This document shows, in pieces, positions 1 through 64,000 of a stretch of 64,000 bases of DNA. The notes beneath the pieces are model-generated. The model was not told the origin of the DNA. It did not search any database and worked only from the letters and a program-made list of their open reading frames with translations. Source of the DNA: Anadara kagoshimensis (taxonomy: Eukaryota > Mollusca > Bivalvia > Arcoida > Arcidae); assembly GCA_021292105.1 (NCBI GenBank), contig CM037869.1, positions 50,031,234 through 50,095,233 of the forward strand, read 5' to 3'. The translations under genes were made by a program, and so were the position numbers. How positions within the stretch are numbered: the first letter of the stretch is position 1; each line of letters opens with the position of its first letter.

Positions 1-318
1 ATACTAATCCATGTCCGAATCACAATCCAGAAGCAAAGTAAAAACTTTGGAACTGACAAGTTAGGTTAGACACGTGAACTTCCACCAGGAAAGTGAGACC
101 GGGTGCTCTGGAAGGGTAAGCACCTCCTGTTTAGCTAGCTACATCCGCCACGCGTTTAATCAAAATTATGTGAAAGGAACATGGAACTATGAGACGTCAA
201 ATATATCCAGGGCAATCCTGGACACAGAGACATCAAACTTATCAACAATACTGTGATGACAGCCATAAAACGTTTTGAGGGCCTTGATAAGCCTAGGCTT
301 CTAATATCCCTGAGTACG
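1..318 (-). pseudogene. RT-H retroelement: 3'UTR and RT C-terminus, broken
   Basis: Read on the minus strand, 318 down to about 210 encodes a decayed RT C-terminus (KPRLIKALK, HHSIVDKFDVSVSRIALD, ending FDVS). It is followed by the family 3'UTR with its landmarks: a CACGTG-like box, a run resembling CTTCCCTGGTGGAAG, and TTGCTTCTGGATTGTGATTC near coordinate 20. The same order recurs at 28565-29019 and 38460-39172, which anchors the assignment. The upstream RT domain is missing and the frame is interrupted, so this is a dead 5'-truncated copy. The window starts inside it, so its true 3' end is not seen. Confidence 0.8.
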
Positions 319-367
319 AATTAATGCAGGTTTGGTTGCTGATCAAAGGATTAGTCGGTTAGTTACC

Positions 368-455
368 TAACTTTCCTGGTTGAATTCAAGCGTTTTACTT
401 AAGATATCAGTTTTCAAAGTTTTTACATTGGATTTGATTGTGATTTTAAAATTTT
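368..455 (+). repeat. RT-H 3'UTR fragment, inverted relative to the copy at 1-318
   Basis: The stretch resembles the 3'UTR on the plus strand: TTTCCTGGTTGAATTCAAG, then a CAGTTTTCAAAGTTTTTAC-like run and a GATTTGATTGTGATTTT end. It stands head-on to the minus-strand copy with about 50 bases between. Opposed pairs like this recur in the window. Confidence 0.55.
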
Positions 456-1074
456 TTATGTTTGACTATTAGAGACTGGTATGCAAATTATGCAAATGCG
501 GATTTGTTAAATGTATTTTACAATTTTAGCGATAAAATAGTTTGGAACTAATAAACTTGAAGGAATGTAAACTATTTCTGATTGAAGTTTGATACTGAGT
601 CACGGTGAGAGTCTAAAAATCCAATATGGCGGATAAATTTTTAACTTTGATAAAAGAACACAATATCTTTAATAAATATTTATCATTATCACCAGACCTG
701 TTTCAAATGTATTTTAATTACAAAGTAATCTATATATTGATATCAGTCCTGCTTAATCGTACTGATTCTGCAAGGTCAAACAAAGGACGTATAATAGAGT
801 TTCAGAATAGGACACATGTACAACCATTATTGATGGAGTTTAAGTAAATGTTGACATATCCTGTTGTAATTGATTATGCCGCGAAACTCTTTCAAACGGC
901 ATCGATTCTATTAAGCGGTAATGTTTTATGCGGTTTGAAAATTCGATAAAATTGGGACATTTTTCTCTTTTTAAAAAAAAAATCATTTTGTTTTAAATAT
1001 TGTTTCATTTTTACTCAATTTCAAGCATTTTAAGAATCAATAACGTAGAATAATTTTTGCATAATATAATCCTT
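456..1074. other. AT-rich stretch without recognised feature
   Basis: No gene or repeat recognised. A 73-codon frame at 626-847 begins MADKFLTL, but it has no splice signals and no family resemblance I can name. Confidence 0.5.
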
Positions 1075-1405
1075 TCAAAAAGTATTATGGCCGTAGACAT
1101 ATTGCAAGCCTAGGATTATCAGACCCTCAAAAAGATTTATGGCCGTCACAATATTGTTGATAAGTATGATGGCTCAGTTTCCAACATTATCATGGATATA
1201 TTCGACGTCCCATAGTCTCATGTTTTTTTGTTTTTAAATTTTATTTCATATGCACGTGGCAGGTGTACCTTGCTAAACAAGAGGCGCGTAAGTTGGCGCT
1301 TATCCTTTCTTAGTAACCAGCTTCTCTTTCCTGGTGTAAGTTCACATTTCTGTTTTCAACGCTTTTACTATAGTTTTTGTATTGTGATTTGAACATGGAT
1401 CAGTT
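1075..1405 (+). pseudogene. RT-H remnant: RT C-terminus and 3'UTR
   Basis: Plus-strand text matches the family end: ATATTGCAAGCCTAGG, CCCTCAAAAAGATTTATGG, a segment for HNIVDKYDG, GGATATATTCGACGTC and the stop TAG near 1216. The 3'UTR then follows (GCACGTGGCAGGTGTA, CTTTCCTGGTGTAAGTTCAC, TTTTTGTATTGTGATTTGAA). Frame breaks show it is non-functional. Confidence 0.75.
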
Positions 1406-1441
1406 TGTTTTAATATTTCTTCATGCTTATGTTGTACATAG

Positions 1442-2225
1442 ATGAAACCAATTTTTACACCATATGAAAGACTACATTTGAAGCTATATGTTATAGTTTC
1501 TTCGTTCTTTTATTGTCAACTTATTTTTCGATGTAGCAATATGTCTGGTCCTATTTATGGTGAATTTGTTTCACAATTTATACGCTATGATAGACTATGT
1601 TCCTATGGTGGAAACTTTATACAGATGACCAAGCTAAGGAGAAGTGTAATGTGAACTCAGATATATTGCAAGCTTAAGAGTCATTTGAACAGCAATGACG
1701 ATTTTAACCTCATTTTGACCAGCCGATTACACAGCACTAATGAGGTCATATTCCGACAAATTAATGCTCATTTGCCCTAGAATAGGGAATTTTAAATTTA
1801 AAAAAATACCAAAACCTAAAAGATATTTGAAATGAATCTTCCAAACTGAAATTTAATAATGGTGTATAAATGTTTGTGATATCCCCAGCTGATATTTTTC
1901 GTACAGGTACGTATGTTCTGAATACTTACACGTGCAATTTAATTGGGGATGATATCAAACATTTGTTCAAAAGTTCAGAGTTTAAATTTGAAAATAGGCT
2001 GTAGGGATTTATTTCAAATATTATTTTTGTTTTTGGTAGTATTTCATATTTAAATTATCATTTTCTAGGGCAAAGGTGCAGCATAAAATCCCTGAAATAT
2101 GGTCTCGTAAGAGCTGTTTATACCGTAATTTGGTGGTCACAATCGTCATTGTGGTTCATATGACCCTTAAGCTTAACAAGACCCTTAAAACGTCTTAAAG
2201 ACTTCATGGTATTTTTTATTTATTC
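1442..2225 (+). pseudogene. RT-H RT fragment split by a MITE
   Basis: The frame at 1442-1654 matches the RT thumb-side segment: GPIYGEFVSQFIRYDRLCSY corresponds to the family pattern IPASPAYGVFVSQIIRYGRA. The match continues to GATATATTGCAAGC, is cut by a foldback element at 1678-2166, and resumes at 2167 with GCTTAACAAGACCCTTAAAA, the counterpart of GCTTATCAAGGCCCTCAAAA in intact copies. The downstream C-terminus is lost. Confidence 0.75.
1678..2166. mobile_element. Foldback MITE flanked by TTAA
   Basis: A near-perfect palindrome about 490 bp long. The left end GAGTCATTTGAACAGCAATG and the reverse complement of the right end GGGTCATATGAACCACAATG agree, and pairing continues inward past ATATCCCC to a short loop near 1900-1930. 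It is flanked by TTAA at 1674-1677 and 2167-2170. Its host RT-H sequence is contiguous across the insertion once one TTAA is removed. A TTAA duplication suggests piggyBac-type mobilisation, though the termini are not the classical CCC start. No transposase is present, so it is non-autonomous. Confidence 0.8.
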
Positions 2226-2560
2226 TGTGTAGCTCTGTTATCGGACAAACTTTGTCTGTCTTTGTATTTGATCTTTTGTGTAAACAATGAAAATCAAATT
2301 TGAACTTTGACTTAAATTTTCAGTGCAGATAATCGATAAATCGATAAATGAAAATCTCGATTTACAACCTCATACCATTTGTTTGACAGACTTTGTAGTG
2401 TATAAAAGGATTCGTCTTCAACACTTTAGTATTATTACAAATAGGTTTGTATGACAAACTTTGGTATTACAAACGAATTTGTCAATAAATCTTGTAAGAA
2501 TTACTGTGTACACATAAGAAAAAATGGATTTTTACTGTTGAAATAAATGTCGGAAAGCAA
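2226..2560. other. Non-coding stretch, nothing recognised
   Basis: AT-rich sequence. TATAAAAGG at about 2401 is a TATA-like string, but no gene start follows it that I can support. Confidence 0.4.
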
Positions 2561-2902
2561 AGATTGATTGATTGAATGGGGCTTTACACATCGCAGTCAA
2601 GAATATATCACTCAATTCGAGACGTGGAGTGGCAGAGTTTTACTTCTTACAATTGCAGTGCACTAAGGGCATTATTCAGAAAGGGAATGTCTGTCGTAAC
2701 ACGGGGTATAGGAACTAACTTTAGCTGTTTTCCGAAGGACCCCGTGACTTTCATTTCTAAATGCTGAGTGTTTGGCAAAAAAAAAAAAAAAAAATCAGTA
2801 CACTATCTATTTTCTTGTCTTGGTCATACCCGGCCGGTGTTTTAACCCATAACCTAGCACATACGAAACGAACACTCTACCAACTGAGCCACCGCAGTGG
2901 TC
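2561..2902 (-). mobile_element. tRNA-headed SINE, complete but diverged
   Basis: On the minus strand the head contains a polymerase III A-box-like TGGCTCAGTTGGTAGAG (about 2893-2877) and a B-box-like GGTTATGGGTTAAAAC. A body follows with GAAATGAAAGTCACGGGGTC, then a tail ending with (TCAA)n near 2565. An A run at 2778-2795 interrupts it. The same head-body-tail order is seen at 19983, 23797, 42989, 62695 and 63285. SINEs of this build are known from bivalves. They are transcribed by Pol III and mobilised by LINE enzymes. Confidence 0.75.
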
Positions 2903-3084
2903 ATAAGCAAAGACTAAATTTTATTCGATTGTACACTTGTACACAAAACATTGTTAAGGGAACTTTGCGAAACGTTTCAGGTTCAATGTTATTGATCTTT
3001 TATGATGATATAACGCACGAAAAAGAAAGGCTACAATGATATTGTCAGCAAAATTGGTTCAGAAATAATAAATGCAGGACTTTT

Positions 3085-3121
3085 GTTATTATTATTATTA
3101 TTATTACTATTATTATTATTA
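3085..3121. repeat. (ATT)n microsatellite
   Basis: About twelve ATT triplets with one interruption (ACT). Confidence 0.9.
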
Positions 3122-3231
3122 AAAACAACTTTTTACATAGAAAGTATAAATATAATACTAACATTCAAATAATTAAAATCATCCACTAGCTAGCAACAAA
3201 TAAATATGAAATAATATTTTAAGAATTGTGT

Positions 3232-3310
3232 TAAAAGCACTACGGATGAAGAATTTTAATCCGAAACGACCCTAGAGTGCTGTAAAAGTAAAACTGTTAT
3301 AATATGTAAT
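3232..3310 (+). ncRNA. Decayed hammerhead ribozyme motif (RT-H terminal region)
   Basis: AAAGCACTA is followed by CGGATGA (consensus CTGATGA), a stem II region, CGAAAC at 3262-3267, then GAGTGCTGTAAAA. Stem I (GCACT/AGTGC) is still pairable, but the cleavage triplet GTC is lost and the core has a T-to-G change. The tail AACTGTTATAATATGTA matches the region after the ribozyme at 36770. It is inactive by sequence. Confidence 0.6.
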
Positions 3311-3409
3311 TATGTTGTTCTAGAAAGTATGCAGCCGACATATGGTTTTCCTAAAATGTGCGCAACTATACAATTTATATAATCAAACGTATACATTCTG
3401 TGACTGTGA

Positions 3410-3725
3410 TGAAAAAAATGTTTCAAATTTTAAATTTCAAACATTTTTTTATTTAAGAAAGGTACTTTAATGTTACATAATAATTTTATCCATAAGAATT
3501 CAAATTTTAATTTCATACATTTTTTTATAAGAAAGGTACATTAATGTTACATAATAATTTTATCCATAAGAATTGAAATTTTAAATTTCATTCAATGTTT
3601 TTAAGAAACGTACTTTCATGTTATATAATAATTTTCTCCATAAGAAATCAAATTTTGAATTTTATACAATTTTTTATTTAAGAAAGGTACATTAATGTTA
3701 CATCATAATTTTATCCACCAGAAGT
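3410..3725. repeat. ~75-bp tandem repeat, about four units
   Basis: The unit runs through AAGAAAGGTACATTAATG, TTACATAATAATTTTATCC and ATAAGAATTCAAATTTTAA, with small indels between units. A two-copy repeat of AAAATTAATTTAAAATACAA followed by a T run and TTTTTTTCGG follows at about 3790-3935. Confidence 0.85.
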
Positions 3726-4289
3726 CTCCTTGGGGTGACGCAACTAAGGAAAATAATCATTCCATGGTTGTCCGATCGCCTGTTCAATAACGAAAATTAA
3801 TTAAACATACAAAAAGTTTTTTTTTGTGTATTTTTTTCGGAATTTAAAACGTGATGAAATATTTTGAATATCATTCCATGACGAAAATTAATTTAAAATA
3901 CAAAAAGTGGTTTTTTTGTATTTTTTTCGGCATGCAATGTTCAAGGTGTAACCCAACAAAATTGATTGTTTCTTTTTTGTTTAATTTGAAACAGTTATGC
4001 TCAATATATTACGGGGTTGTTAATTTGTATACGTAAGTCAATACCGCCTACGACACTTTACTAATTAACCTTCGTACACAAAGCTACAGTCAAACCTGCC
4101 TTAAAGTCTAATTCTTGGTTGATTTTCTAAATCGAACGACAAACTGAAAGGATGATTCTTAATGACCGGTCAATGCTGTTTACCTATATATATATACTTC
4201 GCATTAAAATTGTAATTTTAGTAAACACTGCTTCGATCAATATCCACTTAATTTCTTAAAACTACGTATGTACCCAAAATATTCCTAAT

Positions 4290-4650
4290 GAAAGGTCAAG
4301 TGGACAGGTCAATGTTGTCTACGTATACTTAACACGAATAAAAGGTCAAGTGGACAGATCAAAGTCGTTTGCTTATAAAAGGTCAAATGGATAGGTCAAT
4401 GTTGTCTATGCATACTTATCACGAATGAAAGGTAAAATTGACAGGTCAACGTTGTTTGCTTATAAAAGCTCAAGTGGGTGACAGATTAATGTTTTCTACG
4501 TAAACTTTACACGAATAAAATGTCAAGCGGACATGTCAATGTTGTCTACGTATACTTAACACGAATCAAAGGTCAAGTGGACAGGTCAAAGTTGTTTGCT
4601 TATAAAAGGTCAAGTGGACAGGTTAATGTTGTTTGCCTATTTAACACTGA
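4290..4650. repeat. ~55-60-bp minisatellite, six to seven units
   Basis: The unit includes AAAGGTCAAGTGGACAGGTC and AATGTTGTCTACGTATACTT. Units alternate between two forms, one with CTACGTATACTTAACACGAA and one with GTTTGCTTATAAAAGGTCAA. A fragment of the M1 terminus (TACAGTCAAACCTGCCTTAA) lies just upstream, at about 4087. Confidence 0.85.
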
Positions 4651-4779
4651 TATTGTTATTTCCTTCAAAGCTATTTTTATTGATATTCATTGAATTTAGA
4701 ATAAGTATTGATCAGAGAATTACGGTGACTGACGGATTTCAGAAGAATAGTATCATCTATTCATTAGGCCAAGCCAAAT

Positions 4780-5165
4780 TAATTTGTAGTTCGTCGGATC
4801 CGCCTGCCCGCCTGTTAATTCACATATTATACCAGTCTTAATTTTACAGCGCTAGACGTCTGTTTCGGAATACAATTCCTCATAAGTAGTGGTTGAACCA
4901 AAACTTTGAAACCAAAAGTGTTTCCTAAGATGTTGAAAAGAAAGCCCCAAAGGACCAACATATTTTACCAAAATCAAAATTTCAAATTTTAACTAGCAGC
5001 AAATTTAGACAATGGTATATTTTTGACAATAATACAAAATTATTGCCTACTGAGTTTGTGATATCCTCGAATCACCAATAAAAAAACTAACATACCAGTC
5101 TATGTCAAAACCATAATCCAAAGCAAAGACAACATTTTGAAGCTTTGAATTAGGTGAACTAAGAA
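4780..5165 (-). mobile_element. RT-H 3' end: 3'UTR followed by ribozyme-bearing terminal region
   Basis: On the minus strand, 5165 to 5090 gives the RT-H 3'UTR end (CTTTGCTTTGGATTATGG, then GGTATGTTAGTTTTTTTA). It passes directly into the terminal-region body (GGATATCACAAACTCAGTAG, AATTTGCTGCTAGTTAAAAT) and then the hammerhead motif at 4897-4846. This copy shows the ribozyme unit attached downstream of the retroelement rather than being an unrelated repeat. The body matches 20731-21160 and 38180-38425. Confidence 0.7.
4846..4897 (-). ncRNA. Hammerhead ribozyme motif, one core substitution
   Basis: On the minus strand: CCACTA, CTTATGA (one change from CTGATGA), stem II GGAA/TTCC closing a TTGTA loop, then GAAAC, AGAC, GTC and TAGCGCTGTAAAATTAA. 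Stem II is perfect, and the cleavage triplet is kept. The G-to-T change at the third core base should abolish activity (known hammerhead requirements). Confidence 0.7.
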
Positions 5166-5193
5166 ATTAAAAGATGAAAACAACATTTGGATT

Positions 5194-5385
5194 CTAATCG
5201 TTTTCCGCCTGTCCGAAAAAAACCGCATTGCAAGTTTTGCCTATTTTGTGTCCATCGTATAAAATGTTTTGAACAATATCAACTATCCGATGGAGACGAT
5301 GACGTACATTAACCACGACAATGTTTGATGTTTGGATAAGTTCCGCCATCTGAATTCTTAAAAGCGTTTCGCTTGCCAGGTTCAA
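5194..5385 (-). CDS. Unrecognised short open frame
   Basis: A minus-strand frame of about 50 codons from the ATG at 5346 (MAELIQTSNIVVVNVRHRLH...) to a stop at 5194-5196. Its composition is less A+T-biased than the flanks and protein-like. I do not recognise the family and see no splice signals, domain or neighbouring exon. It could be a gene fragment, a transposon piece or chance. Confidence 0.2.
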   Translation of the reverse strand: MNLASETLLRIQMAELIQTSNIVVVNVRHRLHRIVDIVQNILYDGHKIGKTCNAVFFGQAEND

Positions 5386-5469
5386 TTTTTTGCGACTAGT
5401 AAAAAGTATTTTTTCTGTCTAATACATTCAATTTTTATCGTTCGCTCACCTTTATTTTATTCCACGAAA

Positions 5470-5770
5470 AAAAAAAACGAACCAAGAATTAATTTGGTGC
5501 TGCCTTTATGGGTTTATACTAGATTTGTTTGTTTTGAGCCACGGATGTGTGATACATGTAAAAAACATTTTCCAACGAACTAAGAATTAGTTTGGTGTGG
5601 CCTTAATGACGATATACTGGATTTGTTTGATGTGTGATACATTCAAAAACATGTTCCAGCGAACTAAGAATTAATTTAATGCTGCCTTAATGGCTATATA
5701 CTACAATTGTTTGTTTGTGAGCCACTGATGTGTGATAAATTCAAAAACATTTTCCAGCAGGAATTTCTTT
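5470..5770. repeat. ~110-bp tandem repeat, three units
   Basis: Shared blocks are GAACTAAGAATTAATTTGGT, GCTGCCTTAATGG, TATACTAGATTTGTTTG and TGTGTGATACATTCAAAAAC. The units differ by deletions. Confidence 0.85.
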
Positions 5771-5954
5771 TGATTCTATTATAATCGATATTGTAAGTTA
5801 TCTAATTAAAGATTAATGAGGAAACTTAACACCGTATCAGGACTAGGTAGCTATCCTTAGGTCAATGTTTTCATCTGATCTTATAATGGACCAAAGTTCA
5901 TAAAAGGGGAAACAAGAAACATTTCGAGCCGTATTTAAATGTGTCATGGGCCGA

Positions 5955-6915
5955 TTTTGAATTTTTTTTTACTAAAATAATGCAATCAAAATCAGAATTT
6001 TTATGTAAAATAATACATTCAAAAACAGCATTTTGATTTATTAAAATAATGCATTCAAAATCAGCATTTTTATTAAAATAATGTATTCAAAATCAGCATT
6101 TTTATTAACATGATGCATTCAAAATGAGCAAATTGATTTTGATTTTTTTTATTAAAATAATGCATTCAAAATCTGCTTAATTTGAAATGTTATTAACATA
6201 ATGCATTTAAAATTAGCAAGTTGATTTCTTTATTAAAGTAATGCATTCAAAATCAGCATTTTTATTATAATAATGCATTCAAAATCTGCATATTTTGAAT
6301 TTTGATTAAAATAATGCATTTAAAATCAGCTAATTGATTTTGATTTTTTTAAATAATGCATTCAAAATCTGCTGAATTTGACTGAATTTGAATTTTTATT
6401 AAATTAATCCATTCAGAATCTGCTAATTTTGATTTTTTATTACAATATTGCATTCAAAATCAGCAAACTGGTTTATTAAAATCATGCATTCAAAATCAGC
6501 ATTTTTAATAAAATAATGCATTCAAAATCTGCTGAATTTGAATTTTTATAAAAATAATGCATTTAGAATCTGCCAATTTTGAATTTTCATTTAAATAATG
6601 CATTCAAAATTTGCTTATTAAAATATTGCTTTCAAAATCAGCAAATTGTTTTTTTACAATAATGCATTCAAAATCAGCATTTTTAATAAAATAATGCATT
6701 CAAAATCTGCTTAATTTGAACTTTTATTAAAATAATGCATTCAAAATCTGCTGAATTTGAATTTTTATAAAAATAATGCATTCAGAATCTGCCAATGTGG
6801 AATTTTTATTAAAATAATGCATTCAAAATCAGCAAATTGATTTTGAACTTTTAATAAAATAATGCATTCAAAATAAGTACGATTTTGAATGCATTATTTA
6901 AATAAAAATCAGCAC
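5955..6915. repeat. ~40-bp AT-rich minisatellite, about 24 units
   Basis: The core is AAAATAATGCATTCAAAATC followed by variable text (AGCATTTTTATT or TGCTGAATTTGAATTTTTAT). The array ends at about 6900 with an inverted copy (GATTTTGAATGCATTATTTA), giving a terminal hairpin. Confidence 0.9.
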
Positions 6916-7060
6916 ATACAAAATGGATTAAGGGCTTTAAGTTTATATTCTGTATACTTTCAAAATGACTGGATTTTCTCATTTTTTATTTGTTGGCATA
7001 ATTTAACATCAAGAGGTCGTATAGATACAAACGTTGATTTTACGTAATGGCTATGTGCTA

Positions 7061-7140
7061 TACAGTCCAACCTGCATTAAAGACCACCTCTATATAAGGA
7101 CCACCTGCTTATAAAGGCCAGTATTGTATCCTAATTGAGG
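7061..7140 (+). mobile_element. M1 MITE, left half only
   Basis: Starts TACAGTCCAACCTGCATTAA and continues through ACCACCTGCTTATAAAGGCC, then loses homology. The right terminus is missing. Confidence 0.7.
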
Positions 7141-7839
7141 GGGCTCAAAGTTTGAACAGTATAGCATGTACCCTGCTATATGAATATTTCTTATTCCTAA
7201 TGGATCAAAAACAAACATACTAATCCAAAATTTGGGTTTTTTGTTATTTATCATGGATAAAAGAAAGGGTCGCGTTGTTGGTTCAATGCGACCTAATTTA
7301 AAAATTGTATTTGTTTTAGAAATAACTTTCAATTTGTTGTGATTTATGGAAGATAAGCAAGGTTTTCAGCGGCGGCAAGTGGCTATTTCAATAACTTGCA
7401 AATATTTCTTATATTTACGATATTAACCTTTGATATTTCTTCTCAGAATTTGCGCAAGAGCAATTATGCTAGTATAACAATTTACAATGCTGGTTTTCGT
7501 TTGTCATCCATTGGTTGCTAGTTTACTGAAATGTAAACATTATTCTTGTCGATACGATGTCAGCAATTGTAAATATTGACTTATATTCTTATCTTGATTT
7601 CTAAGCCCTTTCTTTATATAGCTTGAAGTATGTTATGTATACTTTGAAGATTGCAAATATATATATGTGATTCAATAAGAAATGGCGGATGAACACACAA
7701 ACGGCAGTACGGACAGACGGAAGGACGGGATATGCAACAACATGTAACACATAAAATGTATTTGCATCCGGGTTTGTTATACTTTCAGTTATTTATTTCT
7801 TTAAAGATTTTTCATTGTAATTTGACATAGATAAAAAAA

Positions 7840-9720
7840 AGTATATCAAGTCATTCAGTACAAAAACTCGTTTTAGTTACACTATCAGTAAATTATTTAA
7901 AATCTGGGCGCTTGTGTCCATGTGCAAAGAAAAAAAAATAAAAACTTAAACAACGTTAACGATATAACGCGTTTACTCAGTTTCTGTGTTGTTTGAGTTT
8001 CTTTGCAAATCAGAGATTAAAATACCCAGTTCGTTGTACATTAAGAGTAATGCTATAACTTAAGTGTGAAAAGTATCAAAGGGCAATAACTCTTAAATAT
8101 GTAAAAAGAGTTCTTGTTCTTGTACACTTGTCCTCATTGAGACCTTCTATCAACAAACTTTCGTGTTTACGCGTCTTATACTTTTTGTGATTTGCTCCGG
8201 GCAAAATTATGACGAAAGGACATACAAAAGTACGAAAAAGGCGCAACATAAAATGGATTGAAATCCTTGTTTCAATGATACTTTTAAGATTTCGTATGAC
8301 CAGAGTGAAAATTTGCTGTTCGACATTGATTCATAAATATGTTACAAGACATTCAGTACAATTATACTATTAACAAATCCGTATGAAGTTTCATCAAACT
8401 ACGGCCGTTTGTGATCATGCGCAATGAAGCATATAAACTCAAACAACAATATAACGCTTTTACTCCGTTTCTGTTTTGTTCGAGTTTCTTCGCAATGCAG
8501 AAATTAAAAAATTTAGTTTATTGCACATTAAAATTAAAACTTTTTCTTATATTGTTATATTGTTTTCCCATTACAATTTTATTTCTACTGATGTATTGAA
8601 TACTGCCATTTATAAAACCTAAAGTACATGTATGAAAAATAACAAAGAACAATAACGCATAACTTATAATTTATGCAAAAGGAAGTTATGGTTTGTACAC
8701 TCTGCACTTGTACTCATCGATATCAATCTACCATTGACTTCTAAGTTTCATGTTGATAGTTCCAATACTTAGGTATTATGCTCCGGACAAAATTTTTAAC
8801 AAAAGGCATTAATTATTCTTGAATATTGCACAACTCATTTAGATCTGTTAGTTTAAACAATATTTATTCAGTGAAAATCATTTCACAAAAATTGAAGATT
8901 ACCAAATATAAGTTGGGATTCTGAAACAAGAATTTAATTCTTACATTAATCAGTCTCTCACAACTGCATATACAATTAATAACATGTGGAACAAAGGTAA
9001 TAGATCTAGATATGTTGACCAACGACGTTTAACGTTGATACATGTACCCCTTATGCTTATATAAATATAAATAATCTGACCAAAATTATAATGAACAAGC
9101 AAATTCAATGAATTAGGATCCCCCGCCAAAAGGTCAAGAACCTTGCCTGGATATTACATTATGAAGGCATTTTTCGATTTTGTGACTGTAATATTTCAAA
9201 CAAAAGCATGAAAAACAGAAGAACAAGCGGACGTACATAAACGGATAAAGTAATCCTGTAATCATCTTGGTTGTTGAACTTTCAATAATTTCTCATTGGT
9301 CGGAAACATGATTTGACATAGATTCATATATGTGTCATGTGCTACCTTTTATTTTTTATTTTGAAAAATAACGCATTCCAATGTAGCACATATCAATTTC
9401 TTTTGAATGTGTTATTTTATAAAAAATCAAAAGTAGTCATTGACATATAAATAACAAATCATTCAGTACAATCACACTATTAACAAATCCGTATGGAGTT
9501 TTATCAAAATAAGGTCGCTTGTGATCATGCGCAAAACCAAAACAACCATATAAGATGTTTTACCCAGTTCTTCTGTTGTTCAAATTTCTTTGTAATGCAG
9601 AAATTAAAAAAAATCCAGTTCATTGGACATTAAGATTAATATCCTTTCTTATTAGTGATGTTTTTCCGTTACAATTTCATTTCTACAGGTGTATTGAATA
9701 CTGTCATTTATTAAGCTTTG
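7840..9720. repeat. Long-period dispersed repeat, three diverged copies
   Basis: Copies at about 7840-8130, 8330-8620 and 9440-9720 share AAATCATTCAGTACAAT, CACTATTAACAAATCCGTAT, TGTGATCATGCGCAA and TTCTGTTGTTCAAATTTCTT. Between them (8060-8240 and 8625-8830) is a second repeat with AAAGGGCAATAACTC, GTACTCATCGATATCAATC and ATGCTCCGGACAAAAT, of a kind widespread in bivalve DNA. No coding capacity is seen. Confidence 0.6.
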
Positions 9721-9949
9721 AATAATCTCTTAGGGGAATTCTTTTATAAATCTTGATGTGTAAATTCATTAATATGGGTCATACTTTGATTTAAACTGTG
9801 AGGTTTTATCCGCCATTGTAACCGTAAAAATCTATATTGAACGCAACATTAAAAGTCAATTAGAAGCCATTTCCTCTTAACGCGTTTATATAAAAAAATG
9901 AAATAAAAAAATCAGTAGCGAGTTTTTTTTTTCAGGATGTAATAAAATT

Positions 9950-10750
9950 TAGATAAGCAAGTTCTTATTAACGTTTAATGGTCCAGAAGCACAATAACAT
10001 TATGTTATTAGTCAGGTACTCTAATATTGTCCCAGTTAGCTGAGCAAAGAATGACATGCTGTGTGGGATTTAAGATACATGTATATCTAGATAAGGAAGT
10101 TCACTCATATTGTCCAATTTAGCTGACTAAAGTATGACAGATTTTTTGGCGACATTTTAGGGATGCAAGATACATGTATAGCTTTAAATTTTAAATAAGA
10201 ATGTTCTTATTATAAGTTTGTGTTCCAGAACCACAATAACATTATATTATTAGTCAGTACTCTCATATTGTCCCAGTCAGCTGACCAAAGCATGACGAGT
10301 TTTGGCGACATTTAGGGATGCCAAATACATGTTTAGCTTTATATTTATTTTTAGATAAAAATGTTCCTATTAATAGTTAATGTTCTAGAATCACAATAAC
10401 ATTATATTATTACTCAGGTACGCTCATATTGTCCAAGTTAGCTGACCAAAGTATGACAAACTTTTTGGCGACATTTTAGGGATGCAAGATATAGCTTTAT
10501 ATTTATTTTTAGATAAGAGAGTTCTTATAACCGTTTAATGGTCCAAAACCACAGTAACGTTGGTTAATATGAACAAGACTCACAATAACATTAAATTATT
10601 AGTCAGTACTCTCATTTTGTCCCAGTCAGCTGACCAAAGTATGACAAACTTTTAGGCGACATTTTAGGGATGAAAGATACATGTATAGGTATATATTTTA
10701 TTTAGATAAGAATTTTCTCATTAATGGTTAATTGGCCAGGACCACAATAA
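9950..10750. repeat. ~140-190-bp tandem repeat, about five units
   Basis: Each unit carries AGATAAGAATGTTCTTATTA, CACAATAACATTATATTATT, AGTCAGTACTCTCATATTG, CCAGTTAGCTGACCAAAG and TTTTAGGGATGCAAGATACA. Length differences come from internal indels. The CAATAACATTATATTATTAG part can form a small hairpin. Confidence 0.85.
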
Positions 10751-11640
10751 TTAAAAATCGAACTGCGTTTAGTAGGTCACTAATTATTCATTAAAGATAG
10801 CGATATCTGCAACAAAGATGCTACATTCTTATGTTATTTCAAAGACACTGGGCACCATAACATAACATTATTAACCTTGCCGCAGATTATTCAAAGTGAG
10901 ATTGTGCCAGTCGTATTGTTTTTATTTGTGTTTTAGTGAAATGTTGTCAGAATATACGGGCTCACTTGTATTTAAGTTTTTTTCAGGTTTTTTTTTACAT
11001 TAGTAAGTTTTTCATGCCAAGATGACCTATATTTACCCAGTTTTTTTAAATTTATTGGTGAACCAGGTTCAAAGCAATAACATTTATTGTAAGTTAATAA
11101 CATACAATACAAAACACGTTTTCTTTTATCATTTTGTTTGTAAATAGTCTTTGATACGACTTACTTTTGTACCCTTCCACTTGTATCCCTAATTTTAAAA
11201 AGAATTTGAAAAATTATATATGGTAAAATTTTCTCGATTCTGTCGTTTTTAGGCTTGTTCATTTAAAACTAAAATTCAAGAGGAGGTTGCATATGTAAAT
11301 CCTTCTTAGTTTTCAAAGGTCAGGTACTTTCACTATGTTTGGAAAAAGGAGTTCATAGACACTTATCGTGGCTAACCCGTGCAATTTCGTCGTGTCGCAT
11401 ACCGGAAGTACTAGGCCAAAAAAAAAAAAAAAAAAAAAGAAATATCGCAAACAAAACTACTCGAAAAAACATCCGAAAAGAATGAAATGGTATAATAACG
11501 AATTTTTAGGATTCGGAGTATTCCGTTTATAAATATTTGCCTGGAAAACCTGTCACTCAAAATGACAAAAATTGTCACAATTCAGTCACAAATCATGATA
11601 CTTAATCGAGGAAGTAAGCAGTTGTTGCAATAATGTTTTA
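10751..11640. other. Non-coding stretch with an A run
   Basis: Nothing recognised apart from an A run of about 20 bases at 11419-11438. It follows a moderately GC-rich stretch (about 11340-11418) and could be the tail of an old retrotransposed copy. Confidence 0.35.
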
Positions 11641-11738
11641 ACGTTTTCAATCATTTGCGACGAAGCAAGTTTTATTACTTTCGATGGACCACATGTGGGA
11701 AAGTGAATTTTCCTTGTCGTTGGCCGTTACTGATTCAC

Positions 11739-11892
11739 CTGGTATCAGTATAATGGACTGGGGGAGTGGTACGCTTGTTTGCGGCGTACTGAGTCTGTGA
11801 GCTAGCACGTTAAAGTCGCCTTGAGTGCACGCTAGTACAAGGTAGACCATACAACACAATTGCACTCCACATACATACACAAATTTGTTCAT
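11739..11892 (-). CDS. Possible first coding exon of a secreted protein
   Basis: From an ATG at 11892 the minus strand reads MNKFVYVCGVQLCCMVYLVL followed by ACTQG and DFNVLAHRLS. The start looks like a signal peptide: a lysine, a hydrophobic core of about 18 residues, and a small-residue cleavage zone near ACTQG. A good splice donor (CCAG then GTGAAT) falls at 11738-11737. If it is not spliced, the frame runs on to a stop at 11647. Composition is clearly less AT-rich than the surroundings. No downstream exon was identified and the family is unknown, so this remains a candidate. Confidence 0.3.
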
Positions 11893-12699
11893 AGATTAAT
11901 CCATAGAGATTAATAAAAAAAGTTCTCGTCGCGAATAGCTAAAAAATTGCTGATGCAACATTAAGCAACATTCAACCAACCAACCAACCAACCTTATCTC
12001 AATATATTAATCTTACAAGTTTATGTGTGTACGAAATATACAAGTGTATTTTACTAGCGAGCACCCATGGCCGTTTTAAGGTGCTAGTTCATCGAGTCAG
12101 TATGTGGCAAAAACATATTACTCGCTCAGTCACATACGACATTTTACACGATGTTTCACCGAGCTAGTGTAGCAACTATCACTAAATTTTAAAACTCAAG
12201 TTACAGACAAATTACCTGTCACTGCTATTTAATAATACCTGTCTATATTTCCTCTAACAAAAAACTGGAAAATAAATGTCTGTATGGTTGAAAAATAATC
12301 CTTAAAAATTGAGATAAACTAAAACGGGAAGTTTAAAAAATATCCATTAAAGGGGAAACTACTCTAAATGAAATCTCTGACAAACATGCCCTTAAAATAG
12401 TTCCTCTATAGTCTGTTTTAAAATAACTTTAACCCGTGTTTATATACATCGAATTATTTTGTCCACTTTTAGACTTTTAGTAGAGTAATCTCCCTTTGTA
12501 GGAAATCTCTAAAAATATCCATCTCCTGGTAGTTGCTAGCTAGCGATCATGAGTAAAAGTAAGACCTTTTTTGACTGCATAACATCACTGATTAAACTAT
12601 CGTTTACTCACCTCACAACCGACTGCGCATGAGTTAATCCACACATGGTAATTATCCCGTGCTGAAATGAAAAAATATAATTTTTTTAATCAAAAACAA
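11893..12699. other. Non-coding stretch
   Basis: (CAAC)n microsatellite at about 11972-11991. The rest shows no recognised element. Confidence 0.4.
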
Positions 12700-12708
12700 A
12701 CTATTTTA

Positions 12709-12891
12709 TAGTCCATCCACGATCTGATGGCATAGTAAACAACCAATCCATTCTATGAAATAGGTGTGAATGGTTTTTTAAATGAATTGTCTACCTTCTT
12801 GAAAACAATTTCCCCTGATAGTGGTCAGTAACCTATTTACAATAATAGACTGATCGAAAAAATGCCAATACTGCCATCAGATCGTGGACTA
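12709..12891. mobile_element. MITE with TA flanks
   Basis: Terminal inverted repeats TAGTCCATCCACGATCTGAT and, from the right end, TAGTCCACGATCTGATGGCA agree apart from a 3-base difference. TA dinucleotides flank both ends (12707-12708, 12892-12893), as in Tc1/mariner-type insertions. The interior is non-coding. Confidence 0.7.
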
Positions 12892-12996
12892 TAGGTCGAC
12901 AAAGATAAAGTGACACACCCGGGCAGTCTTGTATTTACAAATGCAATTTACAACCCGGTTGTGACTGTGAAAGTTGATATAACCGATTTTACATCG

Positions 12997-13070
12997 CTGA
13001 GTTAGCTCAGTGGAACAAGCGATAGGTCTTGACTACAAGGAGGTGATGGTTCGGACTGTCACGTCTTTTC
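12997..13070 (+). mobile_element. tRNA-like SINE head
   Basis: An A-box-like TTAGCTCAGTGGAACAAGC and a B-box-like GATGGTTCGGACTGTC are spaced as in a tRNA, but the acceptor ends do not pair. No conserved SINE tail follows. It is probably a truncated SINE, not a working tRNA. Confidence 0.5.
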
Positions 13071-13504
13071 ACTTTTTAATTTATTTTAATCTTAGTATTT
13101 TCAGTATTTTTTCTCAGCAGAAACACGAATTGCTCGCTTAATCAAACAAATGACCAATATCTTCACATCCCTCAATTTTTTGAAAATGCTATAATCACAC
13201 ATTATAATTATAATGTCTCTTCCATTAAACATTAAAATATTAAATTATTAACACAAGGAATATTAAATTCAATAACTCTTTATTCTTTATTGACTCCAAA
13301 CATATAGATATGACACTTAATTAATATATTCAACGTCATAGAGCAGTGCATAAGGGCCAGAGTTTGTTAAAGAAATACGAGGTTTTTGAAAACTCGACAA
13401 TTAACGGTTGAGGTTTTCTACGATTTATTTTCCTTTTAAAAACGCGTAATTGTACCCCTCTTTCACGTTTTTCAACCAAATGGTTTTCACTTGAATTTTC
13501 CTAC

Positions 13505-13700
13505 TTAGATAACTTTTAACCATACCTCGGTACTTGGTGTCCGAGAGGTCTAAAGCACGAATACGAACCACAGTACCTAGGTTCGAATTCCACTCGAAGT
13601 TGATTCTAGTGTCAGAAAGTTTGTAAGTCAGCTTACCGACGGTAGGAGTTGTCCTCCTTCATCCATTAACTGTGTGTTTTTAAACAAATCATAAGCTTTT
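13505..13700 (+). mobile_element. Second-type SINE with a Leu/Ser-like tRNA head
   Basis: GTGTCCGAGAGGTCTAAAGC resembles the D-arm of class II tRNAs. TAGGTTCGAATTCCACTCG supplies a B box, and a body with AAAGTTTGTAAGTCAGC and GTTGTCCTCCTTCATCC follows. Related bodies occur near 36000, 58330 and 61780. Confidence 0.55.
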
Positions 13701-13779
13701 TTGCATCATAACATGGCAGTTAAGGGTCTTCAAAAGTTCTAGACATTATTGCCTTGATAGAACGATTTTGCATCCTAAA

Positions 13780-13961
13780 TACAGTCAAAACTGTCTATAA
13801 AGGCCAACCAAGGGAATCAATAAAATGGCCTTTTTGGGCAGGTGGCCTTTATATACATGTTCAAATAGTTTGGATAAAGAACAATTGGGATACATTTCTA
13901 CTGGCTTTTATAAGCAGGTGACCCTTATATAGAGGTGGTCTTTAAGGCAGGGTTGACTGTA
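13780..13961. mobile_element. M1 MITE, full length
   Basis: Left end TACAGTCAAAACTGTCTATA; the right end reads TACAGTCAACCCTGCCTTAA in reverse complement. Length is 182 bp with TA at both ends. It is palindromic throughout (AGGTGGCC and GGCCTTT blocks). This orientation is opposite to the copies at 15715, 21730 and 56360. The TA target points to a Tc1/mariner-type source. Confidence 0.85.
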
Positions 13962-15714
13962 TAGAGCTTTTTAATCAATGAAACACTATGTTGCTGTTTT
14001 TTTTCTTGAATTGTTTTCGTGTTTCCTTAGATATGATGTTTTTGCCCAATCTGAGTACCCGAGTTGACTTCAAGGGTGGAAATTCACGTGTTTAACCTGA
14101 TCTGCCAATTTTCAATATTTAAACTTTGTTTTTTGAATTGTGATTTAAACATTGACCGGTTTGTTTGTGGTTGATTTTATTTTAACTTTATTTTTCGTTT
14201 GACAATATTTGTTCTACAGCGGCGTGGAAGAGCCTAATTCAATCGTTTTAAGATGGAAGATTTGCTAGCAATAGGATTCGCCAGTGTACTACGTGATATC
14301 GTTTCTGCGGAAGTTATATTTGAATTGGAGATGGAATCGTTTCACCTCATTTATGTGTATTCCATTTGTCCATGAATAGAAACATGTGTATTCCATTTAT
14401 CCATAGCTACATGCGTATATGAATTCTTTTTGTCCATGAATAGAAATATGTGTATTCCATTTAACCGTAGCTTCATGCGTATATGAATTCCATTTGTCCA
14501 TGAATAGAAATATATGTATTCTATTTAACCGTAGCTTCATGCGTATATGAATTCCATTTGTCCATGAATAGAAATATATGTATTCTATTTAACCGTAGCT
14601 TCATGCGTATATGAATTCCATTTGTCCATGAATAGAAATATATGTATTCTATTTATCCATAGCTACATGCGTATATGAGTTCTATTTGTCCATGAATAGA
14701 TATATGTGTATTAAAATTTTCTATAGCAACATGCGTATATGAATTCCATTTGTACATGAATAGAAATATGTGTATTTCATTTTACCGTAGCTACATGCGT
14801 ATATTTATTCCATTTGTCCATGAATAGAAATATATCTATTCCATCTATCCAAAGCTACATGCGTATATGAGTTCTATTTGTCCATGAATAGAAATATATG
14901 TATTCCATTTATCCAAAGCTACATGCGTATATGAGTTCTATTTGTCCATGAATAGAAATATATGTATTTCATTTATCCATAGCTACATGCGTATATGAAT
15001 TCTATTTGTCTATGAATAGATATATGTGTATTAAAATTTTCTATAGCAACATGCGTATATGAATTCCATTTGTACATGCATAGAAATATGTGTATTCCAT
15101 TTAACCTTAGCTTCATGCGTATATGAATTCTTTTTGTCCATGAATAGAAACATGTGTAATGCATTTATACATAGCTACATGCGTATATAAACTCCATTTA
15201 CCCATGAGTAGAAATATGTGTATTCAGTTTATCCAAAACTACATCTGAATATGAATTCCATTTGTCCATGAATAAAAGAAGCATGTGTATTCTATGTATC
15301 CATAGCTTCATGCGTAAATTATTTTTATTTGTCCATGAATAGAAATATGTGTATTCCATTTATTCATAGCTACATGCGTATTTATCCATAGCCACATGCG
15401 TATATGAATTCCATTTGTCCATAAATAGAAGTATGAGTATTCCATTTGCCCATGGCCACAGCGTATATGTACTTCATTTCTCCATGAATAGAATTTGTGC
15501 ATTCTATTTATACATAGCCACATGCGTATATGAATTCCATTTGTCCATAAATTGAAATATAAGTATACCATTTGTCTACAAATAGAAATATATGTATTTC
15601 ATTTGCCCATAACCACATGCGTATGTATCTAATTTGTTCATAAATAGAAATATGTGTATTCCATTTGTCCATAGACACATGCGTTTATGTACTTCATTTG
15701 TTCATGAATAGAAA

Positions 15715-15880
15715 TACAGTCCGACCTGCCTTAAAGACCACCTCTATATAAAGACCGCCTGCTTATAAAGGCTAGTAGAATTGTTTCCCAACTGTTCTTT
15801 ATTTATATAAAGACCACCTGCACATAACGGTTACTTTTACTGGTTTCCTTGGGTTGCCTTTATAGACATGTTTGACTGTA
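15715..15880 (+). mobile_element. M1 MITE nested in the 64-bp satellite
   Basis: Starts TACAGTCCGACCTGCCTTAA and ends ATGTTTGACTGTA. Satellite text borders both sides (GAATAGAAA before, TGTGTATTACATTTATCC after). Confidence 0.85.
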
Positions 15881-16094
15881 TGTGTATTACATTTATCCAT
15901 AGCCACATGCGTATATATACTTCATTTTTCCATGACTAGAAATATTTGTACTCCATTTTTCCATTGCCACATGCGTATATGTCCTCCATTTGTCCATGGA
16001 TAGAAATATGTGTATTCCATTTATATATAGCGATATGCGTATTAATCTCTATTTGTCCATGAATAAAAATATGTGTATTCCATTTGTCCATTTT

Positions 16095-16159
16095 ACCTGC
16101 ACATAACGGTTACTTTTACTGGTTTCCTTGGGTTGCCTTTATAGACATGTTTGACTGTA
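16095..16159 (+). repeat. Duplicated right half of the nested M1 MITE
   Basis: About 65 bases identical to 15816-15880 (CACATAACGGTTACTTTTAC through TTTGACTGTA), offset 279 bases. The same satellite junction TGTGTATTACATTTATCC follows. It is an array-level duplication, not a second insertion. Confidence 0.85.
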
Positions 16160-17067
16160 TGTGTATTACATTTATCCACAGCTACATGCGTATATGAATT
16201 CTATTTCCATGAACAGAAATAAGTGTAATCCATTTTTCCAAAGCTACATGCGTATATGAATTCTGTTTGTCATGAATAGAAATAAGTGCATTCCATTTAT
16301 CCAAAACTTCATGCGTATATATACCCCATTTGTCCATGAATAGAAATATGTGTATTCCATTTATCAAAAGCTACATGCGTATATGAATTCCATTTGTCCA
16401 TAAAATAGAAATATGTCTATTCCATTTATCCATCGCTACATGCGTATATGAATTCTATTTGTCCAAAAAATAAAATACGTGTATTCCATTTATCCATAGC
16501 CAGATGCGTATATAAATTCTTTTTGTCCATGAACAGAAATATGTTTATTACATTTATCCATAGCTACATGCGTATATGAATTCTATTTGTCCATAAAATA
16601 GAAATATGTCTATTCCATTTAACCATAGCTACATGCGTATATGAATTCTATTTGTCCAAAAAATAAAAAATGCGTGTATTCCATTTATCTATAGCCAGAT
16701 GCGTATATGAATTCTATTTGTCCAAAAAATAAAAAAAATACGTGTATTACATTTATCCATAGCCACATGCGTATATATGTACACTATTTGTCCATGAATA
16801 AAAATATGTGTATTCCATTTATCCATATCCATATGCGTATATGTACTACATTTGTCCATGAATAGAATTATGTGTATTCCCATAAAAACATTGCATGCTT
16901 GTTTTACTTGAAGTTTGTTTTCCTCAATTTAAGGACAATCAATTTTTATCTAGGCTAGTTGCATCTTATTGTCACAACTCTTGAATAAAGAAGCAATTTT
17001 ATATTTTTAAAGTATATCATAAAAACCTGGTTAATATTGCACAGTGCTGTTATTGCTTTAACAGTGG

Positions 17068-17252
17068 TATCACAATCGACTTGCCTTAAAGACCACCTCT
17101 ATATATGGACCACCTGCTTATAAAGGCCAGTAGAATTGAATTCCAATTGTTCTTTGTTCATATTATTTGAACCCGTATATAAAGGTAACCCGCCCATAAA
17201 GGCCACTTTTACTGGTCCCCTTGGGTGGCCTTTTTAGACAGATTTGACTGTA
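17068..17252 (+). mobile_element. M1 MITE, full length with eroded left end
   Basis: Contains CTTGCCTTAAAGACCACCTC, GCTTATAAAGGCCAGTAGAA and the right end GACAGATTTGACTGTA. The left terminus has drifted to TATCACAATCGAC. Confidence 0.75.
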
Positions 17253-17370
17253 ATAATAAGAGACAAGAATAAAATTAAATTGACCGTGTGGGGTAAAATG
17301 AGAGGATCCAAGAATGATATCTTACACCCATTAGCAAGTCAAAATTATGTCATTTTATGTCGAGTAGTGG

Positions 17371-17462
17371 GGGGGGGGCTGGTGGATTTGGATTAATCTT
17401 TTACGCCCCAGTTAACTTTCCTTTACTTAAATCGAGCCTGACAGTTCTTGGATGCTCTGTGT

Positions 17463-17493
<31 letters not shown>

Positions 17494-17575
17494 CAGGTGG
17501 ATTGGATAAATATTCACCCCAGCTCTCCTTAGTTAGTTTTCCTTTACTTAAATCGAGCCTGTCAGTTATTGGATG
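17371..17575. repeat. G runs, (GT)n and a two-copy duplication
   Basis: A run of nine G near 17371 and a (GT)8 tract at about 17459-17476 flowing into roughly 17 G at 17477-17493. Each G run is followed by a related ~85-bp segment (GGTGGATTTGGATTAATC and GGTGGATTGGATAAATATTC, both ending TTACTTAAATCGAGCCTG). The G tracts could adopt non-B structures. Confidence 0.8.
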
Positions 17576-17719
17576 CGAAAGAAAACCTAAGTGCCTTGAG
17601 AAACCCACCGATCTTCGGCGAGAGAAATTTCTTACACTAGTATGTATCAGAATCGGATGCTAACCTAGACGTTGGCAGTTTGCAGTGTTCCGTGAGTGCG
17701 CGCTGTCAATATGTCAAGG

Positions 17720-18600
17720 TTATACACTTATTTCCGGTATCATAGGACATTTTCTCCCAATCACCTATATATTTAAGTTAAATAAATCACTCTGTCCGGT
17801 ATCAATAAAAATTAGATATTTCTCCCCATCAGCGATCTACTTAAGCTAGAAATATCCTGTCCGATATCAATAAAACAATGAGACATGTTCTCCCCATCAC
17901 CGATGTATTTTAAGTTTAAATCACCCAGTCCGGTATTAATAAAACAGCAGTGGGATTAAAAGAATCTATCACAACTTGTGGTGCCAGATAGGGAAATCTC
18001 AACCCGAGTTCTGATATATTTGGTCCAAAACGAGGCTTGCCGAGTTCTGGACCAAATATATTAGAACGAGGGTTGAGATTTCCTTATCTGGCACTACAAG
18101 TAGTGATTGATTCTATTTCTTGCACAGAAAGTACAATATTCAATTTAAAATCAATTTCAACTTTCGGTACACCTCTGATTTTGTTGATAAAAGATTGCGG
18201 GAAAAACGGCGTGTAGGCTATCTTGCACAGGGGGGTACAAGATGGAGATATCTTGCACCTCTCTTTTCATGGATTTTTCTATCTGGGGTGCAAGAATATA
18301 AGAATCCATCACCGATGCAGTGTAAGTTTAAATCACCCAGTCCGGTATTAATAAAACAGCAGTGGGATTATTTCTCTCCATCACCGATGCAGTTTAAGTT
18401 TAAATCACCCGGTCCGATATTTATAAAACAGTGGGATGCATTGATTTCTCTCCATCACCGATGCAGTTTAAGTTTAAATCACCCAATCCGATATTAATAA
18501 AACAGTGGGATTTTTCCCCGTCAGTGATCCATTTGTCCAGTATCAATATAATTTCTACCCATCACCGATCTTTTAAGTTAAAATCACTTTATGTTTTAAA
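17720..18600. repeat. ~70-80-bp tandem repeat, interrupted
   Basis: Unit landmarks are TCCGGTATTAATAAAACAGC, CCATCACCGATGCAG and TTTAAGTTTAAATCACCC. About four units precede and five follow a foreign segment at roughly 17958-18305. A 125-codon frame at 18120-18497 spans the repeats and is not a gene. Confidence 0.85.
17958..18118. mobile_element. Palindromic foldback element inside the array
   Basis: Arms of about 70 bp: AGAATCTATCACAACTTGTG through ATATATTTGGTCC pairs with GGACCAAATATATTAGAACG through AGTAGTGATTGATTCT, around a ~20-base loop. A further ~185 bp bounded by TTCTTGCACAGAA and GGTGCAAGAATATAAGAA belongs to the same interruption. Confidence 0.75.
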
Positions 18601-18846
18601 TCAATGAGATCTTTATTTTGTCAGTGGGACACCCAGAGACCAATATCCTCTTTCCGGAACATCAATACCGATATCGCATGGACTAAAATCACAAAACATT
18701 CGATCTACCCGACTGCTGAACAATATGAACTGTCTTATCAATTTTAAACGTGTCATATCATTTGTTTGTAAACTAGATGACAAACGGCTATTTTCCTGAT
18801 GAAAATGTAACTAACATACATCGGCTTCATTTCGACATAAATTGAC

Positions 18847-19165
18847 TAATTGAATGAATGGGATTTTAAGTCCAAACCAGAATACTTCGCTTATATCGAG
18901 ACGTAGAGTGCTAGCTTTGTCTGTGGGTGCACCTTAAAGCTTGTCCAAGCACCGGGCATTTAGAAATGATAGTTACGCGGTCCTTCGGAGGAGACCTTAG
19001 GAACCGATGTCCCGTGTCACGGTAGGCGTGGCATGTTGAAGAACCCCTCCCTGCATATTGCTCTGAGCACACTGTAAAGATCAAAAGTGCTACCACTTCA
19101 CCTATAGCTGGTGACATCTTGATATAAGTAAAATATCATTGACGTAAAATTTCATTCAATCAGCC
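18847..19165 (+). mobile_element. SINE body and tail, with an inverted fragment at its left
   Basis: Plus-strand landmarks: GCACCGGGCATTTAGAAATG, CCCGTGTCACGGTAGGCGTG, GAACCCCTCCCTGCATATTG, CACTTCACCTATAGCTGG and a tail TCATTCAATCAGC. At 18855-18905 a minus-strand tail piece (CAGAATACTTCGCTTATATC) stands head-on. The tRNA head is missing. Confidence 0.7.
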
Positions 19166-19221
19166 AATCTAAGACATCCTTCAAGGCTGTGTGTTTTGTA
19201 TAAAATCTAACTGATACTCAC

Positions 19222-19313
19222 AGAAAGTAATCCTGAAAGCTTGACCATCAATCGTTACCTCCCATCCACATGTGATCTTCGGCTGTCCACTCTCATCATA
19301 CTGACCAACTTTT
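19222..19313 (-). CDS. Internal coding exon, host gene candidate
   Basis: On the minus strand a pyrimidine tract and acceptor (TCTCTTCTTTTTTTTTAG) precede 92 bases, which end at a strong donor (CT then GTGAGT). One frame is open throughout and reads KVGQYDESGQPKITCGWEVT then IDGQAFRITF. The exon starts with the last base of a codon and ends with the first base of the next. Its entry phase matches the exon at 48845-48930, where AG plus A makes an arginine codon. Base composition is near-balanced, unlike the AT-rich surroundings. I do not recognise the family. Further exons to the left are expected but were not found. Confidence 0.6.
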
Positions 19314-19704
19314 CTAAAAAAAAGAAGAGAGTGATAAAATTAGTATTGTTACAATTATTTTCTTGGACATCAATATTTCTTCTTAATATTTTACAGCTTA
19401 TTTTGTAATATCCTGCCTCTGGATTGCATACGTTCAGATGTTCAGAATGAGTTGACAAAAACGTCAAGCTGCTTTTATGCATTTTTAAAACTCCTAGACC
19501 ATGCAGTCCGCGCAATATATAATGACGCCATACCAAAGTGTGACGCAGCACGCAAGAATTACAATTAATCAAAGTACTACAAACACAAAAGTTAAAGTCA
19601 ATATACTGTTACAGTTTTTATCATTCAGTTGTAATGTTTTATAATCTGTGTTGTTTTGACAATGGTTTTAGTTGCAAATCCCTTCGTCTATTTTGAAAAC
19701 CAGC

Positions 19705-19790
19705 ACAACCGCCTAGTGCTGTTAAATTAACACTGGTTAAATATGTGAGCCACTGAGCCAGTTTCTCTGCTAGTGAATGTTTCTCCCGAA
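19705..19790 (+). repeat. RT-H terminal-region fragment with ribozyme 3' half
   Basis: CGCCTAGTGCTGTTAAATTA, then AACACTGGTTAAATATGTGA and GCCACTGAGCCAGTTTCTCT, follow the order after the ribozyme in the minus-strand element at 20731-21160. The catalytic half is missing. An 80-codon minus-strand frame across this segment (19639-19881) is therefore repeat-derived. Confidence 0.6.
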
Positions 19791-19982
19791 GTGCGGACTT
19801 CATTATGCGTTGAAATTTCGACGCCAAATGAAGTCTAGACTTAGTTGCTACAAAGCTTCTATAAACTCCTCTCCAGAACATCTATACTATTTGACTTTTA
19901 CTACTTCTCTTTAATAATAACAAATCAACAATTGCGTGTTTTAAACAGAAATTTAAAATTTTTGTAAAAAGCAACTATAAGT

Positions 19983-20264
19983 TCTGCCAAACCGGAATAT
20001 TTCACCTACATCGAGACGTTGCCAGCTATAATCTTGATGGTATTATACAGCAGGGTTCTTTAATTTATCGTGGCATGCTTAGCGTTTCACGGGACCTCAT
20101 ATATTGTAAGTTCCCATCCGAAAAATCGTGACTTTCATTTCGTAAATCCGAGTGCTTGGCAAAAGAACAGTCAATACCCACTTTCAAGTCTTGGGTCAGA
20201 CTCGGTCATGGTTCGAATCCACAACCTCCTTACGGAGCGAGTACCAACTGATCTACTGCAGTGG
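19983..20264 (-). mobile_element. tRNA-headed SINE, nearly complete
   Basis: On the minus strand: head with CTGCAGTAGATCAGTTGGTA and GGTTGTGGATTCGAACC (B box), body with GAAATGAAAGTCACGATTTT, AACCCTGCTGTATAAT, and tail with TCGATGTAGGTGAAATATTC. It is one of the best-preserved copies of this SINE in the window. Confidence 0.8.
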
Positions 20265-20730
20265 TAATAAAAGAAACGAACAACATAAAAAAGGGCCACT
20301 GAAATAAATGTTGTATGTTATGTTGATGGTGAGTTGCCTGATGTTATAATTATCTCATTTCTCAGAATTCATACTGCGGAAACCGATTACCTTTAGAAAA
20401 TAACACCCCCACGCAAAGAACAAGTCAATGATTTAACACCCGTACACAAAGAAACTTAATGATATAACACCCCCACGCTAAGAAAAACTCAATGGCATCC
20501 TTTGATATCCAAATGTCAAATGACAATGGCATTATTTACATTTGAAGCGCAACCAATCGTTTATTGTTATAAAAATAATTTTTATTTCTATTTTGGGATC
20601 ATTGATGATTTTTCTAGTATGTCCTTGACATACATTGTTAAAAGCAATATTTTTGAAGTCGAACATTTTTTTTTGTTTTTGTTTTTTTGTTATTGCCCTT
20701 TGACTGATGGTTTTTCTTTGCTTTTTTGTA

Positions 20731-21160
20731 GACATTAGTATATTTCTGACAATAATACACAGTTATTGCCTACTGGGTTTGTGATATCCTCGGTGCACCA
20801 GCCACCAGCAGAGATACCGGCTCAGTGGTTTAAATTACATATTCAGATATTATACCATTTGTAATTTTACAGCACTAGGCGGCCGTTTCGCAATTTACAA
20901 TTCCTATTCAGTAGTGCTTGGACCGATATTATGAAAGCAAAACTTTTTCAAGATGAGCTAAGAAAATACTTTGCATGAGGGAGTATACTTTAGTTTTTGG
21001 GGAATTTCAAATTTTAACTAGCAGCAAATTTAGACAATAGTATATTTTTGACAAGGATACACAATTATTGCCAACTGAGTTTGTGATATCCTTGGGGCAC
21101 TAGTCACCAGCCTGCAGCCAGCAGAGATACCGGCTCAGAGGTTTATATTAAATATTATAT
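20731..21160 (-). mobile_element. RT-H terminal region as a partial tandem dimer
   Basis: Two copies of a block containing GACAATAATACACAGTTATT, GTTTGTGATATCCT and CAGAGATACCGGCTCAG lie 302 bases apart (starting 20748 and 21050). The single full period between them carries one hammerhead motif (20870-20921). About 1.4 units are present. A repeat period of about 300 bases with one type I hammerhead per unit is the layout known for metazoan retrozymes and for terminal repeats of some Penelope-like elements. Confidence 0.7.
20870..20921 (-). ncRNA. Hammerhead ribozyme motif, core eroded
   Basis: On the minus strand: CCAAGCACTA, CTGAATA (expected CTGATGA), a weakened stem II, CGAAAC, GGCC, GCC (expected GTC), then TAGTGCTG. 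Stem I is a perfect 7-bp AGCACTA/TAGTGCT. Two core changes make it inactive. Confidence 0.65.
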
Positions 21161-21263
21161 GAATTATCTCTCTACATCATTTTGTCTAACAAATGTGCTA
21201 GTTGTCAATAATTCTAAATCGTTTTCTTTAGTCTTCAAAAACAGGGATTTCCCACTTTTGCTT

Positions 21264-21407
21264 TACAGGTATGTCGAAAGTTTAACACTAAGCTAACGAA
21301 GCAACACACTTTGACCTCTTAGTTAGCTATATCTTTGCAGCTTTTCGGTAGCTGCTATCTATCTCTTGGTAGCTTTTTCTGACACTAACTAGAACTCTCC
21401 CTTTAGA
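21264..21407 (+). mobile_element. M2 MITE, left part
   Basis: TACAGGTATGTCGAAAGTTT, then AACACTAAGCTAACGAAG, GCAGCTTTTCGGTAGCTGCT and ATCTCTTGGTAGC. The right terminus is replaced by an unrelated dispersed repeat. Confidence 0.75.
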
Positions 21408-21640
21408 GCCAAATACCACCCCCACATTGACCTCCTGACCTTGACCTTTGACTTATGCACATAAATTTGGTATGCATCACATCGTCTCATGTTTGTTTAC
21501 ATTTGCGCCAAGTTTGATCAAAATCCATCCATAGACATGGAAGAAATGACAGACGGACAGAGACGAACGACGAACAGACAGGGTGATTCATATTATATAC
21601 ACCCTAAACTTCGTTTGCAGGGTGTATAAAAACTTTTTTT
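21408..21640 (+). repeat. Dispersed repeat with a GACGGACAG-type stretch
   Basis: TGACCTTGACCTTTGAC, GCCAAGTTTGATCAAAATCC, a GAC-rich run (ACAGACGGACAGAGACGAAC) and AGGGTGATTCATATTATATA. Repeats of this build are common in bivalve introns, and no function is inferred. Confidence 0.55.
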
Positions 21641-21729
21641 TTGCGCGGGGTATAAACATTTTCCACATTCAATCGCAGTGTTTCGACTCATCGTGAGCTC
21701 AGCGTTATACTTTGACAGGTTTGTATTTA

Positions 21730-21911
21730 TACAGCCCAAACTGCCTTAGCGGCCATCTCTATATAAGGTCCATCTGCTTATAAAGGCCAGTAGAAATGTA
21801 TTCCAATTGTTCTTTATTCATATTATTTGAACCTTTATCTAAAGGTCACCTGCCCATATGGCAACTTTTACTGGTTCCCTTGGGTGGCCTTTATATAAAG
21901 GTTTGACTGTA
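21730..21911 (+). mobile_element. M1 MITE, full length
   Basis: 182 bp from TACAGCCCAAACTGCCTTAG to AAAGGTTTGACTGTA, flanked by TA. It lies 38 bases from an M2 copy. Confidence 0.85.
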
Positions 21912-21949
21912 TATCAACGATTGCTTTTGAAAACAACAAATCGTTTGCG

Positions 21950-22150
21950 TACAGACCTTCTCGAAAGTTTAAGGATAAGGAAAATCCGTCGAGTGACCGA
22001 GATATCGACAGTAAGTGACCGAAGACCTTCCGAGAGATGGACAGTACATGTAGCTGTCGATATATGATTAACGAGGGGTCGAGATGATCTAGAGTTGTCG
22101 ATTTGGTACTAATTCGTTAGTGTTGGTGTTAAACTTTTGACTTGTCTGTA
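21950..22150. mobile_element. M2 MITE, full length
   Basis: Left end TACAGACCTTCTCGAAAGTT; right end reads TACAGACAAGTCAAAAGTTT in reverse complement. About 201 bp, with complementary GTCGA-rich interior segments. Confidence 0.8.
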
Positions 22151-22397
22151 AAATGATTGAATATTCATCGCTTTGTTCTGCAATATGTTTAATTCATTAT
22201 CTTGGAATTTTTCAAAGACAATTTCTTTTTTTGTCTCATTCATTTAAAACTTGGATCGTTCATCGAATTTTTTCATTAAAAGAATTATATCGACTTTCTC
22301 CATTGACATATTAAAACCAAAGCTAGTGTGACTTCCAAATCAAAATCACTTTAGTGTACACGAACTAGGCCTGAATGTCTAGGCTTTTTATTAAATC

Positions 22398-22566
22398 TGT
22401 AGGACAATGTTGACTATGAATGTCGGTCGACACTATAATAAATATATATTTGATGAGAATGACGGAAAATCAATCCACATTGAAGAAAAAATGGTGTCAA
22501 ATTATTATAATGATATCCTTGGAGAAATGATTGATATACGAATGTTTTTGTTTCAAAATATACAAG
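22398..22566 (+). other. Open stretch of uncertain coding value
   Basis: After an acceptor-like AAATCTGTAG, an ATG at 22407 opens 53 codons (MLTMNVGRHYNKYIFDENDG...). They run directly into the M2 insertion at 22567. Its charged composition is protein-like, but no family, donor site or partner exon is seen. Confidence 0.2.
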
Positions 22567-23150
22567 TACAGTCTTGTCCAAAGTTTAACATTAAGCTGAC
22601 AAATTGGTTCCGAGTCTACAGTTCATCTCAGTGCAGACCACTCGTTTGCTGGTTTTACTATATCTGGACTGGCCCCGGTTTCACAATCATTCCTTAGCTA
22701 AGATTTTCCTTAACTTAAATCTTACAAAATTTCAAATCTTTATAATTTTATTAATTTTTAAGATGTTGAGAAATTTAAGGTGTCATTTTAAGATCACTTC
22801 TAGATTAAAACATTTGCATTTAGATTTGGCAAAAATATTCACCAGTAGTTTCAAAAATAGATTACAAAAATTTGCTAAATTTAATTTAAGGAAAATCTTA
22901 GCTAAGGAATGATTGTAAAAATGGGGCCTGGTTTTAAACATTTGTTGTCTACTGTACAATTCAAAGAGCTAACAAATTGGTGCCGATTCTGACAGTTCAT
23001 CTAGACCACTCGTTTGCTGGTTTACTATATCTGTACAGTTTTTCAACGACTGCTGTCCACAGTACAGCCATGTCGATAGTTTTAACAAAAAGTTAAAGAA
23101 TTGGTGCCGATTCTGTGATCATCTCAACCCTTGTTGGACACTACACACGT
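22567..23150 (+). mobile_element. M2 MITE copies, disrupted by a nested M3
   Basis: An M2 start (TACAGTCTTGTCCAAAGTTT) is interrupted at 22672 by an M3 element. Further M2-like segments follow at 22950-23030 and 23060-23150, each with AACAAATTGGTGCCGATTCT or AAGAATTGGTGCCGATTCTG. This subterminal segment is what is amplified in the 51-bp array at 52893-55695. Confidence 0.7.
22672..22930. mobile_element. M3 MITE nested in M2
   Basis: Terminal inverted repeats of about 40 bp: TTTCACAATCATTCCTTAGC at the left and, in reverse complement, TTTTACAATCATTCCTTAGC at the right, continuing through TAAGATTTTCCTTAA. The interior is AT-rich and non-coding. A second, more decayed copy is at 27711-27950. 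Confidence 0.8.
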
Positions 23151-23796
23151 AACATAATTTGCTATTCAATGTGCAAAATGTCCAATTATTTCATACTTCC
23201 ATAACAAAATAAAAATTATCTTCATTCCTATAATAATTTACAAAAGGTGAATCATTTTAACATTACAAAATACTGGTTTTCATTTTTTTACGTGGGGATG
23301 TTCAGTAGGGACATTTAGCCCCGCCTTCTATGACGTCATTTCATCCCTCCGTCATAACTCATTAAGTTCTGCCTTTTTTGACGTCACAATAAACAACCCA
23401 AAACCAAAGTCAGACTAGACAAGAGGTTGACAGGTCTCGCTAGTTTACTGAAATAGTCAATAATTTGATGCCAGATAAAAAAATCAGCGATTGTAAATAT
23501 AACAGCTTTAAATTAAAACAAAATGGACGTATTAAGCTGTCAAGTTCAACCATGACTGTTTTTAGGCAGAGCAATTTGCACGTATTCAAAATGATTTAAC
23601 AATTGTTATTGTTTCCTATTACATAATTGTATAATTGATATATAATTTTGTCATTTATTAAATTGTTATATGTCTTGTCATAATAATTACAGTCTGTTAT
23701 GTAATATTGTCAATTTTTATCTCGTCAAATTACTTTTGGAATAAATTATCTTTCCTTAAATGTTGTTATTTACTTCAATTATTATCAATATAGTTC
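23151..23796. repeat. Dispersed AT-rich repeat
   Basis: GTGCAAAATGTCCAATTATT is the reverse complement of a stretch at about 33205-33230, so a dispersed repeat is present in both orientations. TGACGTCA-type palindromic strings occur at 23331 and 23380. No gene is seen. Confidence 0.45.
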
Positions 23797-24127
23797 GGTT
23801 GATTGATTGTTTGTAGGAAGTTTAACGTTCCCGTCCAGAATCGAAATGTCACGAACAATAAGGTGAAGTGGCAGAAATTGCCACCTTTGAAGTTCATTCT
23901 AGGTCTAGTCAATGTACAGAGGGGGTTCTTTTACGAGCCACGACTGCCTTGTGTTAACATTGGGTTTTAAGGTCGCTTTCGAAGGACCCCGTTATCTTCA
24001 TTTCTAGATGCCAAATACTTGGCGAAAAAGTAACTACCTATTTTTGAGTCTGGGTCAGACCGGGGTTTGGAATTAAAGATCCCTCACCTACGGAGCGAAC
24101 ACTTTACAAACTGAGCTACCGTGGTGG
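23797..24127 (-). mobile_element. tRNA-headed SINE, complete
   Basis: On the minus strand: head ACCACGGTAGCTCAGTTTGT (A box), body with TTTCGCCAAGTATTTGGC and GAAATGAAGATAACGGGGTC, then GTGGCTCGTAAAAGAACCCC, and a tail with GACGGGAACGTTAAAC followed by (CAAT)n. Confidence 0.8.
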
Positions 24128-24529
24128 ATGATGCTGTTGTATTATGGACTTACAAGACCAAGAGTTATCTCTCTTTGTAACGTATGCATATGTATAATGT
24201 AAAGCGCCATGAATAGCTTTATGTACACCCCAATTATTACAGGTGCCTTTTGTTGTTCTGTAAACATTTGCATGTAACCAATCGCAAAAACACGAATTAA
24301 CGAGCGAAGTATACTGGAGTAATGAAGTCATCATTTATTTTCTAATCGTTGGATTCTAACCCAGTCGCCAATAGACGTTATTTAGATTACTGGGCCAAGT
24401 TAGCATGGCAAGGTAAACACTCATTGAGATCAGGAAAAAATGCTTATTATTGTGAGAAGTTATATACTTTGTGATTCATTATGTTACTGAAATATGTCGT
24501 CAAACGAACGAATCAAACACATAGGTCAA

Positions 24530-25560
24530 TGTTCAAATTAAAATTGCAATCGTTAGTCACAAACATACAGACCCATGTTCAAATCACAATCCAAAAAAGT
24601 CAACCACACACATACCAATCCATGTTCAAATCACAATCCAAAAAAGTCAACCACACACATACCCATCCATGTTCAAATCACAATCCAAAAAAGTCAACCA
24701 CACACATACCAATCCATGTTCAAATCACAATCCAAAAAAGTCAACCACACACATACCAATCCATGTTCAAATCACAATCCAAAAAAGTCAACCACACACA
24801 TACCAATCCATGTTCAAATCACAATCCAAAAAAGTCAACCACACACATACCAGTCCAAGTTCAAATCAATATCCAAAAAGCCTAACAGAAATATATTGGT
24901 CATTGTTCAATTCACAAACCCAAAGGTCAAACAGAAATATATTGGTCCTTGTTGAAATCACAATCTCAAAAGTCAACCACAAACATACCAGTCCATGTTC
25001 AAATCAAAATCCCTAAAGGCCAAACAGAAATATATTGGTCCTTGTTCAAATTACAAACACAAAAGCCAAACAAAAATATATTGGTCCTTGTTCAAATCAC
25101 AATCCCAAAAGCCAAACAGAAATATATTGGTCCTTGTTCAAATTACAATCACAAAAGCCAAACAAAAATATATTGGTCCGTTTTCAAATCAAAGTCCCAA
25201 AAGCCAAACAGAAATATATTGGTCCTTGTTCAAATCAAAGTCCCAAAAGTCCAACAGAAATATATTTTTCCTTGTTCAAATCAAAGTCCCAAAAGTCCAA
25301 CAGAAATATATTTATCCTTGTTCAAATCAAAGTCCCAAAAGCCAAACAGAAATATATTGGTCCTTGTTCCAATCACAGTCCCAAAAGTAAAACACAAATA
25401 TATTGGACCTTGTTCAAATCACAACCCCAAAAGTCAACCACAAACATACCGGTCCATGTCCAAATCACAATCCCAAAAGCCAAGTCGAAATATATTGGTC
25501 CTTGTTAAAATCACAGTCTCGAACTTAGAACACAAACATACCTGTGCACTTATAAATCAC
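24530..25560. repeat. 47-bp satellite derived from the RT-H 3' end
   Basis: About 21 units of TGTTCAAATCACAATCC, AAAAAAGTCAACC and ACACACATACCAATCC. The first block (24580-24860) is almost identical between units. Later units shift to CCAAAAGCCAAACAGAAATA and TATTGGTCCTTG. The unit equals the last ~47 bases of the RT-H 3'UTR read on the minus strand (compare 28050-28100), and the array runs straight into more RT-H 3'UTR at 25550-25640. With 47-bp units lacking stops, all three plus frames stay open; these are not genes. Confidence 0.9.
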
Positions 25561-25640
25561 AAGTTTTAAAAGCAAAGTGAAAAATGGCAAATTGCATTCA
25601 GCGGAATTCAACCAGGGAAGGGAAGCTGGGTGTTAAAGCT
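25550..25640 (-). pseudogene. RT-H 3'UTR remnant bordering the satellite
   Basis: AAAAGCAAAGTGAAAAATGG, ATTCAACCAGGGAAGGGAAG and CTGGGTG match the RT-H 3'UTR on the minus strand. Homology fades after 25640. Confidence 0.65.
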
Positions 25641-26434
25641 ACCATTAATGCATATACAATATTTTAATTTGGAATATATTAACAAAATGCGTCGGATAAA
25701 AACAGCGAAATTTAATACAAAATCAATTTACAGTTAGAATTCGAGTTAAAATATTAACGATCATAATAATTTCAAATGATACTCTCCTTTATTTTTTAAA
25801 GGTTTTATCGATTAATTTTGTATCTAGTGTTTAAATCAGCAATTAATAAGGAGTCAGATTTGGCTTGTGTAAACAATGTTGACGTTTTGAAAACATTCGA
25901 AAATTGATCTTTCTCTTGGAAGAAATCCTGTTCGACTTTTCTGCAACAGATGCATGGTTACATAAGAAGTTCTTTTTATATGCAAATATTTGGCAAAAAC
26001 AGAGCATAATATGTTGCCATGTTGTCTGATTGACATCTTAACTTGTACTACATTTTTGAATAGAATAAAATGAAATTTTGTAAATATGTTTGAAATGACC
26101 TTAATGTGTGCATAGTACAACATCGTGATGCTGCTTTATTACTTAATGAAGTTAAACCTTTTCTTCGCTTAGATTTATCTTACACAATATGGGAACCTTG
26201 TGGACTCAATTATTCCACCATTCATTTTGAATGGAAGTAAATAAAATTTGATATGCGTGTTTGATATGAAAGGAAGACATACATATTTAAAACTCGTAAT
26301 GCTCCTCAAATATTATATGGAGATATTTCCCTTTTGCACTCAGATTATTTTCAACGACATGCAAACCTTGTGACCTCAAGTAGCCATAACAAAGTAAAAA
26401 TCTCTGATAACTAGTGATTAAGTTAACCATGTGT
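25641..26434. other. Non-coding stretch, nothing recognised
   Basis: AT-rich. An 89-codon minus frame at 25854-26123 has no recognisable similarity or splice context. Confidence 0.4.
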
Positions 26435-26960
26435 GAATTGTTGCAAGGGAAGTGATGTCGGGTGCTCCGGAAGGATGAGTACTCCTTGTCTAGCTAGCTA
26501 CAACTTCACGTGTGTAATCAAGAATGAGAATGAAGGAATATGGAAGTATGGCAAGCCAAATATATCCAAGATAATTCTAGATACAGAGACATCATACTTA
26601 TAGACAAGATCTGCTTACAAATGTTATGTAGGGATATTGCAAACGTAGGAGTATATTTTATGACCGTCATTACGATATTGTTAAAGTTAAAGTCTGTCCC
26701 GAGCCATTAGGCCCATCAGGCCGGAGCTTATCCCGGTTTCGGTGGCATTAAGCAACTGAGAGTACAAGACTCTCCCCTGAATGGGACACCAGTCCATTGC
26801 GATATTGTATTAATAATATAATGTCTCTTTCGGATATGTTTACTTGATGCTCATAGTTCCATGTTCCTTTTATTCTCAATTTCGATTTCACATATGGTGG
26901 GTGTCTCTAGATAGACAAGAGGTGTTTAACCTTCCTGAACATCCGACCTCACTTCATTTG
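26435..26960. pseudogene. Two opposed RT-H remnants
   Basis: 26435-26605 is the minus-strand 3'UTR and C-terminus (GGGTGCTCCGGAAGGATGAG, CTTGTCTAGCTAGCTACAAC, AATATATCCAAGATAATTCT). From about 26605 a plus-strand copy begins (GGGATATTGCAAACGTAGG, TATTTTATGACCGTCATTAC). It is interrupted by a small element at 26682-26799 and resumes with ATGTCTCTTTCGGATATG and the 3'UTR. Both are dead. Confidence 0.7.
26682..26799 (+). mobile_element. Small (118-bp) insertion with 9-bp target duplication
   Basis: CGATATTGT occurs at 26673-26681 and again at 26800-26808. Joining across it restores RT-H text. The insert begins TAAAGTTAAAGTCTGTCCCG and includes ATTAGGCCCATCAGGCCGG and GAATGGGACACCAGTCCATT, a GC-rich dispersed repeat type. 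The duplication shows that this short unit moves as a mobile element, SINE-like in size. Confidence 0.7.
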
Positions 26961-27429
26961 TGAACATTAAGTGGTTAAACTTAATTTGCCAGTTTTCAAA
27001 CTGTTTTTACTTGCTTTTTCTTTTATTTGACCATAGACAGGTATGTTTGATTTAACAATAATTAGCTCAATTGTATATTGTATTTCTTATTCGTAACCTC
27101 GTTTGGACGTGGTTCAATTTTAATATTTTTCTGAAGTGAAGCATCTTGCTTACTTTTTCCTTTTAAACATCTAGATGAAGCATAAAATTAAAAGCACGAA
27201 AACATTTTTTCACCATGTTTGTGTGTAACCCTAATGAAAATCTATATTACATTTTAAAAGAACCTATGTAAAATAATACTACAACATAAAATTTTTTAGA
27301 TAGTTTTTGGAAATAATTTAAATCTAGATGTTAATTACATAGGGTAAAATCCAGTTGGAAACAAAATTGAATAAAAGTTTATATATATCAAATATGTTAT
27401 ATATATGAATTGTTTTCATAATTATGTAT

Positions 27430-27512
27430 GAATTTATATTTAATTTAGAATTACATATTATTCCAGTTTTAACTTTACAGCACTAGACGACCGTTTCAGA
27501 ATACAAAGTAAC
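27430..27512 (-). ncRNA. Hammerhead motif, 3' half only
   Basis: On the minus strand: TTGTATTCTGAAACGGTCGT, then CTAGTGCTGTAAAGTTAAAA and CTGGAATAATATG. GAAAC, GTC and the 3' strand of stem I are intact, but the CTGATGA half is replaced by unrelated sequence. Confidence 0.6.
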
Positions 27513-27710
27513 AGACCGTGTCGGTTATAGCCCACAAATTTGATACCAAATCAATTTACAAATAGAATTCCAGTAAAATATTTATTAGCATATATGATAT
27601 ATAGATTTAACTTATGAAGGATAATATTGATTAATTTAGAGGTGTAACTAATTATTATGAAGTCTTAGTCTTTGTAAATGCAAAGGAGTTTAGAATCTAT
27701 TAAATAGCAG

Positions 27711-27950
27711 CGCCCAGATTCACAATATGTTACAAACTAAGATTCTCATTAGATGGATTTGACAAATTTGAAATATTTTGAATTTGTAAAATATTAGGAA
27801 CTTTTAGGTGTCATTTTAAAAATCATTTGAATGTTATAAATTCATTTAGTTTTGATATAAATATTTATTCGTAACTCTAAAACTTATTATCAAATTTTGC
27901 TAAATTTAAGTTATGAAAAATTGTCGTAAGAATGATTGTGAAACTATGAC
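27711..27950. mobile_element. M3 MITE, decayed copy
   Basis: Left CCAGATTCACAATATGTTAC and right AGAATGATTGTGAAACTATG, with interior TTTAGGTGTCATTTTAAAAA matching 22672-22930. Confidence 0.65.
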
Positions 27951-28049
27951 CTGCTCACGTCAAAACATCCTTTCCTGGTTTTTTTTACAAATATTCTGTT
28001 GAATAGATTGGCTTCGGCAGTAAAAAATTTAATATACTTTAAATCAAAA

Positions 28050-28290
28050 ACAAACATACCAATCCATGTTCATTTCACAGGCCAGAAGCTAAGTAAAAAC
28101 TTTGGAACTGACAAGTTAGGTTAGACACGTGAACTTTCACCAGGGAAGTGAGGCCGGGTGCTCCGGAAAGGTAAGCACCTCTTGTTTAGCTATCTACACC
28201 CGCCACGTGTGTAATCAAAATTGTGTAAAAGTGACATAGAACAGAAATGTGGGACGTCAAATACATCCAGCGCAATTCTGGATTATCGGC
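28050..28290 (-). pseudogene. RT-H remnant: 3'UTR and RT end
   Basis: AAACATACCAATCCATGTTC, TAAAAACTTTGGAACTGACA, AACTTTCACCAGGGAAGTGA and CCGGGTGCTCCGGAAAGG give the full 3'UTR on the minus strand. The coding end is lost after CAGCGCAATTCTGGA (about 28282), where unrelated sequence begins. Confidence 0.8.
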
Positions 28291-28564
28291 GGTTATTAAT
28301 TTTTGCGATGCCACTACTACAGTTTTTTTACGATTTAATCAAATACACTAAGGGAATCATTAGAAAACCTGTATTATTTAAGGTTCAAAATAAAAGATAG
28401 TATATACTTTCGCAATTTTTCTATCCTAGCGAAATACACGAAAGTAAATAACAGGCGAATAAAAGTTGTCTTACAGTAATTAGGTAAGATATAATGATAA
28501 AAGGTTCTGAAAAATGGTTGATGAACGAGACCCATAGCTTATAACGTAAATCAAATTCAGTTTC

Positions 28565-29019
28565 ATTGGAGGTGTTTATCTAATCCATATGAAGCGTCTG
28601 TGTTCCCTCTTACATAACAAATATTCTAAATATAGAATATCTGGTAGAGCTTGTTCCCACTACGGGGACTTTGTACAACGAAGTAGGTTGCTTGCAAAAA
28701 AATTGTTGAATCAGGGATTTAACAAGCCTAGACTTATCAAGGCCCTCAAAAAGTGTTATGGCCGTCATCACAGTATTGTTGACAAGTTTGATGTCTCTGT
28801 GTCCAGGATTGCCCTGGATACATTTGACGTCTCATAGTTCCGTGTTCCTTTCACACAATTTTAATTACACACGTGGCGGGTGAAGCTAGCTAAACAGGAG
28901 TTGCTGACCCTTCCGGAGCACCCGGCCTCACTTCCCTGGTGGAAGTTCACGTGTATAACCAAACTTGTCAGTTTCAAGGTTTTTACTTTGCTTCTGGATT
29001 GTGATTTGGATATGGATTA
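28565..29019 (+). pseudogene. RT-H copy with the best-preserved RT C-terminus
   Basis: 28589-28837 is open and reads GRACSHYGDFVQRSRLLAKK, LLNQGFNKPRLIKALKKCYG, RHHSIVDKFDVSVSRIALDT, FDVS and stop. The first ~17 codons (MKRLCSLLHNKYSKYRISG) are not RT-like and probably come from a 5' junction or deletion, so the palm domain with the YIDD box is absent. The 3'UTR follows to 29019, where a MITE splits it. It continues at 29490 and reaches a ribozyme fragment at 29511. Reverse transcriptase copies element RNA into DNA at insertion; this copy cannot do so. Confidence 0.8.
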
Positions 29020-29489
29020 CTGCAGGAACCACTGTGACTGTGACAGTGAAATTCTCTTTATATCCATAAAAAATCAAATAAATTTGAATAAAGATCGATA
29101 TTTTTCACTTACTTGTACCTAGTCGTAACAGGAAATCTGTATGCGCATCCGCAATTAGCCCAAAATATATCTGCATAGGGAAAAACGTTGGTGCTATGGG
29201 GATTTAACATGTTGAAAAACCATGCAAATGGCGGCTTCTGTTGCGCATATGACGTAAAACGTCACAAGAACATCACTTTCGGTGTAAACATTGTCATTTT
29301 CGCATGTGTAAAATCCCCATACCGCCAACATTTTCCTTTTACAGACATACTTTATGACAATCGCGGATGCGCATAGATGTCCTCTTACGACTAGGTAAGT
29401 AAGTGAAAAATATCAAACTTAATTCAAATTTATTTGATTTTCTATGGATATAAAGAGAATTTCACTGTCACAGTCAGTGGTTCCTACAA
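29020..29489. mobile_element. Foldback MITE inserted in the RT-H 3'UTR
   Basis: Inverted repeats of about 150 bp: CTGCAGGAACCACTGTGACT at the left and, in reverse complement, TTGTAGGAACCACTGACTGT at the right, running inward through TTACGACTAGGT-like text and GATGCGCAT. TA flanks both ends (29018-29019, 29490-29491), as for Tc1/mariner-type elements. The frames inside are not coding. Confidence 0.8.
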
Positions 29490-29510
29490 TAGTAAGTTTG
29501 TTTATAGCCA

Positions 29511-29536
29511 GAGCATTACTGATGAGGAATAGTGCT
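29511..29536 (+). ncRNA. Hammerhead motif with internal deletion
   Basis: GAGCATTACTGATGAGGAA is the intact 5' part (CTGATGA perfect). It is joined directly to TAGTGCT, the 3' strand of stem I, so the GAAAC and GTC section is deleted. It lies about 20 bases after the end of an RT-H 3'UTR. Confidence 0.65.
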
Positions 29537-29545
29537 ACAAAACTA

Positions 29546-29994
29546 AAATATGTAAAGTTATGGTTACTTCTCATGGCATGAGGACCAATGAATAAATGTA
29601 TACAATGACGTATGCCCAGTACTTTGAACGGACCTCATCTAAAATCAATCACATATTTTAGCAAATGTTTTGCATGGGGTGAAACTTTGAGTAATGCAAT
29701 AGGAAAACCAGATGTGCGATGGCGCACCGTAGGTTTGTACAACCGAGGGGTCCAGGGCATGCTGTCTCAAAATGTTTTAAAATGAAACAACAAATGGTAC
29801 ATTGTTGAGCGTTTTAATGGAACAATTAATAGTCATATATGAAGTTTAATGTTCTTTTTTCAATAAGGGTGCATACACGCTCTCACATACCAACGTATAT
29901 GGTCCTGTCGGTGAACACCAATAAATGAAGAGAAAACGTAACAAAAGCAGAAAAAGTAAGAATCATGAGAATATGGTATATAGAAAAATGTATA
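29546..29994. other. Non-coding stretch, nothing recognised
   Basis: No repeat or exon signal I can support. Confidence 0.4.
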
Positions 29995-30850
29995 TATTCA
30001 AAAACAAGCAATCCATATCCAAACCACAATCCAAAAGCGGTGTAAAAACTTTGAAACTACTATTGTTCCAGGGAACTTAGATAGTCGTTTTTTGGTTAAT
30101 TTAGCTTTTATGTTTAATGATTTATATTCAATGTTATACATGTTGAATCTTAAATATAAAAGCCCAATTGCACTGCACATATGCTCTCTCGTTATCCGTG
30201 CCTCGTATGCAAATTTAGAGCATTGCATGAAGGGTAATTATTTTACATATACATGAGTATAAGTTAAACCCGAACTGCACACGTGAAAGACAACCTTGTT
30301 TTTACCCGTGTGTAATAATGCGTATACAGGTCAACTAGGTGCAATTTACGCCTATCTGAGGTACATTTAGGTATATATACAGCACATTGGTTTTTCTATG
30401 TAATGAAAAACGACAAAAGTGTCGATATATACATGTTTTGTAATTCAAGTTCAAGTCAGCAAACCTCATAGGTTTGTTAGGTGATATGATTTTATTTACG
30501 GGATTATCAAAATAAGTTCCAATATTACAATACTTGAATTTATATTAAAGATAAATAGACTATCTAAGTTACACTCGTCAAGTGTGTAGTGAAAATTGAA
30601 AATGAAAGAACATGGAACTATGGGACAAAAAAAACCCAGGGTAATTTTGGACTCAGCTGCGATAAAATAGTTGGGCGTCAGCAAGGGCAGCTGTCGAAGA
30701 CAGAGCATCGTGGAAAAGGTGTATTGGGGCCCTATGTGCCAAGGACATGAAGAGGATAGGTGAAGGTAAAGGTGAATTTTGAACACAGAGACATAGGACT
30801 TATCAACACAGCCGTTATAACCGACATGAACGTGTATAGGGAAGCTTGGG
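29995..30850 (-). pseudogene. RT-H remnants in two pieces, one with a LINE insertion
   Basis: 29995-30085 has the 3'UTR end (CCATATCCAAACCACAATCC, AAAACTTTGAAACTACT). 30600-30850 has the junction of 3'UTR and RT end (AAGAACATGGAACTATGGGA, then ACACAGAGACATAGGACTTA). The two are separated by about 500 bases of unrelated AT-rich sequence, and the second is split at 30653. Confidence 0.65.
30653..30772 (+). mobile_element. 5'-truncated LINE tail nested in RT-H
   Basis: The plus strand encodes ARAAVEDRASWKRCIGALCA followed by KDMKRIGEG. This is the kind of C-terminal tail seen in endonuclease-RT (RTE/CR1-like) LINE proteins. It ends in a GGTGAAGGTAAAGGTGAA tract. TAATTTTGGAC (30642-30652) and TGAATTTTGAAC (30773-30784) look like a diverged ~11-bp target duplication. 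Confidence 0.6.
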
Positions 30851-31077
30851 CGTACATTATCCCCGCATAAACAATTTATATGCTATCGGTCTGCTTCATA
30901 TGAATATAATTCCCGTAGTGTTGTGTTAATATCTGGAATGATACAGCGCAATTTATCGAATTGCACGATGACAAAAATTTAAAAAATGTCGTTTTATTTA
31001 AATTATTTAGTGACAACGAGACAATAAATTATTAGTTCATTCACGTGTTAACGGGAATTTATTATTCAACACAAAGT

Positions 31078-31276
31078 ACAACCCTGTCAAAAATAAAACA
31101 CTGAGCTTACGAAAAGGAGTGAAACTAGTGACTGAGATATTTATAGCTAGTGGCCGAAGAAAGGGCTGAAAGGGCTTGAACAGCTGCCAAGATATGACTT
31201 AAAGGGGCCGAGAAGACTGTCAATTCGGCACTTTTCAATTAGCTTACTGTTAAATTTTTGACAGGTCTTTATTGTA
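31078..31276. mobile_element. M2 MITE
   Basis: Left TACAACCCTGTCAAAAATAA; right in reverse complement TACAATAAAGACCTGTCAAA. The interior carries complementary AGCTGCC/GGCCGA-type segments. Confidence 0.75.
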
Positions 31277-31407
31277 TTCGTTTATGTAAGCTTAAAACTT
31301 AGGGGAAATCTTATCTTGTTGGCAATCTATCAAATAAAGTAGAGTTAAAACTTGCAATATGGAATGAATTAAATTGAAACAATGACATACCTTGGGTATA
31401 ATAAAGA

Positions 31408-31631
31408 TACGGTTCAGACCTGTCGAAAGTGTAACACCTAAGGAATAAGTGTCCAATTTACAGCTGATCTTGTTCCGTCTTTAGCTATATTGTAGCAGCT
31501 TTTCCGCAGCTGTTATATATCTCTAGGCAGAAATTCGGACTCCATAGCTTTCCCTATCTCGGCCATTGGATAGCCGAGCTGCGACTCCTTTTGCTAGATC
31601 AGTGTTTAACTTTCGATAGGTATGTAGTGCA
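31408..31631. mobile_element. M2 MITE
   Basis: TACGGTTCAGACCTGTCGAA at the left; GTGTTTAACTTTCGATAGGT at the right. GCAGCTTTTCCGCAGCTGTT and CTCGGCCATTGGATAGCCGA form interior hairpins. Confidence 0.75.
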
Positions 31632-31739
31632 TGGATCGGTACATCACGTAAATGTAAAACTTATCAGTCATAATCTCTTAAATTTCCATATATTAAATTT
31701 TAAATGTACGTTTTCATTGATATCATATTACCCCCCTTC

Positions 31740-32090
31740 TCTCTCTCTTTCTAAATTTGTTTTGATTTTGCAGTGACCGTTTGGTAAAAAAATCATCATC
31801 AGTAATGCTTTGGCCAAAATTGTGGAAATCTAAAGACTTTTTTAAGATGTTGAAATGATGAATTGGGCAAAGTAGAAGGAACAAAATATTTAACATATCT
31901 AATAAAGGTCTTAGGCAATACTTTGAACGGTATTTTGAGCAATGTTAAAATTTGAGAAGACAATGTTTTTTTATGAATGTTAATGTTATAAATTCAATTC
32001 ATGCATTGCCACCTTGGTTATTGATATTCTTGGGAATGCTTAGTCCACTATCAGCAATACCAGCCCGATGGTTTAAATAATAATAAAACC
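31740..32090 (-). mobile_element. RT-H terminal region, single unit
   Basis: On the minus strand the body (GGTTTAAATTA-like start near 32085, then ATTGCTGATAGTGGACTAAG) leads to the ribozyme motif at 31813-31770. It is the same order as 20731-21160. An M2 copy lies beyond its 3' side. Confidence 0.55.
31770..31813 (-). ncRNA. Hammerhead motif, CTGATGA kept but GAAA mutated
   Basis: On the minus strand: CCAAAGCATTA, CTGATGA, a degraded stem II, CAAAC in place of GAAAC, GGTCAC, then TGCAAAATC. The changed G of GAAA and the blurred cleavage site make it inactive. Confidence 0.6.
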
Positions 32091-32109
32091 TTTTTTTTTA
32101 TTTTCCAGT

Positions 32110-32695
32110 CAGGTACATGTATATGAATTACGTGGTGACTTTTCTTATTTTACTTTTCACAACTTTTCTTTTCTATTTACTACGCAGCCTTATATTTGTG
32201 TCTCCATTGCTTATGTCAGTTTTGTTTCACTCTGTGGTACCGCCTTTTTCCACCATGAAAACTTTTTACAATTACAACAAACCAAGCTGCTTACAAGTAA
32301 ATTGTTGATAAAAGAAGCCTAAGTCTATAAAAATGTCCGTCATCACAATTATGTTGATAAAAAAGTTTCTATATCTAAAATTTTATATGGATATATTTGA
32401 CACCCCATTATTCCTTGTTCATTTAATTCTTAATTTTGATTTTGTTGGCAGATTTGGGTGCTTAGCCGTCCGTAACCTTGGTATTATTATCTGGTCGACG
32501 TTTGTATTTTTCCGTAGTGTCAGTTTTCAACATTTTTTCTTTGTTTTGGACTTTGTTATTGATTGTTCATCTACTTCCTCCTACTTTATAAATAATGACT
32601 ATCAAAAACAAATTAAACATACCAATTCATCCTTAAGCAAAGTCAATATACTTTGAAACTGACAAATTAAGTAACACTAGTACCGGTGACTTGTT
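32110..32695. pseudogene. Opposed RT-H remnants, plus then minus
   Basis: Plus strand 32110-32575: degraded RT end (GCTGCTTACAAGTAAATTGT, TGTCCGTCATCACAATTATG, GGATATATTTGACACCCCAT) and 3'UTR. Minus strand 32600-32695: 3'UTR end (AAACATACCAATTCATCC, ACTTTGAAACTGACAAATTA). They meet tail to tail within about 25 bases. Confidence 0.65.
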
Positions 32696-32739
32696 TCATT
32701 CTTCTCACAATTATTCACTTTTGATTATTTTTTCCTAGC

Positions 32740-34180
32740 GCAGCTATGATACATCAATACAATCTTGATTAAAACTAATTCATTAAATAAATGGGTCTTT
32801 AACAGAACAGAATTTTCAAATCTTGTCAGTGTCATTTCTAGATCAATGCTCGCTCCACGTACAGCATTTAACTATTATCAATTTTACAAACCACTAAACG
32901 CCAATTTTAATTTTGTCTTATCGCAAATCCCCGCCCAGACGTAAATTAAAATGTTTCAAGCATTTTGATGTGTCATATTTTGTGTTACGTTTGCATTAAA
33001 GGATTGGCTCTCAGTGACGTCATCTTATTATGGAAGACGCACAGAGGCATTTTTCCCACGCCATAACGATGCCATTTTTACTTGCTACGGCAATATTGTT
33101 ATTTACATTGTGGTTTGCTGTTGAAAAAAATTATAAAATTATATATTAAATTGAATTATAAGGAATTAATTATAAGAAATAATTTTTTTTCAGTCATGGT
33201 AGGATGAAAGAATTGGACATTTTGCACACTGAATTATTCGCGTACCAAAATATAACATAACGAAGCATAACAAAAAGAATAATTCACTTTATTCCTATAA
33301 TAAGACAGTACAATGTTTTATTTAAATGCTATTAATGACAAAATTTGATTAACTCTCAAAATAAGACTATTATTCGTTTTTAATATTGCATCCAAACGCT
33401 TCAATTGTATATTGATACAATCTTGATCAAAACAATTTCAATACTTTTTATCGCGAACTGATTATTTTTCAAATCATGTCAGTGTCATATCGAGACTACC
33501 AATGCCCGTTCCGCATTCTACATTCAACAATTATTTATTTCTAACTTTTTATCCTCTCACATCGATGCTACAGCAATGCAAGCTTGACAAAATGGACACC
33601 AATACATTTTTAATCCAAAAGTAGCTTTAAAATTCTGTCTACCTGCTCATTCATCGTACGAATATCGATACATTATCTCGATATAAAAAACCTAAACAAA
33701 TCTATATTCACATCACGATCTCAAAACAAAGTAAAATCTTTGAAACTGCCAAATTAAGTTTAAGTGAAATACGTGAAATTCCACCAAGGAAGTGGGTTTA
33801 CTAGGCTGATACTTAGGACTAAAGGTACTAAAAAAGAAACAGTTGTTTTCAAATTACAAATTGCCAAAGTCTGTTTCAGTCTCAAATTAGAATACTATCC
33901 TATTCTAATATTTAATGTTATGCTTCGATGGTATATCAATGCAATTTTTCATCAAAACAATTCAATATTTTTTTGAGAAACTGGTTTGTTTTCAAATTAT
34001 GTCAGTGTCATTTTGAGACCGCCAATGACCGTTCCACATTCTGCATTTAACTGTTATCCATTTTTAAATTTTCCATTCTAAAATATCGATGCTACACTAA
34101 TGTAATCTTGATAAAATAGACATCAATACATTTTTTATAAAAAATGTAACTTTTCAAATATTGTCAGTGTCATTCCTGCC
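32740..34180. repeat. ~160-bp dispersed repeat, four diverged copies
   Basis: Copies near 32740-32900, 33400-33560, 33920-34060 and 34080-34180 share TGTCAGTGTCAT, TTCCACATTCTGCATTTAAC and TACAATCTTGATCAAAAC. A minus RT-H 3'UTR piece (33690-33800, AAATTCCACCAAGGAAGTGG) and another dispersed repeat (32990-33300) lie between them. Confidence 0.6.
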
Positions 34181-34221
34181 CATTCACTGTACGAAAATCG
34201 ATACATTACCGCGGTATAAAG

Positions 34222-34438
34222 TACAGGTCTGTCAAAAGTTTAACACCAAGCTGGCGAATAAATACCAAATCGGCAGTTAGCCATATCTGGACAGCTCTTC
34301 GGCAGTTGAGCTGTCTATCTCTCCACAGCTTTCCTATCATAGACTATCTATATCTTGGCCACTGGTCAGACAAGTTTCGACTTTTTTTCGCTAGCTCAGT
34401 TTTTAATTTTCGACAGGTCTGTACTGTACCTAAACGAT
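34222..34438. mobile_element. M2 MITE, full length
   Basis: Left TACAGGTCTGTCAAAAGTTT, then AACACCAAGCTGGCGAATAA; right ATTTTCGACAGGTCTGTACT. Confidence 0.85.
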
Positions 34439-35222
34439 TGTCGCGATATACATTAGAGATATAAGCCTGTATATGGATTACTTAACTAAAGAATATTGCC
34501 GGCTTGAAACATGAAATTTAAATTAAATAATCTGAAATGGGATTAAATACTAGTTTTATATGTAACATAATATTGATTATTCCATCGCAGGATAACAAAA
34601 AAAGGAAACAAAAAGACAATACTAATATTACGAAAATATCAGAATTTTCAGAGCAGAACTGATGTAAATTTGATATTTTTATCCATATTTAATTTTAATC
34701 AGTTAAATTAATGGGTATGAATATTACTTGACAAAAGTACATGCACACTGACATTCAAAATACCTGAATAATTTGTTAACATTTCTGGGGAAAACATGAT
34801 ACGTATGTCAAATGGTTACACATTTGTGTTTACCCAGGAATTAATCCATAACGACTACATGTATCAAAGTTATTTCTATTTATTGTAGCAAGACTCATCT
34901 CTAATTTCAGACAGTCATGCCTCGTACAATTTTCAACCTAAATGAGTCTTACCTACCAAATTAGGTTCTATTCGACTAAAGGGTTAGTGAAGAGGTTTTT
35001 TTAAAATCCGTTTCAAAAACAATGAAAATCAGGACATTAAGAATATTTAAACTCCATTACAAATTATAAATTTATTTCTATAAATTAATCACAAAAATTG
35101 TGTGTCAAAGTAACGTACATTTCATTTAAATATGAATCAACAGAAAATGTTTAATACATCAACAAATAGAAATAAAAAAAAAAACCAATAATGGTAAAAT
35201 TACCAAAATAATAATTCAACTC
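34439..35222. other. Non-coding stretch
   Basis: An acceptor-like CATCTCTAATTTCAG at about 34897-34911 is followed by only a 15-codon frame. No exon is supported. Confidence 0.4.
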
Positions 35223-35640
35223 ATAAGCAAACATATTAATCCATGTCGGCATCACAATCCAAAGGCAAAGTTAAAACTTTAAAACAGACAAGGTTTTAAA
35301 CACGTGTTTTTGCAACAGGGAAGTGAGACCGGGTGCTCCAGAAAAGAAAGCACCTCCTGCTAGCTACACCCGTCACGTGTATAATCAAAATTGAGTAAAA
35401 GGAACTAGGAACTATTGGACGTCAAATATATCCAGGCCAATCCTGAACACATGGACACTAAATTTATCAGCAATACTATGATGACGGCTATAAGACTTTT
35501 TAGGGTCGTGTGCTTGCAATATTCCTGGATCAACAATTTATTTGTAAGCAGCTTGCTTCGTTGTATAAAGTTCTCATATATGGAACAAGCGGAACTCAAT
35601 CGTTTAATTGGAAAAAATACACCTTAAGCAGTAAAAGCGG
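35223..35640 (-). pseudogene. RT-H copy, long but frame-broken
   Basis: From the 3'UTR (CATATTAATCCATGTCGGCA) through CCTCCTGCTAGCTACACCCG to RT text. The minus frames give YENFIQRSKLLTNKLL and then, after frameshifts, text like HHSIADKF. Another 3'UTR fragment on the same strand sits at 35675-35800 (GGGGCGAGGCAGGGAGCTTC). Confidence 0.75.
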
Positions 35641-35999
35641 ATAGATCTGTATTGCTTAATAGAAAAAGAAAGTTACTCATCCATGTCCAAATCATAATCT
35701 TAAAAGCGAAATTCTAAACTAGCAAATTAATTTTTATAAGGGGGCGAGGCAGGGAGCTTCAGAAGTGTAAGCACATACTGTCTTCTTTATTTACAATAAA
35801 TTACTATTTTATGAATCCTTCTTAAGACCTTTTCCACATATCGAATAAATTTATTGAGAATAACATTCACACTTCACATATTGACATATTTAAAAAAATA
35901 TATTGATGCTTCACTCCTTGACCATATACCGATATAAATCTAGTGGCCTATTTTAATTACTTTAACGAATTTTTTCAATAAAACAGAACTCGTGACTGA

Positions 36000-36180
36000 G
36001 GGGATTTTAGCGCAAGTTAACGGATATCTCGCCGCCTTAGGTTAGAATCCCACTCGAAGACAGATTTCATTGTGAGAAAGCTTGTCAGTTTTGGTTTTCA
36101 AAGGTCTCTGGTTTTCTCTGTCGTTCTTCCTCATCTAAGAAATGTTCGCCTCGATATAAATGAAAGAGTCTGAGGGGGAA
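36000..36180 (+). mobile_element. Second-type SINE, diverged
   Basis: CCTTAGGTTAGAATCCCACT stands at the B-box position, then GAAAGCTTGTCAGTTTTGG, CTCTGGTTTTCTCTGTCG and CCTCATCTAAGAAATG match the body of the copy at 13505. Head eroded. Confidence 0.5.
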
Positions 36181-36284
36181 GCTCAAATATTATTACACTT
36201 CATTGCACATTATTCAATTAATTGAATGGCATATGTAAAACAGAGGTCCCTGTCCATCTTGTCATACACTGACAGAATTTGAAA

Positions 36285-36440
36285 TACCACAAACACAACA
36301 CAGCAGCCCACAAATCATCTCAAAATCAAAGTGAAAACATAACAATTTAGTTAAACGCTTAAACTTTCACACGGTCCCCGGAAAACATAAGAATGAAAGG
36401 AACACGAAACTTTTGGACGTCAAATATATCCAGGATATGA
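36285..36440 (-). pseudogene. RT-H 3'UTR fragment
   Basis: AATCAAAGTGAAAACATAAC, AAACTTTCACACGGTCCCCG, GAAAGGAACACGAAACTTTT and GGACGTCAAATATATCCAGG. Confidence 0.6.
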
Positions 36441-36764
36441 TTTTCTTTTATTATCGGTCATTCAAACGTTTGTAAAAGTATCTGACCAAGTCTGAGTATG
36501 TCCAGGACTGATTAGTCTTTCGCCAAAAATGTGACATTTAGAAATAAAAACTACGGTGTCCTTAAAACTTAATGTCCCTTAGAATAAAATACAAAGAGTA
36601 AACATGCACATGATTTATGATCAAGATTTATTATGTAGTATTGCACACGTCAGCAAATGTTTGATTTTGACTAAAAAATCCTAAAATGAGTGAACATAGT
36701 AATATATTTTTTTATTCAATTTAAAATATTTTTTTAAAAATGGTTTCACAATTCCAGACTATTC

Positions 36765-36830
36765 ACTACTGAGGACAAATTGTATTCCGGAACCGTCGTC
36801 TAGTACTGTAAAATTAACACTGTTATAATA
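36765..36830 (+). ncRNA. Hammerhead motif, core damaged
   Basis: TTCACTACTGAGGACAAATT replaces CTGATGAGG, followed by GTATTCCGGAACC (GAAAC changed to GGAAC), GTCGTC and TAGTACTGTAAAATTAAC. The 3' half and the downstream CTGTTATAATATGTAG are well kept. Confidence 0.6.
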
Positions 36831-37859
36831 TGTAGTATGATATGTAAGAAACATCTTAACCTGCAAAAATAAATACTCCAAATTTTGCTAAAATTTTAAA
36901 TATTGACGTGTGCACTGTAAAGTCACTGATGTATTGTTCTACCCCTATATTTAATAGTACTCCAGGGCCCACGATAGCTTAACAACAGTAAATGTGAGTA
37001 AATCTCTCAGCAGCAGTTGAGAAAATACATATTTTATGACATTCCAATTACCTCCCCAGGGTATACAAATAACATTCATCCATGAAACTTCAGTAATCAT
37101 TTGGATATTTCATTTATATAATAAATGGTATTAATTGTCAGTTTATGAATCTAATGCAAACAACTGTCTTTCATAAAACAGGTTTAATCATAAAAAATGT
37201 TATTGTTTTAACTTTTTTAAATACTCAAATAACAACGTTTAAAAATGAATTCAAACTAAATGTTTTACAGACAAAAAATCATTTGTATAAACAAAAGGTG
37301 TGGAGAAATGGTGCTTTACGTTAAAGCCAGGACTCTTTAACTTATATAGATGAAATTTCCATACTTAAATTACCATACATATATGAAACTAGTCCATTAT
37401 GACAGAGTCAAATTCTTGACAAAATTAAATTGTTTAAAACTTATCATTCTTCTAAAATCAAGTGTCTTGCAACAAAATGGTGTTATTATCTTGAAAATGA
37501 AATTTTCAGAATTTTTTATATTTTTTTTCTTCACAATTTCAGAAAATTCCAAGTAATTGGTTTTCTAGAAAAACAAGTTAAGATATCACTTTCAAACTTA
37601 ATTAAATAAAGAAAACCACACATAAAACGGTCAATGTTAAGGAGATGATAAACATGGGAGTGAATAGGAAGTAACTTCCGGTCGACAAAAGTACGAGCCT
37701 CCCTTTTGACTGCCGTACGCATCTTCGTTTATCTCGAACTTCGGAAAAGTCAAACTATTTTAATTTCCCCGTGAAGTTCAAGATAACGAGAGTCCAAGGT
37801 ATATGTTATTGTATGAACAAAATTTGACATGATGGTTATAATGTAATCACTGTGTTAAT
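36831..37859. other. Non-coding stretch
   Basis: No gene. At about 37685-37800 a short GC-richer piece has an imperfect palindrome around TTCGTTTATCTCGAACTTCG and GAAGTTCAAGATAACGAGAG, a string type often dispersed in molluscan DNA. Confidence 0.4.
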
Positions 37860-37975
37860 CAAAAACAAACATACTTATCCATTTCCGAATCACAATCCAG
37901 AAGCAAAGTAAAAACTTTGGAACTGACAAGTTAGGTTAGACACGTAAACTTCCACCAGGGAAGTGAGGCCGGTGT
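37860..37975 (-). pseudogene. RT-H 3'UTR fragment
   Basis: AAAAACAAACATACTTATCC, GAAGCAAAGTAAAAACTTTG, ACTTCCACCAGGGAAGTGAG, cut off after GGCCGGTGTT. The sequence then runs toward the intact ribozyme unit on the other strand. Confidence 0.75.
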
Positions 37976-38050
37976 TAAGTTATTTATGGATGGCAGTGTA
38001 TATTTTGGTCCATATTTATTGAACCCCGTGAAAAATTGATTTCACAATAA

Positions 38051-38096
38051 CTTGTCACTGATGAGGATTTGTATTCCGAAACGGTTGTCTGGTGCT
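38051..38096 (+). ncRNA. Type I hammerhead ribozyme with intact catalytic core
   Basis: Core by position: CTGATGA 38058-38064; stem II GGA 38065-38067 with TCC 38075-38077 around a seven-base loop; GAAA 38078-38081; minimal stem III (A81-T88, C82-G87, then GG and TT); predicted cleavage after C38089 of GTC; stem I from CTTGTCA (38051-38057) with TGGTGCT (38090-38096), partly by G-T wobbles. All invariant core bases known for hammerheads are present. Stem III is too short for a stable monomer; hammerheads of this kind usually work as dimers. The motif sits in an RT-H terminal region, where it would process multimeric transcripts. Confidence 0.7.
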
Positions 38097-38425
38097 GTAA
38101 AATTGAAAAAAGGTTTAATATCAAATTATATAGTCGGTGTTATAAATAATGCATTTACAGGTGTGGAAAATGTTCTTATGTTTAGATTGGATTATTATAA
38201 ATGTTGAATCTCACGATTTACCTACGGTGGTTTGGTCTTGAGCATATAAGGAATTAAATTGTCTAAATTTGCTGCTACTTAAAATTTGAATTTCCTCAAA
38301 AACTAAGGTATACTCCCTCATGCAAAGTAATTCTTTAGCTAAATTTGGTAATCTTTAATTTTTGTCCTTTGATAATCTTTTCAACATCTTGAAAACAATT
38401 TGGTTTAATAATTTTATTCCAAGCA
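38097..38425 (+). mobile_element. Body of an RT-H terminal-repeat unit
   Basis: Between two ribozyme motifs (cores about 371 bases apart). It contains AAATTGTCTAAATTTGCTGC, TACTTAAAATTTGAATTTCC, AGGTATACTCCCTCATGCAA and TTTTCAACATCTTGAAAACA, which reappear in reverse complement at 4900-5030 and 20935-21030. It is non-coding. Confidence 0.7.
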
Positions 38426-38463
38426 CTACTGATATGGAAGTATATTTCGAAAAGGCCGTCTAG
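38421..38463 (+). ncRNA. Second hammerhead motif, fused to RT
   Basis: AAGCACTA, CTGATAT (two changes from CTGATGA), GGAAGTATATTTC, GAAAA, GGCC and GTC ending at 38460. After GTC only TAG of stem I remains before RT coding homology starts. The motif is inactive by its core changes. The boundary coincides with the predicted cleavage position. Confidence 0.65.
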
Positions 38464-39172
38464 AGAAGAATGTCGCCAAATCAGTCAACTCAACATACAG
38501 ATATATAGATGACGTTCTGTCTCTTAACAATCCTAAATTTGTATATTATGTACATGTCATCTATCCTAGTGGGCTTGAAATAAAAGACACGACTGGTTCC
38601 TCAAATTCTGCTTTATATTTAGACTTATACCTGAATTATGACGCATTAGAAAGGCCACATTTGCAACTTTATGACAAACGTGATGACTTCAATTTTTCTA
38701 TTGTCAACTTTCCTTTTTTATGCATCAATATACCTGCTTCTCCTGCTTATGGTGTATTTGTTTCCCAAATAATACGCTATGGTAGAGCTTGTCCCGCTGC
38801 GGGGACTTTGTGCAACAACGTAGGCTGCTTGCAAATAAATTGTTGACTCAGGGATATTGCAAACCTATGCTTATCAAGGCCCTCAAAAAGTTTTATGGCC
38901 GTCATCACAGTATTATTGATAAGTTTGATGTCTCTTAGTCCAGGATTGCCCTGGGTATATTTGATGTCTAATAGTTCCATGTTCCTTTCACACAATTTTG
39001 ATTACACACATGGCGGGTGTAGCTAGCTAAACAGGAGGTGCTTACCCTTCCGGAGCACTCGGCCTCACTTCCCTGGTGGAAGTCCACGTGTCTAAACTTA
39101 CTTGCCATTTTCAAAGTTTTTACTTTGCTTCTGGATTGTGATTCGGTCATGGGTTAGTATGTTTGTTTTTTA
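38460..39172 (+). pseudogene. RT-H copy with RT palm-to-C-terminus and 3'UTR
   Basis: An open frame from 38460 to the stop at 38844-38846 reads EKNVAKSVNSTYRYIDDVLS, IYPSGLEIKDTTGSSNSALY, LDLYLNYDALERPHLQLYDK, RDDFNFSIVNFPFLCINIPA, SPAYGVFVSQIIRYGRACPA. YIDD at 38502-38513 is the catalytic box of reverse transcriptases, whose two aspartates bind metal. A frameshift near GRACPA breaks it; the rest continues in another frame (AACCTATGCTTATCAAGGCC, GGATTGCCCTGGGTATATTT) and the complete 3'UTR ends at about 39165. Family assignment to a Penelope-like element is inferred from the ribozyme association and the thumb-like region, not proven. Confidence 0.8.
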
Positions 39173-39192
39173 TTTGGTACAAGCACTACTGA
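39173..39192 (+). ncRNA. Hammerhead 5' half directly after an RT-H 3'UTR
   Basis: AAGCACTACTGATTAGG lies within a few bases of the 3'UTR end (GTATGTTTGTTTTTTATTTG) and is truncated after AGG. It supports a ribozyme flanking the RT copy on the 3' side as well as on the 5' side. Confidence 0.55.
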
Positions 39193-39200
39193 TTAGGTGA

Positions 39201-39676
39201 TCCCTTGGGGTGATACGTACACATATACTACGTGGTCGCAAGTATACATTCTCTTTTTACATTTGATATTTTAACGCAAACATAAAAAAATTCTATAAGT
39301 CTCGTTTTACCATTTAAGTATATATGTCATCCACAAATATTTTAGAAATAACCCATATATAATGAAGTTATGTCTAATTCATTAGTTTTATTACCAGATA
39401 TTTGTAATATATATACATCCATTTAACTCATTAAAGTAATTCAATACTTCACCTAACTGTCAAATGTACACACATATATGAATTTAAATAATTAATTGCT
39501 CATAAACAAACCTCGTGGTTGAAATTTAAAAGCATTTATATTCTTCCTCTAATGGTTTGTAAATATGATATGTTGCAATTAGGCATTAGATAGTTTGCTT
39601 GTCTCCAAACGCTATAACAGAAACAGATTGTTTCTCTTAAACAAAAACGCGTTTTATTAAAAATAAATAACAGAGT
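39201..39676. other. AT-rich stretch, nothing recognised
   Basis: No exon or repeat identified. Confidence 0.4.
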
Positions 39677-39838
39677 TACAGTCTAGATCTGTCGAAAATT
39701 TAAAACCGAGTTGATAAAACGGAGCTGCTGAGTAATGGAGATATGGATTTTTGATTTTTACACAATTTCGTTCTCAGCACTACTAGTGAGGGATTTTAAT
39801 CCGAAAAGTTCGTCGAGAGATGCAAAATTAAAAGATGT
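39677..39838 (+). repeat. M2 fragment followed by a decayed hammerhead motif
   Basis: TACAGTCTAGATCTGTCGAA then AACCGAGTTGATAAAACGG is the M2 left end. From 39777, CAGCACTACTAGTGAGGGAT, TTTAATCCGAAAAGTTCGTC and GAGAGATGCAAAATTAA form a ribozyme relic with an altered core (CTAGTGA). Confidence 0.6.
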
Positions 39839-40009
39839 TTAGTAATAATTTAGACCTGGTACAAGACAAAACAAAGTAGATCATAATGGGTACAGAAGTT
39901 AACTTATAAATAAGGTTATTATTACTTGTTGATTCATAATAAACTTGGCACAATACAAAATCGTCAGTGTTACACAAATATGGCATAGATAATGTCATTG
40001 AATCGGACC

Positions 40010-40730
40010 TTAAATTTGCTGTAATGGTCTCGAATTTTAAGAAACGTTTCAGCGTAATAGTTTGCGATAAAGTCGTTTTCCTATATTGAATTATAGCTTG
40101 AATACTGGTACCTTTTGTGTTGAGTTCTATAAAACCTTTACGTATAATGGTTTGCTAAAAAGGTCAATCATTTTCTTCGATGATTCAGTCCATGAAATTA
40201 CGATACATAATGTGTTGAATTCAATAAAATCTTTATCCGTAATGGTTTGCGATAAGGTCATTTTGCTCCATTGAATGAGACCATGAAATTACGACACCTT
40301 TGTTTGAATTCTATTAAAAAAAACACGTGTAAAGATTTGAGATAAAGTCATTTTGCTCATTTGAATAGGTATTTGAATTATGATACCTTTTTCTTGAACT
40401 CTATTAAACTTTTGTTTCTATTTCTATGAGCCTTTTACCCAATGGTTTGCGATAAGTTTATTTTGCCTCGTTGAATTAGACCTTGAAATTACGACACCTT
40501 TCAGTTTAATTCTATAAAACATTTACACGTAATGGTTTTCGAAAAGGTCATTATGCCTCAATGAATCAGACCATGGATCACGGTAAGTTTGTCTTGAATT
40601 CTATGAAACTTTTATTTCGAATTATATGAAACGTAATGGTTAGCGAAAATGTCATTTTGCCTCGTTGAATCAGACCTTGAATTATTAAACCTTTGTGTCA
40701 AATTCTATGAAACTTTTAAACGTTATTTTA
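40010..40730. repeat. ~110-bp tandem repeat, six to seven units
   Basis: Landmarks GTAATGGTTTGCGATAAGGT, CATTTTGCTCCATTGAATGA, GACCATGAAATTACGACACC and TTTGAATTCTATTAAA recur with indels. Confidence 0.9.
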
Positions 40731-41129
40731 AATGTTAACATTTTAATTGTCAACATGGTAGTTTAAAAGTTTAAAAGTTCTTCTACAATAGAATTATTTA
40801 CTAGAAAATAGAAATTAATTTTTATATTTATATTCACCACAGTCACAATTCCAACTTAACAATAGTAGTCAGAAATTGGAAACAAAGGGTTAATTCTCCA
40901 AAAGAAATATAAAACAAGAAATCAATACCATTATTTAGTTTTTAAATAAAAATGTTTGTGCTTGTTATTAAAAGTGATGTTTCAACTGTTGAAAGTCTCA
41001 CATCGTGTTGGGTTAAGTCTACAAACATACTATTGACAGACCTTACTAAAATTATTCTAACTTTCATTTTATTCACAACCGGTTGTAAATTGACAGGGAT
41101 GGTTATAACTCTTTTGTAACAATTCTGGA

Positions 41130-42245
41130 CACATTTTGTTTGGTCCAGACCTTTTGTTGTAAATTTAAAGGGATTGTAATAACACTTTGTTAATTACGCA
41201 AAATTTTTGGCTAAAGTACTTTGGTCACGATTCGGAACAAAACTTGGTTATATTATGTTCGGAGTACGTGTATGTCTTTTGTTGCAAAAAGAAAGGGATT
41301 GTACGAGTGCTTTCTTAAAGTATGTGAGTATTTTGCTTAAGTACTTTGGCCATCATTCGGAACAAAACTTGGTTATTTTAAGTTCGGAGTACTAGTATGT
41401 CTTTTGTTGCAAAATAAGAGGGATTTTAATAGTACTTTGTTAAGTACGCAAGAACTTTGGCTAAAGTACTTTGGCCATGATTCCGAACAACACTTGGTTA
41501 TGATTATATTATGTTCGGAGTACGTGTATGTCTTTTGTTGCGAAATGAGAGGGATTGTACGAGTGCTTTCTTAAAGTATGTTGAGTACTTTGCTCTATAA
41601 GTACTTTGGCCATAATTCGGAACAACACTTGGTTATATTAAGTTCGGAGTACTTGTATGTCCTTTGTTGCAAATTGAGAGGGGTTGTAACAGTACTTTCT
41701 TAAAGTATATTAGTATTTTGGTTTTACTTTGGCCAAAAGTCGGAACATTACTTGGTTATATTATGTTCGGAGTATGTCTTTTGTTGCAAAATGAGTGGGA
41801 TTTTATGAGTGCTTTCTTAACGTAAATTAGTACTTTGGTTCAATACTTTGACCATTATTCGGAACAACACTTGGTTATGGTTATATTATGTTCGGAGTAC
41901 TAATATGTCTTTTGTTGCAAAATGAGAGGGATTGTACGAGTGCTTTCTTAAAGTATGTTGAGTACTTTGCTCTATAAGTACTTTGGCCATTATTCGGAAC
42001 AACACTTGGTTATATTATGTTCTGAGTATGTCTTTTGTTGCAAAAAGAAAGGGATTGTACGAGTGCTTTCTTAAAGTATGCGAGTACTTTGCTTAAGTAC
42101 TTTGGCCATAATTGGGAATAACACATGGTTATATTATGTTCGGAGTACTAATATGTCTTTTGTCGCAAAATGAAAGTGGTTTTAATAGTACTTTGTTAAA
42201 GTACGTTAGTACTTAGGCTAAACACTTTTGCCAAGACTCGAAAGA
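41130..42245. repeat. ~115-125-bp tandem repeat, about nine units
   Basis: Each unit carries GTCTTTTGTTGCAAAATGAG, GGGATTGTACGAGTGCTTTC, TTAAAGTATGTTGAGTACTT, CATTATTCGGAACAACACTT and GGTTATATTATGTTCGGAGT. Two unit subtypes (TTTTAATAGTACTTTG and GTACGAGTGCTTTC) alternate irregularly. Confidence 0.9.
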
Positions 42246-42599
42246 AGATGTTTGGTACAAATATTTTATTTTGTTTAGAATTAAGATATAGAATATCTCC
42301 TCCGAATTTATGTCATTGTTCCATATATTAACCAATAGTAGTTTTAAAAAGTACATGTAGAATGAATTATATAATTTAATTTACTTCACAAAAACCTTTT
42401 ATTTAGCCATCACCATGGTGACACATTCTTTGAGCCTATTCATTGAACATGATGATAATAAAACTGAGTTTAAATCAATTTCAAATGAAATACAAGAGTT
42501 TAGAAACTAGGAATCGAAATTTAAATTGAAGCTTTAGAAATACACCTAAATGTTTACATTTTTATATTTTACACTGCAGTGGATTTTTTCAGGTTTAAA
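42246..42599. other. AT-rich stretch, nothing recognised
   Basis: No gene or repeat recognised. Confidence 0.4.
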
Positions 42600-42965
42600 T
42601 TTATTCATCAACCACAAACATACTGGCCAATGTTTAAATCACAATCCCAGATGCAAAGTGAAAACTGAAAACTGGCAAAATAAGTTAAAAATAAGGGGTT
42701 TCAACGGGGTCGAGACTAGGGAGCTTCGAAAGACTAAGAACTTCCATGTTAATAGCTACATCTGCCACATGGGAATCAATATTTTCAATGAGAGTAACAA
42801 GAAACAATGATAACGTCAGATATATCCAGGATAATATTAGATAAGGGAGCACCATACTTATTAACACTATTGTGGTGACGGAGCGAAATACTTTCGTTTC
42901 TATTTCTGCCTTGAAATTCTTGCTCAATATTGCATTGATGACAAGGTACAAAGGGACATAAAATA
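42600..42965 (-). pseudogene. RT-H remnant: 3'UTR and RT end
   Basis: ACCACAAACATACTGGCCAA, CCCAGATGCAAAGTGAAAAC, GAGACTAGGGAGCTTCGAAA, ATAGCTACATCTGCCACATG, GTCAGATATATCCAGGATAA and ACTTATTAACACTATTGTGG follow RT-H minus-strand order throughout. The two short frames overlapping it are not genes. Confidence 0.75.
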
Positions 42966-42988
42966 TTACGCAGTAAAAAGGACTAATT

Positions 42989-43214
42989 GAGTAAAAGTAT
43001 TTAACGTCCCAGTCAAGAATTATTTACTTATATAAAGACGTCGCCAGCTATAGGCGAAAACGCAGAAATTTTGCTATCCGTTGCGCTGATGACATTATAC
43101 AGCAGGGTTCAGTCATTATCCACTTTTAAGTCTTTGGTCAGACCCGGCAGGGGATCGAACCCACAACCTCCCACTTACGGAGGGAGCACTCTACTAACTG
43201 AGCTACTGTAGGGT
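42989..43214 (-). mobile_element. tRNA-headed SINE with a central deletion
   Basis: Minus strand: head CTACAGTAGCTCAGTTAGTA with GTTGTGGGTTCGATCCCC (good B box), CCGGGTCTGACCAAAGAC, then a jump to AACCCTGCTGTATAATGTCA and the tail GCTGGCGACGTC, TCTTGACTGGGACGTTAAAT. The middle body is missing. Confidence 0.8.
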
Positions 43215-43394
43215 TAATGAAAATAACAAAAGGTTTGTCCACCATGGAATTTTGTTATTTAAAATTCCTATAATCAAAGCTTAGGAACTTCGCTTCGCGT
43301 TAGTGAAAACACATTACAACATTGTTTCATTGTACTTTAAAAACGTCGCAAACACATGTCACTTACTACAACACGCGCCACGTTACAGTAGTCA

Positions 43395-43615
43395 GGCTTA
43401 GGTATATCAAAAATCCATGTTTAAATCACAATCCAAAACGTTAACCACAAACGTACCGATCCGGTTCAAAACACAATCCTAAAAGGCAGCCACAAACATA
43501 CGGCCGATCCATGTTCAAATCACAAACACAACTGTAAACTTATACACAGGAACTGAAACCGGTTGCTCCGGCAGGACATCTTCCTGTACACCACCAATTA
43601 AATTCTATATAAAAT
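43395..43615 (-). pseudogene. RT-H 3'UTR with its terminus triplicated
   Basis: Three copies of the ~47-bp terminal unit (CCATGTTTAAATCACAATCC, GATCCGGTTCAAAACACAAT, GATCCATGTTCAAATCACAA) precede GAACTGAAACCGGTTGCTCC GGCAGG. It is the same amplification unit as at 24530-25560. Confidence 0.7.
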
Positions 43616-43689
43616 TATGATTTGTGAATAGAAATATCCAAAATGTCTTGATGTGGTCTTTCTTTGCTTTTCAGTAAAATGAGAAATTT

Positions 43690-46090
43690 AAGTGTAGAAT
43701 AAAAATATAAGTTCGCCCTAAGCACTTCCGGTCTAGCCAGCTACATCCGCCACGTGTAACATAAAGAAACAATCGCCATCTATTCTCCGTATCGTGCAAA
43801 TTTTCATGTTTTTTTTTAGTAAAATTTAAAATTGTACAGGCGGATACCAATGAATGCCCTTCCTATGTTTATCCCGTCTAGCTAGCTACACCCGCCACAT
43901 GTAAAATAAAAATTTAAAACGAAAGAACCAATCATTTGTGGCTTATCTTAAAAAATTGTCGTGTATTTCAACTAAAATTTAAAATGTTGATGAAGAATAC
44001 CGATGGATGCCTTCCTAAGCACTCAAAACGAAGCGACCAATCAAATCTATTCTCCGTATCGTACTGATTTTCATGGATTTGAGTGGAGGGTAAAAACTGG
44101 AGTCCTTCCTAAGCACTTCGTGTTTAGCTAACAACGTGCGTCATGTGTAAAAGAAAATTGAAAAAGAAAAGAACAATCAATCTATTTTTCATATTGTACG
44201 GATTTTCATGTTTCTTAGTACAATTTGAAATTTTTATAGAGTACACAAACTTAAGACCTTCCTAAGTACTTCCGGTCTAGCTAACAACACCCCTCATATG
44301 TAAAAGAAAAATTGAAAAACGAAAGGAACAACCAAATCTATTCTTCGTATCCTACGGAATATCATGATTTCTACCTGGTAAAATTTGAAATTCTAATGAA
44401 GCAATCATATAGAACTTCCTAGGCACCTCATGTCTAGCTAGATACATCCGTCATTATAACATGAAAAAAAAAGAAAAAAAAAAGCTAAATCTATTCTTCG
44501 TATCCTACTGGTTTTCATGTTATTTTCAGTAAAATTTGAAATTCTAATGAAGAATACTAATTGAACTACATCCGTCATATGTAACAGGAAAAAAAACTAA
44601 ATCTATTCTTCGTATCCTACTGGTTTTCATGTTATTTCCAGTAAAATTTGAAATTCTAATGAAGAATACTAATTGAACTACATCCGTCATATGTAACAGG
44701 AAAAAAACTAACTAAATCTATTCTTCGTATCCTACTGGTTTTCATGTTATTTCCAGTAAAATTTGAAATTCTAATGAAGAATACTAATTGAACTGCATCC
44801 GTCATATGTAACAGGAAAAAAAAACTAAATCTATTCTTCGTATCCTACTGGTTTTCATGTTATTTTCAGTAAAATTTGAAATTCTAATGAAGAATACTAA
44901 TTGAACTACATCCGTCATATGTAACAGGAAAAAAAACTAAATCTATTCTTCGTATCCTACTGGTTTTCATGTTATTTTCAGTAAAATTTGAAATTCTAAT
45001 GAAGAATACTAATTGAACTACATCCGTCATATGTAACAGGAAAAAAACTAACTAAATCTATTCTTCGTATCCTACTGGTTTTCATGTTATTTTCAGTAAA
45101 ATTTGAAATTCTAATGAAGAATACTAATTGAACTACATCCGTCATATGTAACAGGAAAAAAAAACTAAATCTATTCTTCGTATCCTACTGGTTTTCATGT
45201 TATTTTCAGTAAAATTTGAAATTCTAATGAAGAATACTAATTGAACTACATCCGTCATATGTAACAGGAAAAATAAAAAAAGCTTAATCTATTCTTCGTA
45301 TATATCCTACTGGTTTTCATGTTATTTCCAGTAAAATTTGAAATTCTAATGAAGAATACTAATTGAACTACATCCGTCATATGTAACAGGAAAAAAAAAC
45401 TAAATTTTCAGTAAAATTTGAAATTCTAATGAAGAATACTAATTGAACTACATCCGTCATATGTAACAGGAAAAAAAAACTAAATCTATTCTTCGTATCC
45501 TACTGGTTTTCATGTTATTTTCAGTAAAATTTGAAATTCTAATGAAGAATACTAATTGAACTACATCCGTCATATGTAACAGGAAAAAAACTAACTAAAT
45601 CTATTCTTCGTATCCTACTGGTTTTCATGTTATTTTCAGTAAAATTTGAAATTCTAATGAAGAATACTAATTGAACTACATCCGTCATATGTAACAGGAA
45701 AAAAAACTAAATCTATTCTTCGTATCCTACTGGTTTTCATGTTATTTTCAGTAAAATTTGAAATTCTAATGAAGAATACTAATTGAACTACATCCGTCAT
45801 ATGTAACAGGAAAAATAAAAAAAGCTTAATCTATTCTTCGTATATATCCTACTGGTTTTCATGTTATTTCCAGTAAAATTTGAAATTCTAATGAAGAATA
45901 CTAATTGAACTACATCCGTCATATGTAACAGGAAAAAAAAACTAAATCTATTCTTCGTATCCTACTGGTTTTCATGGTTTTTTTCCCCAGTAAAAATTTG
46001 AAATTCTAATGAAGAATACAATATATGAACAAGTTATTCCTAAGCATCTCATATCTAGCTAGATACACCCGCCACATGTAAAAGAAAAAG
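43690..46090. repeat. 112-150-bp satellite derived from RT-H 3'UTR
   Basis: Older divergent units (43690-44440) keep RT-H text: AAGCACTTCCGGTCTAGCCA, GCTACATCCGCCACGTGTAA, then AAATCTATTCTCCGTATCG. Younger units (44440-46010) are ~112-115 bp and nearly identical: CTACATCCGTCATATGTAAC, AAATCTATTCTTCGTATCCT, TGGTTTTCATGTTATTTTCA, TTCTAATGAAGAATACTAAT. Variant markers (CTAACTAAATC at 45048 and 45591; AGCTTAATC at 45281 and 45823) repeat about 542 bases apart. Outlying units occur at 46180-46310 and 47340-47420. Confidence 0.9.
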
Positions 46091-46533
46091 TGAAAACGTA
46101 AGGAACGATCGAATTTATTCTCCGTATCGAATGGAATTTCATGCATTTGAACAAAATTCACAGGAAGATACTAGGGGACGTCCTTCCTATGCGCATCCTG
46201 TCTAGCAAGCTACATCGGCTACCCGCAATATGTGAAAAGAAAATTGAAATCAACTCTATCTCCGCATCGTACTGATTTTCATGTTTCTTTCTACTAAAAG
46301 GATGTCTTCGGAAAATATAAGCAAATGACCCATAGGAAAATTTCATGCATGTCAATTTATATTAATAAAATATTGGTCAAAAGTACTTCCTATAAGTTTG
46401 TTCTAAAGTGTCACGTGAAAAACAGATATCTCTGGTAACGGATAAGTACTTCTATATGTACATGAAAACTGTGATTCAAGGCAAAAATGGTTATTTCCAT
46501 ACATTTGACTGTATATATATTGCAATTTCATAC

Positions 46534-46634
46534 TGATGGCAGGCCTGCCCGTGAACAAAACCGACATAAAAATAGGTATTTAATTTTGTTTTCACTGACC
46601 TAAAGATTATCCACGGCCATGCCTGCCATCATGG
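46534..46634. repeat. Short inverted repeat (possible MITE)
   Basis: TGATGGCAGGCCTGCCCGTG pairs with the reverse complement of CACGGCCATGCCTGCCATCA about 60 bases on. Confidence 0.55.
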
Positions 46635-46724
46635 TGAAAAATTGAAAAACGCTTAAAAGTTAAACCATTATCCTTGTCCGTAACTCATACATTATAGCGT
46701 ATATAAAGCGTTTGTAAGCTTCGG

Positions 46725-46812
46725 TAGCTCGGTGGTAAAGTATGTGGACTGCTAAGATATCACGAAATGCTACTCTTTTAATGTGTGGGTTCGAATCCCA
46801 TACATTGCACGG
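46725..46812 (+). repeat. tRNA-Ser-like pseudogene or SINE head
   Basis: TAGCTCGGTGGTAAAGTATG is an A-box region, GGACTGCTAAGA resembles a Ser(GCT) anticodon arm, a long variable arm follows, and GTGGGTTCGAATCCCATA is a perfect T arm. The acceptor and anticodon stems do not pair, so it should not be functional. Confidence 0.5.
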
Positions 46813-47570
46813 GACTTTGTTTTTAAATTTTTCCCATTTTTGTATCTTAAAAACACATTATTTACGAAATTATATTTAACTCAGTTATAAGTGAATAAGT
46901 TATAATATTTTTTTCGTCAAAAGTTAATGTTGAAGCAAATTGTATAAGCATAGATATTGATACATATAACAAGACAAAGCAAAGTGAAAGTCTTGTATAC
47001 AACATGCCGTTTCAACAACGTGCTTGTTGTAATAAAAGAGTATCATGGCTGTAGGTTTGCTTGTAATCTGGAACAACGAGTTAAAAATGCTGCTGGGGCA
47101 TCGGTAAATCACAAAAATAATTTACTTTCGATTTAAAGTATATTTATGCATTGTACAGCCATTTTTACTACGGATTTAAACTGAAACGTTATCACCGATT
47201 AAGTGACAGAAAACACTATTTTATATAACAGTGGCCTCATACAGCCATACCATGCATATTCCTGTGGGTCAATAGCTCGCAAAAACCGAAGACATCCTTT
47301 GAATTTTTTTAGGGATACAAATGGAATTCAAAGTCTATTGTCTATCTAATCCTACTCCCGTCACATGTAAAAGAAAAATTGAAAATCAAGTCTATTCTCC
47401 ATATCGTACGTAATTTCCGTAAATACATTTATTGCGTGGCTGTTACACATTAGACTCATGATTAGAAGATACACTTAGTTTTATTGATGTATATAAATTA
47501 TTTATAAATTATTCTGCTATATAATGGTTAGTAGTTGTGAGGAAATAATCATTAATATATTATCCCAACT
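46813..47570. other. Mostly non-coding, one satellite outlier
   Basis: Only the satellite-like unit at 47340-47420 (CCGTCACATGTAAAAG, TCTATTCTCCATATCGTACG) is recognised. Confidence 0.45.
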
Positions 47571-47574
47571 TAAC

Positions 47575-48300
47575 CTGGAGGGATCAGCTGATCTTCAAAA
47601 ACGAGCAGGGGTTCTTATCACCAGAAATGAGAAGGAGTCAGCTGATCTTCAAGAACGAGCAGGGGTGATTTATCACCAGAAATGAGAAGGTGTCAGCTGA
47701 TCTTCAAGAACGTGAAAGGGTGATTTTATTTTCAGGAATGAGAAGGGAAAAGCTGATCTTCAAGAACGAGAAGGGGTCAGCTGATCTTCAGGAATGAGAG
47801 GGAATCGGATATCTTCAGGAACGAGAATGGATCGACTGACTTTAGGAACGAGAAGGGGTGATTTATTTCTAGGAATGAGAAGAGATCAATTTGTTTTCAG
47901 GAATGAGAAGTTACCGGTATCAGCTGATCTTCAGGAATGAGAAGAGATCAGCTGATCTTCAGGAATGAGAAGGGAGCAATTTATTCTCAGGTATGAGAAA
48001 AAAATCAGTGCTTTTCTCGGGAATAAGAAGGGATCAGCTGATCTTCAGGAACGAGAAGGGGACATTTATCTTCAGGAATGAGAAGAGATCAATTTGTTGT
48101 CAAGAATGAGAAGAGATAAGCTGATCTTCAGGAATAAGAAGGGATCAACTTATTCTCAGGAATGAGAAGGGATCAATTTATTTTCAGGAATGAGAAAGCG
48201 ACAATTTATCTTCAGGAATAAGGGGTCATGATATCTATAAGAATTAGAAGGGATAAGTGATCTAAGTAAATAAGAATAGGATCAGATGCCTGAAAAGAAA
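47575..48300. repeat. ~29-bp minisatellite, about 23 units
   Basis: The consensus is GATCAGCTGATCTTCAGGAA followed by TGAGAAGGG. GATCAGCTGATC is self-complementary, so each unit can form a hairpin. Variants with GATCAATTTATTTTCAGG alternate. Divergence rises at both ends. Confidence 0.9.
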
Positions 48301-48844
48301 CCCGTTTTTTTCCTCGGGAATGAAATGATATCGATATATTTTCAAAACTTAAAAATCACATTGAAAAATACAACTTGAAATTTCACAGACAAAAAATTCT
48401 GCGCATTCGAACAATGGAACAATATTTCCAATACTTTCAATTTATTTAGAAGATAAAGCGTGCTATGAAAGATTTATTGAAAACCATTCAAATGAAACAT
48501 TTCTGTTCCAGTGGTTTATATTCACGGTATAGATTTTTTTAAAAAAGTCCTTTCAGGGATGAAAACGCTAAAATAAATAATAAATGCAAAATGTCTAAAA
48601 TGTTTATCCTGGTCGCAGTTTTCAATTTACAGACTATACATGCATAATATATATGAATTAAAAAAATACCTTTACAATTTCATCAATTTTCAACCTTTTC
48701 TCTATCCTTTTTGTGTGTTTATTGGTTGTTTGTTGTTGTTTTGTTTGTTTTCTTAAAGAAGTTTATATTTTTAATTTTCATCTAAAACTTTTCTATTTTC
48801 TGTTTCGTTCTTTGTTTCCATTAAATAAGTAAAGTTTCACTTAC

Positions 48845-48930
48845 CTTATGATTTTCTTTCTACACGACATATCCCGTTTTTTAATCTCCTCCGATTTCTT
48901 CTTCCTGCCAGCCATCAATATAACTGACAT
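48845..48930 (-). CDS. First coding exon of a host gene candidate
   Basis: On the minus strand, ACCAAAATG gives a favourable start (A at -3). The exon reads MSVILMAGRKKKSEEIKKRD and MSCRKKII, then the bases AG, and ends at a textbook donor, AAG followed by GTAAGT (donor at 48844-48843). An internal ATG at the sixth codon (MAGRKKK...) is an alternative start. The product begins with a lysine/arginine-rich, probably nuclear or cytosolic, N-terminus without a signal peptide. The exit phase (two bases) matches the entry of the exon at 19222-19313, implying an intron of about 29.5 kb unless exons between were missed. I do not recognise the protein. Confidence 0.55.
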
Positions 48931-49420
48931 TTTGGTAATCTTCTGATTTTTAACTTCGCAATAAAATCAAAAACTTCAAACTTAAACACACTTATACTTA
49001 AAAAATCGCAGAAAAAGTACTAAAAATAATATCCGTTCTCCTATTCAGTTCTAATTTTAAAAATTTCAAAGGAAATCAACTTTTCGAATGACTAGCTCTC
49101 AGCATTAATTCAGAAACAATTGAATTATTTAAGGTAAGCTCGTGAACGCCTGGTGTAATCACTGGAATGATTTTAACTTGTTCTTTCTTGTTCACCTATA
49201 GCAAATAAATTGTTGGTATCATTCCTTTATTTGCACTTTGTACGGCTGTTAAGCGGGTTGCGAGAAGTTTAAATGCGTCTACAAGTCGGGTAGGCTGAGG
49301 AATCATTCAGGGTCGATGATATTCCATTCATCAGTTAGTGTTATACGCGTGAGGTTTATCACTTAGGATATATACCTGTTACTAGATCATACAACACAAT
49401 AGTTATCGACTGGGCTTAGC
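48931..49420 (-). promoter_or_regulatory. Putative 5'UTR and upstream region of the exon at 48845-48930
   Basis: An acceptor-like TTAAAAATCAG about 15 bases before the start could mean a further 5' non-coding exon. No TATA box or CpG-rich block is evident. Confidence 0.2.
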
Positions 49421-49677
49421 TACAGCACAGACCTGTCCAAGATTTAACACCGAGCTTACAAATTATTGCCACATTGGCAGCTCATCACGGTCCTATGACA
49501 GCTAATTGACAGTTGATCTATATCTTGACAGCTTTTTGATCAATCTATTCGACAGCTGTCATCTATCTCTCGGTAGCTTTAGGACCACTAACTATCAATA
49601 ACTCGGCCATTGGGCAGCTGAATTTTGACTCAATTTTGTTAGCTCAGGTGTTAAACTTTTGACAGGAATGTATTGTA
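49421..49677. mobile_element. M2 MITE, full length
   Basis: TACAGCACAGACCTGTCCAA at the left; GTTAAACTTTTGACAGGAAT and ATTGTA at the right. AACACCGAGCTTACAAATTA is the subterminal part and GACAGCTGTCATCTATCTCT the centre. Confidence 0.85.
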
Positions 49678-50053
49678 GGTACGATATATAATGGGTATAT
49701 ACTGTGTTTATATAATCTGTAGCTATCTAGATAGGCCACCATTAGGTAAAACCAAAGGACCATTCAAAAACGGGAAATAACACAGATCCGTCAATTCTAA
49801 AGCTTTTATGTCTATAGATATATTATTATGATTTCTAAGCTCTGTAATTATATCAAGTTTTTATTTCAGGAGACCGTTAATGCTGTCACGTGGAAAGCTC
49901 ACAATGAAACCAAAAGCATACATTATTAACATGCTTTAGCCATCTTATGTTCAAATCGATAAAACGATATTTTTCATGTAATAAAAACATTTTTGCATAA
50001 GTAAAGCAAACCTTATAATCGGATTTGACCTCAATTCATAAATTCGTTTTACG

Positions 50054-50272
50054 TATCAGAACAGCCATGTCGAAAGCTTAACAATGGGCAAAGGAAAAAG
50101 AGTCGAAAGTTCGACTATCGAGAGTTCGACATGTAGATAGCTATTGGTCGAGAGGTACATAGTAGCTGTCGAAATGCTATCGAAATATAGCTGACGAGGG
50201 GTCGAGCTGAACGGTCAATTTCTAACTAATTCGTTATCTTAGTGTTAAACGTTCGACAGGTCTGTGTTGTAT
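50054..50272. mobile_element. M2 MITE, opposite orientation
   Basis: TATCAGAACAGCCATGTCGA at the left; AACTAATTCGTTATCTTAGT and GTTCGACAGGTCTGTGTTGT at the right. Confidence 0.8.
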
Positions 50273-50279
50273 AAACGTA

Positions 50280-50970
50280 AAGCAGCACTAAGAAGAAACA
50301 TTGGCCTTAACACTTATATTTCTATATATGTACTAAGACTATACAAAAGGTTGGTTCAGAGAATTTTTTTTTGTGAAACCTGGCTATTTTTATATCGCAG
50401 ATTAACGTAAAAGCAATAGAAAGAATAGGTTTTAGCGTTAAATAATGAATGATTTCTATATATGCCAAGACGTTACAAAAGATTTGCCTAAGAGAAAAAA
50501 AAAATATTTTTGTAAAACCTTGCTATTTTTGTATCTGTAAATTCCATTAAAGGAATATTAAGGATAAGCTTTAACCTTAATCCTTTTTTCTATATAGGCC
50601 AAGATGTTTTTATTATTATTAATTTTTTTGTGAAACCGTGTCATTTTTTTATCGGTAAATTTAAGTAAAGCAACACTAAGAGTAAGATTTGACCTCGGTT
50701 CATAAATTCATTCCATATATAACAAGACGTTAACAAGGCTTTGCTCAGAATTGTGTTTGTGGAACCGTGTCATTTTTTGTATCGGTAAATTTACGAAAGC
50801 AATACAAAGAATAAGCTTCTGACATGTTTTATTAATTCTTTATATATATACCAAGACGTTTCTATATATACAAAGATATTACAAAGGTTTTACTCAGAAA
50901 ACAAAATAGTTTTTTTGTGGAACCGTTAATTATCATATTTTATTAATACTCTTTTACCGTCAAAGGTGAA
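50280..50970. repeat. ~120-130-bp tandem repeat, about five units
   Basis: Recurring blocks: CTATATATGCCAAGACGTTA, CAAAAGATTTGCCTAAGAG, TGTGGAACCGTGTCATTTTT and GGTAAATTTACGTAAAGCAA. Diverged. Confidence 0.8.
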
Positions 50971-50982
50971 AGTTGAGTTGAG

Positions 50983-52117
50983 TAATGATGTTTAACGTCC
51001 CAGTCAAGAATATTTTACTTATATCGAGATGTCACCAACTATAGGCGAAGGTGCAATTTTTTCCTGTGCGTTGCGCTGTGTAACGCCGTAGAAACGCGTT
51101 CCGATACGCCTATGCAGAGAATTTAAACGCATAAAAGTGTTAATGCGGCAAAAAGGCTAAATTCCAACGCATAAAGAAAACATTTAAAGCACCGTAATAT
51201 CCTTCACTATCATCACCTACACCACCACCATCACTATCATCGTGATGATGAAAAAAATATTGTTTTTAGTCACTAGACTCACAAGTCCGAATGCATGATG
51301 ACTTGGTTACAGAGACTCCAATACCACAAGATTTATGGAGAGACTAGAGGGCGGAAAAGCAAAAGTCGAAATTCTGCCAAAATCACAATTTAACGACCAT
51401 CAACATTACAGTCATGTCATATACCATTTTTTTAAATTTAATCATAAAATACATTCAAAAAATGGTATAATATTGTCATATACCATTTTTTGAATGTATT
51501 TTATGATTAAATTCAAAAAATGGTATATGACAGTCACCATCGCCGCCGTCGTCATCGTCTCCCTCTCACCATTCTCGCCCTCTATCTCCTTACAATTAGT
51601 ATTACCATTATTAAAAACAACATAAATTCTTATTTATCACCGTCGTCGTCATTATTAATGTCACCACCATCGTTTTTGTCGAGATATAAGCTCTTTTTAA
51701 GATTCATATTAAGTCGTTAAAATGAGTCCTCTTGATTCGTCAAAAAGGCATACTGGCGTCGCATATATAGAAAACACCATCTTTATGCCTTGAGCGCCGC
51801 CGTTTAAACGTGACCGACCTCTTTATGCGTTGACATTCCCCGCAAAGACGTGTCGGGTGCGTTTATTCGGCAGTACCGCTCTGCGGTGTTACAGTGCTGA
51901 TGACATTATACAGGGGAGTTCTTTATCGTGCCAAGCCTACTATGAAAAGGGATCTCGTTTATTTTAAGTTCCAATGCAAAAGACTCGCGCCTTTCATTTC
52001 GTAATGCCGAATGCTTGGCGAAAGAACAGTCACTACCCACTTTCAATTATTGGGTCTGACCCGGTCGGGGTTCGAATTCACGACCTCCAACTTACGGAGC
52101 GAGCATTCTACCATGGC
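50983..52117 (-). mobile_element. tRNA-headed SINE split by a DNA element
   Basis: Tail at 50983-51078 (TTTAACGTCCCAGTCAAGAA, GTGCGTTGCGCTG) and remainder at 51894-52117 (GTGCTGATGACATTATACAG, TTGGGTCTGACCCGGTCGGG, GTTCGAATTCACGACCTCC). The head is truncated after GAGCATTCTACCA, where a palindrome begins at 52123. Confidence 0.85.
51079..51893. mobile_element. 815-bp terminal-inverted-repeat element inside the SINE
   Basis: Left TGTAACGCCGTAGAAACGCG; right in reverse complement TGTAACACCGCAGAGCGGTA. A near-duplicate hexamer flanks it (GCGCTG and GTGCTG). It holds CAT/CAC-rich repeats (51204-51250 and 51533-51680) and a nested ~120-bp palindrome at 51412-51535 (TGTCATATACCATTTTTT and its complement). 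No transposase. Confidence 0.75.
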
Positions 52118-52122
52118 ATCCA

Positions 52123-52221
52123 GATAATTTCGGTCGACATAAAATTATCTCGACATGTTCACTTAATATCACTTTATTAAGTGAACATGTCGAGAAAATT
52201 TTTATGTCGACTGAAATTATG
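52123..52221. repeat. Near-perfect hairpin palindrome
   Basis: ATAATTTCGGTCGACATAAA through TCTCGACATGTTCACTTAAT pairs with ATTAAGTGAACATGTCGAGA through GTCGACTGAAATTAT around a ~10-base loop. Confidence 0.8.
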
Positions 52222-52246
52222 TCGATGTCAACAATTAATAAACCTC

Positions 52247-52660
52247 CAAGGGCGTAGCTGGGCATACGTACATTGTATACGACCTTGCGTAAGTTTATTT
52301 CGTCAAATATCATATTTCAAACTGTTAAAAATAATTATATGACAGCTTTATTATAAAACTCGAAAGCAATACAAAATTTAACCCTCGAAACTGAAACTAT
52401 TATAATGAACGAGACGATTTATGCATATGAAACAATGTACAATTCAGTGGTCGTTCTAAATTCGTTTTGCCTGTGTTTAGTCGAATACTAAAAATTTATC
52501 TGATTTAATCTAATTTTTTTCTTGCAGATAAGGGTAGAAATTTGTTGTAATTTTTCAAAATTTCCTGGGGGAGCATGTCCTCATACCCCCTTGAAAAACT
52601 TTCGACGCATTTTTCACGTTTACTATGCGTAATTTACCAACATGCTTAGCTACGCCCCTG
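52247..52660. mobile_element. M4 hAT-like MITE
   Basis: Left CAAGGGCGTAGCTGGGCATA; right in reverse complement CAGGGGCGTAGCTAAGCATG. ACCTC flanks both sides (52242-52246 and 52661-52665). The CAGGGGCG start is typical of hAT-superfamily ends. No transposase frame. A second copy is at 57682-58062. Confidence 0.75.
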
Positions 52661-52863
52661 ACCTCCATAACAGACAAATAAAACAATTTATGTTAACGAC
52701 ATTTTGTGCACCTAAGAACTGCGTACTAGTGTACTCATTTAAATTATCATACTAGTAAGCCGACTTTGTAATACTGGTTTTAACTGTCACGCAACGAAAC
52801 GTGTACTTTATTTTATAACGAAAGTCAATTAACAGCTTGAGTTATTTTAATCTTTATTTTATG

Positions 52864-55825
52864 ACACAGTGCGGGCATGTTGAAAAATTAACACTTAGCT
52901 AACGAACTGGTGTCGAATCCTGACGAAACTCATCCCAGCCCCCCGTTAGCTAACAAATTGGCGTCGAGTCCAAGCGAAACTCATCCCAGCCCATCGTTAG
53001 CTAACGAATTGGTGTCGAATCCTGGCGAAACTCATCCCAGCCCCTCGTTAGCTAACAAATTGGTGTCGAGTCCAAGCGAAACTCATCCCAGCCCATCGTT
53101 AGCTAACGAATTGGTGTTGAATCCTGGCGAAACTCATCCCAGCCCATCGTTAGCTAACGAATTGGTGTTGAATCCTGGCGAAACTCATCCCAGCCCATCG
53201 TTAGCTAACGAATTGGTGTCGAGTCCTGGCGAAACTCATCCCAGCCCATCGTTAGCTAACGAATTGGTGTCGAATCCTGGCGAAACTCATCCCAGCCCAT
53301 CGTTAGCTAACGAATTGGTGTTGAATCCTGGCGAAACTCATCCCAGCCCATCGTTAGCTAACGAATTGGTGTTGAATCCTGGCGAAACTCATCCCAGCCC
53401 ATCGTTAGCTAACGAATTGGTGTCGAATCCTGGCGAAACTCATCCCAGCCCATCGTTAGCTAACGAATTGGTGTTGAATCCTGGCGAAACTCATCCCAGC
53501 CCATCGTTAGCTAACGAATTGGTGTTAAATCCTGGCGAAACTCATCCCAGCCCATCGTTAGCTAACGAATTGGTGTTGAATCCTGGCGAAACTCATCCCA
53601 GCCCATCGTTAGCTAACGAATTGGTGTTGAATCCTGGCGAAACTCATCCCAGCCCATCGTTAGCTAACGAATTGGTGTTGAATCCTGGCGAAACTCATCC
53701 CAGCCCATCGTTAGCTAACGAATTGGTGTCGAATCCTGGCGAAACTCATCTCGGTCCCCTTGTTAGCTAACGAATTGGTGTCGAATCCTGGCGAAACTCA
53801 TCCCAGCCCATCGTTAGCTAACGAATTGGTGTCGAATCCTGGCGAAACTCATCTCGGTCCCCTTGTTAGCTAACGAACTGGTGTCGAATCCTGGCGAAAC
53901 TCATCTCGGTCCCCTTGTTAGCTAACGAATTGGTGTCGAATCCTGGCGAAACTCATCCCAGCCCATCGTTAGCTAACGAATTGGTGTCGAATCCTGGCGA
54001 AACTCATCTCGGTCCCCTTGTTAGCTAACGAACTGGTGTCGAATCCTGGCGAAACTCATCTCGGTCCCCTTGGTAGCTAACGAACTGGTGTCGAATCCTG
54101 GCGAAACTCATCTCGGTCCCCTTGTTAGCTAACGAATTGGTGTCGAATCCTGGCAAACTCATCCCAGCCCATCGTTAGCTAACGAATTGGTGTTGAATCC
54201 TGGCGAAACTCATCCCAGCCCATCGTTAGCTAACGAATTGGTGTTGAATCCTGGCGAAACTCATCCCAGCCCATCGTTAGCTAACGAATTGGTGTCGAAT
54301 CCTGGCGAAACTCATCCCAGCCCATCGTTAGCTAACGAATTGGTGTTGAATCCTGGCAAAACTCATCCCAGCCCATCGTTAGCTAACGAATTGGTGTTGA
54401 ATCCTGGCGAAACTCATCCCAGCCCATCGTTAGCTAACGAATTGGTGTCGAATCCTGGCGAAACTCATCCCAGCCCATCGTTAGCTAACGAATTGGTGTT
54501 GAATCCTGGCGAAACTCATCCCAGCCCATCGTTAGCTAACGAATTGGTGTTGAATCCTGGCGAAACTCATCCCAGCCCATCGTTAGCTAACGAATTGGTG
54601 TTGAATCCTGGCGAAACTCATCCCAGCCCATCGTTAGCTAACGAATTGGTGTCGAATCCTGGCGAAACTCATCCCAGCCCATCGTTAGCTAACGAATTGG
54701 TGTTGAATCCTGGCGAAACTCATCCCAGCCCATCGTTAGCTAACGAATTGGTGTCGAATCCTGGCGAAACTCATCCCAGCCCATCGTTAGCTAACAAATT
54801 GGTGTTGAATCCTGGCGAAACTCATCCCAGCCCATCGTTAGCTAACGAATTGGTGTCGAATCCTGGCGAAACTCATCCCAGCCCATCGTTAGCTAACGAA
54901 TTGGTGTTGAATCCTGGCGAAACTCATCCCAGCCCATCGTTAGCTAACGAATTGGTGTTGAATCCTGGCGAAACTCATCCCAGCCCATCGTTAGCTAACG
55001 AATTGGTGTTGAATCCTGGCGAAACTCATCCTAGCCCATCGTTAGCTAACGAATTGGTGTCGAGTCCAAGCGAAACTCATCCCAGCCCCTCGTTAGCTAA
55101 CGAATTGGTGTCGAATCCTGGCGAAACTCATCCTAGCCCATCGTTAGCTAACGAATTGGTGTTGAATCCTGGCGAAACTCATCCTAGCCCATCGTTAGCT
55201 AAAGAATTGGTGTCGAGTCCAAGCGAAACTCATCCCAGCCCCTCCTTAGCTAACGAATTGGTGTCGAATCCTGGCGAAACTCATCCTAGCCCATCGTTAG
55301 CTAACGAATTGGTGTTGAATCCTGGCGAAACTCATCCTAGCCCATCGTTAGCTAAAGAATTGGTGTCGAATCCTGGCGAAACTCATCCTAGCCCATCGTT
55401 AGCTAACGAATTGGTGTCGAAACTCATCCTAGCCCATCGTTAGCTAACGAATTGGTGTCAAGTCCAAGCGAAACTCATCCCAGCCCATCGTTAGCTAAAG
55501 AATTGGTGTCGAATCCTGGCGAAACTCATCCTAGCCCATCGTTAGCTAACGAATTGGTGTTGAATCCTGGCGAAACTCATCCCAGCCCATCGTTAGCTAA
55601 CGAATTGGTGTTGAATCCTGGCGAAACTCATCCCAGCCCATCGTTAGCTAACGAATTGGTGTTGAATCGGCAGCTTATCCCGGCCCCCTTGTTACCTTGA
55701 TATCGACAACATTTCAGCAGTTGCTTTTTTTCTTCTACGGTAGTTTTTCGGCCATCAGCTATTCATATTCCAGACTCGGCAGCCCAGCTTTGCTCAGAGT
55801 AAAACTTACGACAGGTCTGTACTGT
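52864..55825. mobile_element. M2 MITE expanded by an internal 51-bp array
   Basis: The outer ends are M2-like: GGGCATGTTGAAAAATTAAC then ACTTAGCTAACGAACTGGTG at the left, and AAACTTACGACAGGTCTGTA at the right. Between them lie about 55 copies of a 51-bp unit instead of the usual ~200-bp interior. Confidence 0.75.
52893..55695. repeat. 51-bp satellite, about 55 units
   Basis: The unit joins TTAGCTAACGAATTGGTGTC, GAATCCTGGCGAAACTCATC and CCAGCCCATCG. It corresponds to the M2 subterminal segment (AGCTAACAAATTGGTGCCGA, TTCTGACAGTTCATC at 22965-23010). As 51 is a multiple of three, one frame stays open and repeats LANELVSNPGETHPSPS for up to 418 codons. Type-B units (CTCGGTCCCCTTG, 53740-54130) are one base longer and break the frame, and a unit at about 54150 loses one base. 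This shows no coding constraint. Confidence 0.95.
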
Positions 55826-56039
55826 TTTTGAAAACAAATGCAGAATGACTGTTAAAGAATCAACAACCGAGTGATCAAAGCTAGATAAAAACATATCAGA
55901 CACAAATTGGAACATATCATATAACGCAGAGCAAGGGAGATAATCTGAACTGAATTACGTCTTCTCACACTGTATTTTTCCACTATGGAAAATTTATACA
56001 ACGAAGCAAGCTGATCAATACTATTTATTATACTTTGTA

Positions 56040-56050
56040 CTATATCTATA

Positions 56051-56127
<77 letters not shown>
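56040..56127. repeat. (TA)n microsatellite
   Basis: About 40 TA dinucleotides, starting as (CTATAT)n. Confidence 0.95.
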
Positions 56128-56130
<3 letters not shown>

Positions 56131-56359
56131 AGTATGTTAATTGCATTAATTTGTAAACAAGGAGCCCAGATCGCTAGAGAACACTATCCCCCAGTAACGG
56201 TAAACATTAATTTAGTGAAGCGAATTCCATTCAAAAAGAGATGGATGCTCTCCGAACCGAATAAAAGCTAGTGATAAAAGTGCTATTTTAATTAAAATAA
56301 GTTTGTTTGAATATACTTAAATTTTTGCAAAGGAAAATATTAGTATGACAAATTATTTG

Positions 56360-56534
56360 TACAGTCCAACCTGCCTTAAAGGCCACCTCAGTTTATACTG
56401 AAGGGTCACCTGCTTATAAAGGCCAATATAATTGTATCTTCATATTATTTAAACCTGTATGTAAAGGCCACCTGCCAATAAAGGCCACTTTTACTGGTTC
56501 CATTGGGTTGCCTTTATAGACATGTTTGACTGTA
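56360..56534 (+). mobile_element. M1 MITE, full length
   Basis: TACAGTCCAACCTGCCTTAA to ACATGTTTGACTGTA, flanked by TA. Confidence 0.85.
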
Positions 56535-56614
56535 TTTTAATGAATAAAAATTCAAGTAAATTAATACATATTGCTTCATGTAGATTATGCTCTAGAGAAA
56601 ATGTAAGAATGAAA

Positions 56615-56830
56615 AAAAAAAAAAAAAAACCAAAGGGCAATAACTCTGATATTATGCAAAATAGAGTAATTGTTTTTGTGCTCAGTACTTTTCCACATTT
56701 AGTACAATTTACCTAAGAAGTATCATGTTGGTACTGACATTTAACGGTTTTAATTTGATGTATGGTCCGGAACTATGACGGGCGAACGCACGCACGAGGT
56801 GGACGCACAAAAACGTCAACAATATGTTTT
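56615..56830 (+). repeat. Dispersed repeat related to those near 8060 and 8625
   Basis: CAAAGGGCAATAACTCTGAT, then TTTTTGTGCTCAGTACTTTT, GTATCATGTTGGTACTGAC and TGGTCCGGAACTATGACGGG. Confidence 0.6.
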
Positions 56831-57590
56831 CACTTTGGGAAGCATAACATGTAAATAGTGCCCTAGATTGAGGAAAATATGGAGGATTGTCTCCTTGAGG
56901 GAATATTAATTGTAAATTCTGTAACACAATTGATGATGAGCAACATTTTATTTTGACTGTACAAATAACAAGAAACTCCGTAAAGATTTTATAAAGTCAA
57001 CCAAAGCTTCTTTAAACTGTAATGTTAATGAAAATAATAAGTTTTCAACAATGATCATAATTTTGAAATCAACATCCCCTTATCTTATACGTAAATTAGG
57101 TGCCTTCAATAAAAAGTCTTTTGAACTGAGGAGGACAGGCTTATTGAATATTTAGGATATTGAACTGAATGTTTTCATACAGATACATATATATATTATA
57201 TCATTTATTTTATTTTCACGGTGTGCAATGAATATGCTGTCAAAGGAATTAATTTGCAATATTTTATATTTTATGTAATTCTTGTAAGATCAATGAATCT
57301 GTTGATTGTAACAAACTATCTATGTAGTTTATATACAATAAAGTATTATTATTATTATCTCCCGAACTATTTACATTAACAGTCAGTGGCCATCTTGCAT
57401 ACACTAAACGGCTTATTGCGTCAATAAATGTGGAAAAACGTGTAACATACATTTTAAAACCCTAAGTTCTATTTTCTTTTTCTAAAGTTTCAACGAAATC
57501 GGTACATTAATAAGGTTGTGATGACCATCTATCGGGTTTTGCTATTTATTGTAAAGGTGGTCATCTTGGATATGCCCCTATAAGGCTGTC
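56831..57590. other. Non-coding stretch
   Basis: (ATT)n at about 57342-57358. Otherwise nothing recognised. Confidence 0.4.
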
Positions 57591-57591
57591 G

Positions 57592-57656
57592 AGCAATCCC
57601 ACCGGAGTCTGCAATCCCACCGGAGTCTGCAATCCGTCTGCAATCCCACCGGAGTC
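57592..57656. repeat. ~22-bp minisatellite, three to four units
   Basis: GCAATCCCACCGGAGTCT repeats, with one shortened unit (GCAATCCGTCT). Confidence 0.9.
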
Positions 57657-57681
57657 TGGCCATGCCTGGATAATAGGCAGC

Positions 57682-58062
57682 CAAGGGCGTAGCTGAGCAT
57701 ACGCACATACGACCGTGCGTAAGTTAATTTGGTCAAATATCATATTTAAAAATGTTAAAAATAATTAAATGACAGCTATATTTTAAAACTTGAAAGCAAT
57801 ACACAATTTAACCCTCGAAACTGAAACTATCATAATGAACAAGACGATTTATGCATATGAATCAATGTACAATACAGTGGTCGTTTGAATTTCGTTTTGA
57901 AGTTTAGTCGCAGATAAGGGTCGAAATTCATGGAAAACGCACAATTTTTTTTGTATTTTTTTTTCATTTCCTCGGGGAGTATGCCCCCATACTCCCTAGA
58001 AAAACGGCACATTTTTCACGTTTACAGTGCGTAATTTAACAACATGCTCAGCTACGCCCCTG
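57682..58062. mobile_element. M4 hAT-like MITE, second copy
   Basis: CAAGGGCGTAGCTGAGCATA at the left, GCTCAGCTACGCCCCTG at the right. Interior blocks (AACCCTCGAAACTGAAACTA, CGATTTATGCATATGAA) match 52247-52660. Flanks GCAGC and CCAGC may be a mutated target duplication. Confidence 0.75.
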
Positions 58063-58290
58063 CCAGCGACTGTTCTTTCGCCGTCATCTTTCGCCAGACA
58101 CGAGACGTTTAGAAATGAAAATCATGAAGTCACTCTGAAGACCTTAAAAACCGATAGTTGTATGTCGTGTTATTGCAAGACTGAGGTGTGCCACGTTAAC
58201 GAACCCTCATTGCACACTGCCTTGAACGCACTGCAAAGGCCGAGATTTTTGTGACGTTTCGATATTATAAGTGGAATTCAATCAATCCAT
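58063..58290 (+). mobile_element. SINE body and tail
   Basis: TTTCGCCAGACACGAGACGT, TTTAGAAATGAAAATCATGA, GTGTGCCACGTTAACGAACC, CTCATTGCACACTGCC, ending GAATTCAATCAATC. The head was displaced by the M4 insertion. Confidence 0.7.
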
Positions 58291-58329
58291 CTTAGAGTAA
58301 ATATGAACAACAATTTAACTTATGTTTTA

Positions 58330-58500
58330 AAAATTCCATCATATCTAGTCGGTCAGATTCTAGATAGTGTAAGAAACTTTGATAGTTCGCTCATCCTAGG
58401 TTCAAGCTTTTGTCGGGAACTCCGATTTCCTCCACCATTCCTGAATTAGAAATAACAGTCTTGATATAAGTGAAAATAATCTTAAATATTGGCCATAAAA
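58330..58500 (+). mobile_element. Second-type SINE, diverged
   Basis: TTCGCTCATCCTAGGTTCAA stands at the B-box position, followed by GAACTCCGATTTCCTCCACC and CTTGATATAAGTGAAAATAA. Confidence 0.5.
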
Positions 58501-60174
58501 CATCATTATTATACATTCTACTTTCATAATACAAGTCCTGCAACTCCAAAAGAAATTATCTCCCTTTATTAATATCATTGCATGTTTAAAAAATTGCTAT
58601 GTAAACTTTTCATTAATATAATATTTTCATTCATGTTTTTGCAAGATAATTTTAAAAATAATTTATAATAACTTTCCTTATTAAAATATTGATAATTGGT
58701 GGATAAAATATAAACTAATTACACAATTTTATTTCTAATACCGTTTATTTGTTAAAATTTAATATTTTACATTTTAAGGAAATGGTTATGCAGTAAGTAC
58801 ATTTTATTCAGCTACAAAAAAGCTGCTTTGGCTAAAAATTGGGATACACCCCAATTTTAAATATTGTGTCAATAGATCAAAGTGGATATGTTAGAAAATT
58901 GCTTATCAGGTCTACCTCCGTGCCAGAGGTAAGCATACTTTATTTTGTGTCTAAAACCACATGTATGCGACTGTCAAGTGGACAGCATCATTTAATGGCA
59001 TTTTATTCTCAACAGATCTAGTCAACTTTTGGAAAATTTGTTTGCTTTACAAAAACCTTAAAATGATAAGTATTTTAATCATGTACCAACAGTTGTCAAT
59101 TATATTGAAAAGTCATGTCCTTTGGGCATGCTGTCAGCACAAGATGCATTTGTCTGTAGCAGGCTCTCGGTAGAGGGCACATAAATTATATCGTCAGTAA
59201 GAGGCTCAGTATCATTAATTACAAAAAGGGAGTAATACATTATTCCATTATAATTATTTATTTACAATAAATAATTGTAAATAATGATATTTCCTATCCT
59301 TCTTAAAATGTCTAGAAAGTAACTGGGTACAAACATCACCGGAATGTATGTATACCTACTTGTTCCAAGAAAGACAACTCTTGCTATTTGCAAATCGCTT
59401 TTTTAAAAACTGATAAACTAATCAGTTGATTTAAAAGTTGTTGTTCAATTGATTAATTTTAACCAATTGATTAAATTAAAATAATACTCATAATCCACTA
59501 CTCCCAGAACCACATCTAAGATGACAACCGTCATATCTACACATCAAAAAACGCAACCAAAAAAGGCAAAGAAAGACCACCTTTTCACCTGAGGAAATTA
59601 ATACTCCGCCAAGTGAAGAGGTTGAATGCAATTTGAAGTTAATCTTCATCTCCAGTAAGTGCCTTTACTTCTGTCTGTATTTTTTTCAACATTCTTCCTG
59701 ACCAAATTTATAACTATGTGAATGCCCTCCTGCCCAAATCCTGCCTTCAATGTTCCATATTCATAATTTTAGTTAAAATGTGTATGCTTGCAGGGACCTC
59801 TTGTATTTCTATCTTGTTTATCGTTCGTCATCGGTAATCTTACTTTTAACCAATGATTAAATTTTAAATCATGATTCAAAAGTTGATAAAAAATCTATTC
59901 ATTATAACGAGTCGTTAAAGATAATCAATTTTTAAGCGACAGATAGCTATTTTTTTTTATTTTAACAACTCCAACAATACCACGCTGGTCGTCTTGAATG
60001 TGAGAGAAATTGTACTTCAACCTAACCCCCGGGTTGTGTAAGCGTATGTGTGCGCATTAAAGCTTGATTTTTTAATATTTGGTATTAAAGGACGCGAAAA
60101 TGAATATACTTCATGATGATTAACTTGGATTTTAAATCTTGATTGTTACGTAGATAAAAAAAAATTGTCGGGAC
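58501..60174. other. Long non-coding stretch
   Basis: AT-rich. TGATT/AATCA-rich palindromic strings at 59405-59480 and 59845-59935 are complementary (AAACTGATAAACTAATCAGT and ATCATGATTCAAAAGTTGAT) and may bound an old foldback element. No gene supported. Confidence 0.4.
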
Positions 60175-60182
60175 TATTGTCA

Positions 60183-60292
60183 TACTCATATTATAAATTT
60201 TTGAATTTTCTGAATAAAATATTCAAAAATTTATAATATGACAACTTTTTTTAATATTTCATTCAGAAAATTCAAAAATGTATAATATGACA
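60183..60292. repeat. Two overlapping AT-rich palindromes
   Basis: TCATATTATAAATTTTTGAA pairs with TTCAAAAATTTATAATATGA (60222-60241) and again with TTCAAAAATGTATAATATGA (60269-60288). TGTCATA-type ends resemble the palindrome at 51412-51535. Confidence 0.7.
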
Positions 60293-60791
60293 CTATGCTT
60301 CAAGGAAATGTTCGGAGTTTTGCGGAAGTAGTTATCCATTTCTTAATCCCGTTAGTACTTAGTTAGCAATAAGTTACTGATAAATGATACTTTTTTCAAA
60401 GTAACCAACGGCTTTTTAAACAAGTATAACTGGCTGCTATAGTAGCTAACTTTTCTTCTACAAGCTTAAGCTGTTAAAGTAGCCAGTTACAAGTAGCTAA
60501 CTTATCATATATAAATAAACATACCAGCCAAAAGAAAAAATACCAGGTCATAATTAGAATTTATTTCAAGTTAAACGCAAAAAAAAATTAGGTCTTGTAT
60601 AAAATTCATTCGGATTCTACTTTTTTGACTGGAATAATAATCTAACTGAAATGATAAATACAAAACTTTAAATGCCTTGAAAAGCAATTTGAGCACGATG
60701 TCGACAATAAAAACTTCATCATGCTTTTACAGTACCGTAAACAACGAACTACCGCGATTAATAATTCATAAATGGAAGTGATATAAAATAA

Positions 60792-60796
<5 letters not shown>

Positions 60797-60853
<57 letters not shown>

Positions 60854-60878
60854 ATAATAAATAAATAAAATAAATAAG

Positions 60879-60933
<55 letters not shown>

Positions 60934-60935
60934 AA
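60797..60935. repeat. (GA)n followed by (TAAA)n
   Basis: About 27 GA dinucleotides to 60849, then about 18 TAAA units. Leucine/serine- and tyrosine/leucine-repeat minus frames across it are artefacts. Confidence 0.95.
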
Positions 60936-60944
60936 CAGCTCCAT

Positions 60945-61580
60945 ATTGATAAATAATCAATAAAACAGTTGCATATTTCAGTTAATGTTCCCATACACTT
61001 CTGGCGTAAACTGACACTTAAAGAATTACTTCCCTTTAGCTATTATTTATATAATTTACAAGTACGTTTTTTAATTGTTAGCAATTGGGATAGAAATTCA
61101 GATTTATAACTGAAAATAAATATGTATGAATATATTTGTGTATCACCATACGGTCTTAAATCTAGAAAAAATCATAAACTTTGAAGAAGTAATGAAGTCT
61201 TTTTTTAAACAAAGACTGTTATTTGTTCTGAATTTATATATAAGTGTTGTAAAACCATTATATATTCGCCAAGTATATGTTATTCAGCTAAAAATTGAAT
61301 ACGTTTTTGAGGAGAGTTTGGGAAGATCATCCCAAATCTTGAAATGTCAATTATTACTTAAAACTCATTATTAAATAATGCTTAATTAATTAATGCCCTA
61401 TTTTTTATCGCCGTACTAAACCGTAACAGCAGCTATTGATCGATCTATTTCCCTAAACGTTTTTCCAAAAACGTGTTCAATAGTGATTATTCCGCGTTAT
61501 ATCCCAACTCGTCAATATTTTCTTTGGTTAATTACGATTTACTTCTTGCTAGTGCGGTTACATCAAGTATTTTATTGTAG
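60945..61580. other. Non-coding stretch
   Basis: An 82-codon frame at 61126-61374 has no recognised similarity. Confidence 0.35.
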
Positions 61581-61757
61581 ATGCATCATGATCAGTGTGC
61601 GTTCCTATCCGATCCATGTCTCACTACGGAAATTGGCTTTTCTGTGATCAACCGTGAAATTCAATCGGTAGTGGAACCGGCGAGATGTGTGACCGAGGCA
61701 TCGGTCAAGATCACAAGGGAATATTTCCTCTTACGTCATACATGTAGGTTGCAATAA
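61581..61757 (+). other. 58-codon open frame after an acceptor-like site
   Basis: TTTTATTGTAG precedes an ATG frame reading MHHDQCAFLSDPCLTTEIGF and SVINREIQSVVEPARCVTEA, to a stop at 61755-61757. Balanced composition is suggestive, but the downstream part borders a SINE remnant, and no donor or family is recognised. Confidence 0.2.
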
Positions 61758-61779
61758 TTACCCGTGGTGTTTCAAGTTT

Positions 61780-62362
61780 GAGAATTTTTGTTAGTTCGCT
61801 TGTCGAATGTCAGTGGTTTCTCCATACACTCATGTTTCCTCCACCCTCCCTTGGCCCGAACTGTCCACTTCCGCGGCATATTTTAAGCGAATACTTTCAC
61901 TTGGGATGTGAAATGCATACTTAAGTTGTCAACTACCACTGCGGTAGGTAAGTTGGTATAGTGCTCGCTCCGTATGTAGGAGGTTGTGGGTTCGAACCCC
62001 CACCTTCTAAATGTTTGATGATAGTTGTCTGTGATGGACCGCATAGCTACTTGAAAGGTGATTAATTGCCCCGGCTACTTTCATTTCTAAATGCTTTGCG
62101 GCTTTTTCGAAAGAAGAATCATTACCTTTTTGAAGTCTTTGTCAGACCAGGTGGAGGTTCTGACTCCGACCTCCCACATACGAAGCTAACACTCTACCAA
62201 GTATATATTAAGTTATTTGAATGAAATATTAAACATATATTATTTTTTTTGAATATGTCTTTCAGAAAATTCAAAGAGAGCAGAATAATGATTTAACGTC
62301 CCAGTCAAGAATATTTCACTTATATCGAGACGTCGCCAGCTATAGACGGAGATGCAGAAATT
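61780..62362. mobile_element. Cluster of SINE fragments
   Basis: 61780-61925: second-type SINE body (TAGTTCGCTTGTCGAATG, TGTTTCCTCCACC). 61930-62010: plus tRNA-like head (TGCGGTAGGTAAGTTGGTAT, GGTTGTGGGTTCGAACCCCC, a perfect B box). 62037-62201: minus head and body. 62283-62362: minus tail (TTTAACGTCCCAGTCAAGAA). Confidence 0.7.
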
Positions 62363-62694
62363 AAAAAAGTTAATTTATATAATATGAAAACTTACTTTGA
62401 TTAGACGACAGTGTTACTAAGGGGAGACTACATGTACTTCGTATTTGTAACTGATTAATTTCATTGATTTGATAGTCTCCCTTATGCTAGGCTCAATCCG
62501 AATTTCTTAATCGCCAACATATTTTGCAGTTTAAAAAACTGATTTTACATGTGCATCATTGCATAATACGAAAGCTTACATTAAAAAGGGAGTAAAAAAG
62601 AAAGCTTTTCGAAAAAAGAAAAAGAAAGCGGTTTTAAAACAATAATATAAAAATACATCGCTATGTCAGATAGCTATAGCTTGCCAAAGGGTTC
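62363..62694. other. Non-coding stretch, nothing recognised
   Basis: No supported feature. Confidence 0.4.
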
Positions 62695-63010
62695 TCATCG
62701 TTTTCCTCCACCATATGTCGGAGGCAAGAGGTCTGAGCTCGTATCCTAGCCGAGTCTGACTAAGACTGGAAACAAGTCATTGACTGTAACTTTGCCAAGA
62801 AATCTAGAAATGAAAGCAGTTGGGTCCCTTAGAAGAAATCTTAAAACCCGATGACCAGTGTCATGGTGGGCGTGACACGTGAAAGAACCCTCCCTGGACA
62901 TTGTCCTAAACGCACTTCAAAGTAAAAATTCCTGCCCTTTCATATATAACCGGTGACGTTTTGATATAGGTGAGATATTCTTGACTGGCCAGTAAACACC
63001 ATTCAATAAA
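62695..63010 (+). mobile_element. tRNA-headed SINE, head eroded
   Basis: CTGACTAAGACTGGAAACAA, GCCAAGAAATCTAGAAATGA, TGTCATGGTGGGCGTGACAC, GAACCCTCCCTGGACATTGT, CTTGACTGGCCAGTAAACAC and an ATTCAATAAATG tail. Confidence 0.8.
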
Positions 63011-63284
63011 TGAATCATCTGTAACACAAGCTTTCTCGAAACTATTTGTGATCCAATATAATCTTAAACTAACAAGAAATGGTTGTAATTTATATAAATA
63101 GTATATAATATATATTCGAATTTCCAGTATGGCACGCCATCTCTACAGGCAGTGCCCGCTTTCCCACGACATCGAAAATTGACATTAAAGTCTACTCATT
63201 CCATTATACTACAGTTATCGCGCTAACCACCATGAAAAACCTTTTTGTCACCCAAAGACCGATCAAATCTATATCCCGACTTCT

Positions 63285-63605
63285 CCGAAGCTCGTTCTTG
63301 ACAGTAGTAGGTTGTGGGTTCGAATCCCGACCGGGTCTGACCAAGATTTGAAATAAGGTAGTGACTTTTCTTTCACCAAGCACTCGGAAATATGAAAATA
63401 AAGTCAGGGTTCTTTTGGATGGGAACGTTAAATAAACGAGGCCCCGTGTTACGGGTGGGCGTGACACAATAAAGAACTCTGATATATAATGCCATCAGCG
63501 CAACACGCAGTCAAAATTTCTTCACCTTCGTCTTTAGCTGGCGATGTATCGATATAAATGAAATATTCTTGACTGGGACGTTAATTGTCATCACTCAAAA
63601 CAGTT
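63285..63605 (+). mobile_element. tRNA-headed SINE, nearly complete
   Basis: GTAGGTTGTGGGTTCGAATC (B box), CCGACCGGGTCTGACCAAGA, TTTCACCAAGCACTCGGAAA, ACGGGTGGGCGTGACACAAT, TATTCTTGACTGGGACGTTA and a TCATCACTCAAAAC tail. Confidence 0.85.
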
Positions 63606-63654
63606 CTATCTTACACTGCCGCCGATGTAGGAATATATTATTCTCAGTTATACA

Positions 63655-63995
63655 CTAGAATGGGATTTTAGCGGAATAATTTCGAAATTCCGGAATAGTT
63701 AGGCACTTTCCGTAATGTTAACGAAATTCCGGAATGTTTAGACCAAATCCGAAATTTTTAAACCAAATCCAAAATAATCAGACAACTCCGAAAAATCGGT
63801 CAAAATCCGGATAAACAAGAATATTTTTACGGTAAATTTTACGGAGTCTAAAAATTCCGGTAAAAGTTTGATTATTCCGGCAAATGTCCAATTATTACGG
63901 TAAATAATTTTTAAAAATATATTCCGGATTTAGCCGGATTATCTCCATAATTACAGAAAGTGTTTAACTATTCCAGAATTTCGCAATCTCCTTCT
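63655..63995. mobile_element. Palindromic CCGGAA-rich foldback element
   Basis: GAAATTCCGGAATAGTTAGG with CACTTTCCGTAAT at the left pairs with ATTACAGAAAGTGTTTAACT and ATTCCAGAATTTC at the right. Interior CCGAAATTTTTAAACC, CCGGATAAACAAG and TACGGTAAATTTTACGG give further self-complementarity. No coding frame. Confidence 0.65.
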
Positions 63996-64000
63996 AGTGA

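Follow-up and report, generated by a model that had tools for sequence, protein, structure and literature searches.

Hammerhead motifs in Anadara kagoshimensis as probable remnants of a non-LTR retrozyme family

Presentation of the hypothesis

The hammerhead motifs scattered over the window, by which we mean the whole 64-kb stretch of DNA that was analysed, are in our opinion remnants of a metazoan non-LTR retrozyme family, whose non-coding unit of about 339 nt carries one type I hammerhead; we would put the probability of this reading at roughly 0.85. A preliminary description had proposed a dispersed retroelement family with type I hammerheads and named Penelope-like retroelements and metazoan retrozymes as possible bearers. 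The family consensus and the genome-wide abundance bear out the first point, and of the two bearers it is the retrozyme that fits, with its non-coding ~339-nt unit, its arrays in phase and its stem III of 2 bp. Two results go beyond that description, namely the fixed 3' ends of the insertions and a head that the unit has in common with a Penelope-like element.

Abundance and repeat unit

The Anadara kagoshimensis genome (1.115 Gb) holds 21,968 near-consensus matches, with up to three mismatches, to the 25-base hammerhead core. They are evenly divided between the strands (10,979 and 10,989), and a reversed-pattern control at the same stringency gave 0 matches genome-wide; a chance motif is therefore rejected. 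The exact core pattern found 0 matches in viral contigs. The short motif CTGATGA alone is of no use as a marker, as it occurs 7 times in the window against 7.08 expected, which is no excess over chance.

The hammerhead motif lies within a non-coding unit of ~339 nt that in places is repeated in tandem. An array on another contig (L011) contains five units of 338-339 nt in phase, and the four that were compared are alike at 334-335 of 339 positions; no LTR-like flanks were seen by eye at this array. Each unit has one type I hammerhead, at unit positions 263-308, with cleavage predicted after position 301, and the GC content of the unit is 0.339. A metazoan non-LTR retrozyme is understood here as a tandemly repeated non-coding unit of ~150-450 bp that contains a single type I hammerhead, has a GC content below 50% and lacks LTRs, and the 339-nt unit has every one of these features.

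All sampled loci are from the beginning of a single contig and were picked by the exact core, so the sample is biased towards intact cores; with this bias, 44 of the 60 full-span copies from outside the window have an intact core. Most sampled copies are single and dispersed. Among the 70 insertions analysed below, 16 either have more than 345 aligned unit positions or are longer than 380 bp, and one or more of these pass the limits solely because two matches were merged.

Copies in the window

The twelve places listed in the preliminary description indeed belong to one repeat family: each is matched by the L011 unit as query at E<=0.01, most weakly at 29512 (E 0.008) and at 39162 (E 0.001). 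Thus the claim of a dozen copies on both strands holds for family membership (12/12), but just 7 of the 12 are near-complete. These seven were also found with a single intact hammerhead as query over 266 kb, at E 8.7e-9 to 9.5e-4, and lie at 3234-3285, 36760-36811, 38049-38100, 38420-38471 and 39774-39825 on the plus strand and at 4844-4895 and 20867-20920 on the minus strand; the same query also matched a 3' half at 27475-27507 on the minus strand. The minus-strand copies are those at 4846, 20870, 27430 and 31770, and the one given at 27430 really spans 27444-27557. A shared full motif of 46 nt had also been written out; as written it has no exact occurrence in the window, and 17 exact copies of it were found in 12 of the 40 sampled loci.

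Read by eye, one window copy in twelve has an intact core (38051-38096). It lies in a partial dimer (37999-38463, plus strand) whose hammerheads, 38049-38100 and the broken 38420-38471, are 371 nt apart, and the second copy of this dimer stops 3 nt past the cleavage position. The core is broken in three 5'-truncated plus-strand copies, at 3218-3311 (unit 245-339, hammerhead remnant 3234-3285), 36701-36832 (unit 194-334, hammerhead 36760-36811) and 39747-39856 (unit 237-339+, hammerhead 39774-39825). The same is true of the minus-strand copies at 4817-5077 (unit 33-339, hammerhead 4844-4895) and 20736-21145, the latter being a full unit (21145 to ~20833) followed by the first ~97 nt of the next, with stem I intact in its hammerhead at 20867-20920. 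The substituted core positions are U4 (core at 3236), G5 (4893, minus strand), A13 (36763), G8 and A9 (38422), G5 and A6 (39776), and G8 together with the U of the cleavage triplet (20918, minus strand).

What is left at the other places is more fragmentary. A plus-strand fragment at 19709-19789 comprises the 3' half of the hammerhead and runs past the unit end for 43 nt into the next head (hammerhead model E 0.24); the 5'-truncated minus-strand copy at 27444-27557 has a recognisable hammerhead in its 3' half only (27475-27517); the plus-strand fragment at 29512-29543 has an internally deleted hammerhead with the stem I arms left (hammerhead model E 0.025); and the plus-strand fragment at 39162-39197 retains the 5' half only. 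On the minus strand, 31777-32108 is an old, degenerate, near-full unit of 62% identity, whose hammerhead at about 31759-31809 is not functional and is not matched by the hammerhead model at E<=1. A possible body fragment (unit 66-133, 70% identity, E 4e-4), lacking a hammerhead and absent from the earlier list, lies on the plus strand at 60160-60227. All in all, the window copies are decayed fossils of the retrozyme family. The window is also filled with other satellite-like arrays.

The ribozyme

The consensus and the intact copies have the type I core, CUGANGA ... GAAA ... UH, with stems I-III and an open stem I. Stem I had been called perfectly complementary, which is true of the copy at 20870 and, with one G-U pair, of the arms remaining at 29511, but not of most copies; at 38051 it has five pairs, three of them G-U. 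Stem III is minimal, as had been said, but it is not loopless, since two pairs close a palindromic GGCC tetraloop. In the predicted fold of the consensus monomer stems I and II form and stem III is disrupted. For two consensus copies together the prediction is a double hammerhead, in which stems I and III pair one strand with the other (-36.7 kcal/mol for the co-fold, against 2 x -13.4 kcal/mol). The predicted fold of the 38051 copy is no better than that of shuffles (z 0.18).

Rfam covariance models, which had been suggested as a check, report no hammerhead in the window; around the intact copy they give just Hammerhead_3 at chance level (13.3 bits, E 3.3). In four loci with ten exact cores and one variant, Hammerhead_1 reports three copies, twice at 28.1 bits and once at 19.0. 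The two better matches (L011:4554 and L018:4007, E 0.0031) have all core positions and the standard pairs. Eight of the about eleven intact hammerheads in these loci go unreported at E<=10, and four exact copies in L011 do so even when a short stretch is scanned. The gathering cut-off of Hammerhead_1 (RF00163) is 34 bits, and no scanned copy reaches it, 28.1 bits being the best. Judged by Rfam cut-offs alone, the objection foreseen in the preliminary description, that no copy matches a covariance model, would stand. The cut-off, though, is a database threshold and not a part of the hammerhead fold.

In the 34 of 77 copies without the exact sampling core, conservation is 0.838 in the ribozyme, 0.762 upstream and 0.860 downstream (permutation p 0.083). 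Pair counting in 64 copies gave no excess of compensatory change over shuffles, and by this measure selection on structure is not seen in inserted copies. Rfam misses and conservation values of this kind would both be expected of copies that drift along their whole length once inserted. We base the identification on the family consensus together with the genome-wide abundance.

Ends of the insertions

The 70 insertions were derived from 80 matches by merging neighbours and dropping copies at locus edges; not included are the single copies of L024, L028, L039 and L040, each a repeat of a duplication that had been counted before. In 52 of the 70 the 3' end is no more than 8 nt from the unit end (~339), which lies 38 nt past the ribozyme cleavage site, and 2 of the 70 end near the cleavage site. 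The same 3' end is found in 18 of the 30 insertions that are in the window or have no exact sampling core. Their 5' ends, for all 70, are uniform along the unit (KS p 0.81). This combination of a fixed 3' end with uniform 5' truncation is the signature of retrotransposition that begins at one fixed point within the RNA. We make no claim of 5' ends set by the ribozyme, as 6 of 70 fall within 8 nt of position 302 against 3.5 expected if uniform.

For target-site duplications, where present, the retrozyme criterion is more than 4 bp. Duplications of at least 8 nt flank 6 of 61 copies (65 in a first count, before duplicates were dropped) against 1.9 expected, and 4 of 300 shuffles are as high. Two of the six cases are joints inside the L011 array and one is in a 32-bp minisatellite, which leaves 3 of 61 against the same expectation; the excess is due to these cases.

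A head shared with a Penelope-like element

A Penelope-like reverse transcriptase fragment with a YIDD motif (38466-38846, plus strand) adjoins the retrozyme copy at 38420, and the 3' UTR of the same element (38959-39174, plus strand) stops where the retrozyme fragment at 39162 starts. Genome-wide, the fragment has 28,607 first-look candidates, of which 150 were scored. An open reading frame of 998 aa from a copy of this element at another locus (L049) gave matches to GIY-YIG (aa 134-223, E 1.5e-4, 22.5 bits against a cut-off of 22.6) and RVT_1 (aa 745-848, E 7.1e-5, 23 bits against 29.6), both below their cut-offs. In this one copy the nuclease domain is N-terminal to the reverse transcriptase, which we take to be the arrangement of Penelope-like elements of the Naiad type.

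The first 58 nt of the retrozyme unit are identical to the Penelope-like 5' end at 45 of 58 positions, and 0 of 2000 shuffles are as good. The shared head, the first ~60 nt, opens the two units alike, in the same phase. It was found in 2 of 41 Penelope-like 5' regions, L050 and L049, the latter from its position 14, being 5'-truncated within the head; the 40 regions fetched by position in addition to L049 include one with the head (L050), the others being truncated or out of register. One region so fetched (L071) held a reversed retrozyme. The heads of L050 and L011 have the same predicted hairpin, two of four folded heads took another fold, and covariation with the Penelope-like element amounts to two pairs changed on both sides, which is not significant.

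Candidate chimeras of a Penelope-like 3' end with a retrozyme 5' end occur at L012:1293, at 39162/39174 in the window and, more loosely, at L017:4385. In the sample, two junctions lie within 15 nt against 0.49 expected, with 89 of 1000 shifts as high. Their frequency is not above chance and is not claimed. Sequence common to a retrozyme and a Penelope-like element is mentioned in none of the literature titles and abstract beginnings surveyed, and a full-text literature search returned no paper on a hammerhead ribozyme in clam.

Proposed cycle and its alternatives

Tentatively, we suggest that the retrozyme may be a parasite of a permuted Penelope-like element, with the ~58-nt 5' hairpin as a candidate recognition and priming site for the reverse transcriptase. 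A tandem source locus would be transcribed, the RNA would be cleaved by its hammerheads, which probably act in pairs joined by the palindromic ACGGCCGU stem III, and a host ligase would close the monomers into circles. The retrozyme head would then be bound by an enzyme that the retrozyme does not itself encode, most likely that of the Penelope-like element with the shared 5' hairpin. Reverse transcription would start at a fixed place just before the head (unit ~339, 38 nt past the cleavage site), and such a start in circular or multimeric RNA would explain the fixed 3' ends. The cDNA may run around the circle one or several times, or follow a multimer, and be inserted at scattered sites; copying would mostly stop early, giving 5'-truncated solo copies and short arrays, and the inserted copies would then decay.

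The enzyme might instead come from a LINE, the shared head being an accident of capture. Non-LTR behaviour by itself names no enzyme, and retrozyme and Penelope-like element are not found inserted together more often than by chance. Still, we consider a LINE less likely, because the head opens both units in the same phase, and because the reverse transcriptase of Penelope-like elements starts inside its RNA beside the binding region, which resembles the fixed internal start seen here (PMC11167929).

It is very improbable, in our opinion, that the hammerheads sit in pseudo-LTRs of an autonomous Penelope-like element, with the short copies as its truncated ends. Such elements do carry minimal type I hammerheads (PMC7761336, PMC11167929), and one is abundant in this genome, with its reverse transcriptase fragment beside the 38420 copy. 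However, the retrozyme unit is non-coding and repeats alone every 339 nt in the L011 array, and neither of the two readable Penelope-like 5' ends, the only two seen, has a hammerhead: in L050 the 3' end of the element passes directly into its head, and the 5' end of L049 gives no significant hammerhead model or pattern match. Scarcely credible is a satellite that carries the ribozyme along and has spread at the DNA level, through recombination, a Helitron or extrachromosomal circles, for although tandem arrays exist, other satellite-like arrays share the window and target-site duplications are not convincing, the ends of 52 of 70 insertions together with uniform 5' truncation point to reverse transcription from one start, and most sampled copies are single and dispersed on both strands.

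Implications of the hypothesis

Animal retrozymes make abundant circular RNAs, and Penelope-like elements have been proposed as their movers on indirect hints, namely co-existence, shared hammerheads and tandem copies (PMC7229834). With a sequence link to a Penelope-like element, which becomes a candidate driver of the retrozyme, and with a fixed copying start, this proposal is now testable. If true, the parasite reading would give a name to the driver of an animal retrozyme, which has long been sought. It is also worth bearing in mind that strict covariance-model cut-offs overlook members of a family like this one, not just those that have decayed but intact ones too.

Comparison with known systems

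The closest description is that of the non-LTR retrozymes of Mytilus galloprovincialis (Cervera & de la Pena 2020), with units of 350-390 bp (PMC7229834). Both families have a type I hammerhead once per low-GC non-coding unit, tandem repeats and thousands of copies, and in both species Penelope-like elements coexist with the retrozymes; the two-pair stem III with a tetraloop is told there of invertebrate hammerheads (PMC7229834). We count 21,968 cores with up to three mismatches against ~5,000 hammerheads in mussel, which were counted otherwise (PMC7229834). The Penelope-shared 5' head and the fixed 3' end 38 nt past cleavage are found here and are unmentioned for mussel in the parts of that article consulted (PMC7229834). 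Circular RNA is shown in mussel, whereas the present family is known from DNA sequence and is likened to it by description (PMC7229834). Likened by description as well are the newt and axolotl retrozymes, with units of 330-350 nt and a weak stem III with tetraloop, which act as dimers; the two-pair stem III here is like that of their HHR_Amex2 (PMC7229834).

Poseidon of Anolis, a hammerhead-bearing Penelope-like element (Frangieh 2024), has tandem units, an internal start of reverse transcription and optional 3' tails, as here (PMC11167929); our 3' tails are those of the copies at 19709 and 20736, which enter the next head by 43 and about 97 nt. Poseidon codes for a reverse transcriptase and a nuclease, while the retrozyme codes for nothing, and the Penelope-like element of this genome differs from Poseidon by a nuclease at the N terminus and by the absence of a hammerhead at the one tandem junction seen (PMC11167929). 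Plant LTR retrozymes differ in their type III hammerheads, LTRs and ~700-bp units (PMC7229834, PMC7761336), but they too are non-autonomous, hammerhead-bearing and tandem or dimeric (PMC4918200).

Hammerhead copies in the window

Hammerhead cores are abundant in this genome: among 1.115 Gb searched in 36 contigs we found 21,968 with at most 3 mismatches, half on each strand, versus 0 for a reversed-pattern control. With a retrozyme unit from another contig as query, all 12 places between 3232 and 39838 listed in the preliminary description are matched (E<=0.01); they indeed form one related family. The consensus proposed there is real: 12 of 40 sampled loci together hold 17 exact copies of its 46 nt, but the window holds 0 of these. 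By eye, only 38051-38096 has a complete set of core nucleotides, and the heptamer CTGATGA alone occurs in the window at chance frequency. A single intact hammerhead as query recovers 7 near-complete window copies and 1 half copy. Our covariance model, built from 64 copies, matches by construction the 7 window copies that it includes (E 7e-15 to 6e-9); 3 window copies outside its alignment give E 0.004, 0.025 and 0.24, and those at 31770 and 39173 are missed.

Pair counts over the 64 copies reveal no excess of compensatory changes. Comparison of core and flanks in copies without an exact core, which had been suggested as a check, came out divided: conservation of the ribozyme (0.838) is above that of the upstream flank (0.762) and below that of the downstream one (0.860). 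The copies are fossils, drifting as wholes.

The proposed Rfam search for type I hammerheads returned zero type I matches in the window. No hammerhead appears in the whole window at gathering scores or at E<=10, nor in 36700-39900 searched alone, while 37990-38160 alone yields only Hammerhead_3 at chance level (E 3.3). Four loci holding ten exact cores and one variant gave three Hammerhead_1 reports, two at 28.1 bits and one at 19.0, none of which reaches the cut-off of 34.

The retrozyme unit

Our reference comes from L011, a locus with five tandem units of 338-339 nt each (identity 334-335/339 among the four compared). The unit starts with TAAACC.CTGAGCCG and ends with GTATAATATG.AATT; its GC is 0.339, and no notable coding frame was seen in it. 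The hammerhead occupies 263-308, with cleavage after 301, and its stem III is two base pairs long, capped by a palindromic GGCC tetraloop. The best predicted monomer fold lacks stem III; two copies are predicted to co-fold as a double hammerhead (-36.7 versus 2 x -13.4 kcal/mol). Another locus, L071, carries a reversed variant with a longer head, and its adjoining sequence looks palindromic by eye.

Insertion ends and copying

Our sample totals 266,140 bases in 41 sequences: besides the window it comprises 20 loci of 9 kb and another 20 of ~1 kb. It contains 80 retrozyme matches. Merging neighbours and removing four duplication-repeating loci and locus-edge matches left 70 insertions. Copies in L022/L024, L025/L028 and L038/L039/L040 have identical flanks at different places and are passengers of larger duplications or other repeats. 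GPCR and cytochrome P450 matches are also present in the sampled loci.

In 52/70 insertions the 3' end is no more than 8 nt away from the end of the unit, where ~3.5 would be expected (17 of 339 positions), and in 58/70 no more than 12 nt away; 2/70 stop at most 8 nt from the cleavage site. For the 30 insertions in the window or without an exact core the figure is 18/30 (within 8 nt). The 5' ends of the 70 are uniform (KS p 0.81). Fixed 3' ends with uniform 5' ends are the pattern that would be expected from reverse transcription with a single start and early stops. Convincing target-site duplications were not found around retrozyme copies.

Reverse transcription would thus start 38 nt past the ribozyme cut. 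If the template stopped at that cut, its 3' terminus could not serve as the point from which it is copied; copying would need circular RNA or an uncut multimer, either one having an internal start site.

The shared head and the Penelope-like element

The window contains a reverse transcriptase fragment (38466-38846), for which a first look at the genome gave 28,607 candidates, 150 of them scored. In one copy, L049, a frame of 998 residues gives matches to GIY-YIG (134-223) and RVT_1 (745-848), each below its Pfam cut-off. We read this as a Penelope-like element whose nuclease lies at the N terminus, as in the Naiad group. L050 has two such elements in tandem, with no hammerhead between them. 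The Penelope-like 3' UTR is highly abundant: the 266 kb of the window and L009-L048 contain 163 matches, of which 95 include the 3' terminus.

The first 58 nt of the element and of a retrozyme unit are alike: 45/58 are identical without gaps (score 32, versus at best 15 among 2000 shuffles), and two other retrozyme variants score 26 and 30. Of 41 places inspected for the Penelope-like 5' end, only two contain the head: L050 has all of it, and L049 has it from position 14 on. The predicted hairpin is identical in the L050 and L011 heads; those of L009 and window 20772 fold differently. Two pairs are changed on both sides, which is not significant covariation, and junctions between Penelope-like and retrozyme sequences are in no excess over chance in the sample.

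In our opinion, the shared head combined with the fixed internal 3' end is noteworthy, since together these sequence features point to a Penelope-like enzyme as the putative driver of the retrozyme.

Other repeats in the window

A 51-bp minisatellite of 54 copies (52895-55668) lies in the window's GC-richest part, with one frame open, encoding ETHPSPSLANELVLNPG repeats. A 46-bp array of 20 copies (24576-25515) has several open frames; on the minus strand, its units are similar to a portion of the Penelope-like 3' UTR. Satellite-like arrays lie at 41210-42214 (~125 bp) and 44476-46019 (112-115 bp). Long hairpins at 17978-18097, 51456-51542 and 52115-52227 match miRNA families below Rfam cut-offs and are perhaps MITEs.

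Relation to known retrozymes

The dispersed hammerhead retroelements of the preliminary description add a new family to the metazoan non-LTR retrozymes, which PMC7229834 describes from coral, mussel and axolotl. That paper proposes a Penelope-like driver on the grounds that the two kinds of element co-exist, share hammerheads and occur in tandem copies. A few of our copies continue into the head of the next unit (19709 by 43 nt, 20736 by ~97 nt), much like the tails that PMC11167929 describes for Penelope-like elements.
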